64,000 nucleotides of DNA from Allacma fusca (lineage: Eukaryota; Arthropoda; Collembola; Symphypleona; Sminthuridae), in contig OX359246.1 of NCBI GenBank assembly GCA_947179485.1, positions 60,119,632 through 60,183,631 on the forward strand, in the 5' to 3' direction. The notes under the pieces were generated by a model, which saw only the letters and a program-made list of their open reading frames with translations, was not told where the DNA came from and made no database searches. The position numbers were made by a program, and so were the translations under genes. Positions 1 through 64,000 of the stretch are shown here, piece after piece. Position 1 is the stretch's first letter. Every line of letters starts with the position of its first letter.

Positions 1-46
1 CATTTTTTTATTGTCCAGGTCATTGAGAATTAAATGTATTTTTCAG

Positions 47-3000
47 AGCGAACTATGCTGTGGGTTGCAACCGAATACATATGTCAGAGGTATTGCTTCA
101 GATGGGGCAATATGCTCAAGCTTCCAGAAAATTGTTAAAAGGTATGTACTGTAGTTTAGTCATATTTAGCATCGTATTACATTATAAAATCGGTACAATC
201 ATTTACCTTTCAAAATCGCTAAAAAAATGTCTATAGCCTAGTAATTGTGTGTTTATTTTCAATGATGTCAAAGAAAAATATTTGCAAATTAATGATTAAT
301 ATTCATTGATCATGAATTTATCAAGTCTCAAATTTTAAATGTTAACATTAATTGTAATAATTATTTGAGCATTTCTTATGAATTAATCGTAGTCATTGCT
401 TCAGTATCGTTTAGAACGTAGTCCCGTAGTCCGTGCAAGTAATTACTTATTCCGTAGATTGACATTTTGAGGAGCTTTTTTATGAAGGTAAAACTGTGTC
501 TATTACTATATAGAATATGTGCACAAAGGCAAGATTTGGGATACATTAGAAGAGTTTGGATGTAATGTTTGAACTTGTAAAGTTTTGATAGAACCGTATG
601 AGTAATCACAGGAAGATTGTAATTCTTTATTGCAAACTGCCTGAACTACATTCCCGAAACATTATTATTGCTATTAGACTACATCTCAAATAAACAGTCA
701 AAAGCAATCATACAGCAGTACCTATGTAGGTTCTTTGCATTATCTTTGTTTTGGGAAGTTACATATTTGTTCCGAAACTTAATGTTATTATAGCTCTTTG
801 TCCTGGTAGTAACGCAGTGTGCTACATACAAGGTACCTATGTAAGTTTTCCAACTCTTTAGATTGCATAATTACTCAAACAGAAAATTCAAAAAACTGCA
901 GCCCTCTATAAATGTTTAGCGGTATATCTATGTATATATACTACAAATGAGGTTGTATTTCTTATTGTGTTCTCGTATAGGTTTTCAAGTATAGTCGTTG
1001 CGATAAATAGTCCATGTTGTGGAAGAGAGATTGGCAAAATGAATGCAGGGGAAGCTGTTGTTTCTAAGCTGAAGTTGGAGTAATGCTAAATTGCAAGAAT
1101 TCCACTTGCTGGTCTGAGTAAAGTTAGCCGCCGTGAGAATCTCTTATCAAAAATTTCAGCAAGTTTTTCTATTTTCGGCATGAATTCTTGATTCATTCAA
1201 AAGCTTTCTCAAAAGTTAATTTTTGGGACAGGGCGAGTTTGAGTTGATTTCTTTAAGACGAAGTAAAAATTCCAGAATGAAATGTGGTTAAAAAGTGAGT
1301 ATTTTGATATACCCCACCAATCATTTTACTATGATTTGTTCGATGAGTGGAAAGATTGTGGTGTCATTTTCACGGGTCTTATCATATTCTCAAGTTTAAA
1401 AATCGATGGAGGTAAAATGCCATGTACGTAATAATTACATACATAGTATATGGCAATTTTGCATAAGCAAGGTTTGTCGGCATGATAATGGGGCATGCTG
1501 ACATTTTTACACATTTAAGAGTATGAATAATGACTATTCCCTTCACTCTCCATAACTCCCAGCGCTACAGGTAACCTACTCGGTGGATGATTTAGAGATT
1601 CATTTTTGTGATGAGTAGAACGATTTAGGTTGTCGTTGTCTCCTTTTTAAAGAAACCTTGAAATGAGGCAAATTGCAAAGCCAACAGTGAAATTGTAGTC
1701 AACATTACGGCTGTAATAAAGGGAGGGAGGGGAAGTGAGTAAAGTGAGAGAGCGAATGAGAAAATTCAAATTACAGGGTGAGTTGTCCAGATTTGCGATC
1801 ATATTTCTTGTAGATATGTACAAAATATATATCTACAAAGACCGTAATTATTTCGAACTACAATAAATAGTTCTTTAAGAGAGTACACAGATCTAGGAAT
1901 GCGTGATCCATTAGAATTAGAACGCATAGTAATAAAAACACTGGAAGTCTAACTTGAATTCATTGAAATCTACCAAAATTATAGCATTATGAAATTTTCT
2001 TTGTTGGCTCGAGTAGTGGAATTGTTGGCTGCAGGTTGGAGGAGAAAAATCAGTAAACTGACAATGAGCAGTACAGGGACAAATAAGCCATTTCGTTGCA
2101 TTCGGTTTTATAATCAACGTTCGGATTGTAGAAATATTGATCAAGACTACCAAATGTTTATGAATATCCTGCAAAACATTTTCAGCGTGTAGAGCAATTG
2201 ACTTGCTCTTATCTTATCTACCGACATATCAAAAATATGCACAACTTATTGCAGGGTTTACTTAATAAAGATTAATCCCAAATTCAGTTTTATTTAAAAT
2301 TTTAAACCTGGGCGACAGGATTGCAAAAGTGTTTGTTTAATTTATAAAATTTCATCATAGGAAACTTAGTTCTAGATCTTTATAGATCCGTTGTTGGTGT
2401 TAGAAGTACTAATTTCGGTCAAAATTAGAGACTTTTGAAATCCCTGTGAAATGTTTATTTTTGTCAAAATTTATGTACAGATTTCGCAGGAAATTAATTA
2501 CACATATTTGATCCATTTTAGCAATGCAAAACTTGGGATATTCGAAGGTACTGAAGGAAAAAATCCGGAATTGCAATGAAAAGATCAACGAAGGTAACTG
2601 TCAATTAATTCTCAAATGTTTTGAAATCAATGAATGATCATTATTTTACTTGCAGGAACAAATGAAATGAGAAAGTTCAGTCCAGAAACCGAAATCGTAG
2701 AAAGTATGGAGGAAAGAAGACAATGGTACTATGGCGAAGCCTGTGAGGCTTTCAAGTGTGGTAACATGGAGGATGCCCAAAGAAACATCAAAGATGTGCT
2801 ACTTATTGACCCACAATTTGTCCCTGGACGCATTTTAAAATTCGAGGTGAAACTTGTTGCTACATTTAAGAAGCCATGGAAGCAAATAATTCTAGACAAA
2901 GGTAATGTTTTCCGTAAAAACGTGAACCAAGAAAAAAAGTTCAATTATTTTCTTCCCGTCTCGTTGACGATAAAATGGGAAGTTTTTAGCAAATAAACTC

Positions 3001-5140
3001 TAAGTTCTGTGCTTTTCAGATTTGTTCTTAAGTAGTGTGACCTTGATCCCTCCGATGGAACTCTGGAAACCGGCAATAGAATGTCTTCCTCAAGCGGGAC
3101 CGTCTGAGCAGTCTAAAGAAGACACTTCGGACGAGGTGAACGGAGAGTATTTTTATCCTCCACCGAGTAAACGAATTAAAGAGTATTGAACTAACATCCA
3201 TAAATAGCATGTATACTGGGAATAGATAAACATAATATAGTTAACATACAGATATCAGGGTAAATTTTAAGACGCTCGAAATACCGAGAAATGCATGATG
3301 GCTGACAAAATTGTTTTGCTTCATATATCTTTTAATTTCATTATATAAATTACCGTAAGCGCATTTAACTTTTACAAATTAATAGAGACTTCATTTCAGC
3401 CGGTTTTTGAAGGACCACAAGGGATTTTGGGAGCAATTCTGAAATTGATTTGACAATTCCTCTCCCATCTTTTAATTTGCATGTATGACATGATCTTGAA
3501 CTCAGAATGCAGATCGCGTTTTTATGTCGTATTTTAATTCGAATCTGGTACTATTCCAACATTTTCGGGCTTTTATAATTTTTTTCAGTTACACGGATTA
3601 CTGACAAATGAATGAACTGCAAGCACACATTATTTCATATTCTTACTCCATCCCCCACAGGGTAGTAAGATTCCTTATAGCAAATCCAGGGTTTCTAAAA
3701 TTTGTGGCAGTGACCTGATAAAGTTATGAACCAATGAGGAATTGTTTTTTCGTTTTTAATTCAGAAATTGGTTATATTATCAATTTTTCTTGAATATTTT
3801 TGGCGCTTGTATGTAGGGAATTTCATGGTTTATGTTGGAATCCATTCAATATCTCTAGACTGAGAATTTTTGGCAAGTCTTGTAAGTTCAGAGAGCAAGG
3901 TTAGGGCAATACAGTTTCAGAACCGAAAGACGCTGGCTTGAATTTCTCAACTTGTCATTGTTTTAGTTCATAAAAATATTTCAGAATGTTTATACTGTAT
4001 TTCATGGGATTCATTTAATCCAATATCATTTTCTGTCTCATGGCCTATAACTGCGAGGGGAATCATGAAATGTTTTGAAGAGCTGCAATAAAAACAAAAC
4101 ATTCCTCTCGGGCTGAACATTGCGTCATATTTGACATTAGACAGTAATTTTGTATATAGTAAAATAACATTTTGTTTAAATGAATCCCCATGAAAGTTTG
4201 TACAATTAGCATTTCTGAATATGTTTGAATGCCATGCATGGAGGCTAAAATGGGAAGGTCAGAATAACTTCTCACCCGCCCTAACCAACCTTGCACTTTG
4301 TTCTTACCGGTCATACTCACAATTTGTAAATTAGAGATCTGACGTATAGCTCTTGTGAAAGTTCATAAAATTTTCTACTAATAGATACGTACCAAAATGT
4401 TTTTGAGAAAAAGTCCTGTTTTAAATTAAACAAATACTAAATTAAATATCTGTGAAAATATTCTGTTATACACCCCTTTATGTGGGCTAAGGGGAAGCAA
4501 AGAAGTACGAAAATCCCTCACTGTGTTTTTAATCCTTTAAATCAGAATCACATTCATGTTGTTTATCGTCGCTGAAGAGGCAAAACTGTGTCCTTGCTGA
4601 TGAAAAACAGCACGTATATTGACGATAAATGCATCGTAGCCTGGAGATTTAAAAAATGGATTGCAGATTTTTTTTAAAGCTTTCTGTTGGATTTGCAGTA
4701 TTTGAATGCAATTTGAACTAATGCCTTTTTTAATCGTTTTTTGTTAATATCTTGATGCACGTAGTAATCTCCAAACAATGGGGAATATCTATCTACCTGA
4801 AACCATGTTTTTCTTTGCCTGGACGATTCTACTGCTTATATGGTCTGGTTGTAGTTGTTTCTGTTTGAGCTGTTCTGTAGAGCTTGGCACGTCGAAAGTA
4901 TGCATAACCTAATTGATTTCTGGATTGATAATCAAAGTATTAGTGCCTGCAGTATGTAAAGTTATGAAAAGCTTAAATTACATTTAGATGCGTTTCTTTC
5001 CTGCTTGTAATTAGTCGGAGAAAGAAATTTGGAAAAAAACCCGAATATACCCTACACGGGATCTATCGGATATAAAATTGCCAGATTCTGATGACGATCA
5101 AAAGATTGTTGACTTAGAAGAATTCCGCATACTGGATTGA
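47..5140 (+). CDS. TPR-like protein, paralog A1 (first exon left of window)
   Basis: Exons seen: 47-141, 2522-2593, 2656-2901, 3020-3135, 5015-5140, all with GT-AG borders. The 53-bp first exon, known from A2, lies outside the window. The family is not one I can name. Two helix-pair segments resemble tetratricopeptide repeats (protein-binding helices): one in exon 2 (SEVLLQMGQYAQASRKLLK) and one in exon 4 (YGEACEAFKCGNMEDAQ, ending IDPQFVPGR). If intron 5 is kept, exon 5 reads on to a stop at 3187-3189 and gives a different tail (…YPPPSKRIKEY). If it is spliced, exon 6 gives a 41-residue acidic tail (…KLPDSDDDQK…). Intron 2 is 2.4 kb and I see nothing coding in it. A1 has Asn where A2 and A3 have Lys in the AKYAVGC motif. 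No signal peptide or membrane segment is visible, so it is probably intracellular (inference). AATAAA at 5146-5151 is a candidate poly(A) signal. Confidence 0.8.
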
Positions 5141-6059
5141 ACCTGAATAAACAGAGGAGTGGAAAATACATGCAATTATGAAAATAAAATCCCAGAAACA
5201 TAAAAATACAAATATAAATTCAGAGTAAAGACTCGTACATAATTTTGCTAAACAATTCAATATCCAAAACATGCACATGAACAGAGTTTAGAGTTGTGTA
5301 TTTGTGTAGATGAAAGTTGATTAACATGTTCCAAAATACAGAATAATTTTACTTTAAACAAATAACAATGCCTGGGTAATGTAAGGTGGTCACGGCTAAT
5401 TTAACTAAATTGATAGCCCTCACATTGAATTGTATTCAATATCTAATTATCTATAGTATTCAAGGCAAAATTTAAACAATTAGTTTCAAAACGTTCCAAA
5501 TTGGTATTTTACATTATAAAATGTTTATTCAGACATGTATTGCAGCTCGACAAGAGCCAGAGCTATGTATTTGAAATTGTAATTTGTATTTGAAATGCGG
5601 GGTGGGTAAACATTACAAAATCAATAAATACAAGCTAACATGACACTTATAAGATCTTAAAGATATGAATTGCAAAATACAGTAGAGGTTATGAACCTTA
5701 CAAAACACCAAACACAAAATACCTTACGAGCGCCTATTTCAAGTAGACAATAAAAAATTATTGTTATTTGAAGTTTTTGCAGTTATTCAAGCTCCATTCT
5801 AAATACGTATTTACAATTAGTAGTCATATATTGTTAAGTATATTGTTCTAGAAAAGTTACTGCTTCAATGTGTTTCCTAAAAGGTAGTCTTTATTTATTT
5901 TAGAGAACAGTAATTAATACATTCTGGATATTTGTAAAACAATAATTGATTACGTATTTCATAAACATATTCTTTCATTAAAACCAAATTCTACATACAT
6001 AAAACCTTTCATAAAGATATTTATTTGTCATTATCTGATTCATAATAAATAAAAATTAA
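5141..6059. other. Intergenic, A1 to Cys-rich A1
   Basis: AT-rich spacer between two convergent genes. It holds candidate AATAAA signals near the end of A1 and otherwise nothing I recognise. Copies 2 (26168-27086) and 3 (47203-47960) carry the same spacer; copy 3 lacks about 110 bp (compare 5237-5396 with 47297). Confidence 0.6.
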
Positions 6060-6402
6060 TTGTCCAGGGAGCGACAGTTCCCTCAACGGCAATCACAGTT
6101 ACTTCCACAAGCACCACAATGATCACAACCTCACGAGTGGCATAGTTCTCACGGGATTTTTGGCAAAATTCCGTGTCACAGGTATCCTCACATCCGCAAC
6201 CCGGGCAACAATAATTATTGAAGTCACAGCAGCAACAACAACACTCCTCCAACTCCACGTCATCCCTTTTATTTTTCTTCTTCTCCTTATCTTCTCATTC
6301 ATTGTCAGTGTCAGCCTGAGGTATCTAAAATCCCATGAGCTGATTCCCTCGGGTAGACACTCCGGATTTGTTTAGATTTTCCTCTTTAAGCCCCGTTGAT
6401 CC
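6060..6402 (-). pseudogene. Cys-rich gene, copy A1, broken
   Basis: On the minus strand this matches the intact Cys-rich exon at 16174-16511: acidic/Lys linker, then LEECCCCCCDF, CCPGCGCE and TCDTEFC. It has lost function in two ways. About 10 bp are missing after the codons for YATRE, which shifts the frame so the last third reads as a hydrophobic run instead of CDGCDNCGACG. In-frame stops lie in the linker upstream of the poly-Cys run. The same ~10-bp loss is in copies 2 and 3, so the decay predates the 21-kb duplication. It faces gene A1 tail to tail. Confidence 0.75.
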
Positions 6403-6556
6403 TTTATAAACCCGCATCCCAAGAAAGTACTAATTAATAACCATCCCAGGAATGAGGAAGTGGACCGTGACCCAAGCACCAAAAAATTATAAATGAATTC
6501 CAGAGTGCCATGCAATCTCTTGTAAAACTCAAAAAAATTCATAAACACATATATAC

Positions 6557-7302
6557 CAGTGCATCGCATGGGTACGGGTAGTACCTGAGTATTTGGTTAC
6601 AGGTACAGGTCCAGGTCCGAAATGGGTACTCTGTTTAAGTACCCAAACTGAATGGGTATTTTATGGGTACTAGCTATTTGTACCCAAATTTTGGGTACAA
6701 AACCAAGTGTTGGGTACAGGTACAAACTTCGAATTTTTTGGGTTGTACCTGACAGGAACAGGTACAAGCTACCAATATACCCTGACCTGACAAATTAATA
6801 CCCGAAAATGTGGGTACATTTACAAATAAATCCATCTTACGAGGCATCTAGTGTAGTATTTGACTCTCTCTACGACCAATAGGTTTATTTTGATATTCAG
6901 CGTGTTTTGTTGGTTGGCTTAGCACAACGTGCCAGCAATAAGTACGTGTAATTACAAATTCCACTTATGATTCACTAAAAATGGCGTTAAATGATATTTT
7001 GGTTATGGAGGATGTCCTAGAAATGGAAGATTTAATTGGAGATGGCAATACCTCAGATGGCATAGAAGTTATAGTTCCATTAAGATGCCTGTAGTATTGC
7101 AAAAATTATGACGAGGCAGAATTTTTTCTAGCTTGTAATTGGCATGATGTAAATCATCGAATGTCATCATGTTGAATCTTTTACAGTATAAAGCACCTGA
7201 TTGGGTACAGGTACGTACGAAAAATTTTCAGGTACAGGTCCATATATTGAGTATATTTTGGGTACGGGTAAAATTCAGGTACAGGTACGAACTACTTGAA
7301 AA
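6557..7302. mobile_element. hAT-like word-array element, word GGTACC/GGTACA
   Basis: Starts with a hAT-like end, CAGTGCATCGCATGGG. Both flanks of the element are made of degenerate copies of GGGTAC(A/G)GGTAC on either strand. The middle (about 6840-7190) is ordinary sequence with a short open frame from 6980 (MALNDILVMEDVLEMEDLIG) that could be a leftover of a transposase N-terminus, but I cannot identify it. No right-hand end or target duplication is visible; it runs straight into the next element at 7303. The homologous site in copy 3 (around 48450) lacks the insertion. Confidence 0.6.
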
Positions 7303-7560
7303 CAGTGTTGCGACCAAATCAAACATTTTCAGATTCGAAATTGTATTTGAATCCGAATTTCAAATACAATTTATTCACACCTCCTAAATTGATTTGGATT
7401 TGAAAAATCAAATCAACTGAATAAATAACCTATTTGACGAAACCAAATTCAGTGTTTTATTTGAATCCGAATTTTATTTGAATTTCAAATCAACAAATTA
7501 TCCGAAATTTGATTTAATTTGAAATTGGATTTGAACTTGGTTTTTCAAGTTTAAGCTAGC
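7303..7560. mobile_element. hAT-like word-array fragment, word AAATTTGA
   Basis: Begins CAGTGTTGCGACC, close to the other hAT-like ends here. The next ~250 bases are almost entirely permutations of TTTGAAT, GAATTTCAAAT and AAATCAAAT on both strands. I cannot find its other end or a target duplication, so it is probably truncated. Confidence 0.45.
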
Positions 7561-8040
7561 CCAAACAGGTGAATATGGTTATAATGTTATATGAAATATA
7601 AGTCAGCCAAACAATTCTACTCACTAAACTCACAGAGAAATTTCCTAACAATTGTATCAATCCTTTTTACAAGTTTTAGTTGTAACAGCTTGCATAAACA
7701 TCCTTCCACAGTAAGCAAGTCGGTTCCTGTTTCGAATATGCACTCCACATGCACACCAGTTGTTGAAGCTCTTAAACAAGTCTAGCCATTTTTGACACAT
7801 TATGGAATGCGTGTTCATTTTCATAAAACAAAAGTTACAAGCTGTACAGCTGTTCAGATACGAGGAAACGGCACTGAAGTGACCCGAAGGAAGCTAAATA
7901 CTTTTTTAATTCATCCTTTGAATAAAGATTAGGCCGGTTTATTTGACATAACGTCGTGTTGAGGTTCCACATTCGTAGACATATAGAATGTAATACTTTC
8001 ACTATATTTCAACAGTCCAAAATTACCATATGAGTATGGG

Positions 8041-8909
8041 TTAACCCTACTGCTCCCAACCTATGTCCAGCCTGTCCAAAATGGAAAAATTTGAGGAATA
8101 CTATTATTTTTTTAAACTCCAGTTAAACCTACAGATTTGAAAAAAAATGTTTTCGTTTCCGGAAGTGTTTTCTGCTGTTTTAAAAATTTTCAACATTCCA
8201 GGTTCATAAACAAAGCCGCAATAAAATTATAAAAAATTAAAATCCTTATATTTCCGCCATTTTCAATGCTAGATAAGCGGTCCATGCAATTGCATAGGGG
8301 CCATCAAAATATTTCTACGAAATGAAAAGGCAATTTCTATTATTTTGAAGCCACTGGGAAGGCTCAAAGTGGTACACATGTGTAGCAGGGATACCAAAGA
8401 TTGTCCCTATCACCTTTGCAGGTCACATAGGTCAACTTGAGGTCACGATAAAAACGAGTGGAATTCTCCCAAATAAAAGCCATCTGAGAGTTTCAGTTTT
8501 ATTTATAGGAGGCACTGGTGGTAATTGTGTCCTATTGACAATTATTAAGGGGCACCACGCTATAAAATGACGATTTTGACGTTGACCTCATCATACTCTT
8601 TTTTTTTCTCTACAGGTCACAATACACTTCTTGTACCTTGTTTAGGTTTCCACTACAATTAGTTTTGGCAAAACTCGGTATTTGTTTCCGATTTTTTTTT
8701 CATGTAGTGTTTGACCTCCTGATAACCTAGTTGACATCCAGGATCACGGTCTTGAATGAGGATATGTTTGGAGGGGAAAGCAGACATTATTCGTCAGTTA
8801 CACTGTCTAACCTTATTTGACCCAAGTTGACCTGTAAAGGTCGCGTCAGTCATTAGCAAAAAAGTGGCCCAATCTAACCATTTTTAGGTTGAATACAGCG
8901 GGGTTATCA
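8041..8909. mobile_element. Probable TIR element with AGGTCA words
   Basis: Ends are roughly inverted: GTTAACCCTACTG at the left against GATAACCCCGCTG read from the right. Inside, AGGTCA / TGACCT recurs many times, clustered in the right half (from about 8420 to 8850). No target duplication is readable. Bases 7561-8040 to its left hold nothing I recognise. Confidence 0.35.
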
Positions 8910-8926
8910 AAACGTTTCGTCCAGAC

Positions 8927-9185
8927 CAGTGCTCGGCATGGGTACGAAAAATCGGTACCCGTACCCGTATCCGTACCCGAAGTGCGGGTATTGTAATATC
9001 TGGTATCTATACCCGTACCCATACCCAAGTATCCGGGTACAAATTTTTCATACCCGTACCCGCAATGTAATCTCAAACTATGTACCTGTACCCGCATTGT
9101 ACCCGTACCCGAAAAATACTCGAAAATTGTACCCATACGCGTGTATCTCAGTGTCGTACCCGTAATCGTACTCGGGTACTTTATA
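8927..9185. mobile_element. hAT-like word-array fragment, word GGTACCC
   Basis: Starts CAGTGCTCGGCATGGG and continues as degenerate GTACCC(G/A)TACCC for ~250 bp. The word is the one used at 6557, but the array is mainly in the opposite sense. All six frames are open over much of it because of the repeat (for example YPYPYPYP), so it gives spurious ORFs. No right end or target duplication found. Confidence 0.55.
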
Positions 9186-9354
9186 TCCAGATTTCTCTAA
9201 ATGTAGTATATAGTATGTTATGTATAATAATGTATGACAGCTTATTGTTAGTGTGTAATTTTGACTAGCTAGGGCGGTATTTGATTTTGTATATGAGTAT
9301 GTTGTATGAGTATGACCAATAACCATGTATGCTTTCTAAATTTCATGTCTAATT

Positions 9355-9973
9355 CCAACTTTGTTTCTTTTCCAACCCAAATTTTTTACTATACAAGGAG
9401 AAATCTGAATTTACATTAAAATATATCGGGAAAAATCTTCAAATAAAACATGGACCAAAATGAGTACTAAGTACTGACTTATAATAATAAGATAAGAAAA
9501 AGGTAAAATAGAGTTGCACCGTTGCACGGTCGGGCTAATTGTTTATTTGAGAATACGAACAATGAAGGACTTAAAAGTGCACAGGCATAACCATAACTTT
9601 AGGATGGACGAGCTTGTCTCCAAATGTACAAGAAAGATAAAAGTATTGAAATAATGTCTAGAATGTCCAACCCGTGGAATTTAAAATAGCATTTCCTTAC
9701 CTTTACCTCAAGGGTTGATTATGTGCCTGCATACATATTTTTCGTGCATGTGAAGGTCATACTTTGTTATTCACCGCTACTCCAGGTTACCTTCAGGTCT
9801 TATTGCTGTAAGAAATTTTGTACGGTGTATGTATTTTCCTTCTTCAAGTAAGCCAATATCTCATTCTTCTGTGCGCTATCAAACATCTTTCATCGTGTAT
9901 TTGGAATACTACTGGTTTTCTCTGTTGAGATTAAAATTTTGAGATCTTGTAAAACTTTACACTGGAAACTACG
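9355..9973 (+). promoter_or_regulatory. Conserved upstream region of gene B1
   Basis: This stretch is alignable nearly base by base with the region upstream of gene A (20235-20927), apart from an extra ~70 bp in A. It includes a shared block from CATTAAAATATATCGGG to the start codon. Because the A and B introns have diverged more than this, it probably holds the promoter and 5' UTR. I cannot place a TATA box or start site. Confidence 0.5.
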
Positions 9974-12900
9974 ATGGACGCCGAATTAAAGCTTCGAATT
10001 GACAGTGATAAGCTTGCCTTTTACAGGTTAGAAAACAACATTATATTCCCTTGTATTCTTACCGGAGAATTGAATTTTTTAATAATCCAGATTACTGCAA
10101 ATGTAATTTTCAGGGCGAAGTACGCTGTTGGCTGCAATCAAATTCTTTCAGCAGAGGTGTTGCTCCAGATGGGAGAGTACGCGAAAGCATCGAGAAAACT
10201 TTTGAAAGGTATGTACAGTTTAGTTATATTTAGTATCGCATTAATTAGAATAAAAAATTCGGTATAATCATTTACCTTTCAAAATTGGTATATAATCAGT
10301 ATATTCAGTATAATCTATTAATTCTGCCATTATTTTCAAAAAATGTCGGAGATTAAGGTTTACAATAATATTGATTAATAATAATTATATTGTCATCATT
10401 ATTTATAAAGACGTAATCTTAAATAATTCTAATCGTTCTAATGTGTATTCCCTAAAAAGAGGTTATTTTGAAGAGGTTTTTTGAGAAGGTAAAACAATAC
10501 CTACTGTTATATAGAATTTATACGCAAAGACATGGGGATACATTACAAGAGCGTGGATGTTAGTTTGAATAATTACATGGAGATTGGTCCTAATTGTGAA
10601 CTGACTGAACTACCTTTGCTGAGATATGATTATTGCTATTAGTGATTAAACTACATCTGAGGTATGTGCATAGTCAGAATAAGTCAGATATGCATAGTTG
10701 TACAACATGGTGCTACAGCTATTTAGCCTGGTAGCAACACTTTGCGCTCAGGAAGAATGCATTTTCGTCTACATGAATCAGTGATTCATTCTTTTATATT
10801 TTTAGTTAAAGTTTTCAAGCATTTCAGATTGAATACTCAAACAGAAAATTCTAAAAACTAGCGGTCGATACATGTTTAAAGGTATAACCCTGTATGGAAT
10901 CACTGTAGATACTACAAAATAGCGTACTGTATTGTTTTCTCTTATAATTGTTTAAAAATAGGCGTTGAGATAAAAAGTTCTCATATTGAATGAGTGACAA
11001 AATAAATGCCGGGGAAGCTTTAATTTCTGTAATCACACTGAACCTCCAACAACGTAATAGGAGTAAAATCGCAGGAATTCCAGTCGTTGGTATGATTGTG
11101 AGTAAAATCAGTTGAAGGGAGAAAATATTTGTGATGTTTTACACACACGAGCGAGATACCACATTGCTTCTAAACGTTACTGCAAGTTTTGCAAAACAGA
11201 TGATTGCCAAATTCAGTGCTATAAAAAATGTAGAATGTTTTCCTTTTTTTGCTTAAATTTGAAGACGTTTAACTAATTCGAAAGCTTCCTCAACGGACAG
11301 TTAGTTTTGGGAACAGGGGAAATCTCAGTTAATTCCTTAAATGCGAAATATAATGTTTTTAAAAATTGGATGTTTTAAAATACGCCACCAATTATTTTAC
11401 TATGATTTCGGAATTTCGGTCAAGGTGATTATCATTGTTAGCCCTGGTTCTAATTTCTACATTGTCCGTGAAACCTGATTTCAGTATTCCCATGCTGAAT
11501 TGATTGCTTAAATGTAATAAAATATGCTTAAATCATTTTAGCCGTTGAAGCACTCGGGGAAAGCAATGAATTAAGGGAGAGGATCAAAATTTGTGAGGAG
11601 AAAAACATTGAAGGTAACTAATTGTCAAATCTCAACTTTTCTAAATATGTGCAACTTTGACTGATAATAATATGCATACTTGCAGTTGGTACTTGCATTG
11701 ATAATGCCATCAAAGTCTCAGACCCAATTTATCAAGAAAATATGCGACTTAAGCTGCGAGTAAAAGACTTAGAAAGAAGACTGGAAATCCAAGACGATAT
11801 TCGCCAAAGCTCGTATGGCGCAGCGTGCGAGGCCTTTCGAACTGGGAACTATGAGGATTGTTCTCAATTTATTAAGCAACTTTTGCATATAGATCCAAAA
11901 TTCACGGCTGGGAGAGTTCTAAAATGGGAACTAAAGCTGGTGAAAAAAAATGTTATCAGCCTACGGGATGCAATAACTTCCAAAGGTAAAATGATGGCAT
12001 ACAAAAGTAAAAATAGTTTATGTGGTCCCCAGATTATGTTATGGATTAATTCATACGTACATACTTACTGCTCTGGTAATTTGTGCGATAGACTTAGTCC
12101 TTAGCAAGTAAGCATAAAAAGCTTATTTTCTCTGTCGATTTTTCAGACAGGTTTCTACGAAATCTTCAAATTCTACCTCCAATGGAGTTGTGGAAATTCC
12201 AATCTGAAGAATTCATTGAAGGCCCTAGTCGAGGCAATACGGATACAACTTCGGACGAGGTGAATGAAGAACATTTTTATCCTTCACCTTGTAAACGAAT
12301 CAAGGAGTGTTGACTAACATCAATTAATAATAATATATTGGGAATTGATATAAATAGTATATTGATAATGGCGTGAAACTTGTTTATACAACCCATAATG
12401 GCCCGACCCATTTTATAGATTCACACATCTCATAATTTCATGAGATAAATCAGCTCAAGCGTATTTACCTTTTAAAAATGGATAGGCAATTCTATTTAGT
12501 CAATGTAGAATACTGAACAATTCTTAAATCTGTTTGACAATTCATCTCCCTATCTTTTAATTTGCTAAAACACAAAAACATTACTAAAAAACAACTGAGC
12601 GCAAAGTTATGTTACCTATGAATTTCAACCTCATATCGGGACAACTTTTTCACTATTTTTAGGGTTCTATTTTTTTCTTCAGTTTGTGAATTTGACATGG
12701 CGTACTGAAAATGATTTCCGACTAGTACTGCGAAATTTTTAATTATCCTCGAAATATTCTCTAATCTAACTACACAGTGTTTTAGATCCTTACTGCAACC
12801 CCCACAAGGGAGTAACTCACATCAAATTAGATCATTGTTTTAGTTCATAAAAATATTTCAGAATGCTTATGTTGTATTTCATGGGATTCATTTAATAGTA

Positions 12901-13904
12901 TATCATTTCTTCATCGTATCTGTCACTTCAGATCCTGAAGTCTTTCGCCAGCCTCTTGCTCTTTCTTCTCACAATTTGTAAATTAGAGAAAGATTCTTAT
13001 AGCTCTTTTGAAAACCTATAAAATTTCCTACAAATAGATGCGTAACGTAATATTTGGGAGAAAAAGTTGTTTAAATTCAACAAATACAAATACTAAATTA
13101 AAAATTTGTGAAAATATTGTTTTTAATTTTCGTAACCGAAGCATCAAACAAATCTTAGAAAATGTGGAAACAAATTTTTTACAAGATTAGGGATTCAATT
13201 ATTTCACGAGTTACTCCTTTATATTAGCTAGAGGGAAGAAAAGGAGTATGAAAAATACCTTAGTTTTTTGAATTTTAAAAATCGTTTAATCAGAGGCACA
13301 CTCATGTCGTATATGGTCGCTGAAATCGTCGCAAAATTGTTTCAGTGCTGTTCAAAAACAGCATGTAAGCCATTTTGCTTCTTCAGTGATGATATGCCGA
13401 AGCCTGGGGATTTTAAAAAATGCGTTGTAGATTTGTTGTATGCTTTCTGTTGGATTTGCAATATATGAATGAAATTTACTCTTTGCATTGGTTTTTGGAA
13501 TTGCTACTATTTTTATGTTAATGTCTGTGCACGTAGTGTAGTAAATTACAAACAATGGGGTATGTATTTCTATGTGCTTAACTGAGACCATGCTTTTTTT
13601 GCTTGAACGACTCTACAGCTTATATGCTCCGGGTTTAGTTGTTTCAATTGTAGCTTATCACGTCGAAAGTATGCGTAAATTAATTGCTTTCTTTTAGCCA
13701 AAATATTAGTGCAAGCAGTCTGTAAAGTCGTGAAAGCTTAATTACATTTAGATATGTTTCTTTCCTGCTTGTAATTAGTCGGAGAAGGATGTCTGGGAAA
13801 AACAACGCAAATACCCCAAGTGTAATTTAACAGAAATTAAATTACCAGAATCTGATGACGACAACAAAATTATTAAATTGAAAGATTTTCGCGTTCCGGA
13901 ATAA
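9974..13904 (+). CDS. TPR-like protein, paralog B1
   Basis: Six exons: 9974-10026, 10114-10208, 11542-11613, 11686-11985, 12147-12259, 13779-13904; total 759 nt, 252 aa. Exons 1, 2, 3 and 6 have exactly the same lengths and phases as in A. The protein starts MDAELKLRIDSDKLAFYR. Residues ~28-50 form a TPR-like helix pair. Residues ~93-115 (ENMRLKLRVKDLERRLEIQ) look like a coiled coil that A lacks (exon 4 is 54 nt longer). Residues ~117-145 (YGAACEAFRTGNYEDCSQ…IDPKF) form a second TPR-like pair. The end of exon 5 is a valid donor (GACGAG|gtgaat); reading through gives a 228-aa form ending YPSPCKRIKEC (stop 12311-12313). Function unknown; likely a soluble adaptor (inference). A hAT-like element sits nine bases after the stop. 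Confidence 0.85.
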
Positions 13905-13913
13905 CCCCGTACC

Positions 13914-14482
13914 CAAAGGCGTCCAAAGGGTTCAGTCTACCTAAAATACTACATATTGTTTGCAGCTTTGCCTTCCCTACATATTAACCTATATTATTTG
14001 TCAAAAATAAATTGCCTACCTATTTGCCTACATATATACTCCTGTAATGTTTCTGCCTATATTTTAGCCTATAGAGGCCTTTTTTGTAGCCTATAAACAC
14101 CTATTTTTAGCCTATAAAGGTTTATTTTTTCAACTAAAAATCATCTATGTATGTACGTGCAATCGTTACACATGAAAAAAATCGAACTACTAAAATGTCA
14201 CGTATTTGAAGAATATTTTTCAGATTTATTTTAAGGTTAAATCAAATAATTGCTTGACAAATTTGTCAATGGATTATTAAATATGCCTATTTTTACCTTC
14301 GCAAACTGCCTACCTTGTTCCTAAATAAAAAGCGAACTCTTGCAGCTCCTACATATAATATAGGATTAATTTTAGCGGTAATTACTGCGCCCTATTTTAC
14401 TACCTATAATGACTTGGATTTTGCATCCTGCCTATTTTTATCCTATAAATAGGCCTATAAATAGGATAGGGAGACACCTTTG
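13914..14482. mobile_element. hAT-like word-array element, word GCCTAT, with 8-bp target duplication
   Basis: Terminal inverted repeats CAAAGGCGTC / CAAAGGTGTC (read from the right). The 8-bp duplication CCCGTACC lies on both sides (13906-13913, 14483-14490). The interior is made of GCCTAT, CCTATATT, CCTATTTTTA and their complements. It is inserted in the 3' UTR of gene B1, just after the stop codon, so transcripts must end inside or beyond it; AATAAA motifs lie inside it and at 14522. Confidence 0.85.
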
Positions 14483-14490
14483 CCCGTACC

Positions 14491-16173
14491 TATAATAACA
14501 GACATTTGTGAAACAAATGATAATAAATGTATAATAAGTTGAGAGTTCAAGTTCAAGTATAACTTGAAATGCTTAAATGCCGGTAAAGTAAAACCATAGT
14601 TTTAACTTGAATTTTCAAGTTAAAGTAACCTCCTGAGACTGAAAACAAAACTAACGAACACAATTGTGTGGTGTCTTTGAGATAAAAGTACAATGTCAAT
14701 CTAAGTGTCTTACGGAATTTACTTTTCTCTTCGAAAATCGGCTTGTTTCAAAACATAAAGTAACGTAAGCCAATATTAATTTACCGATTTCAAAGGCAAT
14801 TCGTGCTAAACTGAAGTAGTGTCCTTTGAAATGAATGGCGTATGACTAAAAGAACATGTTTGTGTAATTATTATGTAAGTACTTACATTCATATCTAATT
14901 ATATGTATCAATTTTTCGGCTTATTCTTGACTATGAATGTGTTTATGAATTTGAATTGTGCAAAATATTAATAGCTATAACAACGGGCAGTGTCCAGTTT
15001 TGTAATTATATTAAATGGATTGTGTATAAATGCAATGCCAATCGGTGTGCTGTAGTAAATGACCATACATACAAACTTACATTATTTCCGGCCGTTGTCT
15101 GTATCTGTACATTGTACATCAATCCCACAGGTATGTATTCAACCTACATTCATTCAAGTAGGCTATTGTGTCCAGCAAATTTTATAGACGTTTTACATTG
15201 TTAATTTTCTGTCTATCCCATAATGTCTTCATTACGAGAATTTTTTCCTAGCCTATATTTTATCTGTAGACCCTACATGTAGGGGTGGCGCCCAGCTTTA
15301 GTGTCCTGTTATCTTGGCCTTAAAATCATGAAATAAAGCGTGTGAATAAATTCTCACTAAATTTCCTAGGACCACTATATTTGATTTTTTTAATGAATAT
15401 TAAAGCTCACTCAACACATGTCAAAACTTTATTTCTACATCATTAAAACAACAGTACTCACTCAGAGCATTGCTTGAGCAAGACAATCAAGTAACAGTCT
15501 CACAGACCTTATAACAAATGTCACTTTCTTTAATTTTCGGATTACTACTGTATTTTCTTCTTGAGGCCTTTACATAGAACGGCTTCATTATGATAGACCT
15601 ACATATATGACCTTTCACAATCATTTTTTATATTTCTCTACGAACCTGGAGCATCAGAAGCGAATTCATATCACTCTGCCTGGATTATTTTCAAATGAAT
15701 ATCCATATTAATCATAATGTTCATGTAGCCAAATTTTAATACTAATAGTTATTACATCTTTTGGTTCGTGTACATTAACAACGCATACATAATTAATTCT
15801 ATAAAAATGAGAAAGCACAAAAAAAGAATTAAAGCAGTATCTATACATATGTTGTGTTTATCAAGAACAAACACAACCTGTGCGCACAACTTAATGAATA
15901 GTTGGTATACATCCCTAATTGTAAATCTAAACTTTTAATTAAAAATTTATAAATTAAAAAATCTTACTGCTTGTACAAATACTACAAAACAGTAGAGGCA
16001 CGATTTGATTCGGAGAGCAAATTCCGTAATACTGGTGCTTAAGCAATCATTGATTATTGCTAATTACATTTTCTTTCCCTTATAGCCAAAGCCTAAGTAT
16101 ACACATGAAACCTTTGATATAATCAAATAACAAAATATTTATATATCCTCATCCATATCTTACTAACTACAGA
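14491..16173. other. Intergenic, B1 to Cys-rich B1
   Basis: AT-rich spacer between convergent genes. Around 14545-14640 there is a short patch of TTCAAG / CTTGAA words like the array at 49176. The rest shows nothing I recognise. An 82-codon open frame at 14956-15204 has no codon or family signal. Copy 2: 35518-37200. Confidence 0.55.
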
Positions 16174-16511
16174 TTAATTATCTGGACAGATCCCGCAAAG
16201 GCAATCGCAGATACTCCCACAAGCACCACAATTATCACAACCATCACAGCCCTCGCAAGTGGCACAGGTCTCGCAGCATTTCTCACACCATTCTGTGTCA
16301 CAAGTCTCCTCACATCCGCAACCCGGGCAACAACTGAAGTCACAGCAGCAACAGCAACACTCCTCCAAATCCACATCATCCCTTTTATTTTTCTTCTTCT
16401 CCTCATCTTCCTCCTCAGCTTCAGTCTGAGGTCTCACAAACCCAATGAGCTGATTCTCCCGGGTAACCACTCCGGATTTGTCTAGATTCTCCTCTATAAG
16501 TCCCGTTGATC
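16174..16511 (-). CDS. Cys-rich protein, intact exon, copy B1
   Basis: Open on the minus strand from a plausible splice acceptor (…TTTATTAAG|, exon from 16511) to a TAA at 16174-16176; no ATG at the start, so at least one upstream exon is expected. Order: ~25 residues (LIEENLDKSGVVTRENQLIG), an acidic then Lys-rich linker (EAEEEDEEKKKNK), then 61 residues with 24 Cys beginning CCCCCCDFSCCPGCGC and ending CDCLCGICPDN. The Cys runs could be palmitoylated or bind metal. The spacing is loosely like the I-mfa (MyoD-inhibitor) domain, but I would not claim it. Convergent with gene B1. Unlike copies A and C, this reading frame is kept, so it is the likely functional member. Confidence 0.65.
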
Positions 16512-17693
16512 CTTAATAAACAAACATCCCAAGGAAATATTAATTATTAACCATTCCAGGAATGACGACGTTGACCTTGACCCAAGCACCAAAAAATTAT
16601 AATCAATGACCACGCAGTGCCAATGCCATGCAAGCTCTTGTCAAATTCAAAAAAATACATACACACATACATATGTATATATTATTTACGTAAAAGAAAT
16701 TCTTACAGTGATATCTATAGTCGTATTAACAATTCAACGCTACTTAATTAGCAGATTCCAGGAGCATTTTAATGATACAGCAGAAGTATATGTGACATCC
16801 GTCAGCTGCGTCCACAACAGATTGTGGAAACAAGGAATTGATAATTTGCACTGTCAAAAAGCCATTTATGATTGTTAGTGTTTTGTTTAGCGTTACAATA
16901 AATGCGTATAGAAGAAAAAGTCCAGTATCGACACAAATGAAGGAGATTACAAGAATAATAATAATAGTTCATTAAGTTTTTACCCGCGTGTTCCGGAGGA
17001 GCAGTAGGTGATTGGGAAATATTCGTAAATTCCATTTTAACAGTTGTAATTTTGAGATCAAAAAAACTACGAAATTAAATTAATTATTCTTGGGACTGTT
17101 TTGAAAAAACTACTTTTACAGCCAGTCAATGTTTTGCGTTTTGCTTTACAATTGAATGATGTGTACTCAATTTCTGATAAATTCCAATTATTTAAGCTTT
17201 GGCTCCAGGCCAGACTGTCCTTGTGGCATCAAAAGCACATCCTTCTTAGTTTTTGTTCAAGTTTCAGCAGGTTTCATATCTGTAAGATGAGAGAGGTAAT
17301 GCCTGATTCCAACATCAGTAATTAATGTTATTCTCAAACGGGGCAGCTATCTGAAGAAAAAAAACTTTCCTTGAATTTTTTCCCTTCCTTAAGCTTACGT
17401 TTAAACCTAGTGTATTGTTGTGGGTACAGTTTTGAATGTGAAGGCAGTTACATGCAAGGCGATTGCGTTTGAGTGGCATGAGCATGAAAAACTAAAACAA
17501 TTCCGGGATCCTGAGTAAATTCTGTGAATGATTTAAAATGTATTTATTAAATATCAGGAATGATTTTTTATTTTTCCAATTGATGTTCTTATTGTTAGAT
17601 AGCTACAAAGGTTCTAAATTTATTGTGTATTTAAAAGGGCTGTCAAACCAGATAAGATCCATGAAAAAGATTTTTAAAAACATCTTGTGTAGA
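16512..17693. other. Upstream region of Cys-rich B1
   Basis: Just upstream of the exon, the minus strand of all Cys-rich copies encodes a conserved hydrophobic stretch (B1: FLVLGSRSTSSFLEWL then FLEWLIINISLGCLFIK; A1 has GWLLISTFLGCGFIK), but in a different frame from the Cys domain. It may be an upstream exon with a membrane segment joined by splicing, or a relic. Beyond ~16650 nothing is recognisable. Copy 2: 37539-38720. Confidence 0.35.
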
Positions 17694-17701
17694 ACCGGAA
17701 C

Positions 17702-18252
17702 CAGAGATGCGCAGCCTTGGAAGGCTAGCCTTCCAAGAAGGCTTCCTTGAAGGCGGAAAGGTAACTTTCTTAACGTTGCAGAAGGAATGGAAGGATGGTG
17801 ATACTTTTTTCTGAAGGCTGAAGGAAGCCTTCACAAAAACAAGCAGTGAAGGATTGTGAAGGAAGGCTTCCTAAATATTAGCCCTCCAAGGCCGTGAAGG
17901 CTTCCAGGTACACGAAATATCTATAACGTGAAAGCAAAGCATATCCAACGACGTTTTGCTGCTAGCGCAACAATGCAGCCAATTCGTGAATTTACAATGT
18001 GTGCCGCTATCTTCACTACACTGAATCCTGCTGGTGCAAAACGTTTTTAAGCGGGTTGTAGTTTAAAATTGAAGGAAGGCTATTTTTAGAAGAAGGCTGA
18101 AGGCAAAAATGAGTGCATGTTTATTGGAAGGAAGGGTGAAGGAAGGCAGATTTTTTAGAGGGCTTCATTCTAGGACATGTTGAAGGGAAAATTTTGATTG
18201 AATTTTCGCCTTCGAAGGCTTGAAGGAAGGCTGTTTCCTTTGCGCATCTCTG
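17702..18252. mobile_element. hAT-like word-array element, word GGAAGGC, with 8-bp target duplication
   Basis: Perfect 12-bp terminal inverted repeats CAGAGATGCGCA. Target duplication ACCGGAAC at 17694-17701 and 18253-18260. The interior is dense in GGAAGGC, GAAGGCTT and complements; only a ~150-bp stretch near 17920-18050 is free of the word. The same family appears in opposite orientation at the right edge of the window (63949 on). Confidence 0.9.
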
Positions 18253-18260
18253 ACCGGAAC

Positions 18261-18514
18261 TACTCCCAATAACTTTGCCAGTATGTTTGTTTTCAGGGAT
18301 ATAATATCTGAAAAAATGAAAATTCCCATTTCAATTACAATACCTGCTTAAATGTAATTTCGATTTAAATACGGATTCCGATATACCCAAATAATTTATT
18401 TTGAATTACGATACCAGTTAGTTTAAATACTTTTAAATAATTCCGATTCCTATTCCGATTCTATGTATGTAACTAATAATTTATTAATATTTTTGTCATT
18501 CTGTAAGTCATTCG
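18261..18514. other. AT-rich spacer with TTCCGATTCC words
   Basis: Between two hAT-like elements. It contains repeated GATTCCGAT / AATTCCGATTCC words and TTTAAATAC words over ~130 bp, possibly the remains of another word-array element. No ends visible. Confidence 0.35.
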
Positions 18515-18522
18515 ACCACGTC

Positions 18523-19447
18523 CAAAGATGCATTTCCTTCCTACAAGGATCCTACACAAATAGGCATATTTATAGGATAGGAACTGACTTTGCAAGAATT
18601 TATATGTAGGAAAAGGAAGGCATGAAAAATATAATAACTAAAAGTAGGGATAGGATAGCAAGCCTCCTTCCGAGCAAAAGTACAAATAGGAAGGGTAGGA
18701 GTTAGCTGACAAAGCATAAAGTATGGAATATAGGCTTAGTCCAAATGCTTGGGCTGGTATAAAATGGTCGTAATTAATATTATCCAAACAAATCCACTGT
18801 CCAATAAAAACCGGTTTTAACCAAAACGTACCACCGGCTTGGCTAATATTACGCATGCATGAACATAGGGTTGCCAAGTGGTCAGAAATGGCCTGGTTAT
18901 TATCGGTTAAAATCCGGTTCTAACCGGCCCGGACCTGTTGTATAGGTTGGTATAAAATGGCCATAATTAATACTATCCAAATAATTCCACTGTCCAATAA
19001 AAACCGGTTGTTACCATTTCTTGCCACTGGCTTGGCCTTTATTGATAAAAGCCGGTTCTTTGCCAACCCTGGTCCCAGTCCGTCCCAGTCCCTGTATTTG
19101 TTTCATTTTTAAGTCCCAGTCTCAGTCCAGTCCGTATCTGTATCTCAGTTTTTGAAGTCCATCTCAATAGACTGAGTCCCGTTTCCCCAACATTAGCATT
19201 GACTTTTTAATGAAGATTCCAACGTTTCTTAAAAGGATAGGCATACGAATGATTGTTGTATGTCAAAGGAACCTATATAGGAAATAGGAATATATAGGAA
19301 GGCAGAGTTGTCCATGATTTTAAAATATACGCATATAGAAAAAGAGCTCGAGGCTGGCATTTGGACTAGATATAGGATATGTAGGAGAATTTTTTAATAG
19401 CATTTAAAGGAAGGATATATGTACTGTGATTCGATTATGCATCTTTG
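18523..19447. mobile_element. hAT-like word-array element, word AGGATAGG, with 8-bp target duplication and nested arrays
   Basis: Ends CAAAGATGCAT / ATGCATCTTTG are perfect 11-bp inverted repeats. Target duplication ACCACGTC at 18515-18522 and 19448-19455. The outer parts are AGGATAGG / AGGAAGG / CCTATATAGG words. The middle (about 18760-19070) is a different array, AACCGGTT / TTGGC, containing a partly duplicated ~170-bp block, followed by a CCCAGTCC array to about 19200. The middle looks like one or two insertions, but I find no target duplications for them. Confidence 0.85.
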
Positions 19448-19455
19448 ACCACGTC

Positions 19456-19622
19456 ATTTAAAGTCACAGCAGCAAGAGCAATACTACTCCAAATCAATTT
19501 ATTTTTCTTCTTCTCATCTTTCTCCTCAGCTTCAGCCTGAGGTCTCACAAACCCAATGAGCTGATTCTCCTGGGTAATCTTTCCGGTTGTGTTTATATTC
19601 TCCTCTATAAGTCCAGTTTATC
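19456..19622 (-). pseudogene. Cys-rich gene, copy C1, fragment
   Basis: The minus strand reads LIEENINTTGKITQENQLIG, then a linker like that of B1, and stops being alignable at the start of the poly-Cys run. The hAT-like element at 18523 abuts it. The upstream hydrophobic segment (FLGWLLIITFLGCWFVK) is also present. It is a third paralog whose TPR-like partner is gone. Confidence 0.6.
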
Positions 19623-20234
19623 CTTTACAAACCAACATCCCAAGAAAGTAATAATTAATAACCATCCCAGGAATGAGCACGGGGACGTTGACCCAAGCAC
19701 CAAAAAATTAAAAATCAATGATCACAGAGTGCCATATTGCCATGCAAACTCTTGACAAATTCAAAAAATACATTTACACATATGCATAAGTACATATTTT
19801 TAATGTAACAGAAATTCAGACAAAGTGATATTTACTCGTCCTAACAATTCAATACTGATAATTATTGATTAATTTTCATCCCTCTTGAATGCAGTATTTA
19901 TATGCAACTTCAAATATAATACGTGCGATTGTTACAAGCACATAATACACGTTTGTATGTAAGCAACCGGACTTACAAGTAATGCTTCACCTCATCAATA
20001 AGAAGCTATTACTGGGTTTGATACTTGTGAATCTGCAGATTTGTATGCATGTGTAAACACATTAAAACATGTTCCTGCCTTATACAACCAGTACCTTTGT
20101 TGCGTGATATCTTTTAGAAATCATAAATTTGATATTGCCAAACAGATAAGCCAACCAGCTTTCAAATTTCAAGGTTAATATATGCATATGTATGCCTTTT
20201 AAAAGTCACGTGTATTTTTCCGACCTATTCTTTC
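19623..20234. other. Spacer upstream of gene A2
   Basis: Contains the upstream flank shared by the Cys-rich copies (to ~19830) and AT-rich sequence with no other recognisable feature. Copy 2 equivalent: 40650-41261. Confidence 0.5.
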
Positions 20235-20927
20235 GAAGTTTGTTTCTCTTCCAACCCAAAATTTTCACTACACTAGGAGAAAATATATATGTTGAAGTAC
20301 AGATAGATGTATGTGCTCCTAAAAGCAGATTTGCGTATATGCTATAAGAACGCCCAGCAATCTGAATTTACATTAAAATATATCGGGAAAAATCTTCAAA
20401 TATAACGTGGACCAAAATAAATGTACTTATGTACTTAGTGCTGACTTATAATAATAAGATAAGAAAAAGGTAAAATAAGGCTACACGGTCGTACTAACTG
20501 TTTATTTGAGAATATGAAGGACTTAAAAGTGCACAGGCATATTCACAACTTTAGGATGGATGGAGCTCTCTCCAAATGTACAAGAAAGTTAAAAATATTC
20601 AAATGTTTAGAATGTCCAACCAGTGTGATTTTAAATACCATTTCCTTACCTTCACCTCAACGGTTGATTAGGTTTATGTGTATATATTTTTCGAGCTTTT
20701 GGAGGTCATGCTTTGTTATTCACCGCTATTCCAGGTTACCTTAAGGTCTTATTGTTATTTCTAGTACGAAATTTTGTGTGTATGTATTTTCCTCCTTCAA
20801 GTAAGCCAATTTCTCATTCTTCTGTGCGCTGTCAAACTGTTTACATCCTGCATTTCGAGAATAATTACTATCTTGTTCTGTTGAGTCTTACTCTGAGAAG
20901 TTGTAAAATTGTATTTAGCAAACGACG
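20235..20927 (+). promoter_or_regulatory. Conserved upstream region of gene A2
   Basis: Homologous to 9355-9973 upstream of B1. Contains a 76-codon open frame (20514 on, MKDLKVHRHIHNFRMDG…) whose first ~22 codons are also open in B before a stop there, so it is not supported as a gene. Best read as promoter plus 5' UTR. Confidence 0.5.
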
Positions 20928-23900
20928 ATGAATAGTGAATTGAAACTAAGAATTGTCGGTGACAAGCTTGCCTTTTACAGGTAAGCCAACAACAGTAAAC
21001 ACATTATTGTATCCTTACGAGTGAATTACATTTTTTTATTGTCCAGGTCATTGAGAATTAAATGTATTTTTTAGAGCGAAATATGCTGTGGGTTGCAACC
21101 GAATACATATGTCAGAGGTATTGCTTCAGATGGGACAATATGCTCAAGCTTCCAGAAAATTGTTGAAAGGTATGTACTGTAGTTTAGTCATATTTAGCAT
21201 CGTATTACATTATAAAATCGGTACAATCATTTACCTTTCAAAATCGCTAAAAAAATTTCTATAGCCTAGTAATTGTGTGTTTATTTTCAATGATGTCAAA
21301 GAAAAATATTTGCAATTAATGATTAATATTCATTGATCATGAATTTATCAAGTCTCAAATTTTAAATGTTAACATTAATTGTAATAATTATTTGAGCATT
21401 TCTTATGAATTAATCGTAGTCATTGCTTCAGTATTGTTTAGAACGTAGTCCCGTAGTCCGTGCAAGTAATTACTTATTCCATAGATTGACATTTTGAGGA
21501 GCTTTTTTATGAAGGTAAAACTGTGTCTATTACTATATAGAATATGTGCACAAAGGCAAGATTTGGGATACATTAGAAGAGTTTGGATGTAATGTTTGAA
21601 CTTGTAAAGTTTTGATAGAACCGTATGAGTAATCACAGGAAGATTGTAATTCTTTATTGCAAACTGCCTGAACTACATTCCCGAAACATTATTATTGCTA
21701 TTAGACTACATCTCAAATAAACAGTCAAAAGCAATCATACAGCAGTACCTATGTAGGTTCTTTGCATTATCTTTGTTTTGGGAAGTTACATATTTGTTCC
21801 GAAACTTAATGTTATTATAGCTCTTTGTCCTGGTAGTAACGCAGTGTGCTACATACAAGGTACCTATGTAAGTTTTCCAACTCTTTAGATTGCATAATTA
21901 CTCAAACAGAAAATTCAAAAAACTGCAGCCCTCTATAAATGTTTAGCGGTATATCTATGTATATATACTACAAATGAGGTTGTATTTCTTATTGTGTTCT
22001 CGTATAGGTTTTCAAGTATAGTCGTTGCGATAAATAGTCCATGTTGTGGAAGAGAGATTGGCAAAATGAATGCAGGGGAAGCTGTTGTTTCTAAGCTGAA
22101 GTTGGAGTAATGCTAAATTGCAAGAATTCCACTTGCTGGTCTGAGTAAAGTTAGCCGCCGTGAGAATCTCTTATCAAAAATTTCAGCAAGTTTTTCTATT
22201 TTCGGCATGAATTCTTGATTCATTCAAAAGCTTTCTCAAAAGTTAATTTTTGGGACAGGGCGAGTTTGAGTTGATTTCTTTAAGACGAAGTAAAAATTCC
22301 AGAATGAAATGTGGTTAAAAAGTGAGTATTTTGATATACCCCACCAATCATTTTACTATGATTTGTTCGATGAGTGGAAAGATTGTGGTGTCATTTTCAC
22401 GGGTCTTATCATATTCTCAAGTTTAAAAATCGATGGAGGTAAAATGCCATGTACGTAATAATTACATACATAGTATATGGCAATTTTGCATAAGCAAGGT
22501 TTGTCGGCATGATAATGGGGCATGCTGACATTTTTACACATTTAAGAGTATGAATAATGACTATTCCCTTCACTCTCCATAACTCCCAGCGCTACAGGTA
22601 ACCTACTCGGTGGATGATTTAGAGATTCATTTTTGTGATGAGTAGAACGATTTAGGTTGTCGTTGTCTCCTTTTTAAAGAAACCTTGAAATGAGGCAAAT
22701 TGCAAAGCCAACAGTGAAATTGTAGTCAACATTACGGCTGTAATAAAGGGAGGGAGGGGAAGTGAGTAAAGTGAGAGAGCGAATGAGAAAATTCAAATTA
22801 CAGGGTGAGTTGTCCAGATTTGCGATCATATTTCTTGTAGATATGTACAAAATATATATCTACAAAGACCGTAATTATTTCGAACTACAATAAATAGTTC
22901 TTTAAGAGAGTACACAGATCTAGGAATGCGTGATCCATTAGAATTAGAACGCATAGTAATAAAAACACTGGAAGTCTAACTTGAATTCATTGAAATCTAC
23001 CAAAATTATAGCATTATGAAATTTTCTTTGTTGGCTCGAGTAGTGGAATTGTTGGCTGCAGGTTGGAGGAGAAAAATCAGTAAACTGACAATGAGCAGTA
23101 CAGGGACAAATAAGCCATTTCGTTGCATTCGGTTTTATAATCAACGTTCGGATTGTAGAAATATTGATCAAGACTACCAAATGTTTATGAATATCCTGCA
23201 AAACATTTTCAGCGTGTAGAGCAATTGACTTGCTCTTATCTTATCTACCGACATATCAAAAATATGCACAACTTATTGCAGGGTTTACTTAATAAAGATT
23301 AATCCCAAATTCAGTTTTATTTAAAATTTTAAACCTGGGCGACAGGATTGCAAAAGTGTTTGTTTAATTTATAAAATTTCATCATAGGAAACTTAGTTCT
23401 AGATCTTTATAGATCCGTTGTTGGTGTTAGAAGTACTAATTTCGGTCAAAATTAGAGACTTTTGAAATCCCTGTGAAATGTTTATTTTTGTCAAAATTTA
23501 TGTACAGATTTCGCAGGAAATTAATTACACATATTTGATCCATTTTAGCAATGCAAAACTTGGGATATTCGAAGGTACTGAAGGAAAAAATCCGGAATTG
23601 CAATGAAAAGATCAACGAAGGTAACTGTCAATTAATTCTCAAATGTTTTGAAATCAATGAATGATCATTATTTTACTTGCAGGAACAAATGAAATGAGAA
23701 AGTTCAGTCCAGAAACCGAAATCGTAGAAAGTATGGAGGAAAGAAGACAATGGTACTATGGCGAAGCCTGTGAGGCTTTCAAGTGTGGTAACATGGAGGA
23801 TGCCCAAAGAAACATCAAAGATGTGCTACTTATTGACCCACAATTTGTCCCTGGACGCATTTTAAAATTCGAGGTGAAACTTGTTGCTACATTTAAGAAG

Positions 23901-26167
23901 CCATGGAAGCAAATAATTCTAGACAAAGGTAATGTTTTCCGTAAAAACGTGAACCAAGAAAAAAAGTTCAATTATTTTCTTCCCGTCTCGTTGACGATAA
24001 AATGGGAAGTTTTTAGCAAATAAACTCTAAGTTCTGTGCTTTTCAGATTTGTTCTTAAGTAGTGTGACCTTGATCCCTCCGATGGAACTCTGGAAACCGG
24101 CAATAGAATGTCTTCCTCAAGCGGGACCGTCTGAGCAGTCTAAAGAAGACACTTCGGACGAGGTGAACGGAGAGTATTTTTATCCTCCACCGAGTAAACG
24201 AATTAAAGAGTATTGAACTAACATCCATAAATAGCATGTATACTGGGAATAGATAAACATAATATAGTTAACATACAGATATCAGGGTAAATTTTAAGAC
24301 GCTCGAAATACCGAGAAATGCATGATGGCTGACAAAATTGTTTTGCTTCATATATCTTTTAATTTCATTATATAAATTACCGTAAGCGCATTTAACTTTT
24401 ACAAATTAATAGAGACTTCATTTCAGCCGGTTTTTGAAGGACCACAAGGGATTTTGGGAGCAATTCTGAAATTGATTTGACAATTCCTCTCCCATCTTTT
24501 AATTTGCATGTATGACATGATCTTGAACTCAGAATGCAGATCGCGTTTTTATGTCGTATTTTAATTCGAATCTGGTACTATTCCAACATTTTCGGGCTTT
24601 TATAATTTTTTTCAGTTACACGGATTACTGACAAATGAATGAACTGCAAGCACACATTATTTCATATTCTTACTCCATCCCCCACAGGGTAGTAAGATTC
24701 CTTATAGCAAATCCAGGGTTTCTAAAATTTGTGGCAGTGACCTGATAAAGTTATGAACCAATGAGGAATTGTTTTTTCGTTTTTAATTCAGAAATTGGTT
24801 ATATTATCAATTTTTCTTGAATATTTTTGGCGCTTGTATGTAGGGAATTTCATGGTTTATGTTGGAATCCATTCAATATCTCTAGACTGAGAATTTTTGG
24901 CAAGTCTTGTAAGTTCAGAGAGCAAGGTTAGGGCAATACAGTTTCAGAACCGAAAGACGCTGGCTTGAATTTCTCAACTTGTCATTGTTTTAGTTCATAA
25001 AAATATTTCAGAATGTTTATACTGTATTTCATGGGATTCATTTAATCCAATATCATTTTCTGTCTCATGGCCTATAACTGCGAGGGGAATCATGAAATGT
25101 TTTGAAGAGCTGCAATAAAAACAAAACATTCCTCTCGGGCTGAACATTGCGTCATATTTGACATTAGACAGTAATTTTGTATATAGTAAAATAACATTTT
25201 GTTTAAATGAATCCCCATGAAAGTTTGTACAATTAGCATTTCTGAATATGTTTGAATGCCATGCATGGAGGCTAAAATGGGAAGGTCAGAATAACTTCTC
25301 ACCCGCCCTAACCAACCTTGCACTTTGTTCTTACCGGTCATACTCACAATTTGTAAATTAGAGATCTGACGTATAGCTCTTGTGAAAGTTCATAAAATTT
25401 TCTACTAATAGATACGTACCAAAATGTTTTTGAGAAAAAGTCCTGTTTTAAATTAAACAAATACTAAATTAAATATCTGTGAAAATATTCTGTTATACAC
25501 CCCTTTATGTGGGCTAAGGGGAAGCAAAGAAGTACGAAAATCCCTCACTGTGTTTTTAATCCTTTAAATCAGAATCACATTCATGTTGTTTATCGTCGCT
25601 GAAGAGGCAAAACTGTGTCCTTGCTGATGAAAAACAGCACGTATATTGACGATAAATGCATCGTAGCCTGGAGATTTAAAAAATGGATTGCAGATTTTTT
25701 TTAAAGCTTTCTGTTGGATTTGCAGTATTTGAATGCAATTTGAACTAATGCCTTTTTTAATCGTTTTTTGTTAATATCTTGATGCACGTAGTAATCTCCA
25801 AACAATGGGGAATATCTATCTACCTGAAACCATGTTTTTCTTTGCCTGGACGATTCTACTGCTTATATGGTCTGGTTGTAGTTGTTTCTGTTTGAGCTGT
25901 TCTGTAGAGCTTGGCACGTCGAAAGTATGCATAACCTAATTGATTTCTGGATTGATAATCAAAGTATTAGTGCCTGCAGTATGTAAAGTTATGAAAAGCT
26001 TAAATTACATTTAGATGCGTTTCTTTCCTGCTTGTAATTAGTCGGAGAAAGAAATTTGGAAAAAAACCCGAATATACCCTACACGGGATCTATCGGATAT
26101 AAAATTGCCAGATTCTGATGACGATCAAAAGATTGTTGACTTAGAAGAATTCCGCATACTGGATTGA
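20928..26167 (+). CDS. TPR-like protein, paralog A2
   Basis: Complete model: exons 20928-20980, 21075-21169, 23549-23620, 23683-23928, 24047-24162, 26042-26167; 708 nt, 235 aa, all phases closing. Start MNSELKLRIVGDKLAFYR chosen because B starts at the matching codon. TPR-like pairs at residues ~28-50 and ~98-130. A proline-rich stretch (LIPPMELWKP) follows in exon 5, then an acidic end (DTSDE). Two C-termini are possible: exon 6 (SEKEIWKKTRIYP…) or intron retention, with stop at 24214-24216 and 211 aa. Its 5' part matches A3 and its 3' part matches A1, so the gene is probably a crossover chimera. Function unknown. Confidence 0.88.
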
Positions 26168-27086
26168 ACCTGAATAAACAGAGGAGTGGAAAATACATGC
26201 AATTATGAAAATAAAATCCCAGAAACATAAAAATACAAATATAAATTCAGAGTAAAGACTCGTACATAATTTTGCTAAACAATTCAATATCCAAAACATG
26301 CACATGAACAGAGTTTAGAGTTGTGTATTTGTGTAGATGAAAGTTGATTAACATGTTCCAAAATACAGAATAATTTTACTTTAAACAAATAACAATGCCT
26401 GGGTAATGTAAGGTGGTCACGGCTAATTTAACTAAATTGATAGCCCTCACATTGAATTGTATTCAATATCTAATTATCTATAGTATTCAAGGCAAAATTT
26501 AAACAATTAGTTTCAAAACGTTCCAAATTGGTATTTTACATTATAAAATGTTTATTCAGACATGTATTGCAGCTCGACAAGAGCCAGAGCTATGTATTTG
26601 AAATTGTAATTTGTATTTGAAATGCGGGGTGGGTAAACATTACAAAATCAATAAATACAAGCTAACATGACACTTATAAGATCTTAAAGATATGAATTGC
26701 AAAATACAGTAGAGGTTATGAACCTTACAAAACACCAAACACAAAATACCTTACGAGCGCCTATTTCAAGTAGACAATAAAAAATTATTGTTATTTGAAG
26801 TTTTTGCAGTTATTCAAGCTCCATTCTAAATACGTATTTACAATTAGTAGTCATATATTGTTAAGTATATTGTTCTAGAAAAGTTACTGCTTCAATGTGT
26901 TTCCTAAAAGGTAGTCTTTATTTATTTTAGAGAACAGTAATTAATACATTCTGGATATTTGTAAAACAATAATTGATTACGTATTTCATAAACATATTCT
27001 TTCATTAAAACCAAATTCTACATACATAAAACCTTTCATAAAGATATTTATTTGTCATTATCTGATTCATAATAAATAAAAATTAA

Positions 27087-27429
27087 TTGTCCAGGGAGCG
27101 ACAGTTCCCTCAACGGCAATCACAGTTACTTCCACAAGCACCACAATGATCACAACCTCACGAGTGGCATAGTTCTCACGGGATTTTTGGCAAAATTCCG
27201 TGTCACAGGTATCCTCACATCCGCAACCCGGGCAACAATAATTATTGAAGTCACAGCAGCAACAACAACACTCCTCCAACTCCACGTCATCCCTTTTATT
27301 TTTCTTCTTCTCCTTATCTTCTCATTCATTGTCAGTGTCAGCCTGAGGTATCTAAAATCCCATGAGCTGATTCCCTCGGGTAGACACTCCGGATTTGTTT
27401 AGATTTTCCTCTTTAAGCCCCGTTGATCC
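27087..27429 (-). pseudogene. Cys-rich gene, copy A2, broken
   Basis: Same sequence and same damage as the copy at 6060-6402 (about 10 bp missing after YATRE, stops in the linker). Confidence 0.75.
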
Positions 27430-27583
27430 TTTATAAACCCGCATCCCAAGAAAGTACTAATTAATAACCATCCCAGGAATGAGGAAGTGGACCGTGACCC
27501 AAGCACCAAAAAATTATAAATGAATTCCAGAGTGCCATGCAATCTCTTGTAAAACTCAAAAAAATTCATAAACACATATATAC

Positions 27584-28329
27584 CAGTGCATCGCATGGGT
27601 ACGGGTAGTACCTGAGTATTTGGTTACAGGTACAGGTCCAGGTCCGAAATGGGTACTCTGTTTAAGTACCCAAACTGAATGGGTATTTTATGGGTACTAG
27701 CTATTTGTACCCAAATTTTGGGTACAAAACCAAGTGTTGGGTACAGGTACAAACTTCGAATTTTTTGGGTTGTACCTGACAGGAACAGGTACAAGCTACC
27801 AATATACCCTGACCTGACAAATTAATACCCGAAAATGTGGGTACATTTACAAATAAATCCATCTTACGAGGCATCTAGTGTAGTATTTGACTCTCTCTAC
27901 GACCAATAGGTTTATTTTGATATTCAGCGTGTTTTGTTGGTTGGCTTAGCACAACGTGCCAGCAATAAGTACGTGTAATTACAAATTCCACTTATGATTC
28001 ACTAAAAATGGCGTTAAATGATATTTTGGTTATGGAGGATGTCCTAGAAATGGAAGATTTAATTGGAGATGGCAATACCTCAGATGGCATAGAAGTTATA
28101 GTTCCATTAAGATGCCTGTAGTATTGCAAAAATTATGACGAGGCAGAATTTTTTCTAGCTTGTAATTGGCATGATGTAAATCATCGAATGTCATCATGTT
28201 GAATCTTTTACAGTATAAAGCACCTGATTGGGTACAGGTACGTACGAAAAATTTTCAGGTACAGGTCCATATATTGAGTATATTTTGGGTACGGGTAAAA
28301 TTCAGGTACAGGTACGAACTACTTGAAAA
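27584..28329. mobile_element. hAT-like word-array element, word GGTACC (copy 2)
   Basis: Duplicate of 6557-7302; it arrived before the 21-kb duplication. Confidence 0.6.
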
Positions 28330-28587
28330 CAGTGTTGCGACCAAATCAAACATTTTCAGATTCGAAATTGTATTTGAATCCGAATTTCAAATACAATTTA
28401 TTCACACCTCCTAAATTGATTTGGATTTGAAAAATCAAATCAACTGAATAAATAACCTATTTGACGAAACCAAATTCAGTGTTTTATTTGAATCCGAATT
28501 TTATTTGAATTTCAAATCAACAAATTATCCGAAATTTGATTTAATTTGAAATTGGATTTGAACTTGGTTTTTCAAGTTTAAGCTAGC
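28330..28587. mobile_element. hAT-like word-array fragment, word AAATTTGA (copy 2)
   Basis: Duplicate of 7303-7560. Confidence 0.45.
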
Positions 28588-29067
28588 CCAAACAGGTGAA
28601 TATGGTTATAATGTTATATGAAATATAAGTCAGCCAAACAATTCTACTCACTAAACTCACAGAGAAATTTCCTAACAATTGTATCAATCCTTTTTACAAG
28701 TTTTAGTTGTAACAGCTTGCATAAACATCCTTCCACAGTAAGCAAGTCGGTTCCTGTTTCGAATATGCACTCCACATGCACACCAGTTGTTGAAGCTCTT
28801 AAACAAGTCTAGCCATTTTTGACACATTATGGAATGCGTGTTCATTTTCATAAAACAAAAGTTACAAGCTGTACAGCTGTTCAGATACGAGGAAACGGCA
28901 CTGAAGTGACCCGAAGGAAGCTAAATACTTTTTTAATTCATCCTTTGAATAAAGATTAGGCCGGTTTATTTGACATAACGTCGTGTTGAGGTTCCACATT
29001 CGTAGACATATAGAATGTAATACTTTCACTATATTTCAACAGTCCAAAATTACCATATGAGTATGGG

Positions 29068-29936
29068 TTAACCCTACTGCTCCCAACCTATGTCCAGCCT
29101 GTCCAAAATGGAAAAATTTGAGGAATACTATTATTTTTTTAAACTCCAGTTAAACCTACAGATTTGAAAAAAAATGTTTTCGTTTCCGGAAGTGTTTTCT
29201 GCTGTTTTAAAAATTTTCAACATTCCAGGTTCATAAACAAAGCCGCAATAAAATTATAAAAAATTAAAATCCTTATATTTCCGCCATTTTCAATGCTAGA
29301 TAAGCGGTCCATGCAATTGCATAGGGGCCATCAAAATATTTCTACGAAATGAAAAGGCAATTTCTATTATTTTGAAGCCACTGGGAAGGCTCAAAGTGGT
29401 ACACATGTGTAGCAGGGATACCAAAGATTGTCCCTATCACCTTTGCAGGTCACATAGGTCAACTTGAGGTCACGATAAAAACGAGTGGAATTCTCCCAAA
29501 TAAAAGCCATCTGAGAGTTTCAGTTTTATTTATAGGAGGCACTGGTGGTAATTGTGTCCTATTGACAATTATTAAGGGGCACCACGCTATAAAATGACGA
29601 TTTTGACGTTGACCTCATCATACTCTTTTTTTTTCTCTACAGGTCACAATACACTTCTTGTACCTTGTTTAGGTTTCCACTACAATTAGTTTTGGCAAAA
29701 CTCGGTATTTGTTTCCGATTTTTTTTTCATGTAGTGTTTGACCTCCTGATAACCTAGTTGACATCCAGGATCACGGTCTTGAATGAGGATATGTTTGGAG
29801 GGGAAAGCAGACATTATTCGTCAGTTACACTGTCTAACCTTATTTGACCCAAGTTGACCTGTAAAGGTCGCGTCAGTCATTAGCAAAAAAGTGGCCCAAT
29901 CTAACCATTTTTAGGTTGAATACAGCGGGGTTATCA
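29068..29936. mobile_element. Probable TIR element with AGGTCA words (copy 2)
   Basis: Duplicate of 8041-8909. Confidence 0.35.
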
Positions 29937-29953
29937 AAACGTTTCGTCCAGAC

Positions 29954-30212
29954 CAGTGCTCGGCATGGGTACGAAAAATCGGTACCCGTACCCGTATCCG
30001 TACCCGAAGTGCGGGTATTGTAATATCTGGTATCTATACCCGTACCCATACCCAAGTATCCGGGTACAAATTTTTCATACCCGTACCCGCAATGTAATCT
30101 CAAACTATGTACCTGTACCCGCATTGTACCCGTACCCGAAAAATACTCGAAAATTGTACCCATACGCGTGTATCTCAGTGTCGTACCCGTAATCGTACTC
30201 GGGTACTTTATA
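29954..30212. mobile_element. hAT-like word-array fragment, word GGTACCC (copy 2)
   Basis: Duplicate of 8927-9185. Confidence 0.55.
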
Positions 30213-30381
30213 TCCAGATTTCTCTAAATGTAGTATATAGTATGTTATGTATAATAATGTATGACAGCTTATTGTTAGTGTGTAATTTTGACTAGCTAGG
30301 GCGGTATTTGATTTTGTATATGAGTATGTTGTATGAGTATGACCAATAACCATGTATGCTTTCTAAATTTCATGTCTAATT

Positions 30382-31000
30382 CCAACTTTGTTTCTTTTCC
30401 AACCCAAATTTTTTACTATACAAGGAGAAATCTGAATTTACATTAAAATATATCGGGAAAAATCTTCAAATAAAACATGGACCAAAATGAGTACTAAGTA
30501 CTGACTTATAATAATAAGATAAGAAAAAGGTAAAATAGAGTTGCACCGTTGCACGGTCGGGCTAATTGTTTATTTGAGAATACGAACAATGAAGGACTTA
30601 AAAGTGCACAGGCATAACCATAACTTTAGGATGGACGAGCTTGTCTCCAAATGTACAAGAAAGATAAAAGTATTGAAATAATGTCTAGAATGTCCAACCC
30701 GTGGAATTTAAAATAGCATTTCCTTACCTTTACCTCAAGGGTTGATTATGTGCCTGCATACATATTTTTCGTGCATGTGAAGGTCATACTTTGTTATTCA
30801 CCGCTACTCCAGGTTACCTTCAGGTCTTATTGCTGTAAGAAATTTTGTACGGTGTATGTATTTTCCTTCTTCAAGTAAGCCAATATCTCATTCTTCTGTG
30901 CGCTATCAAACATCTTTCATCGTGTATTTGGAATACTACTGGTTTTCTCTGTTGAGATTAAAATTTTGAGATCTTGTAAAACTTTACACTGGAAACTACG
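30382..31000 (+). promoter_or_regulatory. Conserved upstream region of gene B2
   Basis: Duplicate of 9355-9973. Confidence 0.5.
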
Positions 31001-34000
31001 ATGGACGCCGAATTAAAGCTTCGAATTGACAGTGATAAGCTTGCCTTTTACAGGTTAGAAAACAACATTATATTCCCTTGTATTCTTACCGGAGAATTGA
31101 ATTTTTTAATAATCCAGATTACTGCAAATGTAATTTTCAGGGCGAAGTACGCTGTTGGCTGCAATCAAATTCTTTCAGCAGAGGTGTTGCTCCAGATGGG
31201 AGAGTACGCGAAAGCATCGAGAAAACTTTTGAAAGGTATGTACAGTTTAGTTATATTTAGTATCGCATTAATTAGAATAAAAAATTCGGTATAATCATTT
31301 ACCTTTCAAAATTGGTATATAATCAGTATATTCAGTATAATCTATTAATTCTGCCATTATTTTCAAAAAATGTCGGAGATTAAGGTTTACAATAATATTG
31401 ATTAATAATAATTATATTGTCATCATTATTTATAAAGACGTAATCTTAAATAATTCTAATCGTTCTAATGTGTATTCCCTAAAAAGAGGTTATTTTGAAG
31501 AGGTTTTTTGAGAAGGTAAAACAATACCTACTGTTATATAGAATTTATACGCAAAGACATGGGGATACATTACAAGAGCGTGGATGTTAGTTTGAATAAT
31601 TACATGGAGATTGGTCCTAATTGTGAACTGACTGAACTACCTTTGCTGAGATATGATTATTGCTATTAGTGATTAAACTACATCTGAGGTATGTGCATAG
31701 TCAGAATAAGTCAGATATGCATAGTTGTACAACATGGTGCTACAGCTATTTAGCCTGGTAGCAACACTTTGCGCTCAGGAAGAATGCATTTTCGTCTACA
31801 TGAATCAGTGATTCATTCTTTTATATTTTTAGTTAAAGTTTTCAAGCATTTCAGATTGAATACTCAAACAGAAAATTCTAAAAACTAGCGGTCGATACAT
31901 GTTTAAAGGTATAACCCTGTATGGAATCACTGTAGATACTACAAAATAGCGTACTGTATTGTTTTCTCTTATAATTGTTTAAAAATAGGCGTTGAGATAA
32001 AAAGTTCTCATATTGAATGAGTGACAAAATAAATGCCGGGGAAGCTTTAATTTCTGTAATCACACTGAACCTCCAACAACGTAATAGGAGTAAAATCGCA
32101 GGAATTCCAGTCGTTGGTATGATTGTGAGTAAAATCAGTTGAAGGGAGAAAATATTTGTGATGTTTTACACACACGAGCGAGATACCACATTGCTTCTAA
32201 ACGTTACTGCAAGTTTTGCAAAACAGATGATTGCCAAATTCAGTGCTATAAAAAATGTAGAATGTTTTCCTTTTTTTGCTTAAATTTGAAGACGTTTAAC
32301 TAATTCGAAAGCTTCCTCAACGGACAGTTAGTTTTGGGAACAGGGGAAATCTCAGTTAATTCCTTAAATGCGAAATATAATGTTTTTAAAAATTGGATGT
32401 TTTAAAATACGCCACCAATTATTTTACTATGATTTCGGAATTTCGGTCAAGGTGATTATCATTGTTAGCCCTGGTTCTAATTTCTACATTGTCCGTGAAA
32501 CCTGATTTCAGTATTCCCATGCTGAATTGATTGCTTAAATGTAATAAAATATGCTTAAATCATTTTAGCCGTTGAAGCACTCGGGGAAAGCAATGAATTA
32601 AGGGAGAGGATCAAAATTTGTGAGGAGAAAAACATTGAAGGTAACTAATTGTCAAATCTCAACTTTTCTAAATATGTGCAACTTTGACTGATAATAATAT
32701 GCATACTTGCAGTTGGTACTTGCATTGATAATGCCATCAAAGTCTCAGACCCAATTTATCAAGAAAATATGCGACTTAAGCTGCGAGTAAAAGACTTAGA
32801 AAGAAGACTGGAAATCCAAGACGATATTCGCCAAAGCTCGTATGGCGCAGCGTGCGAGGCCTTTCGAACTGGGAACTATGAGGATTGTTCTCAATTTATT
32901 AAGCAACTTTTGCATATAGATCCAAAATTCACGGCTGGGAGAGTTCTAAAATGGGAACTAAAGCTGGTGAAAAAAAATGTTATCAGCCTACGGGATGCAA
33001 TAACTTCCAAAGGTAAAATGATGGCATACAAAAGTAAAAATAGTTTATGTGGTCCCCAGATTATGTTATGGATTAATTCATACGTACATACTTACTGCTC
33101 TGGTAATTTGTGCGATAGACTTAGTCCTTAGCAAGTAAGCATAAAAAGCTTATTTTCTCTGTCGATTTTTCAGACAGGTTTCTACGAAATCTTCAAATTC
33201 TACCTCCAATGGAGTTGTGGAAATTCCAATCTGAAGAATTCATTGAAGGCCCTAGTCGAGGCAATACGGATACAACTTCGGACGAGGTGAATGAAGAACA
33301 TTTTTATCCTTCACCTTGTAAACGAATCAAGGAGTGTTGACTAACATCAATTAATAATAATATATTGGGAATTGATATAAATAGTATATTGATAATGGCG
33401 TGAAACTTGTTTATACAACCCATAATGGCCCGACCCATTTTATAGATTCACACATCTCATAATTTCATGAGATAAATCAGCTCAAGCGTATTTACCTTTT
33501 AAAAATGGATAGGCAATTCTATTTAGTCAATGTAGAATACTGAACAATTCTTAAATCTGTTTGACAATTCATCTCCCTATCTTTTAATTTGCTAAAACAC
33601 AAAAACATTACTAAAAAACAACTGAGCGCAAAGTTATGTTACCTATGAATTTCAACCTCATATCGGGACAACTTTTTCACTATTTTTAGGGTTCTATTTT
33701 TTTCTTCAGTTTGTGAATTTGACATGGCGTACTGAAAATGATTTCCGACTAGTACTGCGAAATTTTTAATTATCCTCGAAATATTCTCTAATCTAACTAC
33801 ACAGTGTTTTAGATCCTTACTGCAACCCCCACAAGGGAGTAACTCACATCAAATTAGATCATTGTTTTAGTTCATAAAAATATTTCAGAATGCTTATGTT
33901 GTATTTCATGGGATTCATTTAATAGTATATCATTTCTTCATCGTATCTGTCACTTCAGATCCTGAAGTCTTTCGCCAGCCTCTTGCTCTTTCTTCTCACA

Positions 34001-34931
34001 ATTTGTAAATTAGAGAAAGATTCTTATAGCTCTTTTGAAAACCTATAAAATTTCCTACAAATAGATGCGTAACGTAATATTTGGGAGAAAAAGTTGTTTA
34101 AATTCAACAAATACAAATACTAAATTAAAAATTTGTGAAAATATTGTTTTTAATTTTCGTAACCGAAGCATCAAACAAATCTTAGAAAATGTGGAAACAA
34201 ATTTTTTACAAGATTAGGGATTCAATTATTTCACGAGTTACTCCTTTATATTAGCTAGAGGGAAGAAAAGGAGTATGAAAAATACCTTAGTTTTTTGAAT
34301 TTTAAAAATCGTTTAATCAGAGGCACACTCATGTCGTATATGGTCGCTGAAATCGTCGCAAAATTGTTTCAGTGCTGTTCAAAAACAGCATGTAAGCCAT
34401 TTTGCTTCTTCAGTGATGATATGCCGAAGCCTGGGGATTTTAAAAAATGCGTTGTAGATTTGTTGTATGCTTTCTGTTGGATTTGCAATATATGAATGAA
34501 ATTTACTCTTTGCATTGGTTTTTGGAATTGCTACTATTTTTATGTTAATGTCTGTGCACGTAGTGTAGTAAATTACAAACAATGGGGTATGTATTTCTAT
34601 GTGCTTAACTGAGACCATGCTTTTTTTGCTTGAACGACTCTACAGCTTATATGCTCCGGGTTTAGTTGTTTCAATTGTAGCTTATCACGTCGAAAGTATG
34701 CGTAAATTAATTGCTTTCTTTTAGCCAAAATATTAGTGCAAGCAGTCTGTAAAGTCGTGAAAGCTTAATTACATTTAGATATGTTTCTTTCCTGCTTGTA
34801 ATTAGTCGGAGAAGGATGTCTGGGAAAAACAACGCAAATACCCCAAGTGTAATTTAACAGAAATTAAATTACCAGAATCTGATGACGACAACAAAATTAT
34901 TAAATTGAAAGATTTTCGCGTTCCGGAATAA
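31001..34931 (+). CDS. TPR-like protein, paralog B2
   Basis: Exons 31001-31053, 31141-31235, 32569-32640, 32713-33012, 33174-33286, 34806-34931; I see no coding difference from B1 (252 aa). The intron-retention form stops at 33338-33340 (228 aa). Same coiled coil and two TPR-like pairs as B1. The hAT-like insertion nine bases after the stop is present here too. Confidence 0.85.
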
Positions 34932-34940
34932 CCCCGTACC

Positions 34941-35509
34941 CAAAGGCGTCCAAAGGGTTCAGTCTACCTAAAATACTACATATTGTTTGCAGCTTTGCCT
35001 TCCCTACATATTAACCTATATTATTTGTCAAAAATAAATTGCCTACCTATTTGCCTACATATATACTCCTGTAATGTTTCTGCCTATATTTTAGCCTATA
35101 GAGGCCTTTTTTGTAGCCTATAAACACCTATTTTTAGCCTATAAAGGTTTATTTTTTCAACTAAAAATCATCTATGTATGTACGTGCAATCGTTACACAT
35201 GAAAAAAATCGAACTACTAAAATGTCACGTATTTGAAGAATATTTTTCAGATTTATTTTAAGGTTAAATCAAATAATTGCTTGACAAATTTGTCAATGGA
35301 TTATTAAATATGCCTATTTTTACCTTCGCAAACTGCCTACCTTGTTCCTAAATAAAAAGCGAACTCTTGCAGCTCCTACATATAATATAGGATTAATTTT
35401 AGCGGTAATTACTGCGCCCTATTTTACTACCTATAATGACTTGGATTTTGCATCCTGCCTATTTTTATCCTATAAATAGGCCTATAAATAGGATAGGGAG
35501 ACACCTTTG
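34941..35509. mobile_element. hAT-like word-array element, word GCCTAT (copy 2)
   Basis: Duplicate of 13914-14482 with the same CCCGTACC target duplication at 34933-34940 and 35510-35517. Confidence 0.85.
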
Positions 35510-37200
35510 CCCGTACCTATAATAACAGACATTTGTGAAACAAATGATAATAAATGTATAATAAGTTGAGAGTTCAAGTTCAAGTATAACTTGAAATGCT
35601 TAAATGCCGGTAAAGTAAAACCATAGTTTTAACTTGAATTTTCAAGTTAAAGTAACCTCCTGAGACTGAAAACAAAACTAACGAACACAATTGTGTGGTG
35701 TCTTTGAGATAAAAGTACAATGTCAATCTAAGTGTCTTACGGAATTTACTTTTCTCTTCGAAAATCGGCTTGTTTCAAAACATAAAGTAACGTAAGCCAA
35801 TATTAATTTACCGATTTCAAAGGCAATTCGTGCTAAACTGAAGTAGTGTCCTTTGAAATGAATGGCGTATGACTAAAAGAACATGTTTGTGTAATTATTA
35901 TGTAAGTACTTACATTCATATCTAATTATATGTATCAATTTTTCGGCTTATTCTTGACTATGAATGTGTTTATGAATTTGAATTGTGCAAAATATTAATA
36001 GCTATAACAACGGGCAGTGTCCAGTTTTGTAATTATATTAAATGGATTGTGTATAAATGCAATGCCAATCGGTGTGCTGTAGTAAATGACCATACATACA
36101 AACTTACATTATTTCCGGCCGTTGTCTGTATCTGTACATTGTACATCAATCCCACAGGTATGTATTCAACCTACATTCATTCAAGTAGGCTATTGTGTCC
36201 AGCAAATTTTATAGACGTTTTACATTGTTAATTTTCTGTCTATCCCATAATGTCTTCATTACGAGAATTTTTTCCTAGCCTATATTTTATCTGTAGACCC
36301 TACATGTAGGGGTGGCGCCCAGCTTTAGTGTCCTGTTATCTTGGCCTTAAAATCATGAAATAAAGCGTGTGAATAAATTCTCACTAAATTTCCTAGGACC
36401 ACTATATTTGATTTTTTTAATGAATATTAAAGCTCACTCAACACATGTCAAAACTTTATTTCTACATCATTAAAACAACAGTACTCACTCAGAGCATTGC
36501 TTGAGCAAGACAATCAAGTAACAGTCTCACAGACCTTATAACAAATGTCACTTTCTTTAATTTTCGGATTACTACTGTATTTTCTTCTTGAGGCCTTTAC
36601 ATAGAACGGCTTCATTATGATAGACCTACATATATGACCTTTCACAATCATTTTTTATATTTCTCTACGAACCTGGAGCATCAGAAGCGAATTCATATCA
36701 CTCTGCCTGGATTATTTTCAAATGAATATCCATATTAATCATAATGTTCATGTAGCCAAATTTTAATACTAATAGTTATTACATCTTTTGGTTCGTGTAC
36801 ATTAACAACGCATACATAATTAATTCTATAAAAATGAGAAAGCACAAAAAAAGAATTAAAGCAGTATCTATACATATGTTGTGTTTATCAAGAACAAACA
36901 CAACCTGTGCGCACAACTTAATGAATAGTTGGTATACATCCCTAATTGTAAATCTAAACTTTTAATTAAAAATTTATAAATTAAAAAATCTTACTGCTTG
37001 TACAAATACTACAAAACAGTAGAGGCACGATTTGATTCGGAGAGCAAATTCCGTAATACTGGTGCTTAAGCAATCATTGATTATTGCTAATTACATTTTC
37101 TTTCCCTTATAGCCAAAGCCTAAGTATACACATGAAACCTTTGATATAATCAAATAACAAAATATTTATATATCCTCATCCATATCTTACTAACTACAGA

Positions 37201-37538
37201 TTAATTATCTGGACAGATCCCGCAAAGGCAATCGCAGATACTCCCACAAGCACCACAATTATCACAACCATCACAGCCCTCGCAAGTGGCACAGGTCTCG
37301 CAGCATTTCTCACACCATTCTGTGTCACAAGTCTCCTCACATCCGCAACCCGGGCAACAACTGAAGTCACAGCAGCAACAGCAACACTCCTCCAAATCCA
37401 CATCATCCCTTTTATTTTTCTTCTTCTCCTCATCTTCCTCCTCAGCTTCAGTCTGAGGTCTCACAAACCCAATGAGCTGATTCTCCCGGGTAACCACTCC
37501 GGATTTGTCTAGATTCTCCTCTATAAGTCGCGTTGATC
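37201..37538 (-). CDS. Cys-rich protein, intact exon, copy B2
   Basis: Duplicate of 16174-16511 with the frame intact and all 24 Cys of the last 61 residues kept. One base differs from B1 (37530), which changes a Gly codon to an Arg codon close to the start of the exon. Convergent with gene B2. Confidence 0.65.
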
Positions 37539-38728
37539 CTTAATAAACAAACATCCCAAGGAAATATTAATTATTAACCATTCCAGGAATGACGACGTTG
37601 ACCTTGACCCAAGCACCAAAAAATTATAATCAATGACCACGCAGTGCCAATGCCATGCAAGCTCTTGTCAAATTCAAAAAAATACATACACACATACATA
37701 TGTATATATTATTTACGTAAAAGAAATTCTTACAGTGATATCTATAGTCGTATTAACAATTCAACGCTACTTAATTAGCAGATTCCAGGAGCATTTTAAT
37801 GATACAGCAGAAGTATATGTGACATCCGTCAGCTGCGTCCACAACAGATTGTGGAAACAAGGAATTGATAATTTGCACTGTCAAAAAGCCATTTATGATT
37901 GTTAGTGTTTTGTTTAGCGTTACAATAAATGCGTATAGAAGAAAAAGTCCAGTATCGACACAAATGAAGGAGATTACAAGAATAATAATAATAGTTCATT
38001 AAGTTTTTACCCGCGTGTTCCGGAGGAGCAGTAGGTGATTGGGAAATATTCGTAAATTCCATTTTAACAGTTGTAATTTTGAGATCAAAAAAACTACGAA
38101 ATTAAATTAATTATTCTTGGGACTGTTTTGAAAAAACTACTTTTACAGCCAGTCAATGTTTTGCGTTTTGCTTTACAATTGAATGATGTGTACTCAATTT
38201 CTGATAAATTCCAATTATTTAAGCTTTGGCTCCAGGCCAGACTGTCCTTGTGGCATCAAAAGCACATCCTTCTTAGTTTTTGTTCAAGTTTCAGCAGGTT
38301 TCATATCTGTAAGATGAGAGAGGTAATGCCTGATTCCAACATCAGTAATTAATGTTATTCTCAAACGGGGCAGCTATCTGAAGAAAAAAAACTTTCCTTG
38401 AATTTTTTCCCTTCCTTAAGCTTACGTTTAAACCTAGTGTATTGTTGTGGGTACAGTTTTGAATGTGAAGGCAGTTACATGCAAGGCGATTGCGTTTGAG
38501 TGGCATGAGCATGAAAAACTAAAACAATTCCGGGATCCTGAGTAAATTCTGTGAATGATTTAAAATGTATTTATTAAATATCAGGAATGATTTTTTATTT
38601 TTCCAATTGATGTTCTTATTGTTAGATAGCTACAAAGGTTCTAAATTTATTGTGTATTTAAAAGGGCTGTCAAACCAGATAAGATCCATGAAAAAGATTT
38701 TTAAAAACATCTTGTGTAGAACCGGAAC

Positions 38729-39279
38729 CAGAGATGCGCAGCCTTGGAAGGCTAGCCTTCCAAGAAGGCTTCCTTGAAGGCGGAAAGGTAACTTTCTTAA
38801 CGTTGCAGAAGGAATGGAAGGATGGTGATACTTTTTTCTGAAGGCTGAAGGAAGCCTTCACAAAAACAAGCAGTGAAGGATTGTGAAGGAAGGCTTCCTA
38901 AATATTAGCCCTCCAAGGCCGTGAAGGCTTCCAGGTACACGAAATATCTATAACGTGAAAGCAAAGCATATCCAACGACGTTTTGCTGCTAGCGCAACAA
39001 TGCAGCCAATTCGTGAATTTACAATGTGTGCCGCTATCTTCACTACACTGAATCCTGCTGGTGCAAAACGTTTTTAAGCGGGTTGTAGTTTAAAATTGAA
39101 GGAAGGCTATTTTTAGAAGAAGGCTGAAGGCAAAAATGAGTGCATGTTTATTGGAAGGAAGGGTGAAGGAAGGCAGATTTTTTAGAGGGCTTCATTCTAG
39201 GACATGTTGAAGGGAAAATTTTGATTGAATTTTCGCCTTCGAAGGCTTGAAGGAAGGCTGTTTCCTTTGCGCATCTATG
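38729..39279. mobile_element. hAT-like word-array element, word GGAAGGC (copy 2)
   Basis: Duplicate of 17702-18252 with target duplication ACCGGAAC. One substitution (39277) breaks the perfect match of its right terminal repeat. Confidence 0.9.
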
Positions 39280-39549
39280 ACCGGAACTACTCCCAATAAC
39301 TTTGCCAGTATGTTTGTTTTCAGGGATATAATATCTGAAAAAATGAAAATTCCCATTTCAATTACAATACCTGCTTAAATGTAATTTCGATTTAAATACG
39401 GATTCCGATATACCCAAATAATTTATTTTGAATTACGATACCAGTTAGTTTAAATACTTTTAAATAATTCCGATTCCTATTCCGATTCTATGTATGTAAC
39501 TAATAATTTATTAATATTTTTGTCATTCTGTAAGTCATTCGACCACGTC

Positions 39550-40474
39550 CAAAGATGCATTTCCTTCCTACAAGGATCCTACACAAATAGGCATATTTAT
39601 AGGATAGGAACTGACTTTGCAAGAATTTATATGTAGGAAAAGGAAGGCATGAAAAATATAATAACTAAAAGTAGGGATAGGATAGCAAGCCTCCTTCCGA
39701 GCAAAAGTACAAATAGGAAGGGTAGGAGTTAGCTGACAAAGCATAAAGTATGGAATATAGGCTTAGTCCAAATGCTTGGGCTGGTATAAAATGGTCGTAA
39801 TTAATATTATCCAAACAAATCCACTGTCCAATAAAAACCGGTTTTAACCAAAACGTACCACCGGCTTGGCTAATATTACGCATGCATGAACATAGGGTTG
39901 CCAAGTGGTCAGAAATGGCCTGGTTATTATCGGTTAAAATCCGGTTCTAACCGGCCCGGACCTGTTGTATAGGTTGGTATAAAATGGCCATAATTAATAC
40001 TATCCAAATAATTCCACTGTCCAATAAAAACCGGTTGTTACCATTTCTTGCCACTGGCTTGGCCTTTATTGATAAAAGCCGGTTCTTTGCCAACCCTGGT
40101 CCCAGTCCGTCCCAGTCCCTGTATTTGTTTCATTTTTAAGTCCCAGTCTCAGTCCAGTCCGTATCTGTATCTCAGTTTTTGAAGTCCATCTCAATAGACT
40201 GAGTCCCGTTTCCCCAACATTAGCATTGACTTTTTAATGAAGATTCCAACGTTTCTTAAAAGGATAGGCATACGAATGATTGTTGTATGTCAAAGGAACC
40301 TATATAGGAAATAGGAATATATAGGAAGGCAGAGTTGTCCATGATTTTAAAATATACGCATATAGAAAAAGAGCTCGAGGCTGGCATTTGGACTAGATAT
40401 AGGATATGTAGGAGAATTTTTTAATAGCATTTAAAGGAAGGATATATGTACTGTGATTCGATTATGCATCTTTG
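39550..40474. mobile_element. hAT-like word-array element, word AGGATAGG (copy 2)
   Basis: Duplicate of 18523-19447 with the ACCACGTC target duplication and the same inner CCGGTT and CCCAGTCC arrays. Confidence 0.85.
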
Positions 40475-40482
40475 ACCACGTC

Positions 40483-40649
40483 ATTTAAAGTCACAGCAGC
40501 AAGAGCAATACTACTCCAAATCAATTTATTTTTCTTCTTCTCATCTTTCTCCTCAGCTTCAGCCTGAGGTCTCACAAACCCAATGAGCTGATTCTCCTGG
40601 GTAATCTTTCCGGTTGTGTTTATATTCTCCTCTATAAGTCCAGTTTATC
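40483..40649 (-). pseudogene. Cys-rich gene, copy C2, fragment
   Basis: Duplicate of 19456-19622. Confidence 0.6.
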
Positions 40650-41261
40650 CTTTACAAACCAACATCCCAAGAAAGTAATAATTAATAACCATCCCAGGAA
40701 TGAGCACGGGGACGTTGACCCAAGCACCAAAAAATTAAAAATCAATGATCACAGAGTGCCATATTGCCATGCAAACTCTTGACAAATTCAAAAAATACAT
40801 TTACACATATGCATAAGTACATATTTTTAATGTAACAGAAATTCAGACAAAGTGATATTTACTCGTCCTAACAATTCAATACTGATAATTATTGATTAAT
40901 TTTCATCCCTCTTGAATGCAGTATTTATATGCAACTTCAAATATAATACGTGCGATTGTTACAAGCACATAATACACGTTTGTATGTAAGCAACCGGACT
41001 TACAAGTAATGCTTCACCTCATCAATAAGAAGCTATTACTGGGTTTGATACTTGTGAATCTGCAGATTTGTATGCATGTGTAAACACATTAAAACATGTT
41101 CCTGCCTTATACAACCAGTACCTTTGTTGCGTGATATCTTTTAGAAATCATAAATTTGATATTGCCAAACAGATAAGCCAACCAGCTTTCAAATTTCAAG
41201 GTTAATATATGCATATGTATGCCTTTTAAAAGTCACGTGTATTTTTCCGACCTATTCTTTC

Positions 41262-41954
41262 GAAGTTTGTTTCTCTTCCAACCCAAAATTTTCACTACAC
41301 TAGGAGAAAATATATATGTTGAAGTACAGATAGATGTATGTGCTCCTAAAAGCAGATTTGCGTATATGCTATAAGAACGCCCAGCAATCTGAATTTACAT
41401 TAAAATATATCGGGAAAAATCTTCAAATATAACGTGGACCAAAATAAATGTACTTATGTACTTAGTGCTGACTTATAATAATAAGATAAGAAAAAGGTAA
41501 AATAAGGCTACACGGTCGTACTAACTGTTTATTTGAGAATATGAAGGACTTAAAAGTGCACAGGCATATTCACAACTTTAGGATGGATGGAGCTCTCTCC
41601 AAATGTACAAGAAAGTTAAAAATATTCAAATGTTTAGAATGTCCAACCAGTGTGATTTTAAATACCATTTCCTTACCTTCACCTCAACGGTTGATTAGGT
41701 TTATGTGTATATATTTTTCGAGCTTTTGGAGGTCATGCTTTGTTATTCACCGCTATTCCAGGTTACCTTAAGGTCTTATTGTTATTTCTAGTACGAAATT
41801 TTGTGTGTATGTATTTTCCTCCTTCAAGTAAGCCAATTTCTCATTCTTCTGTGCGCTGTCAAACTGTTTACATCCTGCATTTCGAGAATAATTACTATCT
41901 TGTTCTGTTGAGTCTTACTCTGAGAAGTTGTAAAATTGTATTTAGCAAACGACG
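41262..41954 (+). promoter_or_regulatory. Conserved upstream region of gene A3
   Basis: Duplicate of 20235-20927. Confidence 0.5.
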
Positions 41955-44900
41955 ATGAATAGTGAATTGAAACTAAGAATTGTCGGTGACAAGCTTGCCT
42001 TTTACAGGTAAGCCAACAACAGTAAACACATTATTGTATCCTTACGAGTGAATTACATTTTTTTATTGTCCAGGTCATTGAGAATTAAATGTATTTTTTA
42101 GAGCGAAATATGCTGTGGGTTGCAACCGAATACATATGTCAGAGGTATTGCTTCAGATGGGACAATATGCTCAAGCTTCCAGAAAATTGTTGAAAGGTAT
42201 GTACTGTAGTTTAGTCATATTTAGCATCGTATTACATTATAAAATCGGTACAATCATTTACCTTTCAAAATCGCTAAAAAAATTTCTATAGCCTAGTAAT
42301 TGTGTGTTTATTTTCAATGATGTCAAAGAAAAATATTTGCAATTAATGATTAATATTCATTGATCATGAATTTATCAAGTCTCAAATTTTAAATGTTAAC
42401 ATTAATTGTAATAATTATTTGAGCATTTCTTATGAATTAATCGTAGTCATTGCTTCAGTATTGTTTAGAACGTAGTCCCGTAGTCCGTGCAAGTAATTAC
42501 TTATTCCATAGATTGACATTTTGAGGAGCTTTTTTATGAAGGTAAAACTGTGTCTATTACTATATAGAATATGTGCACAAAGGCAAGATTTGGGATACAT
42601 TAGAAGAGTTTGGATGTAATGTTTGAACTTGTAAAGTTTTGATAGAACCGTATGAGTAATCACAGGAAGATTGTAATTCTTTATTGCAAACTGCCTGAAC
42701 TACATTCCCGAAACATTATTATTGCTATTAGACTACATCTCAAATAAACAGTCAAAAGCAATCATACAGCAGTACCTATGTAGGTTCTTTGCATTATCTT
42801 TGTTTTGGGAAGTTACATATTTGTTCCGAAACTTAATGTTATTATAGCTCTTTGTCCTGGTAGTAACGCAGTGTGCTACATACAAGGTACCTATGTAAGT
42901 TTTCCAACTCTTTAGATTGCATAATTACTCAAACAGAAAATTCAAAAAACTGCAGCCCTCTATAAATGTTTAGCGGTATATCTATGTATATATACTACAA
43001 ATGAGGTTGTATTTCTTATTGTGTTCTCGTATAGGTTTTCAAGTATAGTCGTTGCGATAAATAGTCCATGTTGTGGAAGAGAGATTGGCAAAATGAATGC
43101 AGGGGAAGCTGTTGTTTCTAAGCTGAAGTTGGAGTAATGCTAAATTGCAAGAATTCCACTTGCTGGTCTGAGTAAAGTTAGCCGCCGTGAGAATCTCTTA
43201 TCAAAAATTTCAGCAAGTTTTTCTATTTTCGGCATGAATTCTTGATTCATTCAAAAGCTTTCTCAAAAGTTAATTTTTGGGACAGGGCGAGTTTGAGTTG
43301 ATTTCTTTAAGACGAAGTAAAAATTCCAGAATGAAATGTGGTTAAAAAGTGAGTATTTTGATATACCCCACCAATCATTTTACTATGATTTGTTCGATGA
43401 GTGGAAAGATTGTGGTGTCATTTTCACGGGTCTTATCATATTCTCAAGTTTAAAAATCGATGGAGGTAAAATGCCATGTACGTAATAATTACATACATAG
43501 TATATGGCAATTTTGCATAAGCAAGGTTTGTCGGCATGATAATGGGGCATGCTGACATTTTTACACATTTAAGAGTATGAATAATGACTATTCCCTTCAC
43601 TCTCCATAACTCCCAGCGCTACAGGTAACCTACTCGGTGGATGATTTAGAGATTCATTTTTGTGATGAGTAGAACGATTTAGGTTGTCGTTGTCTCCTTT
43701 TTAAAGAAACCTTGAAATGAGGCAAATTGCAAAGCCAACAGTGAAATTGTAGTCAACATTACGGCTGTAATAAAGGGAGGGAGGGGAAGTGAGTAAAGTG
43801 AGAGAGCGAATGAGAAAATTCAAATTACAGGGTGAGTTGTCCAGATTTGCGATCATATTTCTTGTAGATATGTACAAAATATATATCTACAAAGACCGTA
43901 ATTATTTCGAACTACAATAAATAGTTCTTTAAGAGAGTACACAGATCTAGGAATGCGTGATCCATTAGAATTAGAACGCATAGTAATAAAAACACTGGAA
44001 GTCTAACTTGAATTCATTGAAATCTACCAAAATTATAGCATTATGAAATTTTCTTTGTTGGCTCGAGTAGTGGAATTGTTGGCTGCAGGTTGGAGGAGAA
44101 AAATCAGTAAACTGACAATGAGCAGTACAGGGACAAATAAGCCATTTCGTTGCATTCGGTTTTATAATCAACGTTCGGATTGTAGAAATATTGATCAAGA
44201 CTACCAAATGTTTATGAATATCCTGCAAAACATTTTCAGCGTGTAGAGCAATTGACTTGCTCTTATCTTATCTACCGACATATCAAAAATATGCACAACT
44301 TATTGCAGGGTTTACTTAATAAAGATTAATCCCAAATTCAGTTTTATTTAAAATTTTAAACCTGGGCGACAGGATTGCAAAAGTGTTTGTTTAATTTATA
44401 AAATTTCATCATAGGAAACTTAGTTCTAGATCTTTATAGATCCGTTGTTGGTGTTAGAAGTACTAATTTCGGTCAAAATTAGAGACTTTTGAAATCCCTG
44501 TGAAATGTTTATTTTTGTCAAAATTTATGTACAGATTTCGCAGGAAATTAATTACACATATTTGATCCATTTTAGCAATGCAAAACTTGGGATATTCGAA
44601 GGTACTGAAGGAAAAAATCCGGAATTGCAATGAAAAGATCAACGAAGGTAACTGTCAATTAATTCTCAAATGTTTTGAAATCAATGAATGATCATTATTT
44701 TACTTGCAGGAACAAATGAAATGAGAGAGTTCAGTCCAGAAACCGAAATCGCAGAAAGTATGGAGGAAAGAAGACAATTGTATTATGGCGAAGCCTGTGA
44801 GGCTTTCAAGTGTGGCAACATTGAGGATGCCCAAAGAAACATCAAAGACGTGCTATTTATTGACCCAAAATTCATCCCTGGACGTATTTTAAAATTCGAG

Positions 44901-47202
44901 GTGAAGCTTGTTGCTACATTTAAGAAGCCATGGAAGCAAATAATTCTAGACAAAGGTAATGTTTTCCGTAAAAACGTGAACCAAGAAAAAAAAGTTCAAT
45001 TATTTTCTTCCCGTCTCGTTGACGATAAACTGGGAAGTGTTTAGCAAATAAACTCTAAGTTCTGTGCTTTTCAGATTTGTTCTTAAGTAGTGTGACCTTG
45101 ATCCCTCCGATGGAACTCTGGAAACCGGCAATAGAACATCTTCCTCAAGCGGGGCCGTCTGAACAGTCTAAAGAAGACACTTCGGACGAGGTGAACGGAG
45201 AGCATTTTTATTCTCCACCGAGTAAACGAATGAAAGAGTATTGAACTAACATCCATGAATAGCATGTATACTGGGAATAGATAAACATAATATAGTTAAC
45301 ATACTGATATCAGGGTAAATTTTCAGACGCTCGAAAAATGCATGATGGCTGACAAAATTGTTTTGCTTCATATATCTTTTAATTTCATTATATAAATTAC
45401 CTTAAGCGCATTTAACTTTTACAAATTAATAGAGACTTCATTTCAGCCGGTTTTTGAAGGACCACGAGGGATTTTGGGAGCACTTCTGAAATTGATTTGA
45501 CAAATCCTCTCCCATCTTTTAATTTGCACGTATGACTTGATCTTGAACTCAGAATGCAGATCGCGTTGTTATGTCGTATTTTAATTCGAATCTGGTACTA
45601 TTCCAACATTTTCGGGCTTTTATAATTTTTTTCAGTTACACGGATTACTGACAAATGAATGAACTGCAAGCACACATTATTTCATATTCTTACTCCATCC
45701 CCCACAGGGTAGTAAGATTCCTTATAGCAAATCCAGGGTTTCTAAAATTTGTGGCAGTGACCTGATAAAGTTATGAACCAATGAGGAATTGTTTTTTCGT
45801 TTTTAATTCAGAAATTGGTTATATTATCAATTTTTCTTGAATATTTTTGGCGCTTGAATGTAGGGAATTTCATGGTTTATGTTGGAATCCATTCAATATC
45901 TCTAGACTGAGAATTTTTGGCAAGTCTTGTAAGTTCAGAGAGCAAGGTTAGGGTAATACAGTTTCAAAACCGAAAGACGCTGGCTTGAATTTCTCAACTT
46001 GTCATTGTTTTAGTTCATAAAAATATTTCAGAATGTTTATACTGTATTTCATGGGATTCATTTAATCCAATATCATTTTCTGTCTCATGGCCTATAACTG
46101 CGAGGGGATTCATGAAATGTTTTGAAGAGCTGCAATAAAAACAAAACATTCCTCTCGGGCTGAACATTGCGTCATATTTGACATTAGACAGTAATTTTGT
46201 ATATAGTAAGATAACATTTTGTTTAAATGAATCCCCATGAAAGTTTGTACAATTAGCATTTCTGAATATGTTTGAATGCCATGCATGGAGGCTAAAATGG
46301 GAAGGTCAGAATAACTTCTCACCCGCCCTCACCAACCTTGCACTTTGTTCTTACCGGTCATACTCACAATTTGTAAATTAGAGATCTGACGTATAGCTCT
46401 TGTGAAAGTTCATAAAATTTTCTACTAATAGATACGTACCAAAATGTTTTTGAGAAAAAGTCCTGTTTTAAATTAAACAAATACTAAATTAAATATCTGT
46501 GAAAATATTCTGTTATACACCCCTTTATGTGGGCTAAGGGGAAGCAAAGAAGTACGAAAATCCCTCACTGTGTTTTTAATCCTTTAAATCAGAATCACAT
46601 TCATGTTGTTTATCGTCGCTGAAGAGGCAAAACTGTGTCCTTGTGATGAAAAACAGCACGTATATTGATTTGTTTCTTCATTGACGATAAATGCATCGTA
46701 GCCTGGAGATTTAAAAAATGGATTGCAGATTTTTTTTAAAGCTTTCTGTTGGATTTGCAGTATTTGAATGCAATTTGAACTAATGCCTTTTTTAATCGTT
46801 TTTTGTTAATATCTTGATGCACGTAGTAATCTCCAAACAATGGGGAATATCTATCTACCTGAAACCATGTTTTTCTTTGCCTGGACGATTCTACTGCTTA
46901 TATGGTCTGGTTGTAGTTGTTTCTGTTTGAGCTGTTCTGTAGAGCTTGGCACGTCGAAAGTATGCATAACCTAATTGATTTCTGGATTGATAATCAAAGT
47001 ATTAGTGCCTGCAGTATGTAAAGTTATGAAAAGCTTAAATTACATTTAGATGCGTTTCTTTCCTGCTTGTAATTAGTCGGAGAAAGAAATTTGGAAAAAA
47101 CCCCGAATATACCCTACACGGGATCTATCGGATATAAAATTGCCTGATTCTGATGATGATCAAAAGATTGTTGATTTAGAAGAATTCCGCATACTGGATT
47201 GA
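41955..47202 (+). CDS. TPR-like protein, paralog A3
   Basis: Exons 41955-42007, 42102-42196, 44576-44647, 44710-44955, 45075-45190, 47077-47202; 235 aa, all phases kept. Exons 1-3 match A2 exactly. Exon 4 has 13 substitutions in 246 bp, seven of them changing residues (for example Trp to Leu before YYGEACE, and Gln to Lys in IDPQF). Exon 5 plus its read-through tail has seven changes and exon 6 four. The intron-retention tail is still open (stop 45242-45244, …YSPPSKRMKEY). Both C-termini remain intact despite the divergence, which argues that the gene is, or was until recently, under selection. Confidence 0.88.
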
Positions 47203-48760
47203 ACCTGAATAAACAGAGGTGTGGAAAATACATGCAATTATGAAAATAAAATCCCAGAAACATAAAAATACAAATATAAATTCAGAGTAAAGACTCGGCT
47301 AATTTAACTAAATTGATAGCCCTCACATTGAATTGTATTCAATATCTAATTATCTATAGTATTCAAGGCAAAATTTGAACAATAAATTAGTTTCAAAACG
47401 TTCCAAATTGGTATTTTACATTATAAAATGTTTATTCAGACATGTATTGCAGCTCGACAAGAGCCAGAGCTATGTATTTGAAATTGTAATTTGTATTTGA
47501 AATGCGGGGTGGGTAAACATTACAAAATCAATAAATACAAGCTAACATGACACTTATAAGATCTTAAAGATATGAATTGCAAAATACAGTAGAGGTTATG
47601 AACCTTACAAAACACCAAACATAAAATACATTACGAGCGCCTATTTCAAGTAGAAAATAAAAAATTAGTGTTATTTGAATTTTTTTGCAGTTATTCAAAC
47701 TCCATTCTAAATACGTTTTTAGTAGTCACAAATTGTTAAGTATATTGTTCTAGAAAAGTTACTGCTTCAATGTATTTCCTAAAAGGTGGTCTTTATTTAT
47801 TTTAGAGAACAGAGTAAGTAATACATTCTGGCTAATTGTAAGAAATTAATTGATTACGTATTTCATAAACATATTCTTTCATTAAAACCAAATCTTACAT
47901 ACATAAAACCTTTCATAAAGATATGTATTTGTCATTATCTGATTCATAATAAATAAAAATTAATTGTCCAGGGAGCGACAGTTCCCTCAATGGCAATCAC
48001 AGTTACTTCCACAAGCACCACAATGATCACAACCTCACGAGTGGCATAGTTCTCACAGGATATTTGGCAACATTCCGTGTCACAGGTCTCCTCACATCCG
48101 CAACCCGGGCAACAATAATTATTGAAGTCACAGCAGCAACAACAACACTCCTCCAAATCCACGTCATCCCTTTTATTTTTCTTCTTCTCCGTATCTTCTC
48201 ATTCAATGTCAGTGTCATCCAGAGGTATCTAAAATCCCATGAGCTGATTCTCTCGGGTAGACACTCCGGATTTGTTTAAGTTCTCCTCTTTAAGACCCGT
48301 TGATTCTTTATAAACCCGCATCCCAAGTAAGTACTAATTAATAACCATCCCAGGAATGAGGAAGTGGACCGTGACCCAAGCACCAAAAAATTATAAATGA
48401 ATTCCAGAGTGCCATGCAAGCTGTTGTAAAATTCAAAAAAATTCATAAACACACTCATACATACAAATGCACGTATTATTTACGTAAAAGAAATGTTTAC
48501 ACAGTGATATTTATTCGTACCAACAATTTAACGCGCAATTACCATTTGTGCAATTATATTGCAGATTTCAGGAACATTTATGTTACAGTAGAATTATATT
48601 TGACAACCGTCCATTGGAATGTGGAAATAAGGAAATGTTAATTTGCAAAAAGCCATTTATGATTAGTAGTGTTTTGTTTAGCGTTACAATAAATGTATGT
48701 AGAAATAAAGTCCAGTATCAACAGATTGTAAGGGTCTCAATGAAATGTGGGACTGGCATA
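42056..48760. repeat. 21-kb tandem unit, copy 3 (truncated, diverged on the right)
   Basis: Identical to copy 2 from 42056 to about 44724. It then differs by a few percent in patches, with small indels (for example an extra ~16 bp near 46670 and a ~110-bp loss near 47297). Homology to the A part ends near 48450. From there to ~48760 it carries the flank that follows the Cys-rich B gene in copies 1 and 2, because the GGTACC element that sits there in copies 1 and 2 is absent. Confidence 0.9.
47961..48304 (-). pseudogene. Cys-rich gene, copy A3, broken
   Basis: Slightly diverged version of 6060-6402 (TCDTECCQISCENYATRE) with the same ~10-bp loss and shifted end. The pseudogene is therefore older than the split between the A1 and A3 units. 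Confidence 0.75.
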
Positions 48761-49167
48761 TAGGAGGATGTGACAATAAAATGGGGTGGGAATAAATGGA
48801 ATTGGTCCCAGTGGTGGGATTGAAGTTTTTCCAAAGTAAGTCAAACTTGAAGGGATTTAACCTTAAGGAGGTACTTCTCCATCCCGAAGACCTGCTTAAC
48901 TGATCCCACAGAAAGCTAAATTTTAAAATGTACCATTTTCACAGAGAACCTGTTTAAAAAGCTCGGCGTGTCTGAAAAGATTGCACTTTAAAATTTAGAC
49001 AACGATATAATGTATTAATTAGGGTTTGTGCAACTATGAAAGAGGGAATCCACCCCTTACCCGTAATGCTCGGGTTATTTTCTTGTTTGATTGATTTGGT
49101 CACACAATCAACGAAACGATTTCATTTGAGTCAGTTGACAAAGAAATTCCGGAGAATATACTATCAA
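48761..49167. other. Unassigned
   Basis: No gene, terminal repeat or clear word array seen, apart from a few GGTGGGAAT-like words at the left. Confidence 0.4.
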
Positions 49168-49175
49168 AAATGGAC

Positions 49176-50401
49176 CAGAGCTGCGTTCAAGTCAAGTTAT
49201 TTTGGATAATTAAGATAACTTGACTTGAACTTGACTTGAACTTGAAAAATTGCTTAAACGAGGTATCCACAATTGTACTTGATGAATCGAGTTTCTCAAG
49301 CAACTTGAGTATTCAAGTACACGTTTTTCAAGTTCATTTTGTAGAACTTGAACTTGATTAGAACTTGACGTTCAAGTTGGACACACAACTTGACTTGAAC
49401 GTGAACTTGCACTTGACCTTGAATATTCAAGTATTTTTTTCGTAAATGAATAAACAATACTAGAAATTGCGTCCACAACTATTATAGCTCATAATGGTTA
49501 GGCCGTAATTAGGATAAACTAAACGGCGTGCGGACGAAATTCTTTACTTTAAAATTGCCAAAAAGTTTAAAATGAATTAAAAAGCATTGTAGTCTAATTT
49601 AATAATTTCTATAGTTAACAGGTTAGCAATCGTATTATCGGCCTGTTCACATTATGTTGCACTCGTTTGGTGAGTGTAAACAGCAGTTATAATCACGAAT
49701 ATTTGTCGTCGTTAATTTTGCTTAACCAATACTTATTTATAAGATTGTTTGTTGTTCATCTGCTCCATCATGTTTAATATCAACAAAAATCATTCTTACA
49801 GTGAATAATAAATTTCTCTTAAACTTCTTCTTAGATTCAGAACAGGTGAACTAAACAATCACTTCATTTTTATAATGGAACAAGAACCCCGAGTATCAAG
49901 AACATCCTTATAAAACAATAAGTCAGGACTTTTAATTATTCAAAGTATGGAAACAGTACACAAGAATTATTCTCGATCTCGACCACTAGGCTTCGTCAAG
50001 GCGACTTTAAAGTCGATGGAATAAAAACAAACACAAAGATGTTATTATTATGATGGTTCGCATTCAATATTATTTTTAGTGGGATGCAAAGATGCCACTA
50101 ATTCCGCAATTCTTACATTGCTTTTCAGTGACAAAAACCCAATTTATACTCAAGTTTTATTCAAGTACTTCCATTGAGTGTACTTGAAATTGACTTGATT
50201 TTGCTATCAAGTAATATATTATTAACTTGAACTTGATAGAACTTGAACTTGAAAATTAAAATTATAATTTCACTTGAACTTGATGTCCAAGTTTCAAGTT
50301 ACAAAATTGTCTGCACTTGACTTGACTTCAACTTGATACGCACTTGAACTTTTCAAGTTATACTTGAACTTCGTTTCATCGTCCATTTCAGAGCTGCGTT
50401 C
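49176..50401. mobile_element. hAT-like word-array element, word TTCAAG/CTTGAA, right end inverted
   Basis: Left end CAGAGCTGCGTTC, preceded by AAATGGAC (49168-49175). Two dense blocks of TTCAAGT / ACTTGAA words (49190-49440 and 50150-50370) enclose ~700 bp of ordinary AT-rich sequence. At the right, the expected end and target duplication are present but flipped: GTCCATTT (50381-50388), then CAGAGCTGCGTTC (50389-50401). The flipped piece sits between the inverted repeats CGTTTCATCG and CGATGAAACG. Undoing the inversion gives the matching end followed by AAATGGAC. Confidence 0.75.
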
Positions 50402-50410
50402 GATGAAACG

Positions 50411-50860
50411 AAATTCTTCTCTGCTTAATCGTAAAAGAAACTGTAAGGTACCCGCTTGTTACCCGCTTATCATCGTACATTGGCGATACAGTGAATGCTT
50501 GCTTTGCCTCAAATGAAGGGTGGCAAAGTCAGGGCTATTTTGTGAAGGAAGACATTTTTAATCTTTCGCTCTTGTAAGCACTCAAAACATGAATTAAACT
50601 AAAAATCGACGACTACTTGTAGCTTCAAAGGCTACGAAACCATATAAGTTCCCTGCTTTGAATCGGTATTACGCCCAATAACGTTTCTAGTATTTTTCTT
50701 ACCGGTCAACACAATTCCTAACTAACTGACCTATTACGGTTATGGTCCTTAACATGTTCTGGAAAGAAGCTTCTACAGATAATACATAGCCTGTGGTAGG
50801 GTTGCCAATGAGCTTGTTTATAATGGTTGGTCCGGGGTGCGTTCTAACACTTGGACCAGA
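50411..50860. other. Unassigned
   Basis: Nothing recognisable. A GTAGGGTTGCCAATGAG motif near 50797 resembles the start of some hAT-like ends (compare AGGGTTGCCAAGTGG near 18867), without a partner. Confidence 0.35.
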
Positions 50861-50864
50861 CCAG

Positions 50865-51526
50865 CAGGGATTTGACTCCTTCTAGGGAAATTATTTTTGC
50901 CAACAGGGATTTTGAAAATCATTGACTTTTCTTCAGCAGGGATTTTTGAAATAGTTGAGAAACTCCCTTGCAAGGACATAAAATGCAGCAGGGAAATTCA
51001 GAAATGATCTTCCACAGAGATTTACAATAATCCGACCCCAGGTTTAGAAGTGCATGAACTATTCCATTGGTTGGTTAATTGGGACAACTTTTAAGCCAGT
51101 GAATTATCTGAAGCAGATTTTTTACCAAACAACGTTTATTTAATGGTAATTATTTAAATAACTGAAATAAACTCCTTTGGCTGACATTCTATTACTCTGT
51201 TGCATTCTTTTCAATAGTATCAGCGCGCAAAAGCCTATGAAGTTTTTGGTCCGACAAAATGGCTTTCGAACCCTTGCAAGAATTCTACTCAATTTCCTGA
51301 TTGTATTATTTATGATTTATATAAAGTCAACCAATCTAAAAATTCCTGATTTCATATCAAATTTTCCTGAAAAAAGACAAATTTGAAAATCCCTGCCGAA
51401 AAAGGTCAACGAATTTGAAAATCTGTGTTCGCAAAAAAGAATCCCTTCGTTTTGTGATTTTCGCTGCCAGAAATATTTTTTCCCTGGGAAGAATCTTCGC
51501 GTCTTCCCACAAAAATCCGACCCCTG
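50865..51526. mobile_element. Probable word-array element, word CAGGGATTTTGAAA
   Basis: AGCAGGGATTTTTGAAA words at the left and TTTGAAAATCCCTGC words in inverted sense at the right, with a ~200-bp plain middle. The right edge, read inward, is CAGGGGTCGGATTTTTG, and a near copy of it (CTGGGGTCGGATTATTG) is at ~51040. No target duplication found. Its right edge lies ~20 bp from a broken B gene piece. Confidence 0.4.
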
Positions 51527-51549
51527 AAATCGAAAACTTAAGCAGGTTT

Positions 51550-51695
51550 CAGAAAACATCATCAGCCTCCGTGATGCAATAACTGGCAAAAGTAAATGTT
51601 ACATATCAAAGTAAAAATAGTTCCTGTGGTTCCCAGTTTTTCTTATCAATTAGCACGTAAATATTTTCTGATCTGGTCATTTGTACGCTAGACTT
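51550..51695 (+). pseudogene. Fragment of a third B-type TPR-like gene
   Basis: Matches the last ~40 bp of exon 4 of gene B (reading ENIISLRDAITGK against VISLRDAITSK) and about 100 bp of the following intron, including the AAAGTAAAAATAGTT block. The rest of the gene is missing, replaced on the left by the element ending at 51526. It shows that the TPR-like array once continued at least to here. Confidence 0.7.
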
Positions 51696-51720
51696 GGAAG
51701 TGGAATACAATATTACAAAT

Positions 51721-52676
51721 TAGGCATTTTGTCAGCCGACTTGAAGATTTTTTGGCAACTTTGGAGGGAAAGCGTTCGAAAAAACGTTGTGAATATTTGC
51801 ATTACTTTGGTTTTAGTTTATGTCGCAGCATTAGCTGTTGATAAGAATTAAGTATTTATGATGTGTTAATTCTTATTGTTTGAATTTTAAAGTCATTGCT
51901 GATACACAATGAGTTCCTAAATATTAGTCATACAGGTCGAGATGGAATAGCAGTGTATGAAATACTGTTTGTAATAAAAAATAATAATAGATTAATGTCA
52001 TTACGTTTTCACATACTACTTAGTTCGGCCATTTAGGCACTTGGGCGCCGTAGCTCACGTTGAAGATTACAAGTTGTAAACAACCTGTACAGGTATGGAA
52101 ATGCTTGTACAATAGTGATATAATTAAATTATTTTGGAACTATTTTTCTAAACCGGACGCCATAAAATATCTATCATGGGCACATGCACATGTACGCCTA
52201 AATATGTTTGCATATTACTGATAGCGATCAAATATATTTTTCTGTTGCAATTTGGACCCAAACAGTAAATAAATGTTTCTCCACACATGAAAACTGCATA
52301 TAATAAACTTTGGGGGACCTGTGAAAAGAATGTGAATTGATATTCACTCGAAACTTTTCCCCAGGAATCTAAGCTAGTGATTCAATAGTGGTTCTCAATA
52401 AACTATTTTTCATTATCAAAAAAAAATTATTCAACTTCCCCGGTCTAAAATACCCAAAAACATTCTGCATGATAATTAATATAATAATATAAGAACATTA
52501 TTCGATGCAAGCATGTCCTAAAAACTAAAGTATTCAGAAAGTCAACACATAAGGTAGATACCTAAATTTCCAATCTTTTCATCATCCTTCAAATAAAATA
52601 TCAGTTGTTGATGCGCTTACTTAGAGCATTTAGCTTATACAATAAAGAATTTCTTGGCGAAGTGTTAACTCATACA
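51721..52676. other. Unassigned
   Basis: AT-rich, no gene or element ends recognised. Confidence 0.4.
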
Positions 52677-53232
52677 CATATCACTTTGATAAAAATGGCT
52701 ATCCAAAGAAATTTATTCAAAAGAGAATTGAAAGGATGCGAACAAAATTTAATGTTGCAAATCATTATCGTGGAAATTCAAATGAATCAATAATACCAAT
52801 CATGAATAATAGTCCAGGTATTCGAATCTGTGATATAGAAACAAGACGAATAGATGAAATTATTAATAATGAGTATAGAACAATGTCAAATGGAAAAACA
52901 AAGATGGGCACCTATTACTTTCATTGGGAGCTTCCAACATTATTGCAAATCTACTCAGACGAACATTTAATTGGAAACCTACATTCAATCCAGGTGTCTA
53001 AATTAAGAATTTTTTAAATACTGTTAAGGACCACGAAGAGTTAAACCTGGGAGGAATATACCAGATAAAATGTGATTCATGCAATGCTACATACATTGGA
53101 GAAGCAGGACGTCCTCAAGCAATCAGAATTAATGAGCACAAATCACATGTTCAAAAGAACAATTACAAGAAATCTGTAGCTAACCATATACATGAGACGA
53201 AATTGAAATCTAAATCCTCTCTACTAAGTTGA
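52677..53232 (+). mobile_element. Penelope-like element remnant with GIY-YIG endonuclease
   Basis: Bases 53041-53232 read NLGGIYQIKCDSC, TYIGEAGR and RINEHKSHV, with a stop at 53230-53232. This is the GIY-YIG nuclease core (GIY, YIG, conserved Arg and an EHK motif, with a Cys pair in the spacing seen in Penelope-like elements). Upstream, 52677-53017 reads in two frames (FKRELK…, then FNVANHYRGNSN…) and could be the preceding region of the same protein, decayed by frameshifts; that part is only inferred. No terminal structure was found next to it. Confidence 0.65.
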
Positions 53233-53595
53233 AAGAGTGGGCCGTCTTCGTCTTGGTGTAATACGGATTTGAGATTCAAATTTATGCGCGCTTTATTTTT
53301 TGAATGAATGTTAAAAATTCTTAATAAAAAATATTTTAAAAAATAAAATTAATATTATTTCATTATATTTCATTCAAATAGAAAACGAAGGATGTTAAAA
53401 ACAATTCGAAATAATTATTAAAAACCTTTTTACATTTTTATGGATTTGAGTTTCAAATTTACGCGTTTTTTTGTTGAGCAAGCAATAACTTGCTAAATAA
53501 ATTATTGCAAATTATTTAAAAAAAAAATAAATAAAGCATTACACCATAACATGGGCGGCGACATTACACGCCTACCACCAAGACGACCCACTCTT
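53233..53595. mobile_element. MITE with imperfect ~35-bp inverted ends
   Basis: AAGAGTGGGCCGTCTTCGTC at the left against AAGAGTGGGTCGTCTTGGTG read from the right. The interior is AT-rich with two related GGATTTGAG.TTCAAATTTA.GCG blocks. It abuts the stop codon of the Penelope remnant. Target duplication not clear; superfamily not assigned. Confidence 0.6.
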
Positions 53596-53615
53596 AATAA
53601 TCAAGAACCTAGGTA

Positions 53616-53960
53616 CTGTCTACGACAAATGGGAATGAGAGCTGGCCAATTAAGGACAGGTGTGTTACACACGCCTCTCGTATCTCCAATTGGTTCATAA
53701 ATTTTCAAGCTGTTCTGCGCGAAATTAAAGCATGTGTGCACATGCAATATAAATCTCTTCAAGGCTTTAAGAAACTCAAACTCGATGGTTGACAGTATTG
53801 ACACTCTCCTTACAGATAAAGTGTCAATCGATGGTTTACAAGCAACCGATGGTTGACAGTCACTCTATGGTTGGAAGTATAAGCCAATCGGAGATACAAG
53901 AGGCGTGCGTAACACAACTGTCCTTAATTGGCCAGCTCTCATTCCCATTTGCGTCGACAG
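53616..53960. mobile_element. 345-bp MITE with ~78-bp inverted repeats and TA duplication
   Basis: CTGTCTACGACAAATGGGAA at the left and CTGTCGACGCAAATGGGAAT from the right, alignable for ~78 bp with few mismatches, flanked by TA on both sides (53614-53615, 53961-53962). The TA duplication suggests Tc1/mariner-type mobilisation. The interior repeats CGATGGTTGACAG-like blocks. Confidence 0.75.
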
Positions 53961-53962
53961 TA

Positions 53963-55277
53963 TGTTTACATTTTTAGTAAATCAATTTTTGTAATCCATG
54001 TTTGAATGTTTCACCTCCACGTGAACAAAATCTCCAATAAGTAGCCTACACTTTGTTAGTGTGTGTAAATACTTGACGGGCTCATTTAACCATACAAATA
54101 AATAACCCACTCGATTTACAAAATAATTCGTCACTGGTGCTCGAGTTTATCGAGCCATTTGCTGTCATGAATATACTGAAAAAAGATTGCAAGACTGAAA
54201 ATAGTTACAGCCTTTCTTATTATGCTGAAACGCGTCTTTTCCTAGAAACAAAGCGTTCATTCGAAAACTTCCTGAACAGGTGTAATAATTTTAGTAAAGT
54301 TGTCCGGCATAATGCATATGAACGAAAATAATTTCAGACTGGCTGACAAACATTTGGTCTGCTTAAATAGTTTAATTTGCCGTTTAGATGCACCGTATCG
54401 TTGGCTAAATTCTAAAAAGAACAATTTTCATTGGAGATGCCATTTAAAAAGCATAGGTTGCGAAATGAAAATGATACCTTTAACATTTATCCAACAATAT
54501 ATACCCTTTATTTACAACATTTAATTATTTTAAAAAGCATTTGTACCCCGCAACATCGGATTAATTTAAAAACGATTCTCAAATATTTTTTGTCAACCAA
54601 CCTACAGGCATCCTAACGTAATTTAAAAAACAGCTGATCCGATATTGACCCACATTTGTGCTTTCGAAGGTGACATACTTAAATTGGATGAGCTTATGTT
54701 ATTATATTATAATTATAATATATATGTATATTATAACTGAATATACTTCGTGTCTTTAGGCAAGCACTGTTGAAGTGTCCGTGAAATAAATAAATTTCTA
54801 TCTCTCTTTGTCGATGGGTTATAAAGCTCCATGTCAGGTTCCATACGATGTTTGTTTATTGTCACAACACATAAAACCACTTCAGCAATGAAGTTAGTAC
54901 AAATAGACATTGACGAAATGTTGTAACAGTATTATTTAATATTAGAGAGTTTGTGAAATAGGGAACAGATGGAGCAAATTAAATAGTTAAACCCATTTGT
55001 GTTAAGATTATTTAATTGTTTTGGTATTTATACAATAATTTTGTGTAATTACTGCAAAAAATGGGTATTTGTTTATGAAATATTATTGTTGCATGTAATT
55101 TATTATTATAATTAAAATTCATTGCTGCCAGACATCCCATCCGCCTCAGCGGATGGCTTGATTGCTAGTTCATCCTAAAAGAGCCAATGCCATTTTTGAG
55201 AGAAGTGAAAGAAGGATTAATAATTCAACAAATTAATTAAACTTCCTTTGATGAACGTCAATAAGGGTAACATACTA
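53963..55277. other. Unassigned
   Basis: Mostly AT-rich. An open stretch at about 54137-54331 (LEFIEPFAVMNILKK…) has no family match that I know. 54690-54740 is a run of TATAAT words. CCATCCGC-CTCA-GCGGATGG at ~55138 is a small perfect hairpin. No gene supported. Confidence 0.4.
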
Positions 55278-57419
55278 ACAAGGTAACATTTTGGGATGGT
55301 ACAAGCCGATTCAAACAAATGATAGCACATGTTTTAGTACTCACCTAGTATATTTCAAAACTCATGTAACTCGAGTGCATTTTGCCCCGTTCTCTTAGGA
55401 CACGTCACCAAAGTTTCAAAATTTAAAACGATACCACAGGTGGGGACCTGTCTTTTCAAAAAAGTTTATGTTAAATCCCATAAGGATTTTGAGTTTTTGA
55501 AAGTCGATGAAATTTTGATTTTCGCTATTTCAATGAAATTCAAGTTTTTACGTACATAGTTTTATATCCTTCAACAAAATTCCCCAAAAAGTAATCCCTC
55601 CATCATTGCGTATATGTATGTATGTTGTCGATATGATATATTCACTCCATATTTGAAGGGTGGAAAAGCAAAACGCGATCAGTCCCACTGTTTAACATTG
55701 GACTGATCGCGTTTTGCTTTTCCACCCTTCATTTAATCACTTATACATACGCATAACTATTGAGATTTGCCCTATGATTTACATATGTAGAACATTAATA
55801 ATTAGCCCTCCCAAGCAAATATTGTCACATTTGATTGAAAAGTAATCCCTCCAACATGTGCACTAATGATTTCCTCAATGAATCCCTCCAGCATAGTTTG
55901 CTTATCTCTGATGTGCATATGTACAGCCTGTATAGATAGCCCCCCCGCACAAATATCGTCAAATTTTCTCGACAGGTAACCTTTCCAAATTTATATTTGT
56001 TTCACTCCCCAATGAATTATTGATGGGAATAAATTTGGAGAAAATTTGATATTTTATTGGGGGGCAAATTATGGCGACTGTACATATATATGTACGCTAG
56101 AGAAATTAAAAATGCCTGGGCATTTTTGGCTTTATCCCTGTCCAAACTGCTCTGGCATTTTCGGCATTTTCATTTGATGGTATTTTGGTCATCTATGGCA
56201 CGTTGGGTAGTTGGGTATATTCAGCCTAAGGCAGGCATTTTTGCTATGTTCGCTAGAATTGTTTCAATATGTAGCTTTAGCTATGGATCTACTAACTTTG
56301 CATACTAAATCACAAAGCAGTATGTTACAAGTTGAAATAGACAACTTTATGGAAAATATAATAATTATTTTTTTTGGTGTAAGAATTCCTTGTGCACCTA
56401 GTCATTTAGCGTGCAAACACATTTTTGTAAAAATGTAACAAACAAAGATTAAATAACTGTTATCTATATGAAATAATTTTTGCATTGTCACATTTTTGAC
56501 TCCTAGGTTTACTTACTTGGGCTGTTAAAATTCCATTTTCAAAGTCGACCCAAAAATTGCTAAATAAGCTCCAAGTTATAAATTGTTTATAAGATTTATG
56601 TATTTTTGTTAAAAATATTTAAATATAGTCGTCATCAAAATTCGGAACTTACACAGGCACTACGCTAATTACAATTTCAAATCCCAACTCTTTTAGAATC
56701 CTTAAAAAAATTTTTTAAACACTACGTAATTAATTATACCCATTGATTTTTCGTAAACTTAATAAAATTTTCTAAAACTGTATGGGTTCGATTATATCAA
56801 AATGCTCCGGAAAAAACGCTGATCGACCAACAACAGTGTACATGTTTCTGCTAACGTCACCAATACGCTAAAAATGCCCAAAATACCCGGGCACTGACAG
56901 ACTAGAGCATTTTAAGTGCAATTTCAGGTGGGTAGGCATTCATAGGACCCATGACATTTTCATTTGAGTAACCCTGGTTATACTTATGTACATCATAGGG
57001 CAAATCTCAATAGTCCAGTTTATGCGTATGTATAAGTGATTAAATATGGAGTGAATATATCATATCGACAACATACATACAGATGCGCTATGATGGAGGG
57101 ATTACTTTTTGGGGAATTTTGTTGAAGGATATAAAACTATGTACGTAAAAACTTGAATTTCATTGAAATAGCGAAAATCAAAATTTCATCGACTTTCAAA
57201 AACTCAAAATCCTTATGGGATTTAACACAAACTTTTTTTGAAAAGACAGGTCCCCACCTGTGGTATCGTTTTAAATTTTGAAACTTTGGTGACGTGTCCT
57301 AAGAGAACGGGGCAAAATGCACTCGAGTTACATGAGTTTTGAAATATACTAGGTGAGTACTAAAACATGTGCTATCATTTGTTTGAATCGGCTTGTACCA
57401 TCCCAAAATGTTACCTTGT
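55278..57419. mobile_element. 2.1-kb foldback DNA transposon with ~430-bp inverted arms
   Basis: Starts ACAAGGTAACATTTTGGG and ends with its complement. The arms (55278-~55795 including an insertion, and ~56983-57419) are nearly identical inverted copies. The left arm carries a 76-bp hairpin insertion and a ~6-bp loss. The middle holds a GCATTTTTGG / GGCATTTTC patch and its inverse (56110-56250, 56870-56980), possibly a further insertion, and no transposase. No convincing target duplication; superfamily unknown. Confidence 0.8.
55655..55730. mobile_element. 76-bp perfect hairpin inserted in the left arm
   Basis: Two 31-bp arms (55655-55685 and 55700-55730) are exact inverted copies around a 14-nt loop. 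It is absent from the right arm of the host element. ATTT stands on both sides (55651-55654, 55731-55734), so it looks like a very small inserted element with a short target duplication. A small structured-RNA source cannot be excluded. Confidence 0.8.
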
Positions 57420-57554
57420 AAGTGATGCTTTTGATAATAATCAAATATTACAATTATTTAAAAAAAGTTGATATCAATTAATAATTTAATTTTTTGTAAA
57501 ACAAAAGCAAATGTAAAAGAAAGGATAGCTGTAATAGTTTAAGAAATTAGTTGT

Positions 57555-57602
57555 AGATAGCCCGAAGATGAGCACAGTTGTTGTTCGAAAGCTTGCTATT
57601 TA
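57555..57602 (+). other. Penelope-type tail with hammerhead-like core (tentative)
   Basis: ATAGC … GCTAT forms a closing stem around GAAGATGAG, a short stem, and CGAAAGC. GATGAG plus CGAAA resembles the hammerhead ribozyme core that is known from Penelope-like elements. The CTGATGA box is not exact, so activity is doubtful. Confidence 0.3.
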
Positions 57603-57713
57603 TAATAAAAATGGATTCCACTGAAACCAATATAAATGTGAAAAATAATTCTGCATGGTATTTTTAATCTTGATTTTTATGTCATTGATCTTTCAGCTTT
57701 CCTTGTATAATTA

Positions 57714-58290
57714 CAGAGGTCCGAATAAAGTGACCTTCCTTGAAGCCTTCAAAGGCCAATTTTAAAAAAGAATTACTTTTCCTTCTACGTACCAATACTG
57801 TAAATGAAACCTTAAAATTATTTGCATACCCTCAGCCTATATTCAAGTTTTAAATAAATTAACTCTTCCTTCAGCGTTCCTCCAGAAGAAGCCTTTTGAA
57901 CCTGCATTTATTTCAAAATATTACAAATGGCATCAAAACTTTCATGAATTTTCGAAATCAAGTAGTTTTGATCACCAATATCGTCACATATGAATGTGAT
58001 GAATGAAAGTTTGCACAAATATTATATAACAACATTTACACTTCTGACATGTATTTTATGCATAAGGTGTCATCCGGGTGACGCCTGCAATGCATCCGAA
58101 GGGTGCTTGTTAACCCGTTCTCCATTTGCCCCCGCCCACTATTTTTGGCAAATTCGATGAAACCTTTCTCAACCTTCGCAAAGAAATTCAGCGTACCTTC
58201 CAATACCTTCAATCGGATACGAAATCAGTCTGCCACGTTCAATGAAGCCTTCTTTGAAGGCAAACCTTATTCGTAGGCTGGACATGTCTG
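57714..58290. mobile_element. Probable old hAT-like word-array element, word GAAGGC
   Basis: Left end CAGAGGTCCGAATAAAG; right end, read inward, CAGACATGTCCAGCCTACG with a shared CGAATAAGG. Interior rich in CCTTC / GAAGGC / GCCTTC. Flanks TATAATTA (57706-57713) and GATAATTG (58291-58298) share their middle six bases, which would fit a decayed 8-bp duplication. Confidence 0.45.
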
Positions 58291-59013
58291 GATAATTGTT
58301 ATGTTATGCTAGGAATTATTTACCATTTTAGAAATTATCAGATGCGACTGCGCTAATGCGAACAATACTTAGGAAGATTAACGAAAAGCCGACGCAATAA
58401 GTTTTTGTACGAACATATACTAACATTTCGACCACAGAGTTTTAATTATCATGGACGTCAGTAGAGCTACTTTTGGGATCGGGATACACCCGGGAATTGG
58501 GTTCGGGATTGGGAACGGGTTCGAGTTCGGGTGTCTAATTAATGTTCCCAAATACTTTGGAACCAGGTTCAGGAACAAGCTCAGCAGACCCGGGATTTCG
58601 GGATCGGGACCGGGTTTGGGAACGGGTTCAAGCTTGATGTAGGTATCTGTGTTCCCGTCGGGAACCGGGAACATCTTCGTTCCCACACCCGTTACACGCT
58701 TCACGTTCCCGGGAACAACGCATCCATCTAGCGGAGAAAAAAATACCCTCGGCGTCCCTCGTTAAAAAGTTGAGATAATAATTTTGCGTGAGCGACTTGA
58801 GCATATCGTTGGTGAAGAGGCAAAATGATCTAGGTGCATGATCGATTAGAATCAAAATGATCTACTTGCAGTTTCAATAAAGGTAAAATGATCTACTTGC
58901 ATTAAATTTTAAAAGCAAAAGGATCTAGATGCAGCTTTTCCTAAAAGCAAAATGATCTAGATACAAACTACAATAAAAACAATATAAATAAACACATTCT
59001 AATGCCGGTGTAC

Positions 59014-59855
59014 CAAAGATGGGCCCCCAGCCTAGATCTAGGATGGAATCTAGGCAAAAATGCTAGGCTGGCTAACGTCTAGGATGGGCTCCACAAAGTG
59101 ATGGGCGTATAGGGAAGATATAGGGAAGTTGCCAAATAATGGAACATTATGGGCCTAGAGTAGGCTAGGCCTAACGGAAACTATATTGCCTAGACGGATT
59201 ATAAGTAGGCTAGCATATATGGTCCACGTATACAGTCAATTCTTTAAACTTTTTTTTCGGACAAAGTAGTTTGTCAAAATCTACATCAAAACACTCTAAA
59301 TTTAGTGGTGCAAATGGGAAATAATGATTGTTTGTCGTCCTTGCTATTACATAGGACTTCGGAGATGTTTATTTTTCAAGACAAACTTATTTGTCTTCAG
59401 AAGTTCAGAATTATCGTTATTGGTTCGCTTTTATTCTGTGCTTTTTATTTTGATTCGTTTACTTTCGGATTCACTATTCACTTGAAATGGCGGCTGAAGG
59501 CTGCGTTAAAAAATACAGAATGGATGACAATACAACTCAACGTGTAGTAAGCACATGCACAAGTACAAACGTACAAAAGGTACTATGCTTCTCATATGTA
59601 TATGTATGAATGAAGGGTACGAATATAGGCTTATGTGTAGGAAAGGTTGAGGGGCTGCCTTCTAGGCAAGGGTTCGTTTGAATGCCTTTCCTATACACCA
59701 TTATGGGTAGGCTAAGCCGCTAAGCGCTCTTGGATGCCGCAAATGGGGGATGCTTAAATTGTACAAGCTCTGCTTATAGGCTATGAGGTGGGGCCGCCGA
59801 TGATTTTAGAATCTGGGCACGATATAGGCTGGGGTTATACAGAGGCCCATGTTTG
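59014..59855. mobile_element. hAT-like word-array element, word GGCTAGG, with 8-bp target duplication
   Basis: Ends CAAAGATGGGCC / CAAACATGGGCC (read from the right), target duplication CGGTGTAC at 59006-59013 and 59856-59863. The word (TAGGCTAGG, CTAGGATGG, ATAGGCT) is dense in both flanks; a ~300-bp middle is plain. Confidence 0.85.
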
Positions 59856-59867
59856 CGGTGTACAAAT

Positions 59868-60837
59868 CAGTGCTGAGCACAAGTTCAAGTAGACCATGAG
59901 TATTTCAAGTCATGGTCAAGTTCGGGTCATGGTCAAGTTAAAAAATAATTATAACTTGAGCATTCAGGTCATGGTCAGGAAATATATAAACTTGACCATG
60001 ATACTTGAAGTCAAGTAAGCGTCATGGTCAGGTTGGAGAATATTACTTGAGTGTCAAGTCATGTTCATGGTCAAGTCTGATCATGTAAAAACTTGACCAT
60101 GAACCTTGAGTATTTCATGTACAGATTCAAGTAAATTAATAAAGTTGCACATGTCAAAGACACGGCGCATAAACTTTCAAAATAACATTTCGCAAATTGT
60201 TGTTTTATTTTTCAACACGTTTTAACTCATGTTCGGCAGGTAAATTTAACTGCGATTAAATTTGTTACCTGTTTTAACATCTGGCGTTAATAGAATTTGC
60301 TTCAATGAATAAGATTCTTTGATAAATCTTTTTCAGATGAAATTTCGTTTTGTTTATAATTATCTTACATACTATTTACAATTTTGAGACCATGTGAAAG
60401 CAATATATTGAATTGGTTTAACCTTATACATGTATATATGTAATTATATACTGTGAATTTTCTATATAGTGGTTTCCTCTTGGACAGCATATCCTTTAGA
60501 TTAACATGGTTAAATATTCCCTTGTATTACATTTTCATTATGTAATAGTAATATACTGTAATTCACTGTACATGAGCATATATATGTATTGTTCGGGTCA
60601 AGCCATGATCAAGCCATGGTCAAATCATGATCCAGGCATGGTCAAGTCATGGTCAAGTCAAGTGCAATTTTGGTTGGACATGATCATATTCAAGTGACGT
60701 AAAAAGTACTTGATTACTTGACCATGAAATTTCAAGTAATTACCTGAACATGAGTCGCCATGGTTCAAGATCGTATCAAAAAAATACTTGACTTTCATGG
60801 TCAAGTCTGGAATTTACTTGACTTGAGCGCAGCACTG
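59868..60837. mobile_element. hAT-like word-array element, word CATGGTCAAG, with 8-bp target duplication
   Basis: Ends CAGTGCTGAGC / CAGTGCTGCGC (read from the right), target duplication GTACAAAT at 59860-59867 and 60838-60845. The left ~250 bp and right ~240 bp are GTCATGGTCAAGT words; the ~450-bp middle is plain. Its target site overlaps the duplication of the previous element by four bases. Confidence 0.9.
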
Positions 60838-60845
60838 GTACAAAT

Positions 60846-61320
60846 ATGCGAGGTATTAAAAATCTTTTATATATACATTCAATTGCCCAATGCCTCCATT
60901 TTTTTTCAATAACATTGAAATATTTTGTCAATTATGATTTAACATTTGAAAATGATTAATAATAATGAGATGAATGTTATGATAATGTCGATGATCGTAA
61001 AATACGATTTGAAGAAACTCCAGGTTGATAATTATTAAAGGGAAAACCAATTCAATGTGCACACTAACACATGAGCACAGGACCTGTAAACTCTCATTTT
61101 GAATCGTCTTTTAATTCGGCATTTTAAAAATAAATGCAGATTTCATAACAAAAAATGTATTAGATGCAATAAGTCAAATTAACTTTAGTTGCCGGAATGA
61201 TCCTTAGTAATAGCAAACCCTTCAGACCATATTAGCCCATAACCCTAGGTCAATTACAGTTAGCTTTTATAAGACACGTGTCCTCTTTGCAGAAGCTATT
61301 TTTCTCACACAAAAAATTAT
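60846..61320. other. Interior of the 58462 element
   Basis: AT-rich, no word array and no coding signal recognised. Confidence 0.4.
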
Positions 61321-62109
61321 ACCAGCACTTAGATCATTTTGCTTTTATGGAAAATTGTATGTAGATCAGTTTGCTTTTAAAGAGGCTTGCACCCAGTTCA
61401 TTTTGCCTTTAGGGAAAAAGTTATGTAGATCATTTTGATTCTAATCGATTATGTACCTAGATCATTTTGCCTCTTCACCGACGATATTGTCAGTTGGGAT
61501 CGCATAGTAGTGATTTCTGTCTACTCTAACTTGCAAGATGAAAGTCATTGCAAAACCCATAGTGGGAATCGTTTAAGCAGTCTTCCTGCAGCTTTTTCGG
61601 CAACGCAGACCAGACGTTTAGTTTGATGACCATTTTTAATAATGCCTAAAGCTATTGTTGCATGGTACGCATGCATAAGTATTGCGAAATCAATAAAAAT
61701 GTGAAGAAAAAATTTGATTTACACTAACTGTACTGGTCCCGGGAACGAGTCCGGGTTCAAGGGATTTGGGATCGTTATTGGGAGCAAATTTTATCTGATT
61801 TCGGGATCGGGTTTAAGATCAACGATTGAAGCATATTTAATATATGGGTTTTTGTGCACCCGATCCCAGTATTTCGGGAACGGGTTCGGGTTTGAGTCCG
61901 AAAATATTGATGACCCGATTTTCGGGATCGGGTTCGGGAATGGGATCAAAATTTTCGTTCTCACAAGTAGCTCTAGACGTCAGTACTTTATTTCATTTTG
62001 TATACTGGAAATGACATCCATAGTTTTAAACCAAAAATTTGTTTACTGTAACTCGTAATATCCATTATTATGCATTTTTTATGATGCATGTCTAGGGTTT
62101 GTCTGTTTT

Positions 62110-62540
62110 TAAATGTCATGGAGTATATGGCAAATTAGGCAGGCATATTTGGCAGGCATTTAGGGAATTTATTCACATGGGCATAAAATGATTTTTATGC
62201 CATTCTGGCAGAATTGGCATTTAATATATTTTGCCTTGGCAAAATTGGCATAAATTAGCGATGCTCACGGGACGCTCTATTTCCGGCATCATTGATGCTT
62301 GCTCCGAACGTGGCTAATTTTAAAATATATAAAACTTGCGAAGTACCGGTATCTCAATGCACGTAGTAGTGGTAGTAGCAAGTCAAAACGCATCTTATTG
62401 CATATTAAAATTTGTGTAAGCATACACTTGTTTACCTTTCGTTCGGCATTTATTTTTAAGGGCAATGTGAAGGCATAAATTGTTTATTTTGCCTTGCAGT
62501 TGGCAAAAATACCGCGTAGGTGAAATACCTAAGGTATTTA
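62110..62540. repeat. GGCATTT / TTGGCA word array
   Basis: Degenerate GGCAGGCATTT, TTTTGGCAAAATTGGCAT words at both ends of a ~430-bp tract, similar to the patch inside the foldback element at 56110. No terminal repeat or target duplication found. Bases 61984-62109 are plain. Confidence 0.45.
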
Positions 62541-62575
62541 AAAATTGATAAACGCGGTGCATTTCATCATTTTTA

Positions 62576-63021
62576 GGGTGGCGTTAGCCCCTTGTAAAAT
62601 AACCATGTTCGTACGTCCGTCCGTGTGTCCTTCCTCACGATTACTGAAAAACTACTGGTCCGATTTCAATGAAATGTTTTATGAATATTATTTGTGTCAA
62701 AAGTAAGGCTGATTGTGAGTTCGTATTTTGTGAATATTGCATATGTAAATAGTAATAGTTGCTGGTTATGTTGTTGAAATCGACCTTATAGGGTTTTCAA
62801 AAAAAATTCTTGAAATTTTGTACTTTAAGTCAAATGACGGCTATCTCTAAAACTTGTGAACCGATGTCAAAGAAGTTTTTTGTGAATATTGCTTATGTAA
62901 ATCGGAATGGTTATTGCTTATGTGGTTGAAATCGGCCCGATACTTGTTTTTAAAAAAACTCTGAAATTTTGAAAAAAGCTTAAAATTCATCCTACTTTGA
63001 CGGCGGTGGCTGACGCCACCC
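62576..63021. mobile_element. 446-bp MITE with TA target duplication
   Basis: Ends GGGTGGCGTTAGCC / GGGTGGCGTCAGCC (read from the right), with TA on both sides (62574-62575, 63022-63023). Contains CGTACGTCCGTCCGTG and repeated GGTCCGATTTCAATGAAA-like blocks. Probably Tc1/mariner-type; no transposase. Confidence 0.7.
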
Positions 63022-63334
63022 TACGCAAAGCCTCAATTTATCGCGCAGCGATGACTTTTAAAGGTTGTTTTGGATGGAGATGCGACTATAAACTTTTCAA
63101 TAATCTCCGCAAAGTCCCATTTTCAATACCACAGGAGGTCAGGCAAGGTTATTACCACTAAAAATAAATTTGGACACCTCTTGAAGGCAAAAGTGTCTTC
63201 AAAAATTGAGCCTAGGATATTTATTCTTTACTGTTTCTAATGACTGAGCCGCCTGGCCCACATAAGGGAGTAACTAATAGAACAGTTGATTCTCCAGTTT
63301 TGTAGTAAATTATTTTCAAGATTTTGTAAACGTT

Positions 63335-63570
63335 TCATTGACATTGGTTAATTGTTGCTGTCACGGTCGAAATTTCTTTCAGAATTAAATATTTACTGTT
63401 TTCAACACAATTTATGAAATCCTTCTTGTAAGAAATTTTATGGTCTTTCCGAAGAGCTCTCACATAGGCCATGACATTGAGGATCGGCGCCATGAGAATT
63501 AAACAACAAAAGCAAAGTTGAGGAAAATTCAGGAGTGAAAGAAAGCCCAAAGGTAACGAGAAATAGAACT
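63335..63570 (-). other. Open frame with hydrophobic start (weak)
   Basis: The minus strand is open for ~80 codons: a hydrophobic run (LGFLSLLNFPQLCFCC, then LILMAPILNVMAYV), then RALRKDHKISYKKDFINCV. It has no in-frame ATG at the start and no clear splice sites. The pattern vaguely recalls an insect chemoreceptor exon, but this could be chance. Bases 63024-63334 and 63571-63948 show nothing else. Confidence 0.25.
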
Positions 63571-63948
63571 TATGTTTTATATTTTTTCATGGCGTACTTG
63601 ACGGTTGTAAAAATATTTCAAAACATTATATGTGTATCAAATTTTATGGGTATTCGTGTGAGTTTTTTATGACCTTAATATTCAAAAATGTGCATCTCGG
63701 TGGTGCAAAAATCTGACGCAAGGCTTTAATAAAAAATTAGTATTTCTGATGAAAGCTTTTTCAAATAATAAAAACCCAGTAAATTTTAAATACGCGTTAA
63801 ATAACCCTGTAAACTCGCACTGTTGTTTCCTATTTGCGTTGTTCATTCACTTTAGTATATAGCTTCTTCTATTTTAAGTCCAAATGCGAAGGAATACTGG
63901 ACCTTAGATTGTCCTAGCTGTTGTTCGTTTCAACCTTTCGGGTTGTTG

Positions 63949-64000
63949 CAGAGTTGCGCAAAGGAAACAGCCTTCCTTCAAGCCTTCGAATTCAGTAAAA
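63949..64000. mobile_element. hAT-like word-array element, word GGAAGGC, cut by window end
   Basis: Starts CAGAGTTGCGCAAAGGAAAC and continues into CCTTCCTTCAAGCCTTCG. This is the right end of the family at 17702-18252 in reverse orientation. Confidence 0.75.

Follow-up and report, generated by a model that had tools for sequence, protein, structure and literature searches.

The window, i.e. the whole 64,000-nt stretch of DNA that was analyzed, contains a 21,027-bp tandem repeat whose units 1 and 2 are 99.95% identical, so that the elements E1, E2, E3, E8a, E8b and E9 described below are each present twice, in copies 99.8-100% identical. Matching tips flanked by an exact 8-bp target site duplication (TSD) were found at six loci. 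E3 (13914-14482; duplicate copy 34941-35509) ends in CAAAGGCGTC and CAAAGGTGTC, the weakest tips of the set (9/12 bases matching), and has the TSD CCCGTACC and the words GCCTAT and AAATAGG. E1 (17702-18252; duplicate copy 38729-39279) carries CAGAGATGCGCA at both ends (12/12), the TSD ACCGGAAC and 15 copies of the word GAAGGC. E2 (18523-19447; duplicate copy 39550-40474) is delimited by tips CAAAGATGCAT and the TSD ACCACGTC, its words being ATAGGA and AGGAAGG. E7 (58462-61975) has tips TAGAGCTACTT, the TSD GACGTCAG, and GGGTTCGGGA-type words over roughly 300 bp at either end; its central part is a nested inverted-repeat stretch containing both E5 (59014-59855; tips CAAAGATGGGCC and CAAACATGGGCC, TSD CGGTGTAC, words CTAGGC and CCTAGA) and E6 (59868-60837; tips CAGTGCTGAGCA and CAGTGCTGCGCT, TSD GTACAAAT, words CATGGTC and ACTTGA (CATGGTCAAGT)).

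A seventh locus, E4 (49176-50400; tips CAGAGCTGCGTT, TSD AAATGGAC), contains 37 copies of ACTTGA, overlaps counted. Here a 19-bp segment (50382-50400), comprising the right tip plus seven of eight bases of the adjoining TSD copy and bracketed by the 10-bp inverted arms CGTTTCATCG and CGATGAAACG, has been inverted in place; once it is turned back, the tips match at 12 of 12 bases and the 8-bp duplication is exact. The initial annotation had counted at least seven elements with related ends and 8-bp duplications, one of them readable only after undoing an inversion, and this count holds. The tips of E1-E6 are short terminal inverted repeats that match at 9-12 of 12 bases and start with CARNG; those of E7 match at 11 of 12 and start with TAGAG rather than CARNG. 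Requiring an exact 8-bp duplication and tips alike at 9 or more of 12 bases, we found nine pairs in the window, namely the six loci and three tandem-duplicate copies. Of 40 dinucleotide shuffles, 11 yielded no such pair, 13 yielded one, seven yielded two, seven yielded three, and one each yielded four and five; a CARNG-type tip appeared among the pairs of a single shuffle out of 40. We also searched for empty sites by comparing flanks inside the window, and found no paralogue joining both flanks of any element.

Other stretches have one recognizable end or are decayed. E8a (6557-7302, plus strand; duplicate copy 27584-28329) starts with the left tip CAGTGCATCGCATGGGTAC and contains the words GGGTAC and CAGGTAC; homology to the third tandem unit ends at 6549, just ahead of this tip, and the right boundary is assumed, as no right tip was found. 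The sole candidate pair of tips for this element lies away from its tip (7/12 bases, one mismatch). E8b (8927-9190, plus strand; duplicate copy 29954-30217) has a left end like that of E8a (CAGTGCTCGGCATGGGTAC) and 13 copies of GGGTAC, and likewise yielded no right tip. E9 (7303-7560, plus strand; duplicate copy 28330-28587) has the left tip CAGTGTTGCG and the word ATTTGAA, and neither a right tip nor a TSD was found. E11 (63949-64000, plus strand), cut by the window edge, is the end of a further E1-family copy with the same word, 98% identical to the E1 right end over 42 bp. E1b (57714-58290) is a decayed member of the E1 family in reverse orientation, its two ends being 75-77% identical to those of E1 over ~50 bp and its flanks TATAATTA and GATAATTG agreeing at 6 of 8 bases. 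No 8-bp TSD was found for E8a, E8b or the CAGGGATTTT stretch, and two-tip searches of the CAGGGATTTT, AAATTTGA, GGTACC (E8b), GGCATTTT and GGCATA stretches yielded no pair. The arrays of GGTACC, AAATTTGA and CAGGGATTTTGAAA, listed earlier as further elements with weaker ends, lack a tip pair with an 8-bp duplication, whether exact or with one mismatch.

We sought to determine where the words lie within the elements. The initial annotation had described the whole body of each element as an array, with the word amplified across it; the words proved to be subterminal instead. In seven elements (E7 lies outside this count, and the start of E8a was taken one base late), 106 of 109 word copies are located no more than 250 bp from an end and the most distant copy at 259 bp; the copies occur on both strands and at irregular spacing. 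The cores of the longer elements are poor in or free of the word over ~720-730 bp in E4, where ACTTGA is nearly lacking, ~590 bp in E2, ~510 bp in E6 and ~390 bp in E8a; by eye, the wordless core of E2 may hold a nested insert. In the terminal 200 bp of E4 and E6, 41-53% of the sequence belongs to words, as compared with 4% and 9% in their cores. Confinement to the ends was significant by the Kolmogorov-Smirnov test in E4 (p = 5.5e-13), E6 (2.9e-6), E2 (5e-4), E8a (0.006) and E5 (0.008), and did not reach significance in E1 (0.052) and E3 (0.19), which at 551 and 569 bp say little on this point because half of either element is shorter than 285 bp.

Enrichment was scored post hoc on the end regions, allowing any k-mer to be the best one, and compared with shuffles and with random pairs of background stretches. 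The words are denser than in shuffled sequence: in the end regions of E1-E7 and E8a the best k-mer exceeded all 300 shuffles at both k = 6 and k = 7. The element value was reached by none or one of 300 background pairs at k = 6, and at k = 7 by one (E2), three (E5) and 12 (E7). Scores over complete elements were weak or did not rise above background for E2, E5, the right part of E7, and the stretches with CAGGGATTTT and GGCATA. Raw counts of the most frequent k-mer were replaced by these ends-only and by composition-corrected scores, since runs of A/T and word-free cores dilute the signal and make such counts misleading. A scan of contigs of other genomes returned 88 stretches from prokaryotes; these hold at most three word copies per 300 bp, against 19 in E4, and we regard them as chance matches. 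Scans of viral contigs returned nothing, or one phage-like contig, discarded because its two matches fall in a repeated, probably coding stretch.

The claim of a different word for each family was borne out in part. The words of E1, E7, E8 and E9 are mostly distinct, but ACTTGA is common to E4 and E6, and E2, E3 and E5 have AGG/CCTA-type words in common. In five of seven two-ended elements the best match of the left array is the right array of the same element. Copies with common ends also have common words in the pairs E1/E11 and E8a/E8b; this does not extend to the decayed E1b, whose word enrichment does not exceed that of the background (its value is attained by 19 of 300 background pairs).

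Taken together, these features suggest, with a probability that we put at roughly 0.75, that the elements are short cut-and-paste DNA transposons, hAT-like in build and non-autonomous, and that the words are likely transposase-binding sites. The tips, the duplications, the word enrichment, the end confinement in longer elements and the words common to copies with common ends were observed directly. Membership in the hAT superfamily is inferred from this layout, as is the existence of partner transposases. The most economical interpretation of the words would be that they are putative transposase-binding sites, present or former. A matching transposase would cleave at the short tips of ~10-12 bp and, via its N-terminal BED zinc finger, could recognize the loose copies of a 6-8-bp word crowded into the ~200-250 bp inside each tip; many sites may raise the local enzyme concentration and help to pair both ends, the core between the end arrays would be filler, and the differences in word between families may reflect different binding preferences of their transposases. 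Among 30 short ORFs scanned, 27 of them in E1-E8a, none gave a hAT or BED match, as expected for non-autonomous copies. Of the initial reading, the hAT-like tips and duplications, the dense family-linked words and the lack of a coding trace in these ORFs found support; body-wide amplification, strict privacy of words and novelty of the principle did not.

Tips combined with subterminal repeats are a layout known from maize Ac/Ds, Herves and other hAT transposons, and the suggestion that the elements form a class without a known name is not supported, as short subterminal repeats that are bound by transposase and vary from one hAT element to another are already described for Ac, Tol2, Tag1, Herves and Hermes (PMC3143072, PMC3260210, PMC10368747). 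The maize Ds1 and Ds2 elements are likewise non-autonomous, with 11-bp tips, 8-bp duplications and, in Ac, a hexamer within ~200 bp of the ends; ~200 bp per end are needed for wild-type transposition of Ac, its AAACGG repeats are bound by transposase, Ds2 retains the Ac ends with filler between them, and Ds1 has only the tips and a few hexamers in common with Ac (PMC3260210). Unlike Ac/Ds, the present locus holds several word families, and the partners are only inferred; in E4 and E6 up to roughly half of the terminal 200 bp consists of words, a density in which they may differ from Ac. In Herves of Anopheles gambiae, each end carries a repeated CG/AATTCAT word to which the transposase binds, and the sequence of such binding regions varies among hAT elements (PMC3143072). 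Herves resembles the window elements in having a repeated word, 8 bp long with variants, at both ends, although its transposase has been tested and our elements are known from DNA alone; in Ac and Tol2 the left and right ends have different words (PMC3143072), in contrast to the present elements, where the word is mostly the same at both. The BED domain of Hermes binds AAG(T/C) repeats near the tips; these are also concentrated toward the tips, and ~220 bp per end are needed in cells (PMC10368747). In a survey of hAT-derived CGG-binding proteins, which presents the protein side where we have the DNA side, hAT DNA-binding domains preferred different 8-mers, in line with different words for different domains; for the four hAT-encoded domains tested, these 8-mers matched subterminal sequence of the element that encodes the domain (PMC8097297).

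Part of the same literature speaks against the binding-word explanation. In maize, 314 of 331 Ds1 copies lack the hexamer, and the seven tested Ds-l elements were not excised, though Ds-l3 and Ds-l4 elements have hexamers (PMC3260210). In Hermes, ~70% of activity was kept when those putative BED sites of the left end that lie farther in than its first 50 bp were mutated, which argues against a need for the inner repeats (PMC10368747). The lack of a hAT or BED match in the 30 ORFs and the non-significant end confinement in E1 and E3 weigh against it as well. The strand of the words also counts against it: all seven informative elements show a same-strand lean of the word at their left and right ends, while the tips are mirror images, and mirror symmetry would be natural if the ends were read from the tips. 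This lean is an unexplained oddity; Hermes has antisense repeats 2-7 at its left end and sense repeats 1-5 at its right end, under an ambiguous strand convention that makes its polarity not comparable with ours (PMC10368747).

The same-strand lean would fit in-place duplication, and the words might be a by-product of slippage, i.e. short tandem expansions near the ends that have since drifted apart and have no binding role. Tandem Repeats Finder does detect short arrays in E3, E4, E6 and E7, and word spacings in E4 are often 5, 6, 10, 11 or 16; however, slippage leaves unexplained why arrays stop ~250 bp from each end and why left and right arrays share a word across a word-poor core, and copies on both strands at irregular spacing do not favor it either, so we consider this origin improbable. 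Helical spacing of the words was unsupported (one of 16 tests below 0.05, p = 0.028). A role in fold-back structure has been proposed for some MITEs, and the words could serve single-strand folding instead of protein binding: as single-stranded DNA, E1 (z = -5.4, 100 shuffles) and E6 (z = -12.4, 20 shuffles) fold far better than shuffled controls. Yet any word set on both strands would fold likewise, folding covered these two elements and controls that disrupt the words themselves as well as their order, and the same-strand lean is the opposite of what end-to-end pairing favors, which makes this explanation very improbable. It is unlikely, too, that all or some elements represent a superfamily other than hAT that likewise has short tips and makes 8-bp duplications; in that case the words would keep their role as binding sites near the ends. 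No transposase was seen in the ORFs scanned, E7 begins with TAG, the E3 tips are weak, and by eye the duplications show no clear hAT consensus; on the other hand, CARNG-type tips, exact 8-bp duplications and subterminal repeats in combination are typical of hAT elements, Ac/Ds being an example (PMC3260210).

A literature search of titles and abstract openings, with most subscription papers and Repbase outside its scope so that absence from print is not implied, revealed no paper describing such a set of families, and a search for Zisupton returned no matching paper. The locus offers an ordinary layout in rich supply, with the idea of bodies as arrays corrected, and several differently worded families are found side by side. 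If the host genome bears this out, near-identical tips with different words would form a natural series, from which one could learn how the binding specificity of transposases shifts along with the ends of their elements, and in what way copies that are not autonomous evade a transposase or recruit one.

E1 and E4 differ at one of 10 tip bases and have a word similarity of 0.05, and such unrelated words behind near-identical tips count against the binding-word explanation; E4 and E6 also differ at one tip base and have ACTTGA in common. A general coupling of tips and words was not accepted: Mantel coefficients ranged from -0.26 to -0.45 (permutation p 0.007-0.053, eight settings), and the rank correlation was not significant (p 0.12-0.36). 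Tentatively, and with odds well short of even, the locus may sample a radiation of hAT-like families within one genome. Subterminal words would then diverge more quickly than cleavage tips, and families with common tips might be told apart by word divergence alone; the single strand polarity of arrays across both ends could then be a trace of once-continuous arrays or of an end-asymmetric complex.

Short words, repeated loosely, mark the ends of the hAT-like, presumably non-autonomous elements E1 (17702-18252), E2 (18523-19447), E3 (13914-14482), E4 (49176-50400), E5 (59014-59855), E6 (59868-60837) and E7 (58462-61975), and of E8a (6557-7302), recognized by its left tip and words. When end regions were scored with the best k-mer left free in real and control sequences alike, E1-E7 and E8a exceeded 300/300 shuffles at both k=6 and k=7. 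At k=6, none of 300 pairs of background stretches reached the values of E1, E2, E4, E5, E6 and E8a, and one pair each reached those of E3 and E7; at k=7 the counts were 12/300 for E7, 3/300 for E5 and 1/300 for E2. Whole-element scoring left E2, E5 and the E7 right part weak.

The initial annotation had proposed that such words fill the element bodies. In seven elements, with E7 excluded because of its nested insert, 106 of the 109 word copies sit no more than 250 bp from an end, and the farthest is 259 bp away. The largest word-free gaps span 723-734 bp in E4, 591 bp in E2 (the core of which, judged by eye, may itself hold an insert), 504-515 bp in E6, and 391 bp in E8a if its assumed right boundary is accepted. 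With mismatches allowed, words cover 47% and 53% of the terminal 200 bp and 4% of the core in E4, and 52% and 41% against 9% in E6; terminal coverage is 41%/29% in E1, 47%/19% in E8a, 32%/27% in E7 and 16%/21% in E3, while shuffled ends average 3-8%. E1 (551 bp) and E3 (569 bp) resemble whole-body arrays because their two end arrays almost touch; mid-element gaps exist even there (179 and 175 bp), and confinement to the ends is not significant in these two. Tallied by the first-listed word, the majority strand is identical at both ends in E1, E2, E3, E4, E6, E7 and E8a (7/7; hand-calculated two-sided sign p 0.016); E5 is tied. Taken one by one, the seven give weak binomial results (p 0.016 to 0.55). 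Across all 25 word counts, non-independent within an element, 22 are same-strand, three tied and none mirror-image.

Pairs with exact 8-bp flanks, tips (terminal inverted repeats) at least 9/12 alike and a spacing of 150-6000 bp numbered nine, or six loci (E1, E2, E3, E5, E6 and E7) once tandem copies were removed. The window, eukaryotic in appearance, opens with a 21,027-bp tandem unit (span 1-48450); unit 2 is 99.95% identical to unit 1, so that elements of the first unit are present twice and were each tallied once. Unit 3 is only partly kept, matching unit 1 at 98.4% and 95.4% as far as unit-1 position 6549 (~48,450), and its homology ends 8 bp ahead of the E8a left tip. The unit also contains a gene that has a TPR-like segment and is present in diverged copies (ORFs at 2634 and 11742); 11742-12101 matches designed TPR proteins. 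At least one qualifying pair occurred in 29 of 40 dinucleotide shuffles (maximum 5), tips at least 10/12 alike in 6/40, and a CARNG-type tip in 1/40. Since such pairs are common in shuffles and its tips are 9/12 alike, E3 leans on tip type and word more than on the pair; E7 tips are 11/12 alike, without the CARNG tip. With one flank mismatch permitted, the window yields 37 pairs, including tandem copies, versus 14-33 in ten Markov controls, and inexact flanks therefore weigh little. The E4 duplication, claimed earlier after undoing a small inversion, holds: its right tip is inverted within 50382-50400, flanked by 10-bp inverted arms, and re-inversion yields 12/12 tips and AAATGGAC flanks at both sides. 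Template switching may have produced the inner arm.

Inside their own element most words reach about 15- to more than 100-fold their background density, but there is cross-talk: E4 and E6 carry ACTTGA at 26 and 23 per kb, respectively, and ATAGGA and GCCTAT are common to E2, E3 and E5. Word-spectrum similarity is 0.54 for E4/E6, 0.20-0.37 among E2, E3 and E5, 0.24 for E1/E2, and below 0.2 for all remaining pairs of the nine families. The left array finds its best match in its own right array in five of seven elements; that of E2 is closer to the E3 right array (0.49 versus 0.47), and that of E5 to those of E2 and E3 (0.22 versus 0.18). In the case of E8 the comparison was between the left ends of two copies, which are again best matches. 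Flanks of six elements, compared likewise, gave own-pair values of 0.14-0.30, and a single high value (0.82, E1 right flank/E2 left flank) reflects one shared stretch. Tip distance correlates weakly with word similarity; in E1/E4 and in E6/E9 (E9, a left tip with words at 7303-7560) one tip base in ten differs, yet the words are unrelated, which speaks against tight tip-word coupling. Three comparisons, of which one is weak, showed no same-family copies with unrelated words: E11 (63949-64000) is 98% identical to the E1 right end over 42 bp; E8a and E8b (8927-9190) have tip and word in common; and E1b (57714-58290) resembles both E1 ends at 75-77% over ~50 bp, with flanks 6/8 alike and no word enrichment over background (19 and 28 of 300 background pairs reach its values). 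A TTCAAG-word fragment without tips at 14520-14660 resembles the E4 right end (32 bp, 88%).

Thirty stop-to-stop ORFs of 38-123 aa, taken from a longer ORF listing (27 from E1-E8a, one from the 55.3-57.4 kb stretch, two from a Penelope-like remnant), yielded no match to hAT, BED or any other transposase. At 53002-53229 lies the Penelope-like remnant of a GIY-YIG endonuclease (Pfam PF01541, E 2.4e-4, slightly under the curated cut-off); a few other weak ORF matches also fell under curated cut-offs. Ac/Ds, Herves and Hermes provide the probable mechanism for the words. Diverse 8-mer preferences of hAT DNA-binding domains are already described (PMC8097297). The elements are therefore a locally rich set belonging to a known kind, in place of the new class initially proposed. 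In published work, Hermes lacking its inner left-end repeats retains ~70% activity (PMC10368747), the hexamer is absent from most maize Ds1 elements, and tested Ds-l elements were immobile though their classes carry it (PMC3260210), results that caution against over-reading the words.

Among neighbouring elements, one with long inverted arms (55279-57418; arms ~390 bp, 97-99%) has tip CAAGGTAACATT and the 3-bp flank TAA, and contains a GGCATTTT-word stretch at ~56100-56975. A possible inverted-repeat element at 62566-63020 is bounded by AGGGTGGCGT and ACGCCACCCT, which by eye resemble such ends; a search there for an 8-bp duplication found none. Nested in E7, an inverted arm pair of ~32-bp repeats with GATCTA words (58809-61481), which shows no clear target duplication, encloses E5 and E6.
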